A DNA stretch of 41,085 bases, taken from the NCBI GenBank assembly GCA_035517655.1, contig DATIYJ010000010.1:1-41085 (forward strand), read 5' to 3'. The stretch comes from Nitrospiria bacterium. Lineage in GTDB: Bacteria; Nitrospirota; Nitrospiria; JACQBZ01. The notes below the pieces were generated by a model. That model was not told where the DNA came from. It did no database searches and was given only the letters and a program-made list of their open reading frames with translations. Both the position numbers and the translations under genes were made by a program. Shown in pieces: positions 1-41,085 of the stretch (its first letter is position 1; the number at the start of each line of letters is the position of its first letter).

Positions 1-20
1 ATTTTCTTATAACTCTCCAT
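1..20 (-). CDS. Start of a gene running off the left edge (first codons only)
   Basis: On the minus strand an ATG at 18-20 follows a very strong Shine-Dalgarno stretch (AAGGAGGAGG in minus sense, about positions 29-38) and opens MESYKK before the window ends. The ribosome binding site is the whole case for a gene; six residues cannot identify a family. Confidence 0.45.
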
Positions 21-222
21 CGAATTCACCTCCTCCTTTTGTAGTACCCTGAAACATATTTCTGCCAGTTGTTCTTGATGTCCCAATCGGCCAGGATAAG
101 CGCTTTTTCGAATCATTTCCTACCAAAACTTCAAGTGGATCAGGTACGAACCGATGTGGAGCATGGGGCCTCGATGCTCTCTCCGGCGGATGTGACCAAA
201 GGATTTAAATCAAGGAGGGCAA

Positions 223-255
223 GCCCGGGCCGGAGGAATGATGGAGGGGATTATA
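223..255. repeat. Left copy of a 33-bp imperfect direct repeat
   Basis: Positions 223-255 match 1067-1099 in the same orientation with three mismatches; the last 26 bases (230-255) differ at one position. A looser GAGGAGT-rich tract follows each copy (about 290-311 and 1129-1148). The two copies bracket the three-gene island 314-989, so they may be the ends or the duplicated target of an element that carried it. Confidence 0.6.
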
Positions 256-313
256 AAATGTTCAAAGGAAAAAGGCAAAGGGAAAAAAGGCGTGAGGAGT
301 GAGGAGTAAGGTG

Positions 314-460
314 TCAGGAGATAAGGATTCGGGAATCGGCTTCTTTCATCATTGCGCGGAACTTTCCCAGTTCCTTGGCCTTCCACCTTTTTGCCCAACC
401 CATCTTGTGGGGCTTGCAGAGGGCGCAGGACCGCCGCTTTGTTCGATATTGTTTTCTCAT
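314..460 (-). CDS. Small CxxCKPHK-motif protein (48 aa)
   Basis: A 48-codon minus-strand frame starts at ATG 458-460, eight bases after the stop of the DUF2283 gene, and ends with TGA at 314-316. The product is strongly basic near the N-terminus and carries RSCALCKPHKMGWAKRW at residues 10-26. I recall short conserved bacterial proteins built round a CxxCKPHK core, often near toxin-antitoxin genes, but no function is known to me. The two cysteines and the histidine suggest metal binding, which is inference. It looks like the third gene of the unit 989 to 314. The ribosome binding site is weak, so translational coupling to the gene above is likely. Confidence 0.6.
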   Translation of the reverse strand: MRKQYRTKRRSCALCKPHKMGWAKRWKAKELGKFRAMMKEADSRILIS

Positions 461-468
461 TTTCGATT

Positions 469-690
469 CTATTTCGCCGCTAAACTTTTCAGGGTTCGCA
501 CTCGAAAACCAACGATGGTGATGCCCACAACCTCTTTCTTCTTTTCGTCATAACGAACAATCACGCCCTCGCCGATATCGGTGCCAACGGCCGGGCGAGG
601 CTTGCCGACCGAAATGTAGAGCACATCTGCTTCTTCGTCAAACTCCCAGTTGAGCGCCGGTTTACCCTCGAGAATTTTTAAGGCTTCCAT
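469..690 (-). CDS. DUF2283 family protein, probable antitoxin partner
   Basis: This 73-residue protein has the DUF2283 pattern: WEFDEEADVLYISVG near residue 16, then a GVIVRYDEKKKEVVGITI strand pair. DUF2283 proteins are small and usually sit beside a small toxin-like gene such as DUF4258 or a BECR-fold nuclease, so the antitoxin role is inferred from family and context. Its start overlaps the last 13 bases of the upstream toxin-like gene, and the 48-residue CxxCKPHK gene follows eight bases after its stop. No DNA-binding domain is evident. Confidence 0.7.
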   Translation of the reverse strand: MEALKILEGKPALNWEFDEEADVLYISVGKPRPAVGTDIGEGVIVRYDEKKKEVVGITIVGFRVRTLKSLAAK

Positions 691-989
691 ATGGTTGATC
701 TCCTTTTTGAAGGCGTAACCGTAAAATAGGCCGTCAGAACAAAGCCATCCTGACCTGACAGCTCTCTATAAGCCACGATGAGATGCTTCTGGGTCAGAGG
801 TGTCTTAGAATAAAACCGCACAGCCAGCAATTCGCCAAAGTCGCCTTCCTGTATTGAATCCGGGCTTGAGATGGTTTCGATCACTTTACCCTGTTGATCA
901 CGCATCTCCGGATGCCGTCGCGTGATATGACTCCATCTTTCTCGGGTGATTCGGATGGGAACCGCGTTTTTCGAATACGTAACGATCAT
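678..989 (-). CDS. BECR-fold (PBECR-like) RNase, probable toxin
   Basis: This 103-residue protein opens with a strand followed by RITRERWSHITRRHPEMR, then VIETISSPDSI, and ends with HLIVAYRELSG and FVLTAYFT strands. That order (helix with an HxxxxHPE-like motif, I..P..I, then V.Y and TAY strands) is typical of the Barnase-EndoU-ColicinE5-RelE-like PBECR families, which are predicted ribonucleases. Overlap with a DUF2283 gene supports a toxin-antitoxin pair. A promoter with an inverted repeat at the expected transcription start lies just upstream. Toxicity and RNase activity are inferred, not seen. Confidence 0.6.
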   Translation of the reverse strand: MIVTYSKNAVPIRITRERWSHITRRHPEMRDQQGKVIETISSPDSIQEGDFGELLAVRFYSKTPLTQKHLIVAYRELSGQDGFVLTAYFTVTPSKRRSTIWKP

Positions 990-1005
990 AACCTATAGGC
1001 CGGCC

Positions 1006-1017
1006 CGTTTACAAACG
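1006..1017. promoter_or_regulatory. Inverted repeat at toxin-gene start site (candidate operator)
   Basis: CGTTT-AC-AAACG lies where transcription from the minus-strand promoter 1024-1052 should begin. An inverted repeat at that position is what an autoregulating toxin-antitoxin complex would bind, but DUF2283 is not known to me as DNA-binding, so the role is speculative. Confidence 0.3.
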
Positions 1018-1023
1018 TTACTT

Positions 1024-1052
1024 TATTTACGCAAACAGCTTGTAAGAATCAA
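1024..1052 (-). promoter_or_regulatory. Sigma-70-like promoter of the toxin-antitoxin unit
   Basis: In minus sense, TTGATT (1047-1052) and TAAATA (1024-1029) are 17 bases apart. The predicted start near 1017 gives a leader of about 28 bases before the ATG at 989. Confidence 0.4.
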
Positions 1053-1066
1053 TGACTGCAAGAACG

Positions 1067-1099
1067 GCCCGCCCCGGAGGAATGATGCAGGGGATTATA
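1067..1099. repeat. Right copy of the 33-bp imperfect direct repeat
   Basis: Partner of 223-255 (three mismatches in 33). It lies upstream of the toxin gene, so the pair encloses the whole minus-strand unit and its promoter. Confidence 0.6.
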
Positions 1100-1580
1100 C
1101 CGTTTTATGGTGGAAGAGTCAAAAAGGGGTGAGGAGTAAGGAGTGAGGGGGGAAGGGGCAGAGAGCGCATGGATTAAATGGCCCGTAGGGGCTGACCTAT
1201 GTGTCAGCCCGGGATGCAAAAGGATTAAGTAGAATGGAGGAAATACCCCCCTTTGACCCCTATATATAATGATGCAGATCGAATATATTGAAGCTTTCGG
1301 AAGCAATGGCCGGGGCGCGCCGATGCGTATTGGCTGTTGCTGCGAATGCAAATCATAGACATATTATGAACCGCGGTATACCATCCAACCATCCAACCTG
1401 AATGAGGAGACATATCGATCGGCCTGTTGACTGTCTTGCAATCCTCTTTTCGTATAAATCTTAAATCATGATCGTTCCCCATCCCATTGCCAAGCGCGGA
1501 AGGTTTGGCACAGGCCCTGCAATCTGGTCCGAGCGCACGGGACAAATTCAGAACGATCCAACAACCACAGGAGGTGGCCG

Positions 1581-1943
1581 ATGTTTCGAATCGCAGCGTT
1601 TTTAGCTTCCGGTTTTGTCAGTTTTCTTTTGGTCAGCACGGTGGTGGCGCAACAGCTGGCCTCGACGTCTTTGGTGGTCAGGCCGGTGGCCCAGGGACAA
1701 ATGAAGACGGCCGACGTGCGTCATATCACCGGGACGGTCAAGGACGTGGACCTGACGGCCCATACCTTCAGCATCAAGAACCGCCGCGGGGAGCAGAGTT
1801 TCGTGATCTCGCCCGAGACGCAGCTCAAGCGGGGACGGGAGCGTTTGAGACTGGACGGGTTGCAGCCGGAATCGAAAGTATCCGTGAGCTATTGGGATCA
1901 CAACGGGAAAAAAGAGGCCGGCGTGATCAAGTTGACGAAGTAA
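1581..1943 (+). CDS. Small secreted protein, DUF5666-like OB-fold
   Basis: The 120-residue product begins with a signal peptide (hydrophobic residues 5-22, likely cleavage after VVA near residue 23). The mature part has the rhythm of DUF5666-type small beta-barrels: ITGTVKDVDLTAHTFSIKN, a VISPETQLKRG strand, LQPESKVSVSYWD and a final VIKL strand. Such domains are secreted and of unknown function; ligand binding is only a guess. The start is supported by AGGAGG about seven bases before ATG 1581. It is monocistronic: a strong terminator follows. Confidence 0.7.
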   Translation: MFRIAAFLASGFVSFLLVSTVVAQQLASTSLVVRPVAQGQMKTADVRHITGTVKDVDLTAHTFSIKNRRGEQSFVISPETQLKRGRERLRLDGLQPESKVSVSYWDHNGKKEAGVIKLTK

Positions 1944-1972
1944 AGTGCATTAAAAGCGTCCCGTGCGGTTTT

Positions 1973-2010
1973 AAAAAAAGGCTCACGCCTGTTCGGGTGA
2001 GCCTTTTTTT
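1973..2010 (+). terminator. Intrinsic terminator
   Basis: GGCTCAC (1980-1986) pairs with GTGAGCC (1997-2003), flanked by an A-run upstream and seven T downstream (2004-2010). It ends the transcript of 1581-1943. Confidence 0.9.
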
Positions 2011-2025
2011 GGTCGCAAAAAAGTA

Positions 2026-2054
2026 TTGACCAGACCGAACGGCTATCTTATGAT
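2026..2054 (+). promoter_or_regulatory. Sigma-70-like promoter, predicted leaderless
   Basis: TTGACC (2026-2031), a 17-base spacer and TATGAT (2049-2054). Only six bases separate the -10 box from the ATG at 2061, so transcription should start at or next to the start codon. No Shine-Dalgarno sequence could be transcribed. Confidence 0.65.
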
Positions 2055-2060
2055 GAAAAC

Positions 2061-2411
2061 ATGTTCTTCAATATGTTTCAATCCGACCCGTCCCTGAACA
2101 TCTCGCCGGAAGAGACCAAGGCCAAGCTCGACCGCGGAGAGAAGATCGTTCTGCTGGACGTCCGCGAGCCCTGGGAAGTGGCGATCAACCGCTTAAACGG
2201 CGCGGTGGTCATTTCGATGGCCGAGCTCGGCCAGCGGCATACGGAGCTCGATCCCGAGGCCGAGATCATCGTCTATTGTCATATGGGCGTCCGAAGCCTG
2301 AAGGCGACCCGTTTTCTAAAGGACCAGCAGTTCAAAAATGTAAAAAACCTGGCCGGCGGAATCGATGCCTGGTCGCTCAAGGTCGACCCCAAGGTTCCCC
2401 GCTACCGGTAA
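2061..2411 (+). CDS. Single-domain rhodanese-like sulfurtransferase
   Basis: The 116-residue protein has one rhodanese domain: VLLDVREPWEVAINRLNGAVVIS at the front (LDVRE near residue 32), then the active-site loop CHMGVRS with the persulfide-carrying Cys73, and the LAGGIDAW signature near the end. Length and motifs match cytoplasmic single-domain rhodaneses (GlpE/PspE-like) that move sulfane sulfur; there is no signal peptide. The start is taken as ATG 2061, with ATG 2073 as an alternative. The promoter geometry implies a leaderless mRNA. Substrate and partner are not indicated by the neighbours. Confidence 0.88.
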   Translation: MFFNMFQSDPSLNISPEETKAKLDRGEKIVLLDVREPWEVAINRLNGAVVISMAELGQRHTELDPEAEIIVYCHMGVRSLKATRFLKDQQFKNVKNLAGGIDAWSLKVDPKVPRYR

Positions 2412-2561
2412 GGTCTTGTCTCCCGCCTCCATCCCTGTCCCTTTTCGGCCGCAATCTTGAAATTTTTCTTCGTCCGGTCCCTTCCCAACGATCCCGATTT
2501 TTTTGAACAGAAAAACGCGAAAACTGCCGTGCAATCTTCGGATAATGCACGAAAAGAAGAC

Positions 2562-2589
2562 TTGACATTGGTCGAAAACATGCTAAATT
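2562..2589 (+). promoter_or_regulatory. Promoter of the riboswitch-controlled operon
   Basis: TTGACA (2562-2567) and TAAATT (2584-2589) are 16 bases apart, and the -10 box is preceded by TGC, an extended -10 feature. The predicted start near 2596 gives about 80 bases of leader, with two small hairpins (near 2605-2618 and 2630-2645), before the aptamer. Confidence 0.6.
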
Positions 2590-2675
2590 TGTCAATGGAG
2601 TGTGCCTCCCCGAGAGGCGTCGATTTAAGCGGCCCGATGGCCGGAAACTTTCAATTAGACGAAGTACCACGATTG

Positions 2676-2772
2676 CTCCTTTGATCAGAGCAAACCAGGG
2701 GAAACTCTGGGACGCAGAGCAACGGGGCTAAAGGAGAAACGTTCTCTCCCATGCCCGCCGAGCCGCCGAAGG
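2676..2772 (+). promoter_or_regulatory. GEMM-I cyclic-dinucleotide riboswitch aptamer, A20 (cGAMP-type)
   Basis: The conserved GEMM-I core is visible: GCAAACC (2690-2696), a hairpin capped by a GAAA tetraloop (2695-2710), GGGACGCAGAGC (2709-2720), a second helix GGGC...GCCC enclosing GGAGAA/TTCTCTCC, and the 3' strand GCCGAGCCGCCGAA (2759-2770 region). Against the Vibrio cholerae Vc2 aptamer the base before GCAAACC is G20, which contacts one ligand guanine; here it is A (2689). A20 is known to favour 3',3'-cGAMP and marks the GEMM-Ib switches of Geobacter, although A20 RNAs can also bind c-di-GMP. The 3' strand is shared with the terminator below, so ligand binding should turn the operon on. 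Confidence 0.9.
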
Positions 2773-2794
2773 AATTTCTTTGGCGGCTTTTTTT
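2761..2794 (+). terminator. Riboswitch expression platform: intrinsic terminator
   Basis: AGCCGCCGAAG pairs with CTTTGGCGGCT (the inner pairs include G-U) and is followed by seven T. The left arm is the 3' strand of the aptamer, so aptamer folding and terminator folding exclude each other. This is the layout of a ligand-ON transcriptional switch ahead of ATG 2812. Confidence 0.9.
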
Positions 2795-2811
2795 GTGCAG
2801 AGGAGGTTCCC

Positions 2812-5268
2812 ATGCAGACCAAGAACAGAAAAAATCGCATCGTCGGATGGACGATCAGCGGGCTTTTTCTTTTATCTTTCGGTTACTATCTCACGTCGTG
2901 CGTCAGCTCCTCGAACCAGACCGTGTCCGAGAACGATCTGCCCGGGGTGGCGTTCGTCAAGCGGTCGGTCGACGCGATCGGCAATCCTCTGGATCCGATC
3001 GAATTCAAGGCCGGGGGCGATCTTTATACCCTGGTCCCGGGCACCCCGTCGGGAAAGCTGCGGAATATCACGGGAGACCTGACGAACGGCGCGGGGGACG
3101 TCTCCGACCCGGAAATCTTTCCGCAGACGCAGGGCGGGCCGTTCCGGCTGGTCTTCTCGATGAACAAGGGGAGCGGCGATCACTGGCACGTTTATGAAGT
3201 CCAGATCAATGAGGACGGGAGCCGGGCGACTGCGCCGGTCCAGCTGACCTGCGGCGATTCGGACGAACTCGCCCCCGCCTATCTTCCGGACGGCCGGATC
3301 GTCTTTGCCTCGAACCGTCCCGGCTATCTCGACGAATACGAACGGAGGAAATCGACCGTTCTTCATATTCTCGACCGAACCAAGACGGTCCAAGCCGGCC
3401 AGCCCTCCTGCGATTCCGGCGAGGTCGTCCAGATCTCGTTCAACCAGAGCCACGACCGGAACCCGATCGTCCTCCGGGACGGGACGATCCTCTACAGCCG
3501 TTGGGAGCATCTCGGAACGGTGAACAAGTTCGCCATTTTCTTCATGGAGCCGGACGGGACGGATACGTTCGTCAAATACGGCTCGCATTCCGGAGTGAAC
3601 ACCTTTCTCGATCTTCGCGAGCAGCTGGACGGCAGCCTCGTCGCCACCATGATGCCGCTGAGCGGAACCTACGAGGGCGGCGCCATCGGGCATCTCGATA
3701 TCGTCAACGAGGTCGACGATCCTAATACGGCCTCCCTCCAGCTGACCGGTTCCCAGGTCATCCCGGCCGACATGACGCCATCCAATTTCGGCCGGTACCA
3801 CAACGTCTATCCCATTCCGGACGGGAGTCTCCGCTACCTGACCTCCTACTCGACCGGAAAAGTGATCAACGACCCGAAGAATAAAATCGTGCAGGAACCC
3901 GATTACGGCCTCTGGATGCTGAACAACAGCGACGGGACGCTCAAACCGATCCTCGTTCCGGGTGACAACAGCCGCCAGGCCTATCTCGAGCCGATCCCGC
4001 TCATGCCGGTCCCGGCCGCGATGATCCCGACGGCCAAGCCGGAGAAGGCGGCCAATCGGAGTTCGTTGGGGACGCAAGGGGTGCTCGCGGCCGCGAGCGT
4101 CTACGACTCGGAAGCCAACCGGGCCCTCTCGAACGAGGTCCTGGGCGTGACCATTCCGCGCGACGCCAACGGCATCATCGATTTCAACGCCCTCTGCAGC
4201 GACCCGAGCCTGCAGGTCGTCAAACAGGTCCGGATCATCCAGGCGGTTCCGAGCCAGGCCGGGGTCGGAACGGAAGACATCGGACTATCCGAGTTCGAGC
4301 GCCAGAGGATCCTCGGCTATGCGCCGGTCGAGTGCGACGGCTCCTTCCGCGTCACCGTGCCGGCCGATACGAGCCTGACCCTCAATGTGGTCGACTCCCA
4401 AAGCCGTTCGTTCAAAGTGAAGGAAAACTGGCTGGCGGTCCGGCCCGGAGAGAATCGGACCTGTAACGGCTGTCATTCGCCGCGCCGGGGAACTCCCCAG
4501 CGGCTGGCGACCGATTCCATCGCGCTCAACCGGGCTCCCTCGACCCTGGTTCCGCCCGCGATTCCGGTGATCGCCTTCAATACGAACATCCAGCCGATCT
4601 TCACGGCCAAATGCGTTTCGTGTCATTCGATCTCGGATCAAAATTCTGACGGAGTCCTCGACAGCCCGGCGGGCGGGCTTGACCTGAGCTCGGATCAGGC
4701 CGGCACCGGGTTCCCGATCTCCTACTCGAGCCTTCTCGAAGACAATATGAACGGCTCGGACCTGGTCTTTCCCGGGGAATCGCAGCAGAGTTATCTCATC
4801 GAACGGGTTTTCGGCCAGGAAATCCGGGCCGTCCGTTCCCTGCCGGCCTCGGATCCGAACAATCACGCCCAGATGCTGACGCCGGATGAAAAACAGACCC
4901 TGGTCGAATGGATCGATCTGGGGGCGCAGTTCAGCAACGAAGATGTCGTCAGCAATCCGGGCCGTAAGCGGCTCGACACGACGGTCTTTACGTCCGCCAT
5001 CCAGCCGATTCTTCTCAACCGCTGCGGCCAATGCCATGTGGCCGGCGGCGACAGCAACTTTGTATTGACCGGGGACACCGAGGAGGGCGATTTCAACGCG
5101 ACGGCGGCCCGTGTGAACGTGACCGATCCGGCTCAAAGCATCCTGCTTTTGAAAGCGACGGGAACGATCCCGATGCTCGTGAACGGAACGGCGGTCGCGC
5201 CTCCGCCGCTTTCCCCTTCGGATCCGGACTATACGACGATACTCAACTGGATCACGGCGGCGCAGTGA
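2812..5268 (+). CDS. HzsA-like triheme c-type cytochrome lipoprotein
   Basis: This 818-residue protein starts with a hydrophobic segment ending in a lipobox (LTSC, Cys30), so it should be a lipid-anchored envelope protein. Residues about 60-400 look like a TolB/beta-propeller (repeated PDG and LPDG turns such as LAPAYLPDGRIVFASNRPGY). The C-terminal part has three heme-binding motifs: CNGCH (551-555), CVSCH (601-605) and CGQCH (738-742). Length and propeller-plus-cytochrome order resemble the hydrazine synthase alpha subunit (HzsA) and its many non-anammox relatives; hydrazine chemistry should not be assumed, since no HzsB/HzsC partners are present. Start: ATG 2812 with AGGAGG at 2801-2806. 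First gene of the riboswitch operon. Confidence 0.8.
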   Translation: MQTKNRKNRIVGWTISGLFLLSFGYYLTSCVSSSNQTVSENDLPGVAFVKRSVDAIGNPLDPIEFKAGGDLYTLVPGTPSGKLRNITGDLTNGAGDVSDPEIFPQTQGGPFRLVFSMNKGSGDHWHVYEVQINEDGSRATAPVQLTCGDSDELAPAYLPDGRIVFASNRPGYLDEYERRKSTVLHILDRTKTVQAGQPSCDSGEVVQISFNQSHDRNPIVLRDGTILYSRWEHLGTVNKFAIFFMEPDGTDTFVKYGSHSGVNTFLDLREQLDGSLVATMMPLSGTYEGGAIGHLDIVNEVDDPNTASLQLTGSQVIPADMTPSNFGRYHNVYPIPDGSLRYLTSYSTGKVINDPKNKIVQEPDYGLWMLNNSDGTLKPILVPGDNSRQAYLEPIPLMPVPAAMIPTAKPEKAANRSSLGTQGVLAAASVYDSEANRALSNEVLGVTIPRDANGIIDFNALCSDPSLQVVKQVRIIQAVPSQAGVGTEDIGLSEFERQRILGYAPVECDGSFRVTVPADTSLTLNVVDSQSRSFKVKENWLAVRPGENRTCNGCHSPRRGTPQRLATDSIALNRAPSTLVPPAIPVIAFNTNIQPIFTAKCVSCHSISDQNSDGVLDSPAGGLDLSSDQAGTGFPISYSSLLEDNMNGSDLVFPGESQQSYLIERVFGQEIRAVRSLPASDPNNHAQMLTPDEKQTLVEWIDLGAQFSNEDVVSNPGRKRLDTTVFTSAIQPILLNRCGQCHVAGGDSNFVLTGDTEEGDFNATAARVNVTDPAQSILLLKATGTIPMLVNGTAVAPPPLSPSDPDYTTILNWITAAQ

Positions 5269-5729
5269 CGCGGTGGCTCTTAACACAAATCGTCACGGTC
5301 TTGATGACGGGAATTTTCTTGTGGTCGGGCGGCGGATGCGGCTCGGTCGATCCCGGCGTGGACCCGACCATCGGAAGCCTGGACTACGACGCGTTCAAGG
5401 CCAACGTCCAGCCCGTCCTGGATCGGCGGGGCTGCTCGAACTCGAGATGCCACTACCGGAACAAGGCCAATCCCAGCAACGGCGGTCCCGGCGGAAGTTT
5501 CCGAATCTATAATTGCGCCGCCGATCCCTGCTCGGAGGATCAATCCCGTGCCAACTACGATTCGTCTTCGGGCATGACCGATATTGCCAATCCGGCCGGC
5601 AGCAAGATTCTGCTCAAGCCGCTGGCGGTGTCCGCCGGCGGCATTCAGCACCTGGGAGGGGATATCTTCCCGAATACGAGTGATCCGGATTATCTCACGA
5701 TCCTGAGTTGGATCCAGAGTCCGAATTGA
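5265..5729 (+). CDS. Small secreted cytochrome-like protein with a CX4CH motif
   Basis: The start is taken as GTG 5265, which overlaps the TGA of the cytochrome gene (GTGA), giving 154 residues. A hydrophobic N-terminus ends in a weak lipobox-like SGGGC near residue 25. The mature part begins FKANVQPVLDRRGC and carries Cys57-SNSR-Cys62-His63, a CX4CH heme motif in place of CXXCH. The Y..FKANVQPVLD lead-in and the closing DPDYLTILSWI match the cytochrome-type domains in the protein before it, where CXXCH follows the same lead-in. Covalent heme is therefore likely but unproven. It probably works with the HzsA-like protein by tight translational coupling. Confidence 0.65.
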   Translation: MTRWLLTQIVTVLMTGIFLWSGGGCGSVDPGVDPTIGSLDYDAFKANVQPVLDRRGCSNSRCHYRNKANPSNGGPGGSFRIYNCAADPCSEDQSRANYDSSSGMTDIANPAGSKILLKPLAVSAGGIQHLGGDIFPNTSDPDYLTILSWIQSPN

Positions 5730-5734
5730 GAACG

Positions 5735-6493
5735 ATGGGTCGAGAAACCCGGTCTCGATTTTTATGGATCCTCCTCTGCCTGGAGTTTTTTCTGACGGCC
5801 GGAGCCGCCTCGGGAGAGGAGACGGTCCAGAAAGCGTCGGTGGTCGAACCGTTCCTCGAGATCCACACCGGACCGGGCCGGAGCTATCCGGTTTTTTACA
5901 TCGCGGAACGGGGGGAGGAGATCCTCCTTCTGAAGCGCCAGACGGACTGGTACCGGGTCCGCCTGGCCAACGGAAAGGAAGGGTGGGTCCATCGGAACGA
6001 GATCGAGAAGACCCTGCTGGCCCAGGGACGGAAAAAGGGTTGGATGGACCGGATCTACGATGACCATATCGCCGGCCGGCTGGAGATGGGATGGGAGGCG
6101 GGGACGTTCGGAGGAGACGCGTCCCTCTTCCTCCGCATGAACTATCTTCTGACCGGCGCCCTGTCCATGGAGGGAGGCGCCGGTTTTGTCTCGAGCAACC
6201 TGGGCAGCACGGACCTCTTTCAGGCCGGGATGGTGATCACACCGTGGAGAACGCCCTGGTTCTCGCTGTCGGGGACCGTCGGTGGAGGGGTCGTCTATTC
6301 GACGCCGTCGAGTCTCCTCGTGGACGTCACCCGGAAGATGTTCCATGAAGCCCACGGCGGCATCGGGATTTCCATCCCTCTCGTCCGGAACCTGTTCGCC
6401 CGGGGCGATTTTCGAAATTACACCGTGTTCATGGGCCAGGCGCGGATCCGGGAGTTCCGGGAATACAGCGCGGGCCTCTCGTTTCGGTTTTAG
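5735..6493 (+). CDS. SH3-domain outer-membrane beta-barrel protein
   Basis: The 252-residue product has a signal peptide (hydrophobic residues about 7-24, ending AGAASG). A bacterial SH3 domain follows (about residues 33-88): FLEIHTGPGRSYPVF, then DWYRVRLANGKEGWV. After a short linker, alternating strands end in FREYSAGLSFRF, with a C-terminal Phe typical of outer-membrane barrels. SH3 domains of this kind bind peptidoglycan or peptides, so the protein may fix the barrel to the cell wall. ATG 5735 is preferred to the upstream in-frame start because it directly precedes the signal peptide and follows the previous stop by five bases. Confidence 0.65.
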   Translation: MGRETRSRFLWILLCLEFFLTAGAASGEETVQKASVVEPFLEIHTGPGRSYPVFYIAERGEEILLLKRQTDWYRVRLANGKEGWVHRNEIEKTLLAQGRKKGWMDRIYDDHIAGRLEMGWEAGTFGGDASLFLRMNYLLTGALSMEGGAGFVSSNLGSTDLFQAGMVITPWRTPWFSLSGTVGGGVVYSTPSSLLVDVTRKMFHEAHGGIGISIPLVRNLFARGDFRNYTVFMGQARIREFREYSAGLSFRF

Positions 6494-6504
6494 GAAGGGT
6501 GAGG

Positions 6505-7143
6505 ATGAAACGAATTTTATTCGCGGTCGGAACGCTCGGGTTTCTGCTCGGAGGAGCCCCGGCTTTGGCCCAGTCCGAAAATTTTCCGCGAAGCGACCAA
6601 CCGGCCGTCACGCCGCCGTCGGAGGAACACCCGCTGAAAGAGGCCAAGATCGACACCGAGTCGCTGGAAATGGGCCCCTATTACGGCCTGTACGCCATGG
6701 AAGGGTTCGGGACCTCCGGCGTCCTGGGTTTCCGGCTGGCCTATCATCTGACGGAGGATGTCTTCTTTGAAGGGACGTACGGGGAAACCCGGATTGAGCA
6801 GGAGACCTTCCGGCGCCTGACGGGGCGTCTTTTGGTGGCCGACGACAAAGTCACGACCTGGAACGCCGGCGCGGCCTACAATCTTTTTCCGGGTCAGCTC
6901 TTCCTGACCCGAAAGAAGACGCTGAACTCGACGATCTATCTGATCGGAGGCCTCGGTCAAACGCGGATCGATCGGCAGGCCCACTTCACGTTCGACGCCG
7001 GCACCGGCTACAAAATCTTTATCGTGGATTGGTTCGACCTTCGGATGGAGATGCGGACCCACATCCTTCAAACGGACCTGACCGGAAAGAAACAGATCAT
7101 GGACAACATCGAAGGGACCGCGGCCTTCGCGGTCTATTTCTAA
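6505..7143 (+). CDS. Outer-membrane beta-barrel protein (OMP_myx-like)
   Basis: The 212-residue protein has a clean signal peptide (hydrophobic core ending PALAQ) and then alternating aromatic strands: YYGLYAMEGFG, LGFRLAYHLTEDVFFEGTYG, WNAGAAYNLFP, DWFDLRMEMRTHILQTD, ending AAFAVYF. The pattern resembles the outer-membrane barrel family seen beside gliding-type and adventurous-motility gene sets of myxobacteria (OMP_myx_plus). ATG 6505 is chosen over GTG 6499 because GGAAGG at 6493-6498 is correctly spaced only for the ATG. Role in the operon: probably an outer-membrane pore or platform. Confidence 0.65.
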   Translation: MKRILFAVGTLGFLLGGAPALAQSENFPRSDQPAVTPPSEEHPLKEAKIDTESLEMGPYYGLYAMEGFGTSGVLGFRLAYHLTEDVFFEGTYGETRIEQETFRRLTGRLLVADDKVTTWNAGAAYNLFPGQLFLTRKKTLNSTIYLIGGLGQTRIDRQAHFTFDAGTGYKIFIVDWFDLRMEMRTHILQTDLTGKKQIMDNIEGTAAFAVYF

Positions 7144-7153
7144 GAGGTGCGTC

Positions 7154-7654
7154 ATGAACAAAAGGGGAAAGATCGTTTCGTTTCTGTTGGCGTTGGTGTT
7201 TGTCGCCGCGGGTCCGGCCCTTGGGGCCGCGCCGGGGGACAGGGCGCCCGACTTCACGGGCAAAACCCTCGGGGGGGGAAACGTCAAGCTCAGCGAACTG
7301 AGGGGCCGCATCGTGCTGCTTAATTTTTGGGGGACGTGGTGCGCCCCTTGTAAAGAGGAACTTCCCTACTTCAACCGTCTTTACGTGAAATATAAGGGGG
7401 TCGGCCTCGAGATTCTGGCCGTGAACGTGGACAAGGTGACGGCGCAGGCCGTGGGGATGAGCGGGGCCTTGGGTCTGACGTTCCCGGTCGTCCCGGACCC
7501 CTCCGGCCATCTTTTCGATCTCTATCAAATCCGGAGCATGCCGACCACGTTCGTGGTCGGAAAGGACGGGATGATCCGCTTCGTCCACTGGGGGTTCGGG
7601 CCCGACGATCCGGCCCGGTATGATTCTCAGATCAAAAGCCTCTTGAAGGAGTGA
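7154..7654 (+). CDS. TlpA/ResA-type periplasmic thioredoxin
   Basis: Signal peptide (residues 1-24, LGAAPG), then a thioredoxin fold with GDRAPDFTGKTLGG, LRGRIVLLNFWGTWCAPC (active-site Cys63 and Cys66), and the cis-proline loop SMPTTFVV. At 166 residues it has the size of ResA/TlpA proteins, membrane-associated reductases that keep heme-binding or other cysteines reduced. Here it could reduce CXXCH motifs of the cytochromes or the CGC tail of the next gene's product; that is inferred from position. AGAGG about ten bases before ATG 7154 serves as ribosome binding site. Confidence 0.88.
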   Translation: MNKRGKIVSFLLALVFVAAGPALGAAPGDRAPDFTGKTLGGGNVKLSELRGRIVLLNFWGTWCAPCKEELPYFNRLYVKYKGVGLEILAVNVDKVTAQAVGMSGALGLTFPVVPDPSGHLFDLYQIRSMPTTFVVGKDGMIRFVHWGFGPDDPARYDSQIKSLLKE

Positions 7655-7659
7655 CGGAA

Positions 7660-7881
7660 ATGAGACGGAGGATGTTGGTTTTCGTGTGCCTAGCGGCGGT
7701 CTGGGCCGGGATGACCGGGTGCGCCCCGGTTCAGCCGTGGCAGAGGGAATACCTGGCCGACGAGACGATGCAGTTCGATCCCGACCCGTTGAAGGCCGAA
7801 TGGCAACAGCATGTGCGGGAGGTCTTCGAAGGGGGGCGGGGCGGGTTCAACGGGACCGGCGGGGGTTGCGGTTGCAGGTGA
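7660..7881 (+). CDS. DUF4266 small lipoprotein with a GGGCGC tail
   Basis: The 73-residue product has a lipobox MTGC (Cys21), then PVQPWQREYLADETMQFD, the hallmark of DUF4266, and ends GTGGGCGCR. DUF4266 lipoproteins are known beside DUF3570, a TlpA-type thioredoxin and ApbE, the order seen here; their function is not established. The closing Gly-Cys-Gly-Cys could bind metal or heme or be modified, which is speculation. ATG 7660 is preferred to GTG 7651 because AAGGAG (7646-7651) has proper spacing only for the ATG. Confidence 0.8.
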   Translation: MRRRMLVFVCLAAVWAGMTGCAPVQPWQREYLADETMQFDPDPLKAEWQQHVREVFEGGRGGFNGTGGGCGCR

Positions 7882-9041
7882 CCCGCGCGAAGGGCGGGCG
7901 GGCCTGCGGCCCCGGACGACGATTCGGGTCCGTTCTCATCCTGGCGTTGGTCTCCATCGCCGTCGGGCCGTCCTGGGCGGTCGAGCCCGCCCAGGATGAA
8001 GTCGAGACCGGATATAATTATTACAATGGAGCCGGAGTCACCGTTCAGGGACCGGCCGTGATCGTGAAGAAGAATGTATTAGACGGAGCGTCGTTAAAAG
8101 CGGGTTACAGCGTCGATATGGTCAGCTCGGCCTCCATCGATGTGGTGACCCAGGCCAGCCCCTATAGAGAGACGCGACAGGAATACAGCCTCGGAACGGA
8201 CATCCTGCGCGGCGACACCCTCATCGGGATGGATTACATCGACAGCCGGGAATCGGACTACACGTCCGATACGCTGTCGATCGGAGCGGCGCACGACCTC
8301 TTTGATAAAAATGTGACGTTCAATATGAAGGTGGCCCGCTCCTGGAATCTGGTCGGCCGGAACAACGATCCCTCGTTCGGCTGGAAGGATTTCAACCGGA
8401 CGATGTATTCGACCGGGATCACGCAATCCTTGACGCCCCGCTGGCTGATCCAGTTCAATTACGAACTCACCGCCGACGCGGGCCTCATCAACAACCCGTA
8501 TCGCAGCGCCATGACCTTGGACGGAGCGTTGGTGCCTGAAAATTACCCGGATGCCCGCACCGGACAGGCCTGGGCCATCCGGACCAGTTACGGGTTTCCC
8601 TCCGGCTCATCCGCGATCGGGCCGGGCGGCCTGGGGGGTTCCGTTCAAATGGATTACCGCTACTACCGGGATACCTTTAATGTTGTATCCAATACCGCCA
8701 AGGTCACGTTGCAACGCTACTTCGCTCCGGACTGGCTTGGGGGAATTTTCTACCAGTATTACCGTCAGGGGGCGGCCAGTTTTTACGGAGACCGCCTGCC
8801 CACCAATCAGTTATACAAGGCTCGGGACAGGGACCTCTCGGAATATCAGGATCACTGGATCGGGTTGACGCTCAAATTTAAACTCAAGCAGACGACCTGG
8901 GGCTTGATCAGCAATCCCTACGTCCAAATCGACAGCAGTTTGATGATCTATCATTATGACGACTTTACCGATCCGCGCACCGACGCGCTTTATTCCCAGA
9001 GGGCTTATGTCGGCCATACGAGTTTCGGTTTTAATTATTAG
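7878..9041 (+). CDS. DUF3570 outer-membrane protein
   Basis: GTG 7878 overlaps the stop of the DUF4266 gene (GTGA), giving 387 residues with a signal peptide ending WAVEPA. The mature N-terminus has the DUF3570 signature: YNYYNGAGVTVQGPAVIVKKN, then YSVDMVSSASIDVV and TQASPYRETRQEYS. The rest is regular beta-strands with many Tyr and Trp, ending TSFGFNY, as in a large outer-membrane barrel. DUF3570 is repeatedly found with ApbE and DUF4266. The conserved DMVSSAS (residues 80-86) resembles the Dxx[ST]GA[ST] site that ApbE flavinylates, so this barrel could be an ApbE substrate; this is a hypothesis. Confidence 0.8.
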   Translation: MTRAKGGRACGPGRRFGSVLILALVSIAVGPSWAVEPAQDEVETGYNYYNGAGVTVQGPAVIVKKNVLDGASLKAGYSVDMVSSASIDVVTQASPYRETRQEYSLGTDILRGDTLIGMDYIDSRESDYTSDTLSIGAAHDLFDKNVTFNMKVARSWNLVGRNNDPSFGWKDFNRTMYSTGITQSLTPRWLIQFNYELTADAGLINNPYRSAMTLDGALVPENYPDARTGQAWAIRTSYGFPSGSSAIGPGGLGGSVQMDYRYYRDTFNVVSNTAKVTLQRYFAPDWLGGIFYQYYRQGAASFYGDRLPTNQLYKARDRDLSEYQDHWIGLTLKFKLKQTTWGLISNPYVQIDSSLMIYHYDDFTDPRTDALYSQRAYVGHTSFGFNY

Positions 9042-10038
9042 CGTTCTCGTCCTGGATGGGTTGCTTTGTGTCCCGCCGAGCCACGGCGAAGAGGCTCCGA
9101 GCTACCTGGTCAGCGAGAATCGGGCCCTCATGGGAACCGAGGTGATCATCAAGGCGGTGGGGGACGACCGTCCCGGAATGGAGCGGGCCGTCCAGGAGGC
9201 CTTCGACGAAATTTCACGGCTGGAACGGATGATGAGCAACTTTATCCCGACCAGCGAGCTCTCGCGCATCAATCAGCAGGCCGGGAAGGCGCCGGTTCCG
9301 GTCAGCCGGGAGCTTTTTTCGGTGATCCAAAAGTCGTTGCATTTCTCCGAACTCACCGGAGGGACGTTCGACATTTCGTTCGCCTCCGTCGGCAAACTTT
9401 GGGATTTCCGCGCGGGAATCCTGCCGTCGCCGGAGGCGATCGCGCGGCAACTTCCCTTCGTCGATTATCGGAAGATCCGGCTGAACGAAAAGGACTCGAG
9501 CGTGTTCCTTCCCTATCCCGAGATGGAGATCGGCCTGGGGGGCATCGGGAAGGGCTACGCCGTCGACCGGGCCATGGCGGTCCTGACGAAGCACGGAATC
9601 CGCGACGCGGTCGTCATGGCGGGGGGGGACATGATGGTCAAGGGGAAGAAAGGGAAGGATCTCTGGCGGGTCGGGCTTCGCGATCCGGACGACAAGAATA
9701 AGATCCTGGCGGTCCTGCCGTTGGAGGATCAGGCCGTCTCGACCTCGGGGGATTACGAGCGGTTCTTCATCAAGGACGGCGTCCGCTACCATCATATTAT
9801 CGACACCCGGACGGGCTACCCGGCCAGGCTCTGCCGGAGCGTGACGCTTCTGGCCAAGGACGCGACCACCACCGACGGCCTCACCAAAGGGGTTTTCATC
9901 CTCGGTCCCGAGCGGGGGATGGCGCTCATCGAGCGGATCGGGGGGGTGGACGCGATCATCATCGACGCCCGGGGAAAGATGCACCTTTCTTCCGGGTTGA
10001 CCTCTCTGAAATTGGAAGGAGCGAAAAACGGGGGATGA
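9007..10038 (+). CDS. apbE: FAD:protein FMN transferase ApbE
   Basis: The 343-residue protein has a hydrophobic N-terminal signal and the ApbE motifs in order: LMGTEVIIK, FDISFASVGKLWDF, LGGIGKGYAVDRA, VVMAGGDMMVKG, STSGDYERFF, HHIIDTRTGYPA and TTTDGLTKGVFILG. The TDGLTK Asp and Thr and the DTRTG region bind Mg and FAD. ApbE works in the periplasm and attaches FMN from FAD covalently to Thr or Ser of target proteins. ATG 9007 overlaps the DUF3570 gene by 35 bases and has AGAGGG just upstream. Its presence means some envelope protein, perhaps in this operon, carries covalent flavin. Confidence 0.93.
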   Translation: MSAIRVSVLIISVLVLDGLLCVPPSHGEEAPSYLVSENRALMGTEVIIKAVGDDRPGMERAVQEAFDEISRLERMMSNFIPTSELSRINQQAGKAPVPVSRELFSVIQKSLHFSELTGGTFDISFASVGKLWDFRAGILPSPEAIARQLPFVDYRKIRLNEKDSSVFLPYPEMEIGLGGIGKGYAVDRAMAVLTKHGIRDAVVMAGGDMMVKGKKGKDLWRVGLRDPDDKNKILAVLPLEDQAVSTSGDYERFFIKDGVRYHHIIDTRTGYPARLCRSVTLLAKDATTTDGLTKGVFILGPERGMALIERIGGVDAIIIDARGKMHLSSGLTSLKLEGAKNGG

Positions 10039-10583
10039 GCATGCGCAGCCGAATCGTAATCCTTATTCTTTTTGTCCTTTCTCTTTTTCCATGTCGTGCT
10101 TCCCGGGCCGAACCGGCGAATGCGCCTCAACAGCAAATGGAGAACCTGGACGGCCAGATTCAAGACCTCAAGGAAAAGATCCTGAACCTGAACACGCTCC
10201 TCTTCCGGCTCCAGGAGGATCTTCTTTTTCCCGAGGACTCCTCCGTCGTGGTCTTCCTGGCGGTGGAAGGAGGGAATTACTTCGCGCTGGATTCGGTCAA
10301 GCTGAACCTGGACAACACGATGGTCACAAGTTACCTTTACACGGACCGGGAAGTCGGCGCCCTGAGAAAGGGAGGGATTCAACGGCTCTACATGGGAAAC
10401 GTGAAGTCCGGCGATCATCAACTGGTGGCCGTTTTCACGGGGAAAGGCCCGCAGGAAAAGGATTACAAACGGGCGGAAACGGTTCAATTCACCAAGAAGG
10501 ACGGCGCCGCCTTTATCAAGATCATCATACGGGACAGTTCGGAGAAAGAGCAGCCTGAGTTTGCCTATGAAACATGGAACTGA
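10035..10583 (+). CDS. Periplasmic coiled-coil protein of unknown function
   Basis: ATG 10035 overlaps the ApbE stop (ATGA). The 182-residue product has a signal peptide (residues about 6-25, ending SRAEP), a short coiled coil (ENLDGQIQDLKEKILNLN, residues about 36-60) and then a beta-rich domain (SSVVVFLAVEGGNYFALDSV, SGDHQLVAVFTGKG). I do not recognise a named family. Comparable proteins follow ApbE or precede TPR genes in other envelope clusters, as I recall; I cannot verify this. It probably assembles with the TPR proteins that follow. Confidence 0.7.
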   Translation: MSMRSRIVILILFVLSLFPCRASRAEPANAPQQQMENLDGQIQDLKEKILNLNTLLFRLQEDLLFPEDSSVVVFLAVEGGNYFALDSVKLNLDNTMVTSYLYTDREVGALRKGGIQRLYMGNVKSGDHQLVAVFTGKGPQEKDYKRAETVQFTKKDGAAFIKIIIRDSSEKEQPEFAYETWN

Positions 10584-12465
10584 AAAGGGCGGGAGGGCCA
10601 TACGCCGGACCGGCCGGCTTTTGCTGATCATCCCGTGGGCTCTTCTGCTCGGTTTTTCCGCCCCGCCGGCGCGGGCGGCCGAGCCTTCGATCGACATCGA
10701 AAAAAGGGCGGAGACCCTGCAACGGGAGGCCTATTACGATTTCTTCCTGGGAGACTACCTCACGTCGGCGACCCGTCTGAAGCTGCTTGAACAGTCGGCC
10801 GAAAAAGATGGAAAGGTATTGAACGACACCCGTCTTCTCCTGGGGGGGCTTTACATCGCCTGGGGCATGTATCGTCCGGCCGCCGCTCTGTTCGACCGAT
10901 GGGTCGAACAGTTTCCCCCGGGGAGCAGCCGGAACCAGCTCCTGCTCCTGATCGAACGGCTGCAGTATCAACGCGCGCTCTATCAGTCCGCGATCGACAC
11001 CTTTAAACGGCTATCGCCGGACTCGGCCTTCGCGTTGATGGACCAGGCCTGTTACCTGGCCGGTATGAGCGATTACCTCCAGGGCTCTGTTCCGGAAGGG
11101 ATCGGCGTTCTGGAGTCCGTTCCGCCATCCAGCGGATACTTTCCCTTCGCCCAGTTGGCCGTGGCCCAGTCCTATGTCCAACTGAAAGATTTCGAAAAGT
11201 CGATCGCGCTCCTGAAAAAACTCATCGCGACCGATCATCGTGGAGATCCCGTCCTCGGAGCCTTCGCCGAGAAAACCCGTCTGATCCTGGGGCTGCTCCT
11301 GATCGAGTTGGGAAGGTTTCAGGAGGCCCGTCCGGTCCTCGCGTCCATTCCGTCGGCGAGTCCGTTTTATCCCGACGCCCTTTTCGGGGCGGGATGGGCC
11401 GATTTCGATGCGGGACGTTATTCGGAGGCCCTTCCTTATTTTCAGGAATTGTCGGAAGCATATCCGGATCATGTCTACGCTTTGGAAGGACTGAATACGA
11501 TCGGGGGGAGTTATCGGAAGCTGGGCGCGTTTGCGAAGGCCCTTCAAAGTTATGGAAAGGCCCTTGATGTTTATGAGCGGAAAGGGAAGGAGATCCATGA
11601 GATTAGGACGTTGATCCAGGACCGGGAACGGCTGGCCGATTGGCTCGGCCGACCGGAGGACCCTCAAGAAGACCGCTTGATCCCTTTTCTCGACGAAGAC
11701 CTGCTTCGCTTCCGGATCGACCGGTACCGGGAGCTTTCTTCTCTCGCGGCCTATCTCGACCGGAAGGCGGCGGATATGGGCGTTTTTGAGATCATGGTCG
11801 ATCACCGGGAAGAGGTCTTCCGGGGGCACCTCCCGACTCTCCGCGGTTTTCTGGACAACGATCCGGTCAAGGCGCTCCAGGAACAAGAACGGCTCCTTCA
11901 GGCCCGTCTTCAAGAGGCGACGCGAACGGAACGGGTGGAGGCCCTCGCAACGACCAAAGAGAGGGAGAAACTCGATCAATTGGCCCGGGCGCAATCGCAA
12001 GGGCGGGAGCTGCTGGAAGCGGTCGGGCGGATGGGGGCCGCTTCGCCGGATCTCCAGGAGCTGAAGGGACAGATCGAAGCGGCCAACCGTCGACTGGCCC
12101 TGTTTCGAGGCGAACTCCTCTGGAGGGTGGTCACCGAGGCCCCCGGTCGGATCGATGATCTTCAAAGAAGCGAGGCACAACTCCGGGAAGGTTTGGATGC
12201 GCTGTCCGGGCGGCGGGCGCGATTGACGGCTTCGGCCCCGACCCTGGAAAACGATCTCGAACGGTTTCGCGAAAGAATACGCACGGCCCGTCAATCCCTG
12301 CTGGAAGAAAAAGAAACGGCGCTCGATCTTCAAAGAAAACTCCTTCCCCCTTTGCAGGTTCTGCTATTGCAGGCCCTTGATAAACAACAGGGGCGGATCG
12401 AGCATCTGGCCGCCGTGGCGAAACTGAGCCGGATCCAGATCCTGGATCTAAAGAGTCGCCCATGA
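10567..12465 (+). CDS. Secreted TPR and coiled-coil envelope protein (632 aa)
   Basis: ATG 10567 lies inside the end of the previous gene (17-base overlap) and begins a signal peptide (RLLLIIPWALLLGFSAPPARAAE). Residues about 40-370 form TPR-like helix pairs (for example PYFQELSEAYPDHVYALEG and GAFAKALQSYGKALDVY). Residues about 430-620 are a long charged coiled coil (QEQERLLQARLQEATRTER and later). Such TPR plus coiled-coil proteins act as periplasmic scaffolds in gliding-type (Glt) and Tol-like machines, but the family here is not one I can name. A scaffold role is inferred from architecture. Confidence 0.75.
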   Translation: MKHGTEKGGRAIRRTGRLLLIIPWALLLGFSAPPARAAEPSIDIEKRAETLQREAYYDFFLGDYLTSATRLKLLEQSAEKDGKVLNDTRLLLGGLYIAWGMYRPAAALFDRWVEQFPPGSSRNQLLLLIERLQYQRALYQSAIDTFKRLSPDSAFALMDQACYLAGMSDYLQGSVPEGIGVLESVPPSSGYFPFAQLAVAQSYVQLKDFEKSIALLKKLIATDHRGDPVLGAFAEKTRLILGLLLIELGRFQEARPVLASIPSASPFYPDALFGAGWADFDAGRYSEALPYFQELSEAYPDHVYALEGLNTIGGSYRKLGAFAKALQSYGKALDVYERKGKEIHEIRTLIQDRERLADWLGRPEDPQEDRLIPFLDEDLLRFRIDRYRELSSLAAYLDRKAADMGVFEIMVDHREEVFRGHLPTLRGFLDNDPVKALQEQERLLQARLQEATRTERVEALATTKEREKLDQLARAQSQGRELLEAVGRMGAASPDLQELKGQIEAANRRLALFRGELLWRVVTEAPGRIDDLQRSEAQLREGLDALSGRRARLTASAPTLENDLERFRERIRTARQSLLEEKETALDLQRKLLPPLQVLLLQALDKQQGRIEHLAAVAKLSRIQILDLKSRP

Positions 12466-15269
12466 AACCGATCGCGATCGGGCTTTGCCTTTTATTGCTC
12501 GGCGGCTGCAGCCTGGGCCGGGATTCCCGACGCCCCGAAGCGCCCCCGTCGTTGACGACGAAGGAGATCGAAGCGCTTCGCCAAGAGCCGCTGGTCGCTC
12601 GGAAGGAAGCCGTGGTGAAGGCGTACGAGGATTTTCTAAAGCAGTATGATCGGGTCGACCCCTCTTTAACCTCACAAGCCCTGAAGCGCCTGGGGGATCT
12701 CTATCTCGAAACTTCGAATCAGCGCTTCCAAAAGGCGATGGAAGCCTATGAAGCGCATCCGGAGGGGCCGCCTCCGCTGGTGGATGATCGAAAGGCGATC
12801 GCGACCTACGAAGAGCTTCTTCGTTCCGATCCGGGATATCCGGAAAACGACGAGGTCCTCTACGCCCTTTCGCGCGCCTATGCCGAGACCGGAAACCGGG
12901 AGATGGCCGTCGGATCGCTCGAACGTCTTCTGAAGGACTATCCGCGGAACCGGCATCGACAGGAGGCCTCGTTTCGCTTGGGCGAGTATTATTTTGATCA
13001 ACGTTTATACGAAAAAGCCGCGGAAGCCTATGAGCAGTCCCTGGCCTTGAAAGACCCCTTTTTCCTCGACAAGGCGCGGTACAAGCTCGGTTGGACGTAC
13101 TTCAACATGAAACAATACCCGCGAGCGATTGATCATTTTCTCCGGTTGGTCAATCAGAAGGTGACGGCGGAAGGGGACATCCCCTTCGAGCAAGGCTCCT
13201 TGGTCTGGGAAGCGATGACCTATGTGGCGACCTCGTTTCGGATTCTCGGGGGAGCGGCTCCTCTCTCGGCGTACTTCCAAAAAAACGGATCTCTTCCCTA
13301 TGAGAAAGATCTCTACCTGATGGTCGGAAACCAATCTCTGTCGGACGGAGATCCTCAGTCGGCGGTCGACACGTACCGGACGTTCATCCGTCAACATCCG
13401 CTGCATCCGATGGCGCCGATTTTTTTATCGTATATCATCGAGGTCTATGAGAAGGAAAAGGACCCGCCGTCGGCCGAAAAGGCCAGGGTCCAGTTGGTCG
13501 AAACGTATTCCTCGCAGAGCCCATGGTACCGGGCCAACGATGAAGCGGCCCGCTCCCGTTCCCGGCCGATCGTGCAGTCGGAGCTCTATCGCCTCGCCCT
13601 CTCGGCCCATGCCCGTGCGCAGGCCGGGAAAAACCAGGAAGATTACCGTGAGGCGGCGGGATGGTACCGGCAATTTCTCGCCGAGTTTCCCCACCAGAAG
13701 GAATCGCGGGATGTCCACCTCTTTCTGGCCGAGACCCTTTTCGCGTTGGGCGAGTTCGCCCAAGCCGGAGAGGAATATGAGACGGCCGCCTACGGCTATC
13801 CGGAGAAAGGCGCGAATTCGAAGGCCGCCTATGACGCGGTCGTGGCCTATCAGAAGGTCGATACAGAAAAGGGCAGCGACAAAGTGATCGATCTTTCCAA
13901 GCGCTTTGCCGCGATTTTTCCTCAGGACCCCAAGACCCCGGCGCTTTTGCTCAAAGCCGGAGAGATTCTCTTTGAGGCGAAGCGCTATGACGAAACCCTC
14001 GGCGTCCTTAAAGACTTTCCGGGCCGTTATCCCAAGGAGGAAGGGGCGACGACGGCGCAAAAACTCGTTGCGCACAGCCTGATGCAGCTGGGACGTTTTG
14101 AAGAGGCCCGTCAGGCCTACCGTCAGACGCTGGCCCTGCTTCCCCCGTCGGATACGAAGGGGCGCCAGGAGATCGCCGATCTGTTGGCCGCGGCCGTTTA
14201 TAAACAGGCTGAAAGTCGCCAGCGGGAAAACCGGCCGGAGGAAGCGGTCCGTCTCTATGAGGATGTGGCCGAGGAGGCTCCTCGGAGCGAACTGGCCCCC
14301 CAGGCCCTTTTTGAAGCCGGCCAGATCCGTGAGGGAATGAAGCAAATCAAAAACGCGATCGCAATGTATCAGAGGCTGATTCTCCTCTCTCCCGATTCCA
14401 CGCTTTCGGGAAAAGCGCAGGTGCAGATCGGTTTGCTGTATGAACAAGAGGGGGAATGGGTCCCATCCGCGGATGCCTACGTCTCCGCCGCCGGAAATAT
14501 CCGGGATGAGAGCCTTGTTTCCCATCTCCTTTTTACGGCCGGTCTCTATTACGAAAAGAGCGGCCGATGGGAAGAGTGTTATAACGCCTTCTCAAGGTTC
14601 ACCGGGCGGTTTCCACAAAACCCGGACGCGGCGGAAGCGCTTTTCAAAATGGCCAACGCCCGACAAAAACAACAAAAGACCCGGGAAGCGCTGCAACTTT
14701 TTGAGAAAGTGGAGCAGCAATTCCCCGCAACGCCGTTTGCCGCGGAGGCTCTGTTTCAGATCGGCGAGGAGGCTTACCAGAATTTTAAAGCCGTACGGTT
14801 GCGGGAACCTTTGAACAAAAACCTGAAAAAAAAGGCCAAGGCCATGGAAAGGGCGGTCGCCCTCTATACCAAGGCGATCCAGACCCGGTATTCCGATGTG
14901 GTCACGGCTTCTTCTTACCGACTGGGGGAGATTTTTGAAAATTTCAAGTCGTCTCTTCTCGATGCGGAACCCCCTCGAAACCTGACCAAGGACGAGCAGG
15001 AGGAGTACCGCTTCCAACTGGAGGAGAAGGCTTTTCCTTTTGAGGAGAAGGCGGTGGAAGCCTATTTCAGCAACGTGCGCCGGATCCGGGACGAGAACAG
15101 TCCTTACAACGAATGGATCAAAAAAAGTTTCAACCGCCTGGCCGAGCTGAGGCCCGCGCTGTACCGCCGGCCGGAAAGGACGGAACGGATTGTCTCCGTC
15201 GTCGATCAACGTCAGTTATCGACTCAAACCCCTGAAGACTCCCGCGGGAGAATGGTGCAGGCCCGATGA
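12462..15269 (+). CDS. Large TPR lipoprotein (935 aa)
   Basis: ATG 12462 overlaps the previous stop (ATGA). A lipobox LGGCS (Cys16) marks it as a lipoprotein. Nearly the whole chain is TPR-type helical repeat, with many copies of the A.Y......P....A...LGE pattern (for example HRQEASFRLGEYYFDQ, YEKAAEAYEQSLAL and PYNEWIKKSFNRLAELRP near the end). It resembles the large TPR lipoproteins of myxobacterial gliding loci (GltE-like) and BamD/CpoB-like scaffolds, though length and context fit the former better. It likely lines the inner leaflet of the outer membrane and organises the complex. No enzyme motif is visible. Confidence 0.8.
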   Translation: MKPIAIGLCLLLLGGCSLGRDSRRPEAPPSLTTKEIEALRQEPLVARKEAVVKAYEDFLKQYDRVDPSLTSQALKRLGDLYLETSNQRFQKAMEAYEAHPEGPPPLVDDRKAIATYEELLRSDPGYPENDEVLYALSRAYAETGNREMAVGSLERLLKDYPRNRHRQEASFRLGEYYFDQRLYEKAAEAYEQSLALKDPFFLDKARYKLGWTYFNMKQYPRAIDHFLRLVNQKVTAEGDIPFEQGSLVWEAMTYVATSFRILGGAAPLSAYFQKNGSLPYEKDLYLMVGNQSLSDGDPQSAVDTYRTFIRQHPLHPMAPIFLSYIIEVYEKEKDPPSAEKARVQLVETYSSQSPWYRANDEAARSRSRPIVQSELYRLALSAHARAQAGKNQEDYREAAGWYRQFLAEFPHQKESRDVHLFLAETLFALGEFAQAGEEYETAAYGYPEKGANSKAAYDAVVAYQKVDTEKGSDKVIDLSKRFAAIFPQDPKTPALLLKAGEILFEAKRYDETLGVLKDFPGRYPKEEGATTAQKLVAHSLMQLGRFEEARQAYRQTLALLPPSDTKGRQEIADLLAAAVYKQAESRQRENRPEEAVRLYEDVAEEAPRSELAPQALFEAGQIREGMKQIKNAIAMYQRLILLSPDSTLSGKAQVQIGLLYEQEGEWVPSADAYVSAAGNIRDESLVSHLLFTAGLYYEKSGRWEECYNAFSRFTGRFPQNPDAAEALFKMANARQKQQKTREALQLFEKVEQQFPATPFAAEALFQIGEEAYQNFKAVRLREPLNKNLKKKAKAMERAVALYTKAIQTRYSDVVTASSYRLGEIFENFKSSLLDAEPPRNLTKDEQEEYRFQLEEKAFPFEEKAVEAYFSNVRRIRDENSPYNEWIKKSFNRLAELRPALYRRPERTERIVSVVDQRQLSTQTPEDSRGRMVQAR

Positions 15270-15910
15270 TGCGACGCTTCGGTCCGATCAAAGGATTTCT
15301 TTTTCTCGTCCTTTTGATGTCATCCGTCGGATGCATGCGGACTTCCGCGATCGTCGCTCGTCCGGAAGCTCCTGCACCGGCGGCTCCGGAAGCTCGGAAT
15401 GATTTGTCCCGTCGCACCGAACCGGGCGGGCCCCTTCTCCAGTTCAAGCAAGGGGTGCAGCTTCTCGAGAACGGACAGAACGACGAAGCGCGGCATTTGT
15501 TTGAAAAACTCCGGGATACCTATCCAAAGATGAGTGTTATTTATAAAGATCTGGGTGTGACCTATAAACGTCTCGGACTCATTCCGGAGGCCGTGGCCTC
15601 CTATCAACGGGCCCTCGAAATTGAAAGAGGCGACGCGGAGGTTTATTACAATCTGGCCATCGCCCTGCGCGAGCAGGGGGAGTTCCGCAAAGCGGAGGAG
15701 GCCTACAAAACCGCTCTTGCGATCTCTCCGGATTTTATGGATGCTCATTACAACCTGGCCGTTCTTTATGACCTCTATCTCAACGAGCCGAACGAGGCCA
15801 TCCGCCACTACCAACGGTTTCTGGAATTGGGAGGCGGGGATCCCAAAGAAATTCAGATTTGGATCGCGGCTCTTCAGAAAAGAACCGACGAATCGAAGAG
15901 GTCGCCATGA
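15266..15910 (+). CDS. TPR lipoprotein (214 aa)
   Basis: ATG 15266 overlaps the previous stop (ATGA). The lipobox is SSVGC (Cys23). Residues about 65-200 contain four TPR units, clearest in VYKRLGLIPEAVASYQRALE, VYYNLAIALREQGEFRKAEE and AHYNLAVLYDLYLNEPNEAI. It is PilF/Pgb1-like in size and fold, so a pilotin-type role is an alternative to a structural one. Overlaps on both sides place it firmly in the riboswitch operon. Confidence 0.8.
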   Translation: MMRRFGPIKGFLFLVLLMSSVGCMRTSAIVARPEAPAPAAPEARNDLSRRTEPGGPLLQFKQGVQLLENGQNDEARHLFEKLRDTYPKMSVIYKDLGVTYKRLGLIPEAVASYQRALEIERGDAEVYYNLAIALREQGEFRKAEEAYKTALAISPDFMDAHYNLAVLYDLYLNEPNEAIRHYQRFLELGGGDPKEIQIWIAALQKRTDESKRSP

Positions 15911-16263
15911 GACCGCTTCTATGGAGACGGGTTTGCGCTCTGATCGGAATTTTCCTGATCGGGGCCACGGTCTTCCCGGCCGATCTTCCCTCCAAAGAAG
16001 CTGCGGGATCTGAAAAAAAGACCCCGGGACAGTTTAAGGAGGAAGGATCAAAGGACGTCGAACAGTTGCTCATGCAGGGAACCGAAATCCAGGGGACGGT
16101 TGAAAAACCTCATGTGGTATATGTTATCCCTTGGAAGGACCTCCCGTCCGGGGTGGAAGAAGAGGTTCCACTGCACCGAAGCTTCAGGAACGAGATCCTG
16201 GAACCGGTGGACCGGGAGCAGTTTCAGCGTCAATGGGAAAGTTTCTCACGCAATCCCAAATAA
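15907..16263 (+). CDS. Small exported protein of unknown function (118 aa)
   Basis: ATG 15907 overlaps the TPR gene's stop (ATGA). The product has a signal peptide or membrane anchor (VCALIGIFLIGATVFPA, residues 9-25), a Lys-rich linker, and a conserved-looking segment: VEQLLMQGTEIQGTVEKPHVVYVIPW, followed by LHRSFRNEILEPVDREQFQRQW. The strand VEKPHVVYVIPWKD occurs in small proteins beside AgmX/TonB-like genes, as I recall, but I cannot name the family. Position suggests a partner of the AgmX-domain protein. Confidence 0.65.
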   Translation: MRPLLWRRVCALIGIFLIGATVFPADLPSKEAAGSEKKTPGQFKEEGSKDVEQLLMQGTEIQGTVEKPHVVYVIPWKDLPSGVEEEVPLHRSFRNEILEPVDREQFQRQWESFSRNPK

Positions 16264-16277
16264 GGACGATTGAAGGG

Positions 16278-17237
16278 ATGTCTTATTTTCAAGATTCGAA
16301 TGAGGCGCGTTTCAGAAAAATCCTGTTGCGGTGCGTCGTCTTTTATTTTTCATGCGCGGCGGCCATAACGCTGATCCCGTTCCCTCATGCGGAGAAGCCC
16401 GATTTCAAGAACCTGCCCAGCCGTGTGGCGAAGTTGATTCTGAAATCTCCCGCTCCGCCGCCCCCCAGCCCGGAAGTGGTTAAACCGAATGACAAAACGT
16501 CTCCCGAGAAATCAAACCCCGAAGAAGGCGGACCCAAACCGACAAGCAAGGCTCCTCCCATCAGAAGGCAAATTGTCATGAGAAGCGGTCTCTTGGGTTC
16601 TTTGAACAAGGGAGAAACCGGAAGGACATTGAGCGCGCTGGTCGAAGACCGGAAATTAGATCAAGCCCTCTCAGCCGCGAACCTGATTGCCGCTCCGACG
16701 GCACGGTCAAGGCGCTCTTCGATCAAGAACGTCGTGACGACAAAGACGGACCTTGCCGATCAGAAGATCGCGCGTATCGGCGGACTTAAAGAAGAGGAAC
16801 GGGTGAAGCTTAAGAAAGGGAACGAGGTTGCGATGCTTCCTTTGCAAGAAGGCCCCGGGGGCGGCGGCGGGTCGGGTCGTGGTGGAGACGGGTCCGGAAA
16901 CGGGGTATCGATCCGTCTAACGGGCGGCGGCTCCGGGACGGGGAATGCCTCTGTTAATTATGACGCCATCGCGCGCGTGGTCGAACAGTACAAGGGCGGC
17001 CTCATCTATCTATATAACAAAGAGCTCCGACTCAACCCCACCTTGAAGGGGACGATTACGGTGGAGTTTTCCATTGACGGGAGCGGAAAAGTCATTGAAA
17101 CCCGTGTCGTGACGAGTACCATGGATTATGCGCCTCTTGAGAATGCGCTGGCCGGTCGGATCAAGATGTGGAAGTTTCCCCACCTCTACGACGGGGTCAT
17201 TGTCGTGACCTATCCTTTCGTTTTTTTCCCGGTGTAA
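16278..17237 (+). CDS. AgmX/PglI C-terminal domain protein, TonB-like
   Basis: ATG 16278 is 14 bases after the previous stop and precedes one membrane helix (ILLRCVVFYFSCAAAITLIP, residues 15-34). A Pro-rich stretch (SPAPPPPSPEVV) and a Gly-rich linker (about residues 193-222) lead to the C-terminal AgmX/PglI domain: LRLNPTLKGTITVEFSIDG, GKVIETRVVTSTM, then KMWKFPHL and VTYPFVFFPV. The layout is that of TonB and of GltJ/AgmX proteins, which carry proton-motive force across the periplasm with ExbB/ExbD (TolQ/TolR) motors. No such motor genes lie in this window. The family's usual cysteines in this domain are absent. Last gene of the operon. Confidence 0.82.
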   Translation: MSYFQDSNEARFRKILLRCVVFYFSCAAAITLIPFPHAEKPDFKNLPSRVAKLILKSPAPPPPSPEVVKPNDKTSPEKSNPEEGGPKPTSKAPPIRRQIVMRSGLLGSLNKGETGRTLSALVEDRKLDQALSAANLIAAPTARSRRSSIKNVVTTKTDLADQKIARIGGLKEEERVKLKKGNEVAMLPLQEGPGGGGGSGRGGDGSGNGVSIRLTGGGSGTGNASVNYDAIARVVEQYKGGLIYLYNKELRLNPTLKGTITVEFSIDGSGKVIETRVVTSTMDYAPLENALAGRIKMWKFPHLYDGVIVVTYPFVFFPV

Positions 17238-17363
17238 GAAACCTTCGCTCATCGGGTCATCGATCATGGTGGTGGAAAAACCCTTCGCTGCGGCGGCTCT
17301 GTCCAACGGTTTTTTGCCGACGGGTTTCGTGTAAATGTTTTTATTATCAGCCGCTTATGCTTA

Positions 17364-17391
17364 TTGACAAGTTGAGATTTCGTGGTAATTT
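17364..17391 (+). promoter_or_regulatory. Promoter of a short leader RNA
   Basis: TTGACA (17364-17369) and TAATTT (17386-17391) are 16 bases apart, giving a start near 17398, about 100 bases ahead of a strong terminator. Confidence 0.45.
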
Positions 17392-17397
17392 TACAAA

Positions 17398-17498
17398 GGA
17401 GATCCGATGGGATCTCTCACGCGTAGACCCCGCGTGACCCTTGCGTGCCCAACGTGAAGGCCCAGGTTCTCTTCGGAGAGCTTGGGCCTCTCGTTTTG
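17398..17498 (+). ncRNA. Candidate small structured RNA or attenuator with a 16-codon ORF
   Basis: The predicted transcript of about 100 bases has three successive hairpins: GAGATCC/GGATCTC (17399-17416), TCACGCG/CGCGTGA (17417-17437) and the terminator stem. It also contains a short frame, ATG 17407 to TGA 17457 (MGSLTRRPRVTLACPT), with GGAG five bases before the ATG; this site and start lie inside the first hairpin. It may be a free small RNA, a leader peptide of an attenuator, or the far terminator of the large operon. No known RNA family was recognised. Confidence 0.4.
17460..17498 (+). terminator. Intrinsic terminator with TTCG loop
   Basis: GCCCAGGTTCTC (17460-17471) pairs with GAGAGCTTGGGC (17476-17487), with two G-U pairs and a TTCG tetraloop, followed by a T-rich tract. 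The next promoter starts two bases later, so the DJ-1 gene is transcribed separately. Confidence 0.8.
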
Positions 17499-17499
17499 A

Positions 17500-17529
17500 T
17501 TGACACCGATACCCCCGGCTTCATACAAT
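17500..17529 (+). promoter_or_regulatory. Promoter of the DJ-1/PfpI gene
   Basis: TTGACA (17500-17505) and TACAAT (17524-17529) with an 18-base spacer; a purine-rich ribosome binding site follows before ATG 17553. Confidence 0.65.
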
Positions 17530-17552
17530 AGCACCGCGGGAGAGGAGAGAGG

Positions 17553-18101
17553 ATGAAAAAGGTATTGGTTCCGTTGGCTCCGGGGTTTGAGGAGATCGAG
17601 GCCGTGACCGTGATCGACGTCCTTCGTCGCGCCGGAATTGAGGTGACGATCGCCGGAACGGTTGCGGGCGAGATTAAGGGCCGGAATGGAATCGGGGTGG
17701 CTTCGGATGTTCCGCTCGATGCCGTCACGGCCCATCCGTTCGATATGATCGTTCTGCCGGGAGGATCCGACGGCACTGAGAATTTAAAGAAGGATCCGAG
17801 GGTCAAAAAAATTCTTCAGGAAATGGAACGACGGGGCCGTTACATCACGGCCATCTGCGCGGCTCCGATGGTGCTCTCGGCCGCCGGTCTGCTCGACGGG
17901 AAAAACGTGACCAGTCACCCGTCCGTTGAAAAAGATCTGCCGGGGGTGAAGTACAGCGAGGATCGTGTCGTTGTGGACGGTCATCTTGTCACAAGCCGTT
18001 CTCCGGGAACCGCGATGGAATTTGCCATGAAACTGGTGGAGATTTTGGAGGGCCGTTCAAAAATGGAGGAAGTCAACCGGGGTGTCCTGGCCCGTTTATA
18101 A
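17553..18101 (+). CDS. DJ-1/PfpI family protein
   Basis: The 182-residue protein matches bacterial DJ-1 (YajL/ThiJ-like): LAPGFEEIEAVTVIDVLRRAG with the conserved Glu near residue 14, DMIVLPGG, and the nucleophile elbow AICAAPMVL with Cys102. YajL/DJ-1 proteins have been described as glyoxalase III-type or deglycase enzymes and as oxidative-stress chaperones. The catalytic Cys and Glu are present, and the length is normal. A GAGAGGAGAGAGG tract precedes ATG 17553. The HAD gene follows four bases after the stop, so the two are likely cotranscribed. Confidence 0.9.
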   Translation: MKKVLVPLAPGFEEIEAVTVIDVLRRAGIEVTIAGTVAGEIKGRNGIGVASDVPLDAVTAHPFDMIVLPGGSDGTENLKKDPRVKKILQEMERRGRYITAICAAPMVLSAAGLLDGKNVTSHPSVEKDLPGVKYSEDRVVVDGHLVTSRSPGTAMEFAMKLVEILEGRSKMEEVNRGVLARL

Positions 18102-18105
18102 AGAC

Positions 18106-18825
18106 ATGTCCAGTCCCATTTATGCGAAGGCTATTTTTTTCGACGCGGTCGGAACGCTGTTCCAGGTGCGGGGAGGCGTGGGGCAGGTCTATTGGGAGAT
18201 TGCAAGACCTTATGGGGTGCGGACAACGCCGGAGGCGATCGAAGACGCGTTTCAGGAAATCTTTTCGAACGCTCCTCCGCTGGCTTTTTCAAGACTTCAA
18301 TCCGGTCTTCTCAGACGGTCGGAGAAGGAGTGGTGGTACGGCATCGTTTTCAAGGTTTTCCGTAAAGTCGGAATGATCCGAAACTTTGATCAGTATTTTG
18401 ATGAGGTCTTTCGAGCCTTTGCCGGCATTCGGGGATGGGAACTCTATCCGGAAACCCGTGAGGCTCTTCATGATCTTAAGAAAGCCGGTTTTATTCTGGG
18501 AGTGATCTCAAACTTCGATTCACGAATCCTGACGGTCTGCACCGATCTGGGAATCTTTGAGTATCTGGATTCGATCCGCGTCTCGAGTCGGGAAGGTGCG
18601 GTTAAGCCGGATCCGCAGATCTTTCTGAAAGCGTTGCGTCACCATCACCTCCTGCCCCGTGAAGCGGTGCATATCGGCGATAGCTTGGAAGACGATGTCA
18701 AAGGAGCCGCCGCCGCGGGGCTCAAACCGATCTATCTCGGCCGAGGTCGTCATCCGGATGTTCCCGGCGGCGTTATTTCGATTGGGAACCTGACCGAGAT
18801 TCTGTCTTTGGTTAAACCTCTATAA
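18106..18825 (+). CDS. HAD-superfamily subfamily IA hydrolase, DxV variant
   Basis: The 239-residue protein has HAD motif I as FFDAVGTLF (nucleophile Asp13), a helical cap (about residues 20-90), motif II GVISNFDSR, motif III VKPDPQIF and motif IV HIGDSLEDDVKGA. The lead GTLFQVRGGVGQVYWEIA matches REG-2/HDHD3-like HADs, in which the usual second Asp of DxD is Val. That Asp is the general acid in phosphatases, so activity may be weak or altered. ATG 18106 is chosen because the frame opens close after the DJ-1 stop; no clear ribosome binding site is visible. Confidence 0.85.
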   Translation: MSSPIYAKAIFFDAVGTLFQVRGGVGQVYWEIARPYGVRTTPEAIEDAFQEIFSNAPPLAFSRLQSGLLRRSEKEWWYGIVFKVFRKVGMIRNFDQYFDEVFRAFAGIRGWELYPETREALHDLKKAGFILGVISNFDSRILTVCTDLGIFEYLDSIRVSSREGAVKPDPQIFLKALRHHHLLPREAVHIGDSLEDDVKGAAAAGLKPIYLGRGRHPDVPGGVISIGNLTEILSLVKPL

Positions 18826-18951
18826 GCGCCGATTCGAGCAAATTCACATAATCCTGTGCAAATCTTTTTCCATATAATTTTAAGTGAATCAAATAGTTGT
18901 CATGCGATCCCGGAAAATTTACACATCTTATGAACAAAATGTGCTTTTTTC

Positions 18952-18980
18952 TTGACTTTTCTTCTGAGCCGTATTATAAA
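18952..18980 (+). promoter_or_regulatory. Promoter of the MerR-ParA cluster
   Basis: TTGACT (18952-18957) and TATAAA (18975-18980) with a 17-base spacer. The start near 18987 leaves about 30 bases before ATG 19017. A small CACAT/ATGTG inverted repeat (about 18922-18945) ending in a T-run lies just upstream and may terminate the previous transcript weakly. Confidence 0.6.
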
Positions 18981-19016
18981 GATAAGGGTGGCTCCTTGAG
19001 AATTTGATGAGTAGGG

Positions 19017-19511
19017 ATGAGTAAGAGCAACAATAGCAAGGATGAGAAAGTTTTCTTCACCTCTCACGAGGCAGGCGAGATCATCGGTCTGACCCGGCGT
19101 CAGATCCAGCACTGGGATCAAAGCGATCTTATCAGACCGAGTTCGCGCACAGCCGGGGGACACTCCCGCTATACCTTCCAGGATCTCGTCGCTTTCAAAA
19201 CAGCCAAAAAATTGTTGGACGCCGGCGTTTCGCTTCAGCGCATACGTCAAAGCATCGGTGAACTCCTAAAGCTTCTGCCGACCGTCAAACGGCCGCTGGC
19301 CGAACTGACGCTTGTCGCGACGGGCGATATGGTCGTCGTGTTTTATGAGGGGACCGTATTTGAAGCGATCTCCGGACAGCAGTGGATCGTCGAGGTGTCC
19401 GAAGTCCAATCGGCCGTTGACAAGTGGCAAAAACGCGTCCGGGAGCTTAGCCGGTACCGGAAGATTCACAAGGGTCATGGCTCGACACGACAGATTGATA
19501 AGGCGTCATAA
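19017..19511 (+). CDS. MerR-family DNA-binding protein next to ParA
   Basis: The 164-residue protein has a MerR-type winged helix at residues about 12-80: FFTSHEAGEIIGLTRRQIQHWDQ, then the TAGGHSRYTFQDLV wing and AKKLLDAGVSLQRIRQSI. The C-terminal half (AELTLVATGDMVVVFYEG onward) is a small domain without metal-binding cysteines, so this is not a metal sensor. Proteins of this type often precede a ParA gene in delta-type bacteria and may bind a centromere-like or regulatory site; that role is inferred. A gap of about 100 bases holds an inverted repeat CGATCGG/CCGATCG before parA. Confidence 0.8.
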   Translation: MSKSNNSKDEKVFFTSHEAGEIIGLTRRQIQHWDQSDLIRPSSRTAGGHSRYTFQDLVAFKTAKKLLDAGVSLQRIRQSIGELLKLLPTVKRPLAELTLVATGDMVVVFYEGTVFEAISGQQWIVEVSEVQSAVDKWQKRVRELSRYRKIHKGHGSTRQIDKAS

Positions 19512-19607
19512 TACTTTTCTGCCGATCGGCGGTGGGAATCCGATCGCCGGTTGAGGTTCTGTTTCCATCGGAAGAGGTGTGTTCACCGATGTTGAAAGGA
19601 GGAGTAT

Positions 19608-20510
19608 ATGCGCACGATCTCAATCATTAATCAAAAAGGGGGATGCGGTAAAACAACAACGGCCATCAACCTGTCCGCCTCTCTTGCAAAACTGAATCGA
19701 CGTGTGCTATTGATTGACCTGGACCCCCAGGGGCATGCTTCTCTCGGCCTGAACCTCAGACCGGAGGACCTGACAAAAGGGATGACCGAAGTCTTAACAC
19801 AGGGAGCCTGCTTGGATGACGTCGTTTATGAATCGATCTGCCCCAATCTGGACGTGGCCCCCGCCAACATTACGCTCAGTTCGGCGGAACAGCTTTTGGC
19901 TTCGGCCGCACAGAAGGAACAGCGGTTGCTCTCCGCGATCGAGTCTTCCCGGCGGTCCTATCATTACGTCATCATCGATTCGCCGCCCAGTCTGGGCCTG
20001 TTGACCTTCAACTCGTTGCGTGCCAGCGACGAGGCGATTGTTCCGGTCGATATGGGCTTCTTTTCTCTTCACGGACTGGCGAAGTTGATCGAGATCGTCG
20101 ATGTGGTGGCGCGACATACGGGCCACGAGGTCGCGGTGTGGGCCCTGGCGACCATGGTCAACCGTCACGCGCGATTTACCCAGGAGATATTGGACGAAGT
20201 GAAACGGCACTTTATGGAACGCACGTTTAAAACGATGATCCGCAACAATGTCAGGCTTCGCGAGGCGACCAGTCACGGTTTGCCGATCACCGAATACGAT
20301 CCTCATGCGATCGGAGCCGCGGATTACATGTCCCTGGCTCAAGAGGTGATCCAGCCGGAGGCCGGTGTCTCCGTCGAGGCTGCGGCGACCGCGGCGGCGC
20401 CAAGAATTCCCGAGATCGAAGCGCAGAAATTTTTGGGACCGATCCTCATCGAAGAAATCCTTCCGGATCAGACCAAGCGATCCGTCTTGAAATCGGGGGC
20501 CAACGGATGA
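19608..20510 (+). CDS. ParA-family partition ATPase
   Basis: The 300-residue protein has the deviant Walker A motif KGGCGKTT (residues 10-17), Walker A' LLIDLDPQGHASLGL, and Walker B HYVIIDSPPSLGLLT. It is a Soj/ParA-like ATPase that dimerises on ATP, binds DNA non-specifically and positions cargo. An excellent ribosome binding site (AAAGGAGGAG) precedes ATG 19608. The C-terminal 50 residues (Ala-rich, then KFLGPILIEEILPDQTKRS) extend past the usual ParA end. The next gene overlaps by four bases and encodes a ParA-like protein without the nucleotide site, so the pair may function together. No ParB with a helix-turn-helix is in the window. Confidence 0.92.
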   Translation: MRTISIINQKGGCGKTTTAINLSASLAKLNRRVLLIDLDPQGHASLGLNLRPEDLTKGMTEVLTQGACLDDVVYESICPNLDVAPANITLSSAEQLLASAAQKEQRLLSAIESSRRSYHYVIIDSPPSLGLLTFNSLRASDEAIVPVDMGFFSLHGLAKLIEIVDVVARHTGHEVAVWALATMVNRHARFTQEILDEVKRHFMERTFKTMIRNNVRLREATSHGLPITEYDPHAIGAADYMSLAQEVIQPEAGVSVEAAATAAAPRIPEIEAQKFLGPILIEEILPDQTKRSVLKSGANG

Positions 20511-21454
20511 ACTCCAAAAAAAGATTGGGAAAGGGTCTCGAGGATGTCTCGCATCTTTTTCTCTCGACTCCCGCGGCCGCTCCGGCGCTGAATCGGATGA
20601 ACCTGCCGCCTCGAAAATTCGGGGAGGCCGTGAATTTAAAAACAAGGACATGGCTGGTTTTGAGTCTTGTTCCCCGCTTGCCGTCGGCCTTTTTTACGGC
20701 CAACCTGGCCGTGGAGTTGGCGCGTTGCGGCCGGCAAGTTTTGCTGATCGAAACCGCGCCGTTGCCCTCGCTGGACAAAGTCTTTGGAACCGTCCAGATT
20801 CAACCGTCCCTCAACGATCTGTTGGAGCAGCCGCAAAAACAGATCGTCGTGGACGGCCCGATGGGAATCAAGGTCTTAAGTTTTCGGTTGCGGCCGGACG
20901 AACTCCAAGGGTTTGCCGCGGAAGAGCAGGAAATTCTGGCCCAGATTTTACGGCGAGAGGAAGAGAAAGCCGAGCAGATTCTGATTCACGCCGTTTATGA
21001 AGAGAACCCTTCCTTTGAGAAGCTGGCGAGTCTCGGGCAAGGCGTCATTCTATCCGCGGAGCTCAACGCCGATACGATTCTTCAGACCTACCAGGCCTGT
21101 AAATATTTGTATCGGGTTGCCCCCGATCTACGAATCGGACTTCTTGCGTTTGGAAAAGAAGACCGGGAGACGTTGACGGTATGCATGGATAAGTTAAGCG
21201 ACGCGTCGGAGCGCTTCTTGGGAAAAGCATTGGAATGGTACGGAATCATCCCGGAGGAACCGTTGATTGATCGTTCCCTCACGGCCAAGGTTCCCTTGGC
21301 CCTGCTTGATCGGACTTCCAAGGCCTCCGAAGGGTTTGCCATCGCCGTTCAAAATCTTCAACAGGAAAAGGGACCGATCTCCGATCCGCCCCTGGCTCCG
21401 TATTCCTTTGTGGATCGGCTTCAACGTCCCGCGGATATTGTGGAGGAACCATGA
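20507..21454 (+). CDS. ParA/MinD-like pseudo-ATPase with ParB-like N-terminus
   Basis: ATG 20507 overlaps the ParA stop (ATGA). The 315-residue chain begins KKRLGKGLEDVSHLFLS, close to the LGKGL motif at the N-terminus of ParB proteins that stimulates ParA ATPase. From residue 45 it follows the ParA/MinD fold: LVLSLVPRLPSAFFTANLAVELARCGRQVLLIE, QPSLNDLLEQ and GIKVLSFRL. The P-loop position (residues 53-64) lacks KGGxGKT, and the LIDxDPQ motif reads LIETAPL, so it should not hydrolyse ATP. I infer a regulatory partner of the upstream ParA. Confidence 0.7.
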   Translation: MNSKKRLGKGLEDVSHLFLSTPAAAPALNRMNLPPRKFGEAVNLKTRTWLVLSLVPRLPSAFFTANLAVELARCGRQVLLIETAPLPSLDKVFGTVQIQPSLNDLLEQPQKQIVVDGPMGIKVLSFRLRPDELQGFAAEEQEILAQILRREEEKAEQILIHAVYEENPSFEKLASLGQGVILSAELNADTILQTYQACKYLYRVAPDLRIGLLAFGKEDRETLTVCMDKLSDASERFLGKALEWYGIIPEEPLIDRSLTAKVPLALLDRTSKASEGFAIAVQNLQQEKGPISDPPLAPYSFVDRLQRPADIVEEP

Positions 21455-22020
21455 AACTGCAACGGATTGTCCTTCAGGACAGCGCGATTCTTCAGAAACT
21501 GATGCTGGCCCAGCTCGGCGATTTTCCGGGCCAGATCGAACTGCTGGAGGAAAACTTTAATTTCGAAACGGGTTCGATCTGCATCGGGATCGACAAGGCC
21601 CGGCGGTTTGTTTTGTTGGTGCCCTCCCTTGTTGAAAACGATGCGATTCTTTTGAAGGCCCTTGGACAATTGAGCTGGCTCGTCCGTCAGCATCCGCTGC
21701 TGGTTCGGATATTTTCCAGACCGGGGGCGGAGTTCGCGCCGTCGCCGCGCGCAATCCTTGTGGCTCCGTCCTTCTCGGCGACCTTGCGGGAGGCCCTCGC
21801 TTTCATCGGGATCGACATCGAGCTTTACGAGTATCGTGCGGTGGAACTGAATCAGGAGCAGGCCCTGCTCTTCGATTCCGTACCGATTCCCGATCGAAAG
21901 ATAACCGCACCGATCGGTTCCGTTGCGCCGAGGCTTCAGGATCCCCATTCCCAGGTCCAGTTGACGGATACGGAACGGAAGTTTTTTGAAGGGTTTTTTC
22001 CAAAAAGCCTGCCTACTTAA
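21451..22020 (+). CDS. Conserved protein, possibly an inactive PD-(D/E)XK-like fold
   Basis: ATG 21451 overlaps the previous stop (ATGA). The 189 residues run: a helix (ILQKLMLAQLGDFPGQIELLEENF), strands SICIGIDKARRFVLLVPS, a helix ILLKALGQLSWLVRQHP, and APRAILVAPSFS-like strand and helix leading to IDIELYEYRAV. This order recalls restriction-like nuclease folds (NucS/DUF91 type) where ID..G.L.LVELK carries the active site, but the acidic and Lys residues are replaced (LLVPS). The fold guess is mine and untested. Overlaps join it to the ParA cluster. Confidence 0.6.
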   Translation: MKLQRIVLQDSAILQKLMLAQLGDFPGQIELLEENFNFETGSICIGIDKARRFVLLVPSLVENDAILLKALGQLSWLVRQHPLLVRIFSRPGAEFAPSPRAILVAPSFSATLREALAFIGIDIELYEYRAVELNQEQALLFDSVPIPDRKITAPIGSVAPRLQDPHSQVQLTDTERKFFEGFFPKSLPT

Positions 22021-22055
22021 ATCCGGGTTGATTCCAAGCACCGTCGATTTTGGTC

Positions 22056-22084
22056 TTGTAATTTCAACGGACCCATATTAAAAT
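22056..22084 (+). promoter_or_regulatory. Promoter of the FmdB-Rieske-SDR group
   Basis: TTGTAA (22056-22061) and TAAAAT (22079-22084), 17-base spacer; AAGGAGG at 22101-22107 precedes ATG 22116. Confidence 0.5.
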
Positions 22085-22115
22085 TATCCCACACAGCGAG
22101 AAGGAGGTTCACCTC

Positions 22116-22334
22116 ATGCCCATGTATGAATATCAGTGTGAACGCTGCGACCAGTCGTTCACCCTCTTGCAAAGCGTTCATGTCCGATCCGGCGAGACCA
22201 TTTGTCCCCATTGCGGAACGAAAAAAATTCAGCGTCTCTTTTCAACGTTTGCCTCGAAAGTTGAAGGGAGCGGCGGTCCTGCGCCGGCCGGCGGTTCCCA
22301 CGGGTGCGGATCGGGCGGTTGCGGTTGCGCCTGA
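22116..22334 (+). CDS. FmdB-family zinc-ribbon protein
   Basis: The 72-residue protein is a typical FmdB/CxxC regulatory-type zinc ribbon: MPMYEYQCERCDQSF with Cys8 and Cys11, then CPHCGTKKIQRLFS with Cys30 and Cys33. The tail SHGCGSGGCGCA is Gly- and Cys-rich, as in many members. FmdB-like proteins are widespread; the name comes from a proposed formamidase regulator, and the true function is unclear. A strong ribosome binding site and own promoter support expression. Confidence 0.9.
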   Translation: MPMYEYQCERCDQSFTLLQSVHVRSGETICPHCGTKKIQRLFSTFASKVEGSGGPAPAGGSHGCGSGGCGCA

Positions 22335-22350
22335 GAAAGGATGGGTCCGC

Positions 22351-22668
22351 TTGAAGACGAAGTTTTTTACGGTGGCCAAAACAACCGAGATTGATTCCGG
22401 TCGTGCCCGCGTTATTTATGTCCACGGTGTTGAGATCGCCTTGTTTAACCTTGGAGGGGCTTTTTACGCCGTCGACAATCTCTGCCCTCATGAAGGGGGT
22501 CCGCTGGTGGCCGGAACCGTCCAGGGGATGGTTCTGACCTGTCCCTGGCACCGATGGCAATTTGATCTCAAGACGGGTTGTTCACCGATTAATCCCGCCA
22601 TTCAAGTTAAAACCTATCCCGTGCAGATTGAAGGGGAGCAGGTCCGGATCGGCATGGTGATTGACTAG
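22351..22668 (+). CDS. Rieske [2Fe-2S] ferredoxin-like protein
   Basis: The 105-residue protein is a stand-alone Rieske domain with CPHEGGPL (Cys45, His47) and CPWHRWQFD (Cys64, His67), which hold a [2Fe-2S] cluster through two Cys and two His. Size resembles NirD or the small ferredoxins of dioxygenases. The start is uncertain: TTG 22351 has AAAGG about ten bases before it; a later GTG at 22371 is possible. It sits between FmdB and an SDR gene, so it may pass electrons to a redox partner elsewhere. Confidence 0.88.
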   Translation: MKTKFFTVAKTTEIDSGRARVIYVHGVEIALFNLGGAFYAVDNLCPHEGGPLVAGTVQGMVLTCPWHRWQFDLKTGCSPINPAIQVKTYPVQIEGEQVRIGMVID

Positions 22669-22674
22669 ACTCGC

Positions 22675-23502
22675 GTGGGAGCGACGGAAGAATTTAAAAA
22701 CAAGATCGTGGTGATTACCGGCGCCTCCGGCGGCATCGGTCGGGCCACATCCCTGGCTTTTGCGAGCCGAGGCGCCTGCCTGGCGCTCCTGGCCCGGAAC
22801 CGGACCCGTTTGGGCGTCCTGGCCGCCGAAATTGAATCCAGGTATAATCGGGCGAGCCTTATTCTGGAGGCCGATGTCTGTTCCCCTGTTGAAGTTCAGA
22901 AGGGGATTCAAAAGGCGACGGATCATTACGGTCGGATCGATTATTTGATCAACGGTGCGGGGATCATCTCCTTCAAGCCCTTTTTGGAGTTGAGCCCCGA
23001 GGAACTGCATGCGATGATGTCCGTAAATTATTTGGGGACCGCCGCCTGCATCCGGGCCGTTTTGCCGATGATGCTGGAACGGCGGAGCGGTCACATCGTG
23101 AACATCGCCTCGATCGCGGGACGAAGGGGATTCCCGATGGAGACCGGCTACTGCGCGTCCAAATTTGCGGTGGTGGGATTTTCAGAGGCGTTGCGTGTGG
23201 AATTGACCGGCACGGGTGTCGGTGTCTCCCTTCTTTGTCCGGGCATCGTGGACACGCCCATGTCGAGTGATTTTCTGAACCTTCCCGGAATCCGGAAGGA
23301 AGTCCGTCCGCTTTCGGCCGATCAAATTGCATCGCATCTGCTCCAAATGGTGACGGAAAAACGGGTCGAGTCGATTCTCCCGCTCTCGACCAAACTCGTC
23401 GTCCGGTTGAACAGCGTGGCGCCCCGATGGGCCGACTGGATCATCCGGAAACGCACCAACCGAATCGCCGAGTTAATTGCAAAATCCGTCCCGCAACCGT
23501 AA
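22675..23502 (+). CDS. Short-chain dehydrogenase/reductase
   Basis: The 275-residue protein is a classical SDR: TGASGGIG (residues 15-22) binds the dinucleotide, NGAG (93-96) stabilises the fold, and Ser146 with Tyr159 and Lys163 (ETGYCASKF) form the catalytic set. The Arg at 41 (LARNR) suggests NADP(H). The C-terminal extension (VVRLNSVAPRWADWIIRKR) is seen in acyl-chain or sterol-type SDRs, so a lipid substrate is possible. GTG 22675 is six bases after the Rieske stop. Confidence 0.9.
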   Translation: MGATEEFKNKIVVITGASGGIGRATSLAFASRGACLALLARNRTRLGVLAAEIESRYNRASLILEADVCSPVEVQKGIQKATDHYGRIDYLINGAGIISFKPFLELSPEELHAMMSVNYLGTAACIRAVLPMMLERRSGHIVNIASIAGRRGFPMETGYCASKFAVVGFSEALRVELTGTGVGVSLLCPGIVDTPMSSDFLNLPGIRKEVRPLSADQIASHLLQMVTEKRVESILPLSTKLVVRLNSVAPRWADWIIRKRTNRIAELIAKSVPQP

Positions 23503-24573
23503 ATGATCTCGCGCGATCATGGCTTTGGCCCGGGCTTGGGCGAAATCGTGTCTTCCCTTTCACGAATCGTGTTTGGGTTGTCGGTCGTCTTGTTGTTTTA
23601 TCCGGCGATCAACGCGCATGCGGAGGACGGCCCACCAAAGTCCGTCGCGGCTGAGGATGGAGACTACCGTGTGGTCTTGGCGGGCGCGGGGGAACCCTGG
23701 TTTGATCCGAAGACGGGCGGCAGGGTTAAGTTCACCTTTACGGTCACCGATAAGGCCAACCACCAACAATACCCGGTGTATTTAGATAATGTGACGGCCG
23801 CGGTTTCCAATCTTTCCATCTTTCAAGGGAAACTGATTATCCTGGGCGAGGAAGAAAACCTCCACTCGCCCATTACAACCTTGATGGATCTGAAGAACCG
23901 CGGCGAGATCGATTCGTTCATCGGTTTTGGAAGCGCGCAATCCCAAACGGGCCGGTTTCTTTGTTATCGAAAATTCTATCCGCCGGAGACGGCCGAGCCT
24001 CCCGCCATGAGCGATCTGGTCCTGGTTTACGATCTGGCCGATTCCGCGGACGGGAATCGGGCGCGGGGGGAAGAGGCTTATCGCAACGATCCCATCGGGC
24101 GCTTGACCGAGGTCGGCCATCCCATCTATCCGGAAAACAATGCCGGCAAGAAGCACTATCGGGTTTGGGTGCCGGACGAAAACAAACGGCATGCCATTAT
24201 TCCGAACGGGTTTTTTTGGTTTGATCAGGACCGGAAGATCGCGTTCGGCGACCGGGTCGGGGATGAGGATTACCTCGTGGTGGTCGATCTATCCGGGGGC
24301 CTGACTCGTCCCCTGATTCATAAGATGGAAATCGATCTGCAGTCTTTGTTGCGGGCGGAAGATCGCGGGAACGCCTCTCTTCTTCATGACCTGCAACCGA
24401 TCAAGCTTGAGAGCGTTCAAGACTTAAAGAACGGGAAGATCGAAATGCGCCTCTCGTCCCCCATTCCCCTGCAAGAGAACAACGTGGAGTTTTCCTTCGC
24501 AGGAACGGCTCCGACCGACTCAAAGCCGATGCCCGAATCCTCCCCTCCGCCGGTCCGCGAGCTCCAAAGATAG
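23503..24573 (+). CDS. Secreted protein of unknown function (356 aa)
   Basis: The frame opens at ATG 23503, directly after the SDR stop. A signal peptide (IVFGLSVVLLFYPAINAHAED, about residues 22-42) is preceded by an unusually long N-terminus; GTG 23548 would give a more normal one. The mature part looks beta-rich (VKFTFTVTDKANHQQYPVY, AAVSNLSIFQGKLIILGE, YLVVVDLSGGLTRPLIHKM) and ends in a Pro-rich tail (SSPPPVREL). No family recognised. Direct apposition to the SDR gene suggests cotranscription. Confidence 0.7.
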   Translation: MISRDHGFGPGLGEIVSSLSRIVFGLSVVLLFYPAINAHAEDGPPKSVAAEDGDYRVVLAGAGEPWFDPKTGGRVKFTFTVTDKANHQQYPVYLDNVTAAVSNLSIFQGKLIILGEEENLHSPITTLMDLKNRGEIDSFIGFGSAQSQTGRFLCYRKFYPPETAEPPAMSDLVLVYDLADSADGNRARGEEAYRNDPIGRLTEVGHPIYPENNAGKKHYRVWVPDENKRHAIIPNGFFWFDQDRKIAFGDRVGDEDYLVVVDLSGGLTRPLIHKMEIDLQSLLRAEDRGNASLLHDLQPIKLESVQDLKNGKIEMRLSSPIPLQENNVEFSFAGTAPTDSKPMPESSPPPVRELQR

Positions 24574-24642
24574 GATCTAGACAAAGGATCGCGGGCGATT
24601 TCGAATGGCTGGAAACGGATAGGCTGCGTCGTTTGGCGTTCC

Positions 24643-25116
24643 TTACTGAGGAGCAACAGGCGGGACGGGGACGAACGAATGGAGCGGGTGAGCTTCCAGG
24701 GGGATCACCGTGCTTTTCTTGACATCGTCGACCAAGCGGCTCTGGACCATGATGCTGCTCGTGATGATTCCCTCCGACTTGCCCTGAATGACTTCACATT
24801 TTCCGTTGTGAAAAACGAGCAGGTTGTCCTCGTCCAGAAATTCATAATCGAGGCAGATATGACGGGCTTCCGGGTTGTTGTTTTTGACCTTCGCCGACCA
24901 TGTGCATTCGGTTCGGTTGAAGTTTTCCCACGTGTACCCCTTTTTCCAGGAATAGTCGAGCACGTCCACTTTGATGGCGGGATTGCTGATCAGTTTTGGA
25001 GCCGCGGCGGCTTTTGACGTGTCGGCCGTACTTGGGGCATCCTCGGCGGCCAGAGCGATGGAAGACCGGACGACCGCCGCCAAAAAGAAGGCTAACATCA
25101 GGCGTTTCGTACACAT
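24643..25116 (-). CDS. Small secreted protein of unknown function (157 aa)
   Basis: ATG 25116 opens a signal peptide (KRLMLAFFLAAVVRSSIALAAE) followed by an Ala-rich linker. The rest (IKVDVLDYSWKKGYTWENF, CTWSAKVKNNNPEARHICLDYEFLD) looks like an immunoglobulin-type or FxLYD-type domain: KVKNNNPE..I.LDYEFLDEDN is the pattern of secreted proteins of that kind. Three cysteines lie in the mature part. Its promoter is so close that the mRNA should be nearly leaderless. The gene stands alone and converges on the gene at 23503-24573. Confidence 0.72.
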   Translation of the reverse strand: MCTKRLMLAFFLAAVVRSSIALAAEDAPSTADTSKAAAAPKLISNPAIKVDVLDYSWKKGYTWENFNRTECTWSAKVKNNNPEARHICLDYEFLDEDNLLVFHNGKCEVIQGKSEGIITSSIMVQSRLVDDVKKSTVIPLEAHPLHSFVPVPPVAPQ

Positions 25117-25125
25117 GGGAAGCAA

Positions 25126-25154
25126 ATTGTATGCAATTACAAAATAATTGTCAA
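25126..25154 (-). promoter_or_regulatory. Near-consensus promoter, nearly leaderless
   Basis: In minus sense TTGACA (25149-25154), 17-base spacer, TACAAT (25126-25131). The ATG at 25116 is nine bases beyond the -10 box, so the 5' leader would be about 2-3 bases and no ribosome binding site fits. Confidence 0.72.
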
Positions 25155-25247
25155 CAATAATTTTAGGCCGCGATGAAGTCCCATGAAGGGGTGATCGGGC
25201 GGGGCCTTGAGCGGTCTAATTGATTTATTTTGTTGCGGTTCTCGTCA

Positions 25248-25928
25248 TCATTGGTTCTCCCGCTTCAAACGCGCGACGAAGTGATCCGCCCGTCGGGTCG
25301 GTTCCGGAATCCGGTAGCCTTGTGAGCAGGCCAGGACGTAATGGATGGCCGACGACAGATCGATCTTATGCCCCGCCGAGACGAATACGGGGTTTGTTTT
25401 GTCCTTGGTCCGCACCGCCGCCCCGATGACTTCCCCTTGATTGCCGGTCAGGGGAGTCCAGCTCCCTCGTTTTATCGAAGGCGCCTGATATGCTCCGAAA
25501 AGGCGTGACTTGGCGCATCCGATCGTCGGTTTATCAAGCCATAATCCGATGTGGCAAGCGATGCCGCAAGCCCGGGGGTGGGCCAAGCCCTGGCCGTCGA
25601 TCATCACCAGGTCCGGTTCCTGCCGGATCCGAGCGAAGGCTTTCAAAAGGGCCGGGGCCTCGCGAAAGGCCAGCAAACCGGGAATATAGGGAAAGGTCAG
25701 GTCGGACACGCTCCCGCATTCCTCGACGACGTTCAGGTCCGGAAAACTCAAGACCACCACGCCCGCATATGCCCGCGGCGGGTTTTTAGTTAGCGCCATG
25801 TCCGCCCCGGCCACAAAGCGCACCGATTCGAGACGGTTTTGGGTAATCACCCGGGCCGCCAGTCGTTTTTGGATCTCGATCGCTTCTTTCGGAGAGAGGT
25901 TCCAGGAATGTAATGAACGGGTTTTCAA
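25248..25928 (-). CDS. nfi: Endonuclease V
   Basis: The 226-residue protein carries all endonuclease V motifs: VAGADMAL (Asp43), PYIPGLLAFREAP (the wedge and Glu91), DGQGLAHPRACGIACHIG (Asp112, His118) and IGCAKSRL. These match Asp43, Glu89, Asp110 and His116 of the Thermotoga enzyme. It cuts one base 3' of hypoxanthine in DNA (and RNA in some homologues) to start alternative excision repair of deaminated adenine. The uracil glycosylase gene lies 44 bases upstream on the same strand, so the two form a base-deamination repair pair. Confidence 0.95.
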   Translation of the reverse strand: MKTRSLHSWNLSPKEAIEIQKRLAARVITQNRLESVRFVAGADMALTKNPPRAYAGVVVLSFPDLNVVEECGSVSDLTFPYIPGLLAFREAPALLKAFARIRQEPDLVMIDGQGLAHPRACGIACHIGLWLDKPTIGCAKSRLFGAYQAPSIKRGSWTPLTGNQGEVIGAAVRTKDKTNPVFVSAGHKIDLSSAIHYVLACSQGYRIPEPTRRADHFVARLKRENQ

Positions 25929-25972
25929 CGAGGCTCTTGTAGGGGATACGGTCGTACGTCTCTACTTTTCTT

Positions 25973-26563
25973 TTAAAAAAAACCCATTTGTTCGGGCTGA
26001 GGCGTCGGCTGGACTCCTTTGGCCAGGAACGTTTTCAGATTCTGAAAATCTTCCGAAAGCGCCGGACGCAGATTCCCCTGGTGCAGCACGGCGGCGGGAT
26101 GGAGAATGGGAAAAACCAGGAAGTTCTTGACTTGAAAATGCTGGCCGCGAATTTTGGTGATCGACACTTTTTTTTCCAGGAGGGCCTGGGCCGCAAAATT
26201 TCCAAGGGTGCAGACCACGCGGGGCTTGATCATCTCGATCTGCTTCCAAAGATACGGCAGACAGGCGTTGATCTCGTCCGTTTGAGGGTCGCGGTTCTCC
26301 GGCGGGCGGCATTTAATCACGTTGGCGATATAAACGTCCTCGCGCTTCAGGCCGATGCCGCCGAGGAGGTCCGTGAGGAGCTTTCCCGCCGCTCCCACAA
26401 AGGGCCGGTTCTGGAGGTCTTCGTTCTCGCCGGGCGCTTCCCCGACGAACATGATCTCGGCCTTGGGGTTGCCTTCGCCGAACACCACATGCGTCCGGGA
26501 TTCGCATAACCGGCATTTACGGCAATCGTTAATCTCTTCGTTGAATTGTTGAAGGGGAGTCAT
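25973..26563 (-). CDS. [4Fe-4S] uracil-DNA glycosylase (family 4/5 type)
   Basis: The 196-residue protein has the four cluster cysteines at the family positions (Cys14, Cys17, Cys85, Cys101), the active-site loop GEAPGENEDLQNRPFVG and the second motif HPAAVLHQ. It removes uracil from DNA after cytosine deamination. The GEAPGxxE variant is that of family 4 enzymes. ATG 26563 (MTPLQQF) is preferred to an upstream in-frame TTG because it matches the usual family start. Same-strand neighbour endonuclease V suggests a shared transcript. Confidence 0.93.
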   Translation of the reverse strand: MTPLQQFNEEINDCRKCRLCESRTHVVFGEGNPKAEIMFVGEAPGENEDLQNRPFVGAAGKLLTDLLGGIGLKREDVYIANVIKCRPPENRDPQTDEINACLPYLWKQIEMIKPRVVCTLGNFAAQALLEKKVSITKIRGQHFQVKNFLVFPILHPAAVLHQGNLRPALSEDFQNLKTFLAKGVQPTPQPEQMGFF

Positions 26564-26646
26564 CCGGCAATCCAAAATTTCGGGTAAGGATACTGCATCT
26601 TGAATCTAAAATCAACCCGGGCATCCACTGCGTCAATAATTTTGTC

Positions 26647-26675
26647 TTGACGGATATTTTTTATGGGCGTATAGG
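26647..26675 (+). promoter_or_regulatory. Promoter of the cold-shock-like gene
   Basis: TTGACG (26647-26652) and TATAGG (26670-26675) with a 17-base spacer; start near 26682, leaving a leader of about 40 bases. Confidence 0.55.
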
Positions 26676-26722
26676 ATGATCTGTGCGGGTAGTTCGGTTG
26701 TTTCTTTCGGGGCTTGCAGCCG

Positions 26723-26962
26723 ATGCGGTTGAAAGGCCAAATTAAAAAAATCGAGGCCGGTCGCGGGTCCGGCTTAATCGAGGTCCCGGACGGCCGGGTT
26801 TTCTTTTTTCATCGCAGCCGTCTGGAAGGGCTGGATTTCGAAAAATTGCGTTCGGGCGATGAGGTGGAATTCGAATTCGACGAGTTTCGGGGGCCCACCA
26901 CGCCCAAAGCCCCCGTCGCGACGATCGTCAGGCCGGCCGGCGGAGGAAAAAGGGATGGGTGA
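26723..26962 (+). CDS. Cold-shock-domain-like small protein
   Basis: The 79-residue product has a single OB-type domain with the CSD layout: KGQIKKIEAGRGSGLIEV (in place of KWFN..KGYGFI), GRVFFFHRSRLEG (RNP2-like FFHRS), then SGDEVEFEFDEFRGP and TPKAPVATIVRP. RNA or single-stranded DNA binding is expected. ATG 26723 is chosen over an in-frame TTG nine bases upstream. Its last bases overlap the start of the CCA/poly(A) polymerase gene, so the two are coupled. Confidence 0.85.
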   Translation: MRLKGQIKKIEAGRGSGLIEVPDGRVFFFHRSRLEGLDFEKLRSGDEVEFEFDEFRGPTTPKAPVATIVRPAGGGKRDG

Positions 26963-28322
26963 CAATCCCGTCGCGGTTGCAGTAGAATATATCATCATGA
27001 GCGCGATGGGTGACAAGGCCGTAGAGATCGTCAAGGTCCTCCGGGAAGCGGGTTTTCGGTCCTACTGGGCCGGCGGGTCGGTCCGCGATCTGGTGATGGG
27101 GCATGAACCCCAGGATTACGACGTGGCGACCGACGCGCGGCCGGAGCAGGTGATGAAGCTCTTTCCCAAGACCGTCCCGGTCGGCGTCAGCTTCGGGGTG
27201 GTCAAGGTGATCGAAAACGGGTTCGAGTTCGAGGTGACCACCTTTCGTTCGGACGGCCGTTATCTCGACGGCCGGCACCCGGCGGCCGTGCATTACTCCG
27301 ATGACCGGGAAGACGCCGCGCGACGGGACTTCACGATCAACGGAATGTTTTACGACCCGTTGAAAAAGGAGATCATCGATTACGTGGACGGCCGGAGGGA
27401 TATCGCGGCCGGCGTGATCCGGGCCATCGGCGACCCGCGCGAACGCTTCGAGGAGGACAAGCTCCGCCTCCTGCGGGCCGTCCGGTTCGCGGCCCGTTTC
27501 GGGTACGCCATCGAGCCCGGGACCGAAGCGGCCATCCGCGACCTGGCCGGACAGATTCGGCAGATCAGCGCCGAGCGGATCCGGGACGAGATCAAAAAGA
27601 TGCTGACCGGGCCGAACCCGTCCGGCGGTTTCTCGCTTCTTCACCGAACCGGCCTGCTGGACGCGATCCTTCCGGAGGCGGCGGCCATGGCGGGGGTGGA
27701 GCAGCCGAAGGAATTTCACCCGGAAGGGGATGTGTTGACGCACACGATGCTCCTGCTCAAAAACCTGGAACGGCCGTCGTTCGAGCTGGCGCTGGCGGCC
27801 CTGTTGCACGACGTCGGCAAGCCCCCGACCTTTACGGTCCGGGAGCGGATCCGCTTCGACAACCATTGCGAGGTCGGCGCGCGGATGACCGAGGCGATCT
27901 GCGGCCGGCTCCGTCTCTCGAACGAGCAGACCGAGCGGGTGGTCGACCTGGTCCGCGATCATCTCCGCTTCAAGGACGTTCAGCGGATGAAGCAGAGCAC
28001 GCTCAAGCGTTTTCTCCGGCAGCCCTATTTTTCGGACCACCTGGAGCTTCATCGGCTGGACTGCCTGGCCAGCCACGGCGATCTGACGAACTGGGAATTT
28101 TGCAGAAAGCAATTGGCCGAGCTGGGTCCGGAAGAGATCCGGCCGGCGCGTCTGCTGACCGGAGACGATCTGATCCGGATCGGTTATCAACCCGGACCCC
28201 TTTTTACCAACATCCTCACGCTTTTGGAGGACGCGCAGCTGGAAGGATCGATTACGAGCCGCGACGACGCGTTGGGATGGTTGCGGCGGCGGTTTCCGTT
28301 AAAATCATCGCAGGGCGGGTGA
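26955..28322 (+). CDS. CCA tRNA nucleotidyltransferase / poly(A) polymerase family with HD domain
   Basis: The 455-residue protein has the class II nucleotidyltransferase head: GGSVRDLVMG, DYDVATDARPEQ (metal-binding Asp pair), RRDFTINGMFYDP, and GDPRERFEEDKLRLLRAVRFAARF. An HD phosphohydrolase domain follows (ALLHDVGKPPTF, about residue 285). It adds CCA to tRNA 3' ends or A-tails to RNA; sequence motifs alone do not separate the two. ATG 26955 is supported by GGAGG at 26942-26946; ATG 26997 is a shorter alternative. Confidence 0.93.
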   Translation: MGDNPVAVAVEYIIMSAMGDKAVEIVKVLREAGFRSYWAGGSVRDLVMGHEPQDYDVATDARPEQVMKLFPKTVPVGVSFGVVKVIENGFEFEVTTFRSDGRYLDGRHPAAVHYSDDREDAARRDFTINGMFYDPLKKEIIDYVDGRRDIAAGVIRAIGDPRERFEEDKLRLLRAVRFAARFGYAIEPGTEAAIRDLAGQIRQISAERIRDEIKKMLTGPNPSGGFSLLHRTGLLDAILPEAAAMAGVEQPKEFHPEGDVLTHTMLLLKNLERPSFELALAALLHDVGKPPTFTVRERIRFDNHCEVGARMTEAICGRLRLSNEQTERVVDLVRDHLRFKDVQRMKQSTLKRFLRQPYFSDHLELHRLDCLASHGDLTNWEFCRKQLAELGPEEIRPARLLTGDDLIRIGYQPGPLFTNILTLLEDAQLEGSITSRDDALGWLRRRFPLKSSQGG

Positions 28323-28327
28323 GACGC

Positions 28328-28660
28328 ATGGGTGCGGTTCAACCGGTGGAGATTGAAAGGCGGGCGGACGGATCGATCCGCGTGAGCTGGAGCGACGGCC
28401 ATGAAGGGATCTATCCCGCGGCGTATTTGCGGGAGCAGTGCCACTGTGCGGCCTGCATCGAGGAATGGTCGGGAAGAAAGATGATCCGTCCGGACATGAT
28501 CCCGCCGGACATCCGGCCGCTGCGGATCAGCGCGGTGGGGCAGTACGCCATTCATATCGAATGGAGCGACGGGCATTCCACGGGGATCTACGCGTTCGAT
28601 CTCCTTCGCAGGATCTGCCCGTGTCCGGAATGCGCGGCCGAGCGCGCCGTCCGACCGTAA
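28328..28660 (+). CDS. DUF971 (GBBH-like N-terminal) protein
   Basis: The 110-residue protein repeats the DUF971 strand pattern: VEIERRADGSIRVSWSDGHEGIYPAAYLRE, then ISAVGQYAIHIEWSDGHSTGIYAFDLLR. Inserted cysteines at 38, 40 and 43 (CHCAAC) and at 97, 99 and 102 (CPCPEC) could bind zinc or an iron-sulfur cluster. The domain is known as the N-terminal part of gamma-butyrobetaine hydroxylase and, alone, next to Mrp-type iron-sulfur carriers. ATG 28328 is six bases after the upstream stop. Confidence 0.85.
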   Translation: MGAVQPVEIERRADGSIRVSWSDGHEGIYPAAYLREQCHCAACIEEWSGRKMIRPDMIPPDIRPLRISAVGQYAIHIEWSDGHSTGIYAFDLLRRICPCPECAAERAVRP

Positions 28661-28700
28661 TCCAATCCGCCGTGGAGTACTCAGCGAGGGGAAGAGGGGG

Positions 28701-28715
28701 GCTCCATCCGGCTTG
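28701..28715. repeat. 15-bp repeat, inverted partner at 30008-30022
   Basis: GCTCCATCCGGCTTG is the exact reverse complement of 30008-30022. Both copies lie in gene-free sequence, so this may be a piece of an extragenic repeat. Confidence 0.5.
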
Positions 28716-28731
28716 ATTGAAGGTACAAAGT

Positions 28732-28766
28732 CTCGCCGCACACACGATTCGGGGGTGTGCGGCGAG
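28732..28766. terminator. 12-bp perfect hairpin between converging genes
   Basis: CTCGCCGCACAC (28732-28743) and GTGTGCGGCGAG (28755-28766) are exact inverted arms round an 11-base loop. It lies between the DUF971 gene (+) and the zinc-ribbon gene (-) that converge here. There is no T-run on either side, so a bidirectional terminator or transcript-stabilising hairpin are equally possible. Confidence 0.5.
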
Positions 28767-28811
28767 CAAGCTCGGATGGAGGGGGCGATACGCGCCCCTG
28801 CAATTTCAGCG

Positions 28812-29009
28812 TTAGTTATAGACCAGCAGGTTTCTGTTTCCGTGGCGGATCGGCTTGGGATTCTGTTGCCGGTTGGACAGGATCACCGGATCCAGGATCT
28901 CGCCGCAGGCGATGCAATGCCAGGCGTGGAAGAAGATCTGGCCGGTATCGTCGCGCAGATCCTCCAGCCGCTCTTCCACCATCAATCCTTCGCAACGCGG
29001 GCATGTCAT
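28812..29009 (-). CDS. Small zinc-ribbon protein (65 aa)
   Basis: ATG 29009 has an ideal ribosome binding site (AAAGGAGGTG in minus sense). The product begins MTCPRCEGLMVEE with Cys3 and Cys6 and continues AWHCIACGEILDPVI with Cys32 and Cys35, a four-Cys zinc ribbon. The basic tail (RQQNPKPIRHGNRN) could touch nucleic acid. Function unknown; such proteins are common in Nitrospira-like genomes, as I recall. Confidence 0.8.
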   Translation of the reverse strand: MTCPRCEGLMVEERLEDLRDDTGQIFFHAWHCIACGEILDPVILSNRQQNPKPIRHGNRNLLVYN

Positions 29010-29191
29010 GGGACACCTCCTTTTGAACACCCGGGATATCGGGTCAGGTAAGTTCCACTTTAAACGGCTTCCGTGGATTAAACAATCCGCCGGAAGCCCC
29101 GAATCGAGACTGCAGAAGACCTAGATGAACAGGGGCCATGGGCCATTGGGCCTATGCCGTGGAATACCTGAACGGGAATGGAGCGAGCGGG

Positions 29192-29479
29192 ATGAAATTC
29201 GTCATTATCGGCACGGACGGACCGGAAGGCCGGGCCAAGCGCAAAAAGCTTCGACCGGCCCACCTCGAACGTTTAAAGCGGCTTGAATCGGAAGGAAAAT
29301 TAGTTTTGGCCGGTCCTTTTGCGGACCAGAGCGGCAGCCTGATCATTATCGAGGCCGACTCGATCGAAGAGGCGCGGGCCTTTATTCAAAAAGATCCCTA
29401 TGTGGAACAGGGGGTGTTCGAAAAAGTGGAGATCCGGCCGTTTACTTTGGTCTTGCCGGAAAGGGATGAAGGACCGTGA
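29192..29479 (+). CDS. YCII-related protein
   Basis: The 95-residue chain is a YciI-like ferredoxin-fold domain: MKFVIIGTDGPEGRAKRKKLRPAHLERLKRL, EGKLVLAGPFADQSGSLII, AFIQKDPYVEQGVFEKVEIRPF. The His-Asp pair used by YciI-type enzymes (HLERL and DPY) is present. No reaction is established for most members. ATG 29192 begins at the family's usual first strand; an upstream ATG (29138) would add 18 residues. The next gene overlaps its stop. Confidence 0.88.
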   Translation: MKFVIIGTDGPEGRAKRKKLRPAHLERLKRLESEGKLVLAGPFADQSGSLIIIEADSIEEARAFIQKDPYVEQGVFEKVEIRPFTLVLPERDEGP

Positions 29480-29868
29480 ACGCGCGGCCGGCCAACACGC
29501 TGGTTTATGACCGTGAATGCGAGCTGTGCCGGTGGGCCCAGGGTCTTATCCTTCGGTGGGACCGACGCCGGCGAATCGGGTATCTGGCGTTTCAAGACCC
29601 CCGCTTTCCGGAATGGTTTCCGGAGCTTAACCGGGACGATTCGGCCGGTGTATGGCCGCACGGCGAAGCGCCCCGGGCCATGCTGTTTATCGATGACGGG
29701 GGACGACTCCGGATCGGACTGGACGCGTTCCGCGCGATGCTGCCCCGGCTGGCGGGCGGGCGGCTGTTGGCGTGGCTGTTTTACTTTCCGGGCGTGTCGT
29801 GGCTGGCCGGCCGGTTTTATGATTGGCTGGCCCGAAATCGCTACCGATTATTCGGACCGACTCCTTAA
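29476..29868 (+). CDS. DCC-family thiol-disulfide oxidoreductase-like protein (DUF393)
   Basis: GTG 29476 overlaps the YCII stop (GTGA). The 130-residue protein has the DUF393 signature YDRECELCRW (Asp12, Cys15, Cys18), then AMLFIDDGGRLRIGLDAFRAMLP and FPGVSWLAGRFYDWLARNRYRLFG. The family is thioredoxin-like with a DxxCxxC centre; substrates are unknown. Translational coupling to the YCII gene suggests they act together. Confidence 0.88.
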   Translation: MNARPANTLVYDRECELCRWAQGLILRWDRRRRIGYLAFQDPRFPEWFPELNRDDSAGVWPHGEAPRAMLFIDDGGRLRIGLDAFRAMLPRLAGGRLLAWLFYFPGVSWLAGRFYDWLARNRYRLFGPTP

Positions 29869-30007
29869 GCGGGCGATCGATGTATAGGGGGCTCGCGTCG
29901 CCGGCATCTCATGTGGGGGCCCGTGCGGTTCGCCGTTGCGAATCCTCCGATGTCCCCACACCCCGCGCTCGGACCGGCGAAGCCGGACCCTCGCTTGCTG
30001 CACCGGC

Positions 30008-30022
30008 CAAGCCGGATGGAGC
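30008..30022. repeat. 15-bp repeat, inverted partner at 28701-28715
   Basis: CAAGCCGGATGGAGC is the exact reverse complement of 28701-28715 and overlaps the second mini-hairpin of this spacer. Confidence 0.5.
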
Positions 30023-30062
30023 GACTCGACCGAGCTCGCCGAAGTCTCGTCGAGGTCCTTCC

Positions 30063-30082
30063 CCTGCCTGCCGGCAGGCAGG
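30063..30082. repeat. 20-bp perfect palindrome
   Basis: CCTGCCTGCC followed by its exact complement GGCAGGCAGG. Palindromes of this kind are frequent extragenic repeats in many GC-rich genomes; a genome-wide count is needed to tell. Confidence 0.7.
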
Positions 30083-30128
30083 TCGCGCGCTTTGCGCGCT
30101 GGTTACCTGCTGCTGGGGGTGCAACTAC

Positions 30129-30156
30129 TTGACAGATGCGGGCTGCTGCCTATAGA
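30129..30156 (+). promoter_or_regulatory. Promoter of the 81-aa gene and TPR group
   Basis: TTGACA (30129-30134) and TATAGA (30151-30156) with a 16-base spacer; predicted start near 30163. Confidence 0.55.
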
Positions 30157-30202
30157 CTGCAGGCTGAAAAGGGAAAAGCAAGGCGCGAAGATGGAGGGGA
30201 CG

Positions 30203-30448
30203 ATGTCGGAGCTTGAGGATTGCAAACAAAAATTCATCGAAATGGTCAAGGCCGTCGATCCCCAGGTTGCCGTCGTCATCCCGACGTCGGCCAGCAACAG
30301 TCTGTTTTTAATCTCGCTGTCCAAAGGAAAGGCCCGCAAGTTCATCACGGTCTCCGAAGACGATTTGGTAGACCTCGTTTCGGACGATTTGATCCATGAC
30401 GAGGTCGAGGACCGCGTGCGCGAGACCATCTCGGAACTCAAACCGTAA
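30203..30448 (+). CDS. Conserved small acidic protein of unknown function (81 aa)
   Basis: The product begins MSELEDCKQKFIEMVKAVDPQVAV and continues TSASNSLFLISLSKGKARKFITVSEDDLVDLVSDD, ending in acidic helix turns (HDEVEDRVRETISELK). ATG 30203 follows GAGGGG closely; an in-frame ATG at 30191 is equally possible. No signal peptide and no recognised family. It shares the promoter with the following TPR gene 45 bases downstream. Confidence 0.65.
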   Translation: MSELEDCKQKFIEMVKAVDPQVAVVIPTSASNSLFLISLSKGKARKFITVSEDDLVDLVSDDLIHDEVEDRVRETISELKP

Positions 30449-30492
30449 CCGACGACCGAATCCTCCGTCTTCCGACGCCGTGCAGGGATGCT

Positions 30493-31284
30493 ATGTCCTC
30501 TTCGACTTTAAACGAGGAAGGGAACCGGCTGTTTCAGCAGGGGCGGTACGGCGAGGCGCTTTCCTATTATCAGAGGGCGCTGGATCTGGACCGGCGGACC
30601 GGAAATCCCTGGAACCTGACCGCGACGCTGGGGAATTTGGCCAACGTCTACGCCAGCATCGGCAAAAATGAAGAGGCGCTGACCTGTTACCGGGAGGTGC
30701 TCGGAATTCAACGCAAGCTGGGGGACGCCCGGGTGGTCGGGATCACGCTGGCGAACATGGGCAATCTCCACGCCGATCGGCACGAGACCGAACAGGCCAA
30801 GGCCTATTATCTGGAAGCGATCGATCTGTTGGAGCCTTCCGGAGATGTCCGGGGGCTCGGGATGCTGTACGGAAACCTGGCTCTTGCGGTCCGTGACGAG
30901 GGCGATCTCTCTTCGGCGATCGGGCTTTTTGAAAAGGCCTTCCGTCGGCTCCGGCAGCTGGGAGACAGTCCGGAGCTGGCCCGAACCGTCAACAGTTTAG
31001 GGAAGACCTATTTCATGCAGGGTCGCTTGAACGAGGCCTTGCGGCAGTCCGAAGAGGCCCTGGGGATCAGCCGGCGGCTTGGAGACGAGCTCGGAATGGC
31101 CTCGGCCTGGTACCATCTGGTTTGGGTATACGAGCGCATGGGACGGGTCGAAGAGGCGATCGGGCTTCTGGAGCGGGTGGTGGAAATCGACGAAAAATAC
31201 CGTCTCCCCAAGCTGAACGAAAACCGGATGCGCCTGGAACGGTTAAGACAATCGGGAAAGGATGGAAGCCGTGTCCGGTACTGA
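30493..31284 (+). CDS. TPR-repeat protein (263 aa)
   Basis: Residues about 8-240 are six tetratricopeptide repeats of the kinesin-light-chain/Rap-like kind, for example GNRLFQQGRYGEALSYYQRA, ATLGNLANVYASIGKNEEAL and NSLGKTYFMQGRLNEALRQ. No signal peptide is present, so it is a cytoplasmic interaction scaffold. The next gene overlaps its last 23 bases. Partner unknown. Confidence 0.88.
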   Translation: MSSSTLNEEGNRLFQQGRYGEALSYYQRALDLDRRTGNPWNLTATLGNLANVYASIGKNEEALTCYREVLGIQRKLGDARVVGITLANMGNLHADRHETEQAKAYYLEAIDLLEPSGDVRGLGMLYGNLALAVRDEGDLSSAIGLFEKAFRRLRQLGDSPELARTVNSLGKTYFMQGRLNEALRQSEEALGISRRLGDELGMASAWYHLVWVYERMGRVEEAIGLLERVVEIDEKYRLPKLNENRMRLERLRQSGKDGSRVRY

Positions 31285-31720
31285 ACAACGCCCGCTTCTG
31301 GACGGCGTTGAGGCGGCCTTTAAAAAATCGGGATGGTCCTACGAACGGCTCGACGGCCCGGGAGGCGGATCGTTGCTGTTGAACCTTCCGGAAGCGGACT
31401 GCCTGGTGGAGCTTTTCGGGGACGGGCGCTTGGCCTGCCAGTTCGGCGTCGACATGGAAGAGATGAGAAATCTCCTCACCGGCGATCAGACGGAGGACAT
31501 GGCGGACGACGAGCTGGTCCGGGTCGCCCGCTACCACTTGAAACCGATCGTGGACCGATACCGGGCGGCGCTTCTTCGGGAGGGGTTGGAGGAGGGCGTC
31601 GATGCGACCTCGGATCACTACGCCATCGTCTTCCAGGCGGTCCTGGACCTGTCGTCGCCCCAACAGGTCGCGCATAAAGTGGCCCGGTGCCTTCTGGCGC
31701 TGGAGGAGCCGGCCCCTTAG
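31262..31720 (+). CDS. Hypothetical cytoplasmic protein (152 aa)
   Basis: ATG 31262 lies inside the end of the TPR gene (23-base overlap). The product has LLDGVEAAFKKSGWSYERLDG and GGSLLLNLPEADCLVELFGDGRLACQFGVDME, which resembles small YbjN-type or chaperone-like alpha/beta domains, then a long helical half (ELVRVARYHLKPIVDRYRAAL). I cannot name the family. Its stop codon overlaps the stop of the converging pterin dehydratase gene by two bases. Confidence 0.72.
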   Translation: MEAVSGTEQRPLLDGVEAAFKKSGWSYERLDGPGGGSLLLNLPEADCLVELFGDGRLACQFGVDMEEMRNLLTGDQTEDMADDELVRVARYHLKPIVDRYRAALLREGLEEGVDATSDHYAIVFQAVLDLSSPQQVAHKVARCLLALEEPAP

Positions 31721-32010
31721 CGCGGTCCGCCCGCCGCGCCGTCGATCTTCCGGGCCAGCGCGAAGTCTTTTGGGGTCAGTCCGCCGGCGGAATGGGTGGA
31801 GAGGACCATCGTTACTTTTCGGTAATGGATCGTGATATCGGGATGATGGTCGGCGGCCTCGGCGAGGTCCGCCACCCGGTTCACGAACCGGATCGCCGGC
31901 ATGAAGGAATCAAAGACATACTGCTTTTTGATCGCGTTCCCGGCCAGTTCCCAAAGATCCAGCTCCTTCAGTTTTTTTTGGATTTCGGTCGTCGATAATC
32001 GTTCGGCCAT
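31717..32010 (-). CDS. 4a-hydroxytetrahydrobiopterin dehydratase (PCD/DCoH)
   Basis: The 97-residue protein matches PCD: WELAGNAIKKQYVFDSFMPAI, then the active-site stretch EAADHHPDITIHYRKV with the two catalytic His, and LSTHSAGGLTPKDFALARKID. PCD removes water from 4a-hydroxy-tetrahydropterin made by aromatic amino-acid hydroxylases; in bacteria without one it may serve molybdopterin or other pterin routes. No hydroxylase is nearby. ATG 32010 is preceded by a GGGGAAAAGA ribosome-binding tract. Confidence 0.92.
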   Translation of the reverse strand: MAERLSTTEIQKKLKELDLWELAGNAIKKQYVFDSFMPAIRFVNRVADLAEAADHHPDITIHYRKVTMVLSTHSAGGLTPKDFALARKIDGAAGGPR

Positions 32011-32063
32011 TCTTTTCCCCCGTGGGTTGCCGTCTCCTATCCCGGACGCGTGCGGCGCGTCTG

Positions 32064-32092
32064 TTGACATTTTATTCCCCGAAGAATACATA
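32064..32092 (+). promoter_or_regulatory. Promoter of plsC, nearly leaderless
   Basis: TTGACA (32064-32069) and TACATA (32087-32092) with a 17-base spacer. ATG 32101 is eight bases beyond the -10 box, so the leader is about 0-2 bases and no ribosome binding site can be transcribed. Confidence 0.6.
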
Positions 32093-32100
32093 AAGCAATC

Positions 32101-32769
32101 ATGAAACGAAGCGGTCCCGGGTTTTTGATCAATCTGATCCATTTTGCGGTCATCGGCCTTTTGGGCATTCTTTTCCGGGTTCTCAATCGGATCGAGGTTT
32201 CGGGTCGTGAAAACATCCCGGCGCGGGGCGAGCGGGGCGTGCTGATCCTGTCCAATCATATCTCGGCCCTGGATCCGTTCCTGATCGGGATCACGGCCAT
32301 GCCGCGTTTCTCGCCCGTCTGGTGGCGCGCCGCCGCGAAGGAGGAGCTTTTCACCACGCCGTTCTCGAGAGCGGTGATGCATTTGGTCGGGGCCTTTCCG
32401 GTCCGGCGGCGGCGGCACGATGTCGAATCCATGGATCGGATGGTCGGGTCCCTCCGGACGGACGTGCTCGTCGTCTTTCCGGAAGGGACCTGGTCCACGA
32501 CGGGGAAGCTGCTCCCGGGCCGTTCGGGCGTCGGCAAGGTGATCTACGACGCCCACCCGGCGAAGATTGTTCCGGTGGCGGTCAAAGGAACGGACGGAAT
32601 CCTCCCGAGGGATTCCTGGGTTCCCCGCGTCGGACATCGGGCGAAGATCGCCTACGGTCCGCCGATGGACCTTCGCCGGTTCTATGACGAACCCGCCGGC
32701 GTTGAAACATCGCACCGGATCATCGACGCCGTCATGGCCGAGATCGAAGGGTTGTACGCGTTGCTTTAA
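32101..32769 (+). CDS. plsC: 1-acyl-sn-glycerol-3-phosphate acyltransferase (PlsC family)
   Basis: The 222-residue protein has an N-terminal membrane helix (INLIHFAVIGLLGILFRVL), the acyltransferase motif I NHISALDP (His and Asp catalytic), motif II around GAFPVRRRRHD, motif III VFPEGTWS and motif IV IVPVAVKGTDG. It transfers an acyl group to lysophosphatidate at the inner membrane in phospholipid synthesis. The arginine-rich RRRR in motif II is normal for the family. It is transcribed alone. Confidence 0.93.
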   Translation: MKRSGPGFLINLIHFAVIGLLGILFRVLNRIEVSGRENIPARGERGVLILSNHISALDPFLIGITAMPRFSPVWWRAAAKEELFTTPFSRAVMHLVGAFPVRRRRHDVESMDRMVGSLRTDVLVVFPEGTWSTTGKLLPGRSGVGKVIYDAHPAKIVPVAVKGTDGILPRDSWVPRVGHRAKIAYGPPMDLRRFYDEPAGVETSHRIIDAVMAEIEGLYALL

Positions 32770-32797
32770 CGCCGGGCGGATCCGTCCGGCTGCCCGG

Positions 32798-33640
32798 CTA
32801 CAAACGGAGTTGGGCTTGCGGGTCGACCAGCAAGCCGGGCTGGCAGGATCGGCAGAAATTCGTCTCGCGTTGCTTCGCCTTCACGCTCGCGATGCGGCCT
32901 CCGCAGCGGGGACAGGCCGAGCCGGCCTTCCCGTGCACCTTCAGAAAATCCCGGATCTTCAGATGGATATCGTCGCCCATCCGCGCTTCGACGATGGCCG
33001 TCGCTTCCCGAAGGACTTCTCCGATCGAACGGTACAGCTTCCGGGTCTCGTCCTCTGTGAGGGTTTTCCGTTTCCGAAAGGGATAGATCCCGGCCGAGAA
33101 CAAAATTTCATCGGCATAGGCGTTCCCGATGCCGGCGATGAAGCGGGCGTCGGTCAGGATGCCCTTGATCTCTCCGTGATGTCGCTTGAGGCGGGTATAA
33201 AATGTCTCGTAGGTCAGGTCCGGGTCCAGCGCGTCGGGCCCCTGGTCCGAAAAGCGGGGAATCGAGTCGGTGGCCTCGTCGCGGACGAGATAGACCATTC
33301 CCATGCTTTTGTCGTCAAGATAGCGGATCTCTTCGCCCGAAGAGAGGCTTAAGATGAAAATCGTGTCCGAGGACCGTCGGGTTTCCGGCTGGCTGAGTTG
33401 AAACCGGCCGGCGAGCATGGGATGGATCGCCAGGGAATGACGATCGAGACGGAAGATCAGGTACTTTCCCCGGCGATGAACGGCCGCGATGGTTTGGCCC
33501 GATAAAGCCTGTCGGATCTCTTCTCCCGCGAGGGAGCGGATCACGAACGGTTTATAAACGGACACGGCCTGCACCGCGCGGCCGATGATCCGTCTCCGCA
33601 GCACGGCCATGATCGCTTCCAAGTCGGGAATCTCCGGCAT
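32798..33640 (-). CDS. Fpg/Nei-family DNA glycosylase
   Basis: The 280-residue protein starts MPEIPDLEAIM; Pro2 is the nucleophile and Glu3 the acid once Met is removed. RRGKYLIF supplies the conserved Lys, IKGILTDARFIAGIGNAYADEILF is the helix-two-turn-helix, and ACPRCGG with NFCRSCQPG is the zinc finger. The N-terminal PEIPDLE differs from the classical PELPEVE of MutM, so the branch may be a less common Fpg/Nei subgroup; 8-oxoguanine is the likely but not certain lesion. It follows mutY 22 bases downstream. Confidence 0.93.
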   Translation of the reverse strand: MPEIPDLEAIMAVLRRRIIGRAVQAVSVYKPFVIRSLAGEEIRQALSGQTIAAVHRRGKYLIFRLDRHSLAIHPMLAGRFQLSQPETRRSSDTIFILSLSSGEEIRYLDDKSMGMVYLVRDEATDSIPRFSDQGPDALDPDLTYETFYTRLKRHHGEIKGILTDARFIAGIGNAYADEILFSAGIYPFRKRKTLTEDETRKLYRSIGEVLREATAIVEARMGDDIHLKIRDFLKVHGKAGSACPRCGGRIASVKAKQRETNFCRSCQPGLLVDPQAQLRL

Positions 33641-33662
33641 ACGGTCTCACTTTCCACGAAGC

Positions 33663-34817
33663 TTATTTCGGCGTCTTGCGATAAACAGTCGCCCGTTCGG
33701 CTGCGAGCGGCAGGGGCGTCGCTCGCTTCGCAATTTGGGGATTCACGGCGATTTGATCGAATATTTTACGGGTCGCGGTCGGGAGGGGGTAGGTTTTTAT
33801 TTTTTCAGCCGGGATCCATCGCCACGGCTCCGGGGGCTGTTCGAACGCGGCGTCGCCGTTGAACAGAAAAGGGTGATAGGTGATCCGTTTATGCGAAAAC
33901 GTGTGCGCCACCGGATCGAGCGGCCGGAGCAGTTTCGGTTTCAGTCCGAAGCGCTTCTCGATTTCCCGTTCGATCCGTCGCGTCGTCGCCGCTTCCGACG
34001 CCTCTATTTCGGGAAAACTCCAGAGTCCGGGCAGGAGTCCTTGTTCCGGCCTCGGGCCGATCAGCAGACCGCGGCGGTTTTGGATCAGCGCGACGGCGAT
34101 TTTATCGTGGGGAACGGCTCGTCTTTCGGTCCGGACCGGGATCCGATCTTGAAGCCCCGATCGACGGGCCCGGCAGGATTCCCGCACCGGACAGACCGGG
34201 CACGAAGGCGTTCGGGGGAGGCAGACCGTGGCGCCCAGCTCCATCAGGGCCTGGTTGAAATCGCCGACGTTTCGGTCCGGCAGGAGCTCGGCCGCGAGTT
34301 CCCAGAGCCGGTCTTGAACGGCGGCCTGTCGCGGGTCTTTACGTATCGCGAAGATCCGGCAGAGCACGCGGCGGACGTTTCCGTCGAGAACGGGCGCCTT
34401 GACGTCGAACGCGATGCTGGCGACGGCGCCCGCGGTGTAGCGTCCGACGCCCGGCAGTGAGGAAAGCCTTTCGACGGCGGACGGAACCCGGTCGTTCCAT
34501 TGTTCATGGATGGCCCGTGCGGCCCGGTGCAGGTTCCGGGCGCGGCGGTAGTAGCCCAGTCCCTCCCAGAGCTTCAGGACTTTTTGCAGCGGGGCCCGCG
34601 CCAGCGATGCCGCCGTCGGAAACGTTTTGATGAAACGACGGTAGTAGGAAATCACCGTGGCGACCTGGGTCTGCTGAAGCATGATTTCCGATACGAGGAT
34701 CCGGTAGGGGTCGCGGGTCTTGCGCCACGGAAGGTCCCGCTTGCTCCGATGATACCAGGCCGTCAGCCGCTTCCGAAGCTTCTCCTGAACGTCGCGGCGG
34801 GCGGGTCGGAGCGGCAT
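33663..34817 (-). CDS. mutY: A/G-specific adenine glycosylase MutY
   Basis: The 384-residue protein has SEIMLQQTQV with the catalytic Glu, the helix-hairpin-helix LPGVGRYTAGAVAS, VLDGNVRRVL with the catalytic Asp, and the [4Fe-4S] cysteine loop CLPRTPSCPVCPVRESC (CX6CX2CX5C). A NUDIX-like C-terminal domain (GLLPGLWSFPEIE) recognises 8-oxoguanine. It removes adenine mispaired with 8-oxoG. It lies between a radical SAM gene (one base gap) and an Fpg-type glycosylase, so the GO repair pair is in one unit. Confidence 0.95.
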   Translation of the reverse strand: MPLRPARRDVQEKLRKRLTAWYHRSKRDLPWRKTRDPYRILVSEIMLQQTQVATVISYYRRFIKTFPTAASLARAPLQKVLKLWEGLGYYRRARNLHRAARAIHEQWNDRVPSAVERLSSLPGVGRYTAGAVASIAFDVKAPVLDGNVRRVLCRIFAIRKDPRQAAVQDRLWELAAELLPDRNVGDFNQALMELGATVCLPRTPSCPVCPVRESCRARRSGLQDRIPVRTERRAVPHDKIAVALIQNRRGLLIGPRPEQGLLPGLWSFPEIEASEAATTRRIEREIEKRFGLKPKLLRPLDPVAHTFSHKRITYHPFLFNGDAAFEQPPEPWRWIPAEKIKTYPLPTATRKIFDQIAVNPQIAKRATPLPLAAERATVYRKTPK

Positions 34818-34818
34818 A

Positions 34819-35742
34819 TCACGTCACGGGGGTGAGGCGGCGGCTTCCTTGGCGACTTCCGCGGCGTTCGAATTCCCGATCGACGAGGTCCAGAATCGTC
34901 GATTTGCTCAGACCCCAGCGGGGGGCGATGACGTATTCCTCGTTCAGTTCGCCCATGAGGCGTTCGACGACCATCGTCGGCGGGAGCCGTTCGAGGAAAT
35001 CGCATACCAGGGGGATGTATTCCTTCGGCGACAGTGTTTTGATCGGCCGCCGTTCGTGGAGTTTCGCCAGCGCCGTGTCCTTGGAAATGTAAAGATGATG
35101 GATCTTGATCCCGTCCAGGTTCAGTCGGGCGGCCTCGTCCGCCGTCTGCATCATCATCGCCGGCGTTTCGCTCGGCAAGCCGAGGATGACATGGGCGCAG
35201 ATCCGAAGTCCGCGCCGCCGGGTCCGTTCGACCGCGTCGAGGAACTGGGCGTAGGAATGGGCGCGGTTGAGCGGGGCCATCGTGTCGTCATGGATGCTCT
35301 GGAGGCCGTACTCGACCCAGAGATGCGTCCGGGCATGATAATCGGACAGGAGATCCAGCACGGGCTCGGGGACGCAGTCCGGTCGAGTCCCGATCGAAAG
35401 GCCGACCACGTCCGGGAAGGCCAGGGCCTCGTCGTAGAGACGCTTCAGGCGGTCGACGGGTCCGTGCGTGTTCGTGAAGGCCTGGAAATAGACGACGAAT
35501 TTGTCGGCGCCGAAGCGTCTCCGGTAAAACGCCATCCCGGAGGCGATCTGGTCGCGGATCGGCCGGGGAGCGGCGCGGGAGTTGGGCGAGAAGCTCTTGT
35601 TGTCGCAGTAGCTGCAGCCGCCGTACGCGACCGTTCCGTCGATATTGGGACAGCTGAATCCCGCGTCAATCGGAACTTTAAACACCTTTCCTGGGAAATG
35701 TTCTTTGAGAAAGCTGTTGTAGGAGCGGTAGTAGAGTTTCAC
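34819..35742 (-). CDS. Radical SAM protein, TIGR01212/YhcC family
   Basis: The 307-residue protein opens MKLYYRSYNSFLKEHFPGKVFKVPIDAG and has the cluster motif CPNIDGTVAYGGCSYC with an unusual Cys spacing, as in the YhcC branch. DAGFSCPNIDG, FVVYFQAFTNTHGP, LWVEYGLQSIHDDT and LGLPSETPAMM are typical of that family, whose reaction is not established. The start is GTG 35742 in minus sense with no clear ribosome binding site. mutY begins one base after its stop, so the promoter here probably drives the repair genes as well. Confidence 0.92.
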   Translation of the reverse strand: MKLYYRSYNSFLKEHFPGKVFKVPIDAGFSCPNIDGTVAYGGCSYCDNKSFSPNSRAAPRPIRDQIASGMAFYRRRFGADKFVVYFQAFTNTHGPVDRLKRLYDEALAFPDVVGLSIGTRPDCVPEPVLDLLSDYHARTHLWVEYGLQSIHDDTMAPLNRAHSYAQFLDAVERTRRRGLRICAHVILGLPSETPAMMMQTADEAARLNLDGIKIHHLYISKDTALAKLHERRPIKTLSPKEYIPLVCDFLERLPPTMVVERLMGELNEEYVIAPRWGLSKSTILDLVDREFERRGSRQGSRRLTPVT

Positions 35743-35745
35743 GGG

Positions 35746-35774
35746 TTGTCCGATGATGCAAGCGGTGGTATTAT
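35746..35774 (+). promoter_or_regulatory. Promoter of the SnoaL-like gene
   Basis: TTGTCC (35746-35751) and TATTAT (35769-35774), 17-base spacer. Its -10 box overlaps that of the divergent minus-strand promoter. Confidence 0.5.
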
Positions 35775-35800
35775 ATCACAAGGGTGAAGGACGATTGCAA
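35770..35800 (-). promoter_or_regulatory. Divergent promoter of the radical SAM-mutY-fpg unit
   Basis: In minus sense, TATAAT (35770-35775) is a consensus -10 box; TTGCAA (35795-35800) lies 19 bases upstream as a weak -35. The start near 35763 leaves about 20 bases before GTG 35742. It uses the same AT core as the plus-strand promoter, so the two cannot be occupied at once. Confidence 0.45.
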
Positions 35801-35818
35801 CCGTCCGGGAGCTGCGCC

Positions 35819-36232
35819 ATGTCTTCTCTGGAGAATCAGGAGTTGGAGGTCGAACAGGCGAACGAGCGGTTCTACCGTGCCTTCGAAAGTCTCGACATCC
35901 ATAAGATGGAAGCGGTCTGGGCCATGGACGGCCCGGTCAAGTGCATCCACCCCGGATGGGATATTCGGTCCGGCTGGCCGGCCGTGCGGGACAGCTGGGT
36001 CCTGATTTTCAATCATACCGCCGGGATCCGCTTCGAGGTGACGGACGTGGAGATCGCCGTGAGCGGCGATCTGGCCTGGGTGACCTGCATGGAAAATGTA
36101 CGGATGGAGACCGAAGAAGAATCCCAGCTCAGCCGCATCCTGGCGACGAATCTCTATCTCCGCCGTGCGGAGGGGTGGTTGATGGTGCATCACCACGGCT
36201 CGCCCGTCTTCGGCGGGAAGGCCGATGGATGA
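35819..36232 (+). CDS. SnoaL-like nuclear-transport-factor-2-fold protein
   Basis: The 137-residue protein has NERFYRAFESLDIHKMEAVWA, VKCIHPGWDIRSGWPAVRDSW, ITDVEIAVSG-type strands (VEIAVSGDLAWVTCMENV) and ILATNLYLRRAEGWLMVHHHGS. This is the SnoaL_3/DUF4440-like NTF2 fold; the HHHGS ending is typical of the DUF4440 branch. No reaction can be assigned. ATG 35819 lies 38 bases downstream of the predicted transcription start; earlier in-frame starts would precede the promoter. Confidence 0.85.
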   Translation: MSSLENQELEVEQANERFYRAFESLDIHKMEAVWAMDGPVKCIHPGWDIRSGWPAVRDSWVLIFNHTAGIRFEVTDVEIAVSGDLAWVTCMENVRMETEEESQLSRILATNLYLRRAEGWLMVHHHGSPVFGGKADG

Positions 36233-36234
36233 GT

Positions 36235-37428
36235 CTAGGGCCGGGGTTTCTCCCGCCATGACGAGAAGAGAAATAAAAGCAGGCCGACGGCGATGACGGC
36301 ACCGGCGACCCGGAAAGCCGCACCCGGGCTGTAAGCCTGCCACAAGTAGCCCCCGCCGATCCCCGCGAGCAAGGCTCCGATGCCGACCGCCGCGTTCAGT
36401 AAACCCAACGCGCTTCCGCGCCGTTCCTCGACCGAGAGTTGTGCGGCGAGAGACCGTTGCACCCCGTCCGTCAACGCGGGAAAGAGGCCGAGGACGAAGA
36501 AGCTTCCGGCCAAGGCCCAAAGGGATTGCGCGGCATACAGCAAGAAATAGCTCGCGATGAGAATGATGTAACCGATAAAAATAACGGATCTCGCCCCGAC
36601 TCGATCACTCATCCTTCCGGCCGATATCGAAAACCCCGCGTAGGAGAGACTGTAGATCATATAGAACAGGGGAATATCGGCGATCACCAACCCGATCGAT
36701 TCGGTTTTTAAAAGCATCACCGCAACGGGAAGACTGCCGGCTGAGAGAATCAGGATGGAAAGAAGGAAAAGCTTAAAACGCGGAGAAAAACGCTTGAAAG
36801 ATTCAGCGAGGCTCGCGCGTTTACGCGGAAGAGCCGGCATCACATCGGAGATGAAAATCAGCGACAAAACGGCGGCGATCCCGACAAGGAAGGCGGTCAT
36901 GAACACCCAATCGAATCGCGACGGAAAACGGCGCAGAATGAGGTACGCAATCAGGGGGCCGAGTATGGACCCGGTCGTATCCATCGCCCGGTGGTATCCA
37001 AACGACCTCCCCAGCTCTTCTCTCGGACTCGAGAGGGAGAGGAGGGCGTCCCGGGGGGAATCCCGCAGGCCCTTCCCGGTCCGGTCGAGCACCCGCAACC
37101 CGAGCGCGCCCCCGACCGTGGAGACGAAAATATAAAAGGGGCGTGTCAGGACCGATAGAATGTATCCGGATACGACGAGCGGTTTCCGGCGCTGAAACCG
37201 GTCCGAGAGAGTTCCGGAATAGATTTTGAATAGATTCGATAATCCTTCCGCAATTCCGTCGACCAGCCCCAGCGATTCGGCGCCGGCCTTCAGAACCGAC
37301 GTGAAGAAGGCGGGAAAGACGGAGAAGACCATCTCGGAAGAAAAATCGTTGAACAGACTGGTGAGACCGAGCAAGAAGATGTTTTTAGGCAATCCCAAGA
37401 TCCGTAATTGGGATGGCTCACGCCTCAT
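36235..37428 (-). CDS. Major facilitator superfamily transporter
   Basis: The 397-residue protein has about 12 membrane helices and the motif FKIYSGTLSDRFQRRKPLV between helices 2 and 3 (MFS motif A, GxLsDRxgRRk). The loop LDRTGKGLRDSPRDALL marks the group of putative efflux proteins related to bacterial multidrug exporters with RTGKG..PRDAL. Substrate unknown. The gene overlaps the Maf gene by 11 bases, so it is the last gene of the Dus-Maf-MFS unit. Confidence 0.92.
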   Translation of the reverse strand: MRREPSQLRILGLPKNIFLLGLTSLFNDFSSEMVFSVFPAFFTSVLKAGAESLGLVDGIAEGLSNLFKIYSGTLSDRFQRRKPLVVSGYILSVLTRPFYIFVSTVGGALGLRVLDRTGKGLRDSPRDALLSLSSPREELGRSFGYHRAMDTTGSILGPLIAYLILRRFPSRFDWVFMTAFLVGIAAVLSLIFISDVMPALPRKRASLAESFKRFSPRFKLFLLSILILSAGSLPVAVMLLKTESIGLVIADIPLFYMIYSLSYAGFSISAGRMSDRVGARSVIFIGYIILIASYFLLYAAQSLWALAGSFFVLGLFPALTDGVQRSLAAQLSVEERRGSALGLLNAAVGIGALLAGIGGGYLWQAYSPGAAFRVAGAVIAVGLLLFLFSSWREKPRP

Positions 37429-38037
37429 AGCGCTTCCAGTTCATGACGGTTCGCGCGCGATAGATCCGTTCCACGTCCGCCGCGGGCGGGATGCCTTCCT
37501 CGCTCAATATTCCGGCCAAGGCGCGCAGCGGAAGGCCCACTGCGGCGAGATAATCGCCCTTGATCGACGCGATCCGTTTCCGGCCTTCGCCCTGAAGCGA
37601 ATAGGCGCCGGCCTTGTCCGACGGTTCGCCGGTCGCGGCATACCGGACGAGAACTTCCTTTGAAGCCGGCCGCATCCGCACCATCGTGGTTTCGACCGCG
37701 ACGCGCTCATTCCGGTCCGGGAAGACCACCGCCACGGCCGTAACGACCGCATGGGTCCGGCCGGCCAGAAGGGATAAAATCCGCACCGCGTCATTTTGAT
37801 CGGACGGCTTGCCGATGGTTTTGCCATCCAGATCAATCACGGTATCGCTTCCGATCACGATTGCGTCCGTAGCCTGCCGATGAACCGCGCGGGCCTTTTC
37901 AAGCGCCCAGTAAACGGCTTCATCGGAAGGGGTCCGGCCCGGCTGAAAAACCTCCGTCAGGCCTGGCGAAACGACCTCAAAGGGCAGGCCGAGCAACGCT
38001 AAGATCTCTTTTCGTCGCGGAGAGCTGGAGGCGAGGA

Positions 38038-38047
<10 letters not shown>
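37418..38047 (-). CDS. Maf-family nucleoside triphosphate pyrophosphatase
   Basis: The 209-residue protein has the Maf motifs LILASSSPRRKEILALLG, EKARAV, VIGSDTVIDLDGKTIGKP and YSLQGEGRKRIASIKGDYLAAVGLP. Maf proteins hydrolyse non-canonical or UTP/dTTP-type nucleotides and are linked to septum arrest. All catalytic residues appear present. It overlaps Dus by ten bases and the MFS gene by 11. Confidence 0.95.
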
Positions 38048-39156
<1,109 letters not shown>

Positions 39157-39259
39157 GAACCGTTCCTTCCTCACACCCTTCCGCCTTTGAACCCATCATC
39201 ATACCATCGGATCCTTCCCGAGTCAAAAGAGGCCGGGCCTTCGCCTCAGGCGCATCGCA

Positions 39260-39288
39260 TTGACAGAGCCGCTCGGACTTGCTACCGT
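39260..39288 (+). promoter_or_regulatory. Promoter of the second SnoaL-like gene
   Basis: TTGACA (39260-39265), 17-base spacer, TACCGT (39283-39288), with TG two bases before the -10 box (extended -10). Confidence 0.5.
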
Positions 39289-39361
39289 AAGGACGTGTTT
39301 AATCTTGACGTCTTCCGCAAGGAAGCATGGGAGACAGCGGCCGGAAGGAGAGAGGGGGCGC

Positions 39362-39763
39362 ATGGACGAAAAAGAGAATACATCCGTTATTCAGAAGATC
39401 TACGAGGCTTTTAGGAGAGGGGACATCCCGTTCATATTGAACGCCGTGACGGACGACATCGATTGGCAGATGTTCGGTCTCAAGGAGCTTCCTCACACGG
39501 GGCCGCATCGGGGCCGGGACCAGGTGGCGCGGTTTCTTGAGAAAGTCGCCGCGGAGACCGATATCCAGAAATTCGAGCCGAAGGAATTCATTGCGCAGGG
39601 GGACAAGGTCGTGGCACTTGGTTATTATAGCGGCAAGTCGAAAGCCTCCGGCCGCCTGCTTCAGGCCGAATGGGCGATGGTCTTTACGCTGCGCGACGGC
39701 AAAGTGGCCCGCTTTCGCGAGTATGCCGATACCGCCAACCTGCCCGTGACGTCTAAAAAGTGA
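39362..39763 (+). CDS. SnoaL-like NTF2-fold protein
   Basis: The 133-residue protein has VIQKIYEAFRRGDIPFILNAVTDD, IDWQMFG, RGRDQVARFLEKV, KFEPKEFIAQGDKVVALGY and AEWAMVFTLRDGKVARFREYADT. This is the SnoaL/limonene-epoxide-hydrolase-like NTF2 fold; the last strand pair is diagnostic. Reaction unknown. GGAAGGAGAGAGG precedes ATG 39362. It is a different subfamily from the gene at 35819. Confidence 0.9.
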   Translation: MDEKENTSVIQKIYEAFRRGDIPFILNAVTDDIDWQMFGLKELPHTGPHRGRDQVARFLEKVAAETDIQKFEPKEFIAQGDKVVALGYYSGKSKASGRLLQAEWAMVFTLRDGKVARFREYADTANLPVTSKK

Positions 39764-39787
39764 CCGGAGAACGATCCGAAAGCATGT

Positions 39788-40885
39788 TCAGTGTGGTCGA
39801 TTGTAAAAGGGAAGCGAAACCACTTTCGCGGGTCTTCCCTCAATCACCACGTCTTTTCCGGGCTCGGTGAAATCGCGATGGAGGTAGCCCATCGCGATCG
39901 CTTTTTGCAGCGTGGGTGACAGGACGGCGCTCGTGACCGCTCCGATCACGCGATCCGGGGCTCCCGGCGAAGCCGGCGGGGCCAGGATCGGCTGTCCGGC
40001 CGTCGGAACGGACGGCGAGGTCAGCACCAGTCCCATCAGCCGTTTGTTCATCCGTCCCAGGGCGTCCGCCCGCGCGATCGTTTCCTGTCCGATGTAGCAG
40101 CCCTTGGTGTAACTGATCGCCCTTTTTTCCAGCCCGGCCTCCATCGGAAAATTTGAATCATCCATGTCGATCCCGTACCTCGGAATGCCGGCTTCGATCC
40201 TGAGCGAGTCCAATGCGTCCAGCCCGACCGGTCGAAGACCGTGGGGTCCGCCGGCCTGCATCAAACGGTTCCAAGCCGCTGCCATCGCTCCGACCGGAAT
40301 ATATAAGTCATAACCCGGCTCGCCCGTGATCTCGTTTCGCGCCGCGAGGACCGGGACGCCGTCCATTGAAAATGAAGCGATCGAATACTCCATGGTCGGC
40401 AGGGTTTGGGACTCGATCATATGAGTTATGATCGCGTGAGATGTCGGTCCATAGATCGAGAGGAGTCCGTAGGACTCGGTCTGGTTTTCAATGACCACGT
40501 CCGAGGCCAGGGTATATTTGTCCAGATGTTTTTGTGTCTTTTCCGTCGCCTCGGGCTCGAGATCGATCCAGAACGCATCCGATAAGCAATAGATTCGGGC
40601 ATCCGAGAGCATCTTGGCTTTATCATTCGTGAAGGCCGCGTACAGGCCGCTTCCGGGCGTTAGCTTCTTGATATCGTTTGTAGCCATTCCATGGAGGAAG
40701 TCGGCGCGGTCCTTTCCTTTCAATCGAAGTTTTCCGCGATGGGATTGGTCGATCAGGCCGGCGTGTTTCCGGACGGTCTGATGCTCAAGCGTCGGATTTC
40801 CGTAAGAACGGACCATTTCCAGCCCACCCGACGGCTTAAAAGCGGCACCCAATGCCTGCTGAGCCTCGTGCAATGGCGATTTCAT
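39788..40885 (-). CDS. ygfZ: YgfZ/GcvT-family folate-binding protein
   Basis: The 365-residue protein has the aminomethyltransferase fold with HRGKLRLKGKDRADFLHGMATNDIKKL and the YgfZ signature KGCYIGQE, whose Cys is essential in E. coli YgfZ. YgfZ uses tetrahydrofolate and helps maintain iron-sulfur enzymes such as MiaB. GcvT itself lacks KGCYIGQE. ATG 40885 is used; an in-frame GTG at 40897 would add four residues. A CATTGTGGGA decamer (minus sense) occurs twice just upstream (40892-40901 and 40935-40944). Confidence 0.92.
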   Translation of the reverse strand: MKSPLHEAQQALGAAFKPSGGLEMVRSYGNPTLEHQTVRKHAGLIDQSHRGKLRLKGKDRADFLHGMATNDIKKLTPGSGLYAAFTNDKAKMLSDARIYCLSDAFWIDLEPEATEKTQKHLDKYTLASDVVIENQTESYGLLSIYGPTSHAIITHMIESQTLPTMEYSIASFSMDGVPVLAARNEITGEPGYDLYIPVGAMAAAWNRLMQAGGPHGLRPVGLDALDSLRIEAGIPRYGIDMDDSNFPMEAGLEKRAISYTKGCYIGQETIARADALGRMNKRLMGLVLTSPSVPTAGQPILAPPASPGAPDRVIGAVTSAVLSPTLQKAIAMGYLHRDFTEPGKDVVIEGRPAKVVSLPFYNRPH

Positions 40886-40916
40886 TAATAATCCCACAAT
40901 GACTCATATTCTATCA

Positions 40917-41085
40917 TTAAAATAGACCTATAAGTCCCACAATGCTGTTTATATTTGACGATATATATGAATTTGGTACCACTTTTGTTTTATTGTCTTT
41001 TATTTTTTCTTCCCAGTTCGGGACCTGCGTGTGGTTCGTGTAGCCCAGAACCGGAAGGTGATTCAGCTCGGGAATCCGCCGTAGT
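40917..41085 (-). CDS. Possible C-terminal end of a gene entering from the right edge
   Basis: On the minus strand a frame is open from the window edge (first codon 41084-41082) to a TAA at 40917-40919, 55 codons. Its beginning, LRRIPELNHLPVLGYTN, reads like real protein, but after HTQVPNWEEKIK the DNA becomes AT-rich and the residues look less constrained. I cannot identify a family. The frame could be a true C-terminus, or a gene whose reading frame was broken before the AT-rich tail. Confidence 0.35.
   Translation of the reverse strand, partial: LRRIPELNHLPVLGYTNHTQVPNWEEKIKDNKTKVVPNSYISSNINSIVGLIGLF

Follow-up and report, generated by a model that had tools for sequence, protein, structure and literature searches.

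A candidate cGAMP-sensing GEMM-Ib riboswitch ahead of an HzsA-like lipoprotein operon in Nitrospirota

The window analysed here is a stretch of 41,085 nucleotides from a Nitrospiria bacterium, and the features described below all lie on its forward strand. A sigma-70-like promoter occupies positions 2562-2589, where TTGACA is separated by 16 nt from TAAATT and a TG precedes the second hexamer; it has 10 of 12 consensus matches, and one such promoter was found compared with 0.2 in shuffles. It is followed by a GEMM-I aptamer of the A20 type (2679-2770), an intrinsic terminator (2760-2794) and an operon whose first gene (2812-5268) encodes an 818-aa HzsA-like lipoprotein with three CXXCH motifs (PF18582, 1.2e-18). 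Hydrazine synthase alpha was considered for this gene and rejected, since the NCBIfam equivalog NF052339 scored 98 bits, far under its cut-off of 800, and the product is only an HzsA-like domain protein. The next genes encode a small lipoprotein with an atypical, haem-like CX4CH motif and no Pfam match (5256-5729, start approximate), an SH3-domain protein (5708-6493), an outer-membrane beta-barrel protein (6499-7143; TIGR04565, 119 bits, above the cut-off of 60) and a TlpA/ResA-like thioredoxin (7154-7654). A DUF4266 small lipoprotein (7660-7881, coordinates approximate; PF14086, 2.2e-16), a DUF3570 protein (7686-9041, with the true start after the ORF start; PF12094, 2.9e-26) and an ApbE FMN transferase (8956-10038; PF02424, 7.8e-86) come after these, and coiled/TPR proteins (10035-15910) form the probable operon tail, judging from the overlap of start and stop positions among the listed ORFs. 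The initial annotation had called this a cytochrome operon, which is apt for the multihaem HzsA-like lipoprotein and the small haem-like protein but not for most of the genes. We infer that the operon serves redox processes of the outer envelope.

When the window was searched with Rfam, RF01051 was the only family matched; it scored 65 bits, above the gathering score of 35 (E = 1.2e-10), and aligned over its full length (model positions 1-87). The GEMM-I core that the initial annotation had described, namely GCAAACC, a GAAA-capped hairpin, GGGACGCAGAGC and the 3' strand, is present, and the covariance-model score bears the assignment out. Pocket positions are given here in Vc2 numbering, which we take to be that of the Vc2 structure. 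In the Rfam alignment, model position 11 is the equivalent of Vc2 position 20, and the base there is A at 2689, as had been claimed; this ligand-reading base, which would place the RNA in GEMM-Ib, is equivalent to G20 of Vc2 and A14 of Gs1761. The Gs1761 cGAMP riboswitch has a 6-base J1/2, a 26-base P2, a J2/3 of one A and a J1/3 of GC followed by P1 (PMC6274999), and the window aptamer shares this topology with the same segment lengths. Mapped onto that structure and numbered from 2679, the three-way junction of the window RNA holds both ligand-contact residues: A38 at 2716 (Vc2 A47, Gs1761 A41), expected to stack between the two ligand bases, and C88 at 2766 (Vc2 C92, Gs1761 C75), expected to pair with a ligand guanine and also part of the terminator left arm. 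In the fold of the RNA cut ahead of the terminator right arm, P1 is formed by CUUUG (2679-2683) and CGAAG (2767-2771), with G5-C89 as its top pair, and 96% of its cells are paired across 26 aligned relatives. The base at 2717 (RNA 39, Vc2-48) is G instead of A, which in the mapped model is a pocket change relative to Gs1761 A42. The window almost certainly carries, as sequence, a real and complete A20 GEMM-I switch.

The terminator takes the 3' strand of the aptamer as its left arm, pairs it with a right arm CUUUGGCGGC in a stem-loop of 13 pairs (2760-2789), and ends in a T run; such a structure is rarer in shuffles. In computed folds, the full-length RNA adopts the terminator (-48.1 kcal/mol, z -3.3), which at equilibrium is favoured by 19 kcal/mol over the terminator-free fold. 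The 3' strand GCCGCCGAAG, including the equivalents of C92 and C93, is used in both the aptamer and the terminator, so that the two computed folds are mutually exclusive, and the claim of a complete ON-switch platform with a near-consensus promoter and this terminator is upheld in its layout. Because the folds exclude each other, the bound ligand is expected to switch the operon on, and we hold this ON logic with high confidence. In Geobacter, the pilM cGAMP switch likewise has an aptamer and a terminator that exclude each other, with the ligand turning transcription on (PMC9262584), and pgcA has the same layout as an ON switch.

We found 36 distinct relatives of the window RNA type, and in 30 of them the terminator could be delimited. 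In all 30 it is built from the aptamer 3' strand and gains 12-23 kcal/mol over the best terminator-free fold. Strong covariation is seen in the aptamer helices of the 26 aligned relatives, with two-sided changes at 12 pairs compared with 7.2 in shuffles; 0 of 500 shuffles reached the observed value, and slid versions were far lower. For the terminator, 93% of cells are paired and mostly conserved, with two two-sided changes, and P1 is mostly conserved with one-sided changes only, so both rest on conservation and pairing rather than covariation. An upstream element ACGAAGTAC, common to two loci, was discarded for its lack of conservation across the 36 members. Among named records, the RNA type of the window occurs in Ca. 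Manganitrophus GAC4, other Manganitrophaceae and groundwater Nitrospirae, and tandem A20 switches are common among the relatives. The tandem switches at L037, L055, L152, L159 and L163 mostly have their own terminator each, and no clear terminator was seen for the gene-proximal switch of some pairs (L054:2403; L055, reverse strand, 6227).

The genome of the window contains four GEMM-I RNAs, three of them near-identical members of this type, the CTTTG type, with A20, and one with G20. Typed with the neutral Rfam model, which is not biased toward A20, CTTTG-type aptamers carry A20 in 31 of 31 cases (13 in family f1 and 18 in f12, a family of the same class, Nitrospiria, as that of the window), while the other GEMM-I types in these genomes are mixed at position 20. 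A covariance model of the CTTTG type gave strong matches in several other Nitrospirota classes, and the matches inspected there have A20 in 27 of 27 cases, under a model that itself leans to A. The sole G20 RNA of the window's genome (L004, G000:C12:56173-56272) has a different terminator layout and presumably senses c-di-GMP. Three near-identical CCAAG-type aptamers, L034, L039 and L035 (G003:C62, G003:C18 and G001:C37), have G, A and C at position 20, respectively, of which the C was unexpected. A second A20 type, CNCCGATAAGAGC (L043, L044, L052, L084, L177, L192-L194 and L197), has a 5' strand complementary to a downstream CTCTTATCGG, suggesting a different, possibly translational expression platform, and the A20 aptamers L047 and L049 (G002:C23 and G002:C21) contain very long P3 insertions.

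A Hypr-type GGDEF synthase had been suggested as a companion of the switch, and the genome was examined for one. Hypr proteins are marked by Ser348, by the GGDEF Asp374 and by a residue other than Arg at 304 in GmGacA numbering (PMC6456294). Among about 29 GGDEF hits, the full signature occurs in one, a GAF-GGDEF protein of about 365 aa (L020/L114, G000:C22:8967-10067) with the motifs LTKLFNFRYL, NDTHGHLMGSKVL and RYGGDEF, in which the specificity residue is Ser, the GGDEF motif is present, and the cross-dimer residue is Phe rather than Arg. By these residues it belongs to the GacA-type Hypr GGDEFs and is a candidate cGAMP synthase in the same genome as the switch. Its best PDB relative is 6d9m, with 170 bits compared with 127 for the next, annotated as an endolysin fusion with a GAF-containing diguanylate cyclase. 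This entry we take to be the G. metallireducens GacA Hypr structure of PMC6456294. In the GGDEF tree, GacA groups with the clade of G000:C22 at a support of 99/93, where rows L139, L145, L015 and L019 were disregarded as probably of wrong frame or region. An orthologue with Ser, GGDEF and non-Arg is found in 7 of 7 genomes of the family at 84-93% identity, the next GGDEF per genome reaching only about 38%. At E <= 1e-85, 37 of 270 class genomes have an orthologue, in families f1-f7, f11 and f12, and none was detected in f8, f9 or f10; a phylum sample yielded 117 of 396 genomes at E <= 1e-80. All orthologue loci with a readable motif have Ser and GGDEF. An FHA-GGDEF protein (L029, G000:C44:31163-31630) combines a Ser specificity residue with GGDEF, lies outside the GacA clade of the tree, and may be a second Ser-type cyclase. 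About 25 further GGDEF domains in the genome are mostly canonical, so c-di-GMP must be present.

Considering the typed GEMM-I aptamers of the class, A20 occurs in 42 of 74 from Hypr-positive families and in 4 of 40 from Hypr-negative families, uncorrected for kinship; the Fisher test (p = 8e-7) assumes independence among related aptamers and is descriptive only. Across the phylum, Hypr orthologues occur in most families with A20-type switches. A strict rule by which A20 would appear only where a GacA-type Hypr occurs was given up, as it failed on f20 and on part of f10, and the relation is an association rather than a defining trait of a single RNA. In f10, 4 of 35 aptamers are A20, with no Hypr detected in that family. 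In f20, A20 switches of the CTTTG type score 65-95 bits, no GacA-type orthologue was found in the family, and the GGDEFs nearest to GacA there are canonical, with Asp. A pattern search, one codon short and with its GacA-type controls unmatched, showed that 11 of 12 f20 genomes encode a GAF-GGDEF whose specificity residue is Ser and in which NYR replaces NRR, but whose motif is GGEEF (L288-L298, e.g. L297). The Ser/GGEEF combination in GacA was reported as inactive under the Goldilocks model (PMC6456294), and if that model holds in f20, the Ser/Tyr GAF-GGEEF would be inactive. Since A20 occurs in f20 and f10 without a GacA-type Hypr, A20 is not proof of cGAMP.

These exceptions bear on the reading that the aptamer is promiscuous and that A20 reflects relaxed specificity, the RNA responding in the cell to both cGAMP and c-di-GMP, or even more to the latter. 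The many canonical GGDEFs of the genome, the G at the Vc2-48 pocket position, the A20 aptamers in some lineages without detected Hypr and the lack of a GacA-type orthologue in f20 are all consistent with it, as is a natural Geobacter switch, omcST, which responds to both ligands. However, A20 is invariant in the 31 typed CTTTG members, whose genomes also contain G20 switches, and the Hypr orthologue is strongly conserved in all seven family genomes, far above the next GGDEF; we therefore consider promiscuity unlikely, though worth keeping in mind. A plain c-di-GMP switch, in which A at position 20 is tolerated drift, would agree with the Rfam name of RF01051, c-di-GMP-I, and with the sporadic A20 aptamers of Hypr-less lineages, yet drift would hardly leave A20 uniform in the CTTTG type across several classes (27 of 27 inspected, with the model leaning to A) or let it go with a Ser-type GAF-GGDEF, and this reading appears highly improbable. 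An OFF switch or a non-switching relic, whose terminator forms whatever the ligand, could point to the large equilibrium advantage of the terminator fold, but it is the least probable of the alternatives given that the aptamer is complete and covarying, that the folds exclude each other in every member whose terminator could be delimited, that pilM and pgcA are ON switches of the same layout, and that folding is co-transcriptional, so that the aptamer comes first.

The reading that we prefer is that the window RNA is probably a cGAMP-sensing GEMM-Ib transcriptional ON switch, with cGAMP as its likely physiological ligand. At the level of sequence, the aptamer, A20, the exclusive folds, the relatives and the Hypr signature are established. 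In the proposed mechanism, RNA polymerase would start near 2595, and the aptamer would be the first element to be transcribed. Any 3',3'-cGAMP in the cell, for which the genome's single GacA-type GAF-GGDEF is the most likely source, would then bind the equivalents of A20, A47 and C92 (2689, 2716 and 2766) and lock CUUUG in P1 with CGAAG. With the 3' strand held in P1, the GCCGCCGAAG/CUUUGGCGGC terminator could not form, and the operon from 2812 would be transcribed; when the ligand is absent, the 13-bp terminator would win and transcription would end at about 2790.

An A20 switch and an HzsA-like gene occur together in the window's genome (G000), in G002 and in G252, a genome of another family. 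Further A20 targets in the window's genome are a di-haem peroxidase-like protein and fn3 proteins, and in Manganitrophaceae many are secreted fn3 proteins, while an A20 switch in f21 lies upstream of pilM. In G001-G003, A20-led clusters encode a 12-16-haem cytochrome, a barrel lipoprotein, a membrane protein and a 24-haem cytochrome. The first two genes are also A20-led in one Manganitrophaceae genome, the membrane protein and the 24-haem cytochrome belong to f1 genomes, and the 24-haem gene is absent from the genome of the window. The clusters at L099 (G002:C61), L105 (G003:C94), L103 (G001:C61) and L160 (Manganitrophaceae) resemble an outer-membrane electron conduit.

Most of what is known of the Hypr/cGAMP circuit comes from Geobacter, in which metal-particle respiration is under its control. 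On the best reading, the window switch and the Hypr candidate extend this electron-transfer circuit to Nitrospirota. That the enzyme signature, the switch and part of the targets (multihaem conduits and pilM) recur in another phylum, among relatives of the lithoautotrophic manganese oxidisers, Ca. Manganitrophus, suggests that cGAMP is an old and general signal in handling extracellular electrons. We see it as evenly balanced whether Nitrospirota, including Ca. Manganitrophaceae, have a phylum-wide cGAMP regulon, in which a Hypr GAF-GGDEF retained by vertical descent, together with a uniform family of A20 ON riboswitches, would control electron conduits, haem lipoproteins, type IV pili and secreted fn3 proteins, and in which the Ser/Tyr GAF-GGEEF of f20 would have taken over cGAMP synthesis against the Goldilocks rule. 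The interest of the locus lies in this phylum-wide circuit and in the f20 exception. In the papers covered here that discuss Hypr, Nitrospirota are not mentioned, and Hypr/cGAMP signalling in this phylum does not seem to have been described previously, though an earlier mention, as in the founding PNAS papers of 2015, is possible.

Taken all together, the closest known systems are the Geobacter GEMM-Ib switches (Gs1761/pgcA, pilM and omcAHG; PMC6456294, PMC9262584 and PMC6274999), with which the window RNA shares A20, the junction lengths, the A47 and C92 equivalents, a terminator competing for the P1/3' strand in an ON-switch layout, and a Hypr GGDEF in the genome. The Nitrospirota A20 relatives also resemble them in their multihaem cytochrome/barrel and pilM targets and in their tandem copies, such as those that precede omcAHG in Geobacter. 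In contrast, the window RNA comes from Nitrospirota and has its own consensus, with CUUUGYUCAGAGC, G at the Vc2-48 equivalent, CGGGGCUA and GCCGCCAAAG/CUUUGGCGGC, and many of the Nitrospirota targets, as read from their genes, are secreted fn3 proteins, in addition to the HzsA-like lipoprotein operon. The window aptamer has the whole fold and core of Vc2 (RF01051, 65 bits), and differs from it in having A where Vc2 has G at position 20. As for the enzyme, G000:C22 is like GacA (6d9m) in its Ser at the specificity position, its GGDEF Asp, an aromatic residue for Arg and a GAF domain adjoining GGDEF, whereas it is a single GAF-GGDEF of about 365 aa, and the likeness is one of sequence.

Follow-up and report, generated by a model that had tools for sequence, protein, structure and literature searches.

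The window analysed here, a 41,085-nucleotide stretch from a Nitrospiria bacterium (contig DATIYJ010000010.1), contains 14 open reading frames that all lie on the plus strand between positions 2812 and 17237 (Table 1); the starts were set by hand, and some are GTG. The genes are tightly packed: seven of the 13 junctions are 4-base overlaps, two are overlaps of 17 and 35 bases, and the others are gaps of 5, 5, 10 and 14 bases. The ORF coordinates and junction lengths thus bear out the compact one-strand unit proposed in the first-pass annotation, and its domain calls were confirmed. Internal promoters or terminators do not stand out in the operon, in which six promoter-like sites were counted against 4.1 +/- 1.7 in shuffled sequences. 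The best plus-strand promoter-like site (2562-2589) is upstream of a riboswitch, and the strongest plus-strand stems are the riboswitch terminator and a stem located 3' of the operon (17458-17489).

Table 1. Features of the operon and its leader region, with the principal evidence for each assignment.
Feature	Position	Strand	Evidence
GEMM-I riboswitch aptamer, RF01051	2679..2770	+	65 bits, E 1.2e-10, gathering score 35; A20 type, predicted cGAMP
Intrinsic terminator	2760..2789	+	13 pairs, then T run; -21.4 kcal/mol; 5' stem shared with aptamer 3' end
g01, triheme HzsA-like lipoprotein	2812..5268	+	PF18582 (HZS_alpha) 1.2e-18; PD40; three CXXCH; lipobox
g02, small lipoprotein with CX4CH heme-type motif	5265..5729	+	CX4CH kept in 8/8 homologues found
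g03, SH3 domain and C-terminal outer-membrane barrel	5735..6493	+	PF08239 9e-10; TIGR04565 weak
g04, OMP_myx_plus outer-membrane barrel	6499..7143	+	TIGR04565 119 bits, cut-off 60
g05, TlpA/ResA-like exported thiol oxidoreductase	7154..7654	+	PF00578 (AhpC-TSA) 6e-29; WCAPC motif
g06, DUF4266 lipoprotein, C-terminal CXC	7651..7881	+	PF14086 2.4e-16; GGGCGC tail conserved
g07, DUF3570 protein, candidate flavinylation target	7878..9041	+	PF12094 1.3e-26
g08, ApbE flavin transferase	9007..10038	+	PF02424 6.7e-86
g09, exported coiled coil and Ig/transthyretin-like beta domain; marker of core type	10035..10583	+	A1/A2 family; model pLDDT 88
g10, exported TPR and coiled-coil protein	10567..12465	+	TPR_2 3e-15
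g11, large TPR lipoprotein	12462..15269	+	TPR_6 7e-36; YbgF 162 bits, cut-off 90; lipobox LGGC
g12, small TPR lipoprotein	15266..15910	+	TPR_1 2e-22; lipobox SVGC; weak GltE match, 37 bits, cut-off 225
g13, small exported core protein	15907..16263	+	position conserved in Nitrospirota and many Gammaproteobacteria
g14, TonB-like AgmX/PglI protein	16278..17237	+	NF033768 82 bits, cut-off 40; dN/dS 0.20

The product of g01 consists of a propeller, an HZS middle domain, two HZS-type hemes and an extra C-terminal heme. Structure comparison with HzsA (PDB 5c2v) gave a Z score of 34.2 and an rmsd of 3.0 over 585 residues, corresponding to the full-length fold, and two CXXCH sites of g01 align with those of HzsA. 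Two CXXCH motifs and the lipobox Cys are invariant in 29 sequences. For the propeller, TolB is the next match after HzsA (Z 25.9). With the hydrazine synthase equivalog, whose cut-off is 800 bits, g01 scores 98 bits, and the possibility that it is a hydrazine synthase proper was rejected on this score. The g02 protein has no match in Pfam, and CX4CH is missing in Alteromonadaceae. The Alteromonas homologue of g03 matches TIGR04565 at 43 bits. A search of the window's genome for an Alteromonas PSD2-type cytochrome, made without a positive control, gave no match.

Genes 5 to 8 belong to families associated with flavinylation. Ser86 of g07 is invariant in 48 sequences, and in the alignment it falls on the acceptor of the SGAS/TGAT motif in canonical DUF3570 proteins. 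The motif shown to be flavinylated in DUF3570 is [S/T]GA[S/T] (Meheust et al. 2021, PMC8238504); most Alteromonadaceae have SGAS at this site and the window has SSAS, which departs from that motif. The DUF4266 tail of g06 reads GGGCGCR, and is therefore of the CXC type. A search of plasmids for DUF3570 returned one distant match.

Judged by profile matches and gene content, genes 9 to 14 appear to resemble the Agl-Glt "core complex" (Luciano 2011, PMC3169522). This complex is the source of the gliding (Agl-Glt) and sporulation (Nfs) machines of Myxococcus, where it drives gliding and spore-coat transport (PMC3169522, PMC3858216), and it is also found in non-gliding bacteria, in which it has no assigned function (PMC3169522). 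The g14 protein has one TM helix, a linker and an AgmX/PglI C-terminal domain; against the GltG equivalog it scores 75 bits, with a cut-off of 650. The contig 24 paralogue of g12 scores 50 bits with GltE; for the g10 paralogue, the GltC match is 17 bits (cut-off 450), and the TPR proteins cross-match. The fold search with g09 gave a best PDB match of Z 9, reflecting only the common Ig/transthyretin-like sandwich, and a family profile search with g13 gave no match. The first-pass annotation had regarded the whole as a candidate undescribed system. We found no published account of a redox block combined with an AgmX core, and to that extent the claim stands; however, genes 9 to 14 by themselves are probably of a known kind.

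In six Nitrospirota relatives (G290, G312, G159, G119, G347 and G354) and most Alteromonadaceae, ExbB-ExbD-ExbD genes are located between g13 and AgmX, so that the complete form of the operon is a 17-gene one. These genes were not found at the locus in the window or in its congener G163, although a paralogous core cluster in the window's genome (L022, on contig 24) carries them. An AglR-AglQ-AglS-type motor, with one TolQ-like and two TolR-like genes, is accordingly absent from the window locus, and we therefore file the window operon as a derivative rather than an intact member of the Agl-Glt group. Unlike its relatives, the window copy could then be one that degenerates after motor loss and no longer works as a machine. 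We consider this highly improbable, since all 14 frames are intact in the two species compared, dN/dS between the window and G163 is 0.10-0.37 with all 14 genes under purifying selection, the riboswitch is intact in both, and the C-terminal domain and TM region of g14 align with AgmX of motor-bearing relatives. A decaying operon was rejected on the dN/dS values.

The claim that the operon lies under a second-messenger switch held with a correction: the RF01051 match confirms a cyclic-dinucleotide switch ahead of the operon, but its specificity base is of the cGAMP type and not of the c-di-GMP type, and only some loci carry the switch. In the alignment, the ligand-specificity position of the window aptamer is an A that replaces the unpaired consensus G at model position 11, which we take to correspond to G20 of Vc2. 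The same A is present in the riboswitch copies of G163, G290, G053 and G058. It has been reported that an A at position 20 of GEMM-I gives cGAMP specificity (PMC6456294); on this base, a plain c-di-GMP switch was provisionally rejected, and cGAMP is the predicted ligand. The 5' stem of the terminator overlaps the aptamer's 3' end, and an ON switch is therefore predicted. The same overlap layout is present in L039 and L040, and L008 and L009 have a GCCGCC...GGCGGCT7 hairpin 3' of the aptamer. No copy of the switch was found in f19, in genus g51 of f21 or in the Gammaproteobacteria searched. The genome encodes two GGDEF domains in which the Hypr position is a Ser (N...GHxxGS), one on contig 22 (9015-9491) and one on contig 44 (31163-31630), the Ser348 rule being the mark of cGAMP synthases (PMC6456294). 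It also has a second A20 switch upstream of a diheme protein gene.

The gene order of the window recurs in other Nitrospirota families and in Gammaproteobacteria, at no fewer than 44 loci besides the window, and the idea that the operon is unique to this genome was thus rejected. It should be noted that the loci compared are the best 80 of 244 and lean to the window's subtype, so that architecture counts do not represent natural frequencies, and that the genes of relatives were called by a simple ORF script, a few of the listed ORFs being spurious. Since the order is shared with other families of the class and with Gammaproteobacteria, and all genes are under purifying selection, the arrangement is more than chance. 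The view that two sub-blocks known separately form one conserved unit is upheld by this recurrence, and loci always splitting at one joint were not seen. The blocks do occur separately, as had been noted, and in other lineages cargo is exchanged at the joint that follows ApbE; yet the same blocks remain joined in the at least 44 loci. The anatomy of the operon, its conservation and its modularity are thus directly observed. The core lacks a redox block in f7 genomes and in an "alone" clade without linked cargo, and TlpA-DUF4266-DUF3570-ApbE is present apart from the core, with a CcdA-like gene, in G296. Because the "alone" clade has a core without redox genes, redox handling is not the general job of the core.

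The cargo type tracks the core clade exactly, with four changes on the tree, which is the minimum, compared with 27.9 in shuffles, a pattern that a joint function of core and cargo would predict. Distances of the HzsA-like protein and TPR2 covary in 35 Alteromonadaceae (r 0.94), a covariation that vertical descent alone also gives. In a quick tree, the full operons of Nitrospirota and Alteromonadaceae form two separate clades. That each block also occurs alone would fit the explanation that the two have no mechanical relation: a machine for surface contact and a redox module would both be required on surfaces, and a common transcript would serve only their timing. However, the same interleaved order is kept in two phyla and every cargo type has a core clade of its own, which makes mere co-regulation distinctly unlikely.

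We give an even chance to the interpretation that the operon encodes a specialised proton-driven envelope machine of the Agl-Glt/Nfs type, fused to the surface redox module that it handles and switched on by cGAMP. Binding of cGAMP to the leader RNA would turn transcription on. The ExbB-ExbD-ExbD motor would use the proton gradient to move AgmX, whose movement would be passed to the TPR proteins and barrels. These would keep the heme/flavin proteins at the outer membrane or across it, and the heme/flavin proteins would consequently be loaded, positioned or cycled. ApbE would flavinylate DUF3570, which might receive electrons via the thiols of TlpA/DUF4266 or via hemes. In the window's genus, the motor would need to be supplied in trans, for example by the paralogous ExbB-ExbD-ExbD of contig 24. 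Consistent with this interpretation are the order conserved across two phyla, the motor genes in relatives, the cargo-clade match, the selection on the 14 genes, the full-length HzsA fold, the acceptor Ser of DUF3570, the CXC of DUF4266, the A20 base with its terminator overlap and the two Hypr-type GGDEF domains. The second A20 switch before a diheme gene, the roles of the Myxococcus core (PMC3169522, PMC3858216) and the known cGAMP outputs point the same way, cGAMP regulating metal respiration in Geobacter, where its switches control outer-membrane cytochromes (PMC6456294), and gliding in Bdellovibrio (PMC9140294). The function, electron flow and motor coupling of the operon are inferred, as is the transport of electrons or mechanical energy suggested in the first-pass annotation. 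On the other side of the balance are the lack of motor genes at the window locus, the SSAS motif of DUF3570 in place of [S/T]GA[S/T], the encoding of only three or four hemes, which is few for long-range conduction, and the restricted distribution of the switch.

Two other explanations assign the core a different task. In the first, it would be an assembly or secretion device that exports, matures or surface-exposes heme/flavin lipoproteins, with TlpA, DUF4266 and ApbE as maturation factors and a role that ends at delivery. ApbE and TlpA are maturation-type enzymes, several products of the operon are lipoproteins, and the surface cargo differs between core clades; nevertheless, what the best known relatives of the core do is not protein secretion but the movement of surface complexes and polymer, and no cargo is linked to the core in the "alone" clade, so that we regard such a device as rather unlikely. 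In the second, the barrels and heme proteins would form a route through the outer membrane for extracellular electron transfer. The core would be only a static scaffold, and the window's genus would have shed the motor as unneeded. The absence of the motor from the locus in the window and G163 while AgmX stays under selection would agree with such a conduit, as would the cGAMP switches of Geobacter outer-membrane cytochromes and the second switch of the same type before the diheme protein. However, most lineages keep the motor, and with only the two HZS-type hemes universal and CX4CH missing in Alteromonadaceae a continuous heme wire is unlikely; we consider this explanation unlikely as well.

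Should the machine interpretation be correct, it would have several implications. Since 2011 the Agl-Glt core has been recorded in many non-gliding bacteria without a function, and the operon offers a first concrete cargo for one clade; the question becomes testable in cultured Alteromonadaceae, among which Aliiglaciecola lipolytica E3 and Paraglaciecola hydrolytica S66 carry the full operon. One class of DUF3570/ApbE flavinylation systems would gain an envelope location, and metal respiration and gliding, two known outputs of cGAMP, would be linked by one machine type. More tentatively, and with rather less confidence, there might be a class of proton-driven envelope machines for redox proteins, in which an Agl-Glt-type motor physically moves, loads or energises a heme/flavin surface complex, with cGAMP as the shared on-signal.

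The individual parts of the operon can be compared with known systems. g01 shares with HzsA (PDB 5c2v) the whole fold, the propeller, the middle domain and two CXXCH motifs in matching places, but it is only 18-23% identical, is a lipoprotein and has the extra C-terminal heme, and HzsB and HzsC were not seen in the operon. Genes 5 to 8 resemble the DUF3570/DUF4266/thioredoxin-like/ApbE clusters of Meheust et al. 2021 (PMC8238504) in having the same four families adjoining, the CXC tail of DUF4266 and the acceptor Ser of DUF3570. They differ in that the thioredoxin-like gene is of PF00578 instead of PF13899, the motif is SSAS, a DsbD/CcdA gene is lacking in the operon, and the set is joined in one operon to genes for HzsA-like, barrel and core proteins. 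As in the GEMM-Ib cGAMP riboswitches of Geobacter (PMC6456294), an RF01051 aptamer with A20 and the terminator layout precedes heme-protein genes in a genome with Hypr-type GGDEF domains, whereas the window switch is in Nitrospirota, heads a motor-core operon and has cGAMP as a predicted ligand only. Tol-Pal likewise has a TolQ/TolR-like motor, found here in relatives, a TonB-like transducer and a YbgF-like TPR protein, but Pal was not seen in the window operon, and the match of the g01 propeller to TolB reflects a shared fold only. The Nfs spore-coat machine of Myxococcus (PMC3858216) similarly arose from this core by specialisation and has partner proteins of its own; it works, however, on coat polysaccharide, and redox genes have not been reported for it. 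The operon also parallels the Agl-Glt core (Luciano 2011, PMC3169522; group B): a single operon encodes three exported TPR proteins together with a TonB-like protein of the AgmX/PglI domain type, most relatives have TolQ and two TolR-like genes, there are additional core genes that are absent from Myxococcus, and the type has spread over Gammaproteobacteria by transfer. In contrast to that core, the window operon is in Nitrospirota, lacks motor genes at the locus, and has eight heme/flavin/barrel genes in front and a cyclic-dinucleotide switch.

The 14 genes g01-g14 (2812-17237) are consecutive on the plus strand, and nine of their 13 junctions are overlaps (seven of 4 bases, one of 17 and one of 35), the other four being gaps of 5, 5, 10 and 14 bases. 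Family assignment with Pfam and NCBIfam (see table) bears out the gene-by-gene description in the first-pass annotation, including its single strand and close junctions. Lipobox-like cysteines are present in g01, g02, g06, g11 and g12, and all 14 genes are under purifying selection when the window is compared with its congener G163 (dN/dS 0.10-0.37). We refer to g01-g08 as the redox half and to g09-g14 as the core.

Operon genes, switches, signalling genes and related loci (G000, the window's genome; L numbers, loci read)
Feature	Location	Strand	Remarks
g01	operon	+	HzsA-like, PD40 propeller, three CXXCH
g02	operon	+	CX4CH lipoprotein
g03	operon	+	SH3 plus weak barrel match
g04	operon	+	OMP_myx_plus barrel
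g05	operon	+	TlpA-like
g06	operon	+	DUF4266
g07	operon	+	DUF3570
g08	operon	+	ApbE
g09	operon	+	exported coiled coil
g10-g12	operon	+	TPR proteins (TPR1-TPR3)
g13	operon	+	small exported protein
g14	operon	+	AgmX/PglI-type TonB-like protein
GEMM-I (c-di-GMP-I) aptamer	window, 2679-2770		65 bits (Rfam)
Strong terminator	window, 2760-2789		5' arm is the aptamer 3' end
A-type GEMM-I	G000 contig 29, 8502-8621 (L002/L010)	-	same terminator layout; precedes 488-residue protein with two CXXCH
A-type GEMM-I	G000 contig 27, 16711-16828 (L003/L011)	+	precedes two large fibronectin-like secreted proteins and a third exported protein
G-type (c-di-GMP-type) GEMM-I	G000 contig 12, 56173-56272 (L004)	-
GGDEF with Hypr-position Ser	G000 contig 22, 9015-9491 (L142)		candidate cGAMP synthase
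GGDEF with Hypr-position Ser	G000 contig 44, 31163-31630 (L151)		candidate cGAMP synthase
Tandem GEMM-I pair	G058, L009 19281-19560		both with A at specificity base
Paralogous core and motor	G000 contig 24, L022 4751-13575		TPR1-TPR2-TPR3-small-ExbB-ExbD-ExbD-AgmX
PSD2/LamG/ApbE clade	L053, L055, L058, L066, L073, L077, L078, L087, L096
Permuted clade	L094, L101, L109, L110, L112, L118, L122		TPR2-TPR3-small-motor-AgmX-TlpA-g09-g10, amid housekeeping genes

Conservation of gene order had been proposed as a check on the unit. With a g09 profile used to find the operon in the same class and in named genomes (for the latter, the best 80 of 244 matches, which lean towards the window's subtype), g01 and g07 were found joined to the core beside g09, on one strand, in at least 44 loci besides the window. 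The operon is present in MAGs of Nitrospirota, one of them a Manganitrophaceae bacterium, and in many Gammaproteobacteria, among them Alteromonas, Aliiglaciecola, Glaciecola, Paraglaciecola and Thiogranum. The g01-g14 order is identical in the Nitrospirota loci; the Alteromonadaceae operons lack g02 and ApbE and keep the order of the remaining genes.

On a core tree built from g09, g11 and g12 of 52 loci, cargo gene content follows the core clade almost perfectly (4 changes, the minimum possible, versus 27.9 in shuffles). The full redox set occurs in two clades, one of Nitrospirota and one of Alteromonadaceae, and another clade has the core alone, without linked cargo. In a gammaproteobacterial clade, genes for a PSD2-type monoheme protein, a LamG diheme protein and a 541-residue protein whose start is twin-arginine-like come first, followed by ApbE and the core, and an HzsA-like gene lies divergently; a further clade is permuted. 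Divergent LamG and PSD2 heme genes adjoin the Alteromonadaceae operon as well. Since PSD2, LamG, HzsA-like, ApbE and TlpA genes lie beside different clades, the redox partners are found with several of the core clades, in varying arrangements.

Within the redox half, 585 residues of the predicted g01 structure align with hydrazine synthase alpha (Z 34.2), and TolB is the next match of its modelled propeller (Z 25.9). Because its sequence scores far under the HzsA equivalog cut-off and the operon has no HzsB or HzsC gene, we make no claim of hydrazine synthesis. Two CXXCH sites and the lipobox cysteine are invariant among 29 sequences, of which only those of Nitrospirota and L076 have the third heme. 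Flavinylation of DUF3570 by ApbE has been demonstrated at [S/T]GA[S/T] (PMC8238504); g07 has SSAS at this site. In published clusters, electrons are often supplied by a DsbD-family protein, but the operon contains no DsbD-family gene. The acceptor serine is invariant in 48 sequences, those of Alteromonadaceae mostly reading SGAS, and the CXC end of DUF4266 is kept in g06. Two DsbD-type proteins are encoded elsewhere in G000. In G296, a genome from the family of G000, the TlpA-DUF4266-DUF3570-ApbE block occurs apart from the core and is accompanied by a CcdA-like gene.

In Nitrospirota of families f21 and f19 (G290, G312, G159, G119, G347 at L048 and G354 at L050) and in Alteromonadaceae, g13 and g14 are separated by three genes, one of them ExbB/TolQ-like and the other two ExbD/TolR-like; these motor genes are absent from that position in the window and G163. 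The AgmX of the paralogous contig-24 cluster is 51% identical to g14 over the C-terminal quarter, and as a guess, g14 might rely on the motor encoded there. Two triheme c7-type cytochromes follow this cluster on the opposite strand (L022 4751-16014), another possible link between a core and heme proteins.

The claim that the operon stands under a second-messenger switch holds at the sequence level: at its head are the window's one GEMM-I aptamer and an overlapping terminator. As the 3' end of the aptamer doubles as the 5' arm of the terminator, ligand binding should allow read-through. At model position 11 of the alignment, an A replaces the unpaired consensus G. We take this to be position 20 of the literature, on the basis of the Vc2 sequence and of its place as the unpaired G ahead of P1b. 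When the A at position 20 is changed to G, a cGAMP switch becomes one for c-di-GMP (PMC6456294), and the window's switch is thus predicted to be of the cGAMP type. G000 has three further GEMM-I copies, two of them A-type, and the Hypr-type serine (N...GHxxGS) occurs in two of its 29 GGDEF matches; judging by these sequences, a cGAMP circuit in this organism is plausible. G163 and G290 likewise carry an aptamer ahead of g01. In G053 and G058 (another class), both of which lack g01-g08, aptamers directly precede g09; the switch therefore tracks the operon head, with or without redox genes. No aptamer was found in f19, genus g51 of f21 or the Gammaproteobacteria searched.

The simplest account using every part is that an envelope-spanning, proton-driven machine would hold and act on a heme/flavin outer-membrane complex, and that cGAMP would turn it on. 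In this account we infer that the motor is coupled in the window's genus and that SSAS is flavinylated, as well as which way electrons flow, where the products sit and which ligand the switch binds. In Geobacter, cGAMP controls metal respiration (PMC6456294), and in Bdellovibrio it controls gliding (PMC9140294), which fits both operon halves.

The first-pass annotation regarded the operon as a candidate undescribed system. This stands for the conserved way in which the halves are combined, for how widely the combination is spread and for the cGAMP-type switch ahead of it, all of which appear undescribed: a literature search, covering few subscription journals, found no paper joining the redox set and the core. 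Each of the halves is of a known kind (flavinylation, PMC8238504; core, PMC3169522). Luciano et al. described a core complex in Gammaproteobacteria, Geobacter and Fibrobacter, ancestral to the Glt (gliding) and Nfs (sporulation) machines of Myxococcus and of unknown function in non-gliders, which includes an additional gene without Myxococcus homologues (PMC3169522); g09 or g13 could be this gene. Scores against the NCBIfam models for GltG, GltE and GltC each fall short of the cut-off, and the likeness is one of composition: TolQ, two TolR, a TonB-like AgmX/PglI and three TPR proteins are encoded in one cluster both for that complex and for the core in the window's relatives.

Follow-up and report, generated by a model that had tools for sequence, protein, structure and literature searches.

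The stretch of 41,085 nucleotides analysed here (the window), from a Nitrospiria genome (G000), contains a tight plus-strand cluster of four genes, which encode a MerR-type regulator, an intact ParA ATPase, a ParA-like protein without a P-loop that we call pPar, and a protein designated ORF3 (Table 1). The ParA stop and the pPar start overlap by 4 bp, as do the pPar stop and the ORF3 start. Around the cluster, the genes of the window are mostly of housekeeping or envelope type. A series of TPR proteins together with a weakly TonB_C-like protein, possibly an envelope machine, is encoded upstream of the cluster at 10561-17237 (+). Near ApbE and DUF3570 genes, an 818-aa protein encoded at 2812-5265 (+) matches the hydrazine-synthase alpha middle domain (PF18582, E 1.2e-18) and carries a WD40-like repeat.

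Table 1. Genes and features of the ParA-pPar cluster in the window
Feature	Coordinates	Strand	Basis or remark
MerR-type regulator gene	19017..19511	+	Pfam MerR_1, E 7.4e-15; upstream of ParA
Intact ParA ATPase, 300 aa	19608..20510	+	AAA_31, E 3.7e-52; NQKGGCGKTTT signature; no C-terminal CBM
pPar, FlhG/MinD-fold protein without P-loop, 315 aa	20507..21454	+	
pPar residues 1-20, ParB-like putative ParA-binding peptide MNSKKRLGKGLEDVSHLFLS	20507..20566	+	K9 is the central basic residue
Site of the lost P-loop, pPar residues 53-64, SLVPRLPSAFFT	20663..20698	+	Alignment columns
Short C-terminal helix of pPar, residues 301-306	21407..21424	+	Model helix; profile alignment with FlhG 4rz2
ORF3, PD-(D/E)XK (EndoMS/NucS-like) fold without E-x-K, 189 aa	21451..22020	+	Model

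Folds and lost catalytic motifs of pPar and ORF3

A preliminary description of this DNA, made from the sequence alone, had proposed that the pPar gene encodes a relative of ParA/MinD that lost the KGGxGKT and LIDxDP motifs, and both points were confirmed by our searches. The single sequence matched TIGR01969 (E 2.4e-06) and the FleN chain 8pb9 (E 1.3e-06), and a profile built from 23 pPar homologues matched FlhG 4rz2 (E 2.3e-33, 119 bits), FleN 5j1j (1e-28), archaeal MinD 1hyq (2.4e-15) and Soj 6iub (3.7e-04, 23 bits). The profile also aligned with that of the neighbouring ParA family (probability 94.6, E 6.4e-08), starting at the end of the P-loop. The AlphaFold model of pPar (mean pLDDT 81.9, pTM 0.79) matched FlhG 4rz2_B best (Z 26.5, rmsd 2.9 over 251 residues), with lower matches to FleN (Z 23.2; 7ejw, from a FleN-FleQ complex) and Soj 1wcv (Z 19.6). 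The deviant Walker A motif (KGGxGKT) was absent from all 23 aligned homologues, among which an intact P-loop would, by the preliminary description, have spoken against its reading; the window protein has SLVPRLPSAFFT in its place, and both P-loop lysines are gone. The LIDxDP position reads IETAP in the window protein, and a VDxD-like segment is kept in other lineages. In the model, pPar has a short helix near its C-terminus, which the profile aligns with the C-terminal FF helix of FlhG and which is thus a candidate membrane-targeting helix. FF is found at this place in 18 of the 23 pPar sequences, FV in the window protein and MF in one further sequence, with no counterpart in three. A DQAxxLR enhancer helix of the FlhG type was not found, DQA being absent from residues 1-45 of the window protein. 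pPar is a dead member of the ParA/MinD superfamily with an FlhG/MinD-type core.

The loss of the catalytic motifs would also suit a degenerating, functionless copy of FlhG. However, in six pairs from six genomes of the window's family (f1), dN/dS was 0.14-0.33 for pPar, compared with 0.10-0.16 for ParA and 0.22-0.30 for ORF3, and pPar is under purifying selection. Such decay also conflicts with a peptide that is invariant across phyla and with a ParA co-occurrence of 17/17 (see below), and we find the idea of a relic hardly tenable.

The model of ORF3 (mean pLDDT 81.8) resembled EndoMS 5gkj_B (Z 11.5, rmsd 2.2 over 107 residues), with which it shares the PD-(D/E)XK fold; further Foldseek matches ranked lower and were weak, and the profile match to EndoMS was weak as well (E 0.012). 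The E-x-K strand motif, which we take to hold the catalytic residues of EndoMS/NucS, was not seen by eye in 17 aligned ORF3 rows. Judging from the model, ORF3 is built on a dead nuclease fold. With pPar lacking the P-loop and ORF3 lacking E-x-K, the operon would thus comprise one working ATPase and two proteins with dead-enzyme folds.

The N-terminal peptide of pPar and the ParB of the same genome

The N-terminus of the window pPar, KKRLGKGLEDVSHLFLS, is similar to the ParA-binding motif in the genome's chromosomal ParB, which is encoded away from the cluster and starts with MQKKALGRGLDALF. Twenty-two ParB proteins from pPar genomes carry LG(K/R)G(L/I) behind basic residues, and pPar shares with ParB the pattern KKxLG(K/R)GL, with equal spacing of three hydrophobic residues and the central basic residue. 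In contrast to ParB, pPar has no ParB_N domain, as judged from its Pfam matches and a genome-wide ParB_N search, and its motif is extended by a conserved SHxFLS. The likeness was scored with a profile made from the 22 ParB N-termini, which was run against 1279 ORFs of at least 100 aa that included ParB, pPar and many spurious frames. The window pPar scored 9.6 and ranked 35th, behind the 22 ParB proteins (at least 19.7 when jackknifed), 11 other pPar and 1 unrelated ORF, which together make up the 34 ORFs with higher scores. Among the 23 pPar, 12 scored below 9.6 and 4, from families f5 and f8, below zero. The sequence resemblance between the two N-termini is clear, although weaker than that among true ParB proteins.

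Conservation within the family is centred elsewhere. Across the 23 homologues, S15, F18 and S20 never vary, L11, I14 and H16 are almost as strictly conserved, and position 9 is K or R in 21; the most conserved stretch of the family is ISHxFLS (I/V-S-H-x-F-L-S), which lies just after LGKGL. LGKGL itself is degraded in the pPar of f5, f8, f6, f15 and Desulfobacterales, and in f15 and f6 it is lost while LxxISHxF is retained. Because LGKGL was lost in some lineages and ISHxFLS was kept, we regard ISHxFLS as the signature of the family and LGKGL as a feature of most lineages. The ParB-like LGKGL start emphasised in the preliminary description therefore holds as a resemblance, but not as the invariant part of the peptide. 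Residues 1-43 mostly have pLDDT below 50 in the model, which suggests that the peptide is probably disordered. pPar thus carries a short basic N-terminal peptide outside its folded domain, as do partner proteins of ParA/MinD ATPases, and the peptide is joined to the large core by a linker modelled with low confidence.

The ParA next to pPar is intact, as first described, with NQKGGCGKTTT and LIDLDP both present, and matched ParA 8ray (E 8.7e-51). The window's genome encodes one ParB_N protein, on contig 6, beside a separate ParA to which the window ParA is 37% identical, and at least one ParB_N protein was found in 22 of 23 pPar genomes tested. Given its position, this ParB belongs to the other ParA, so that the pPar operon itself is without one. 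The notion of a system lacking classical ParB consequently applies to the operon but not to the genome, which has a canonical ParB.

In M. xanthus ParA, the pocket that receives R13 of ParB is formed by Y81, E82, D110 and E117, as described in part of PMC12462528. Alignment with 8ray, taken here as M. xanthus ParA with numbering derived from the D60A change, placed T60, E61, T89 and L96 of the window ParA at these positions, of which one of four is kept. The changed pocket weakens the claim that the pPar and ParB peptides bind ParA in an identical mode; from the sequence, the change may keep the two ParA systems of one cell from cross-talk.

Co-occurrence with ParA and gene neighbourhoods

The pPar profile matched in 179 of the 295 genomes of the phylum, with most of the matches listed beginning after residue 30-60. 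We took these mostly as FlhG/MinD paralogues and rejected the profile search as a way of counting pPar; a ParA signature, the exact DNA pattern for NQKGGCGKTTT(A/S)IN, was therefore used as a marker in a scan of the same 295 genomes. The signature, which misses variants such as the NHKGGC forms of loci L070 and L071, was detected in 17 genomes (reversed control, 0), all of which have a motif-bearing pPar-like gene, located directly after ParA in 16. In genome G011 (L211, L212), contig 7 carries a ParA with a carbohydrate-binding module (CBM), and MerR and pPar are encoded on contig 6, where an ORF3-like gene is recognisable by eye after pPar without a match to the ORF3 profile. This split operon indicates that the ParA-pPar link is not a matter of adjacency alone. 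The pPar profile strongly confirmed pPar of f22 (core E 2.4e-60 and 2.9e-57) and gave weaker values for f15 and f6 (core E 8e-16, 9.5e-13, 3.9e-08 and 1.5e-11), where for three f15 genes and the f6 gene it is chiefly the latter half of the core that matches. ParA genes reach about 1e-07 on this profile as background, and L208 (about 4e-08) is not clearly above it, so that its assignment as pPar is based on motif and position. Within f1, pPar was found in 6 of 7 genomes searched, and a single-protein scan of named genomes for pPar found nothing. Of 77 pattern stretches, 18 were confirmed by the profile scan; further tag carriers may be hidden among the other 59.

Gene neighbours were compared among 33 genomes, for which locus lengths differ, and absences of neighbours are therefore lower-bound statements. 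The preliminary description had suggested checking whether the MerR-like gene co-occurs with pPar, and the association was seen in Nitrospirota, where MerR adjoins the system in 19 of 22 genomes (one copy being a fragment), but not beyond: no MerR gene turned up in the loci fetched for 11 non-Nitrospirota genomes. It was likewise missing from the fetched loci of 3 f5 genomes. ParA stays in these genomes (read directly for L070 and L071, and masked in L080). We conclude from the loci outside Nitrospirota that MerR is not a core part of the system. All four f22 loci (L204-L207) have a phosphatase gene, presumably of PP2C type, divergent from the MerR gene. ORF3 was detected in 21 of the 33 genomes at E 1e-3 or better, and its profile had no match in f22, f15, L081 or L212.

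This distribution bears on two readings that give MerR a central part. If pPar acted on the MerR-type regulator as the anti-activator FleN acts on FleQ, with ParA incidental, the adjacency of MerR in Nitrospirota and the close structural match to FleN, including the FleN of the FleQ complex, would be explained; however, where MerR is missing it is ParA that stays, which makes this role distinctly unlikely. Alternatively, the MerR protein could bind the centromere in a second Par system, one for DNA partition, with pPar as the link. The MerR protein does match RacA chromosome-anchoring models, but weakly (E 0.0035, far under the cut-off), and chromosomal surroundings with housekeeping genes, the presence of pPar in nearly all f1 genomes searched and the place of MerR outside the core render a partition module very unlikely.

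A second tagged protein, CBMs and the proposed role of pPar

In six Omnitrophota loci (L072, L074, L075, L184, L185 and L186), the gene order is a pseudopilin-like gene, ParA with a CBM, pPar, ORF3, a gene presumably of laccase type and a DUF4912 gene. In 5 of these loci, the next gene encodes a GH57 protein with a C-terminal branching-enzyme domain (Pfam); none was seen in L186. The DUF4912 protein, identified by Pfam in all six loci and also containing a glucodextranase B domain, is unrelated to pPar, yet it bears the ParB-like tag in 5 of 6 loci (KKLGKGLEDISHLFLS and close forms) and lacks it in one. Within the longest ORF, the tag is preceded by about 40-55 residues, and for L184 and L185 the tag region was detected by the pPar profile (E 3.8e-07 and 7.3e-08). 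A DNA pattern for the tag gave 9 matches in 6 of 285 genomes of the Omnitrophota phylum (reversed control, 0), and in the window's genome it matched pPar only. These sequences suggest that the putative ParA-binding tag is modular and was reused on a second protein.

That an unrelated protein has the peptide suggests binding by way of the peptide and not of the fold. This bears on the mixed dimer proposed in the preliminary description, in which pPar would pair with ParA via their common fold and poison or tune the ATP sandwich. The shared superfamily fold and the overlapping genes fit such pairing, but both P-loop lysines needed for the ATP sandwich are lost, pPar is nearer to FlhG than to Soj by profile score, and DUF4912 proteins use the peptide without the fold. 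In addition, the dimer interface is described, in part of PMC10241942, as restricting these ATPases to homodimers. We consider a mixed dimer unlikely and favour binding of ParA through the N-terminal peptide.

A CBM on ParA was found in 22 of the 33 genomes, with L080, in a partly masked stretch, as a probable 23rd. Its carriers are f3, f22, f15, f6, Zixibacteria, Omnitrophota, Desulfobacterales L081 and one Pseudomonadota MAG; it is absent from ParA in f1, f5 and f8, and PF16561 (AMPK-type CBM) had no match anywhere in the window's genome. In f15 (L209, L210), the ParA ORF spans 718-722 aa, and the CBM is located at the distal end. The module belongs to the AMPK beta type, matching 2f15 at E 1.9e-14, and in 10 aligned CBMs W32, W69 and N87 are invariant and K62 nearly so. 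These residues align with the Trp, Lys, Trp and Asn of AMPK, which we take to be glucan-binding positions. At L082, a separate CBM protein is encoded at 1020-1496, upstream of the ParA-pPar-ORF3 cluster.

DUF4912 was found in 11 of 23 pPar genomes, lying in the window's genome on another contig beside a GH57 gene, and the Zixibacteria locus L071 contains a GH57 gene whose product has a branching-enzyme domain. Several of these genomes also encode AMPK-type CBMs on proteins other than ParA, and glycogen synthase (GT5, PF08323) was not discriminating within the phylum, being present in 17 of 17 pPar genomes versus 242 of 278 others. A pilus was considered as cargo because each of the six Omnitrophota loci has a pseudopilin-like gene before ParA. 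In the lineages that combine ParA-CBM with a tagged DUF4912 protein next to the GH57 branching enzyme, gene content points to an alpha-glucan (glycogen) as the most likely cargo.

A protein with the shape of ParA that has lost its engine but carries a conserved ParB-like tag, with a working ParA alongside, probably acts as adaptor in an intracellular positioning system about which little is known. Co-occurrence with one type of ParA, as in partner proteins, was complete for the signature genomes, and we judge it likely that pPar is the partner of the ParA just upstream, serving as adaptor and probable ATPase activator. Like the ParB peptide, the N-terminal peptide would bind the ATP-bound, nucleoid-associated ParA dimer at its edge, with L7, L11 and V14 replacing the ParB hydrophobic residues and K9 the central Arg/Lys, and would stimulate ATP hydrolysis by ParA. 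In the ParB peptide, hydrophobic residues bind and the central R13 stimulates, according to part of PMC12462528. Together with ORF3, pPar would provide a docking platform through its dead core and C-terminal helix, and cargo docked on pPar/ORF3 would be moved or spaced along the nucleoid. Where a tagged DUF4912 protein is present, it and pPar may be two activators of one ParA, comparable to PomX and PomY acting on PomZ (PMC13170346, in part).

FlhG/FleN is the closest known counterpart of pPar in fold and sequence, and has an N-terminal activator segment, a core and a C-terminal helix in the same arrangement (PMC12826062, in part); pPar differs in lacking the P-loop and the DQAxxLR segment, in its ParB-like N-terminus and in being encoded with ParA. 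The N-terminal segment of FlhG activates another NTPase, and the protein ends in a membrane-targeting sequence (same source, in part). pPar may thus be a relative of FlhG with its N-terminal activator redirected to ParA. Short basic N-terminal peptides grafted onto diverse domains are described for ParA/MinD ATPase partners in parts of PMC7993993, PMC10241942 and PMC12204374. PomX, McdB and TlpT, like pPar, carry such a peptide on an unrelated cargo domain (PMC7993993 and PMC12204374, in part); unlike in these proteins, the peptide of pPar is borne by a protein that is itself a dead ParA/MinD-superfamily member, and in Omnitrophota another protein of the cluster has the tag as well. The neighbouring ParA is matched by models of BcsQ, and the pPar model by structures of BcsRQ. 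In cellulose secretion, the system of BcsQ with BcsR/BcsE likewise ties a MinD-type ATPase to a polysaccharide, but it differs from the pPar cluster in gene content.

Many ParA/MinD ATPases are 'orphans' without a known partner (PMC10241942, in part). Our literature search, which covered few subscription papers, showed nothing on dead ParA-fold partner proteins among the papers listed, nothing relevant on DUF4912 and no paper linking the ParA family with glycogen and CBM48; none of the papers listed dealt with nucleoid-based positioning of a storage glucan. What is new here is the carrier, a dead FlhG-like protein apparently turned adaptor, and the reuse of its tag: a ParA partner becomes recognisable from its sequence, and the tag can be searched in genomes for further cargo proteins. 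It is conceivable, though in our view doubtful, that a ParA-driven machine positions or partitions glycogen granules, with a glycogen-binding domain on ParA itself, pPar and the DUF4912 protein encoded beside the branching enzyme sharing a transplantable tag, and the window's lineage representing a derived branch that dropped the CBM from ParA. If this holds, it would be, to our knowledge, the first case of a storage glucan being positioned by a nucleoid-based system.
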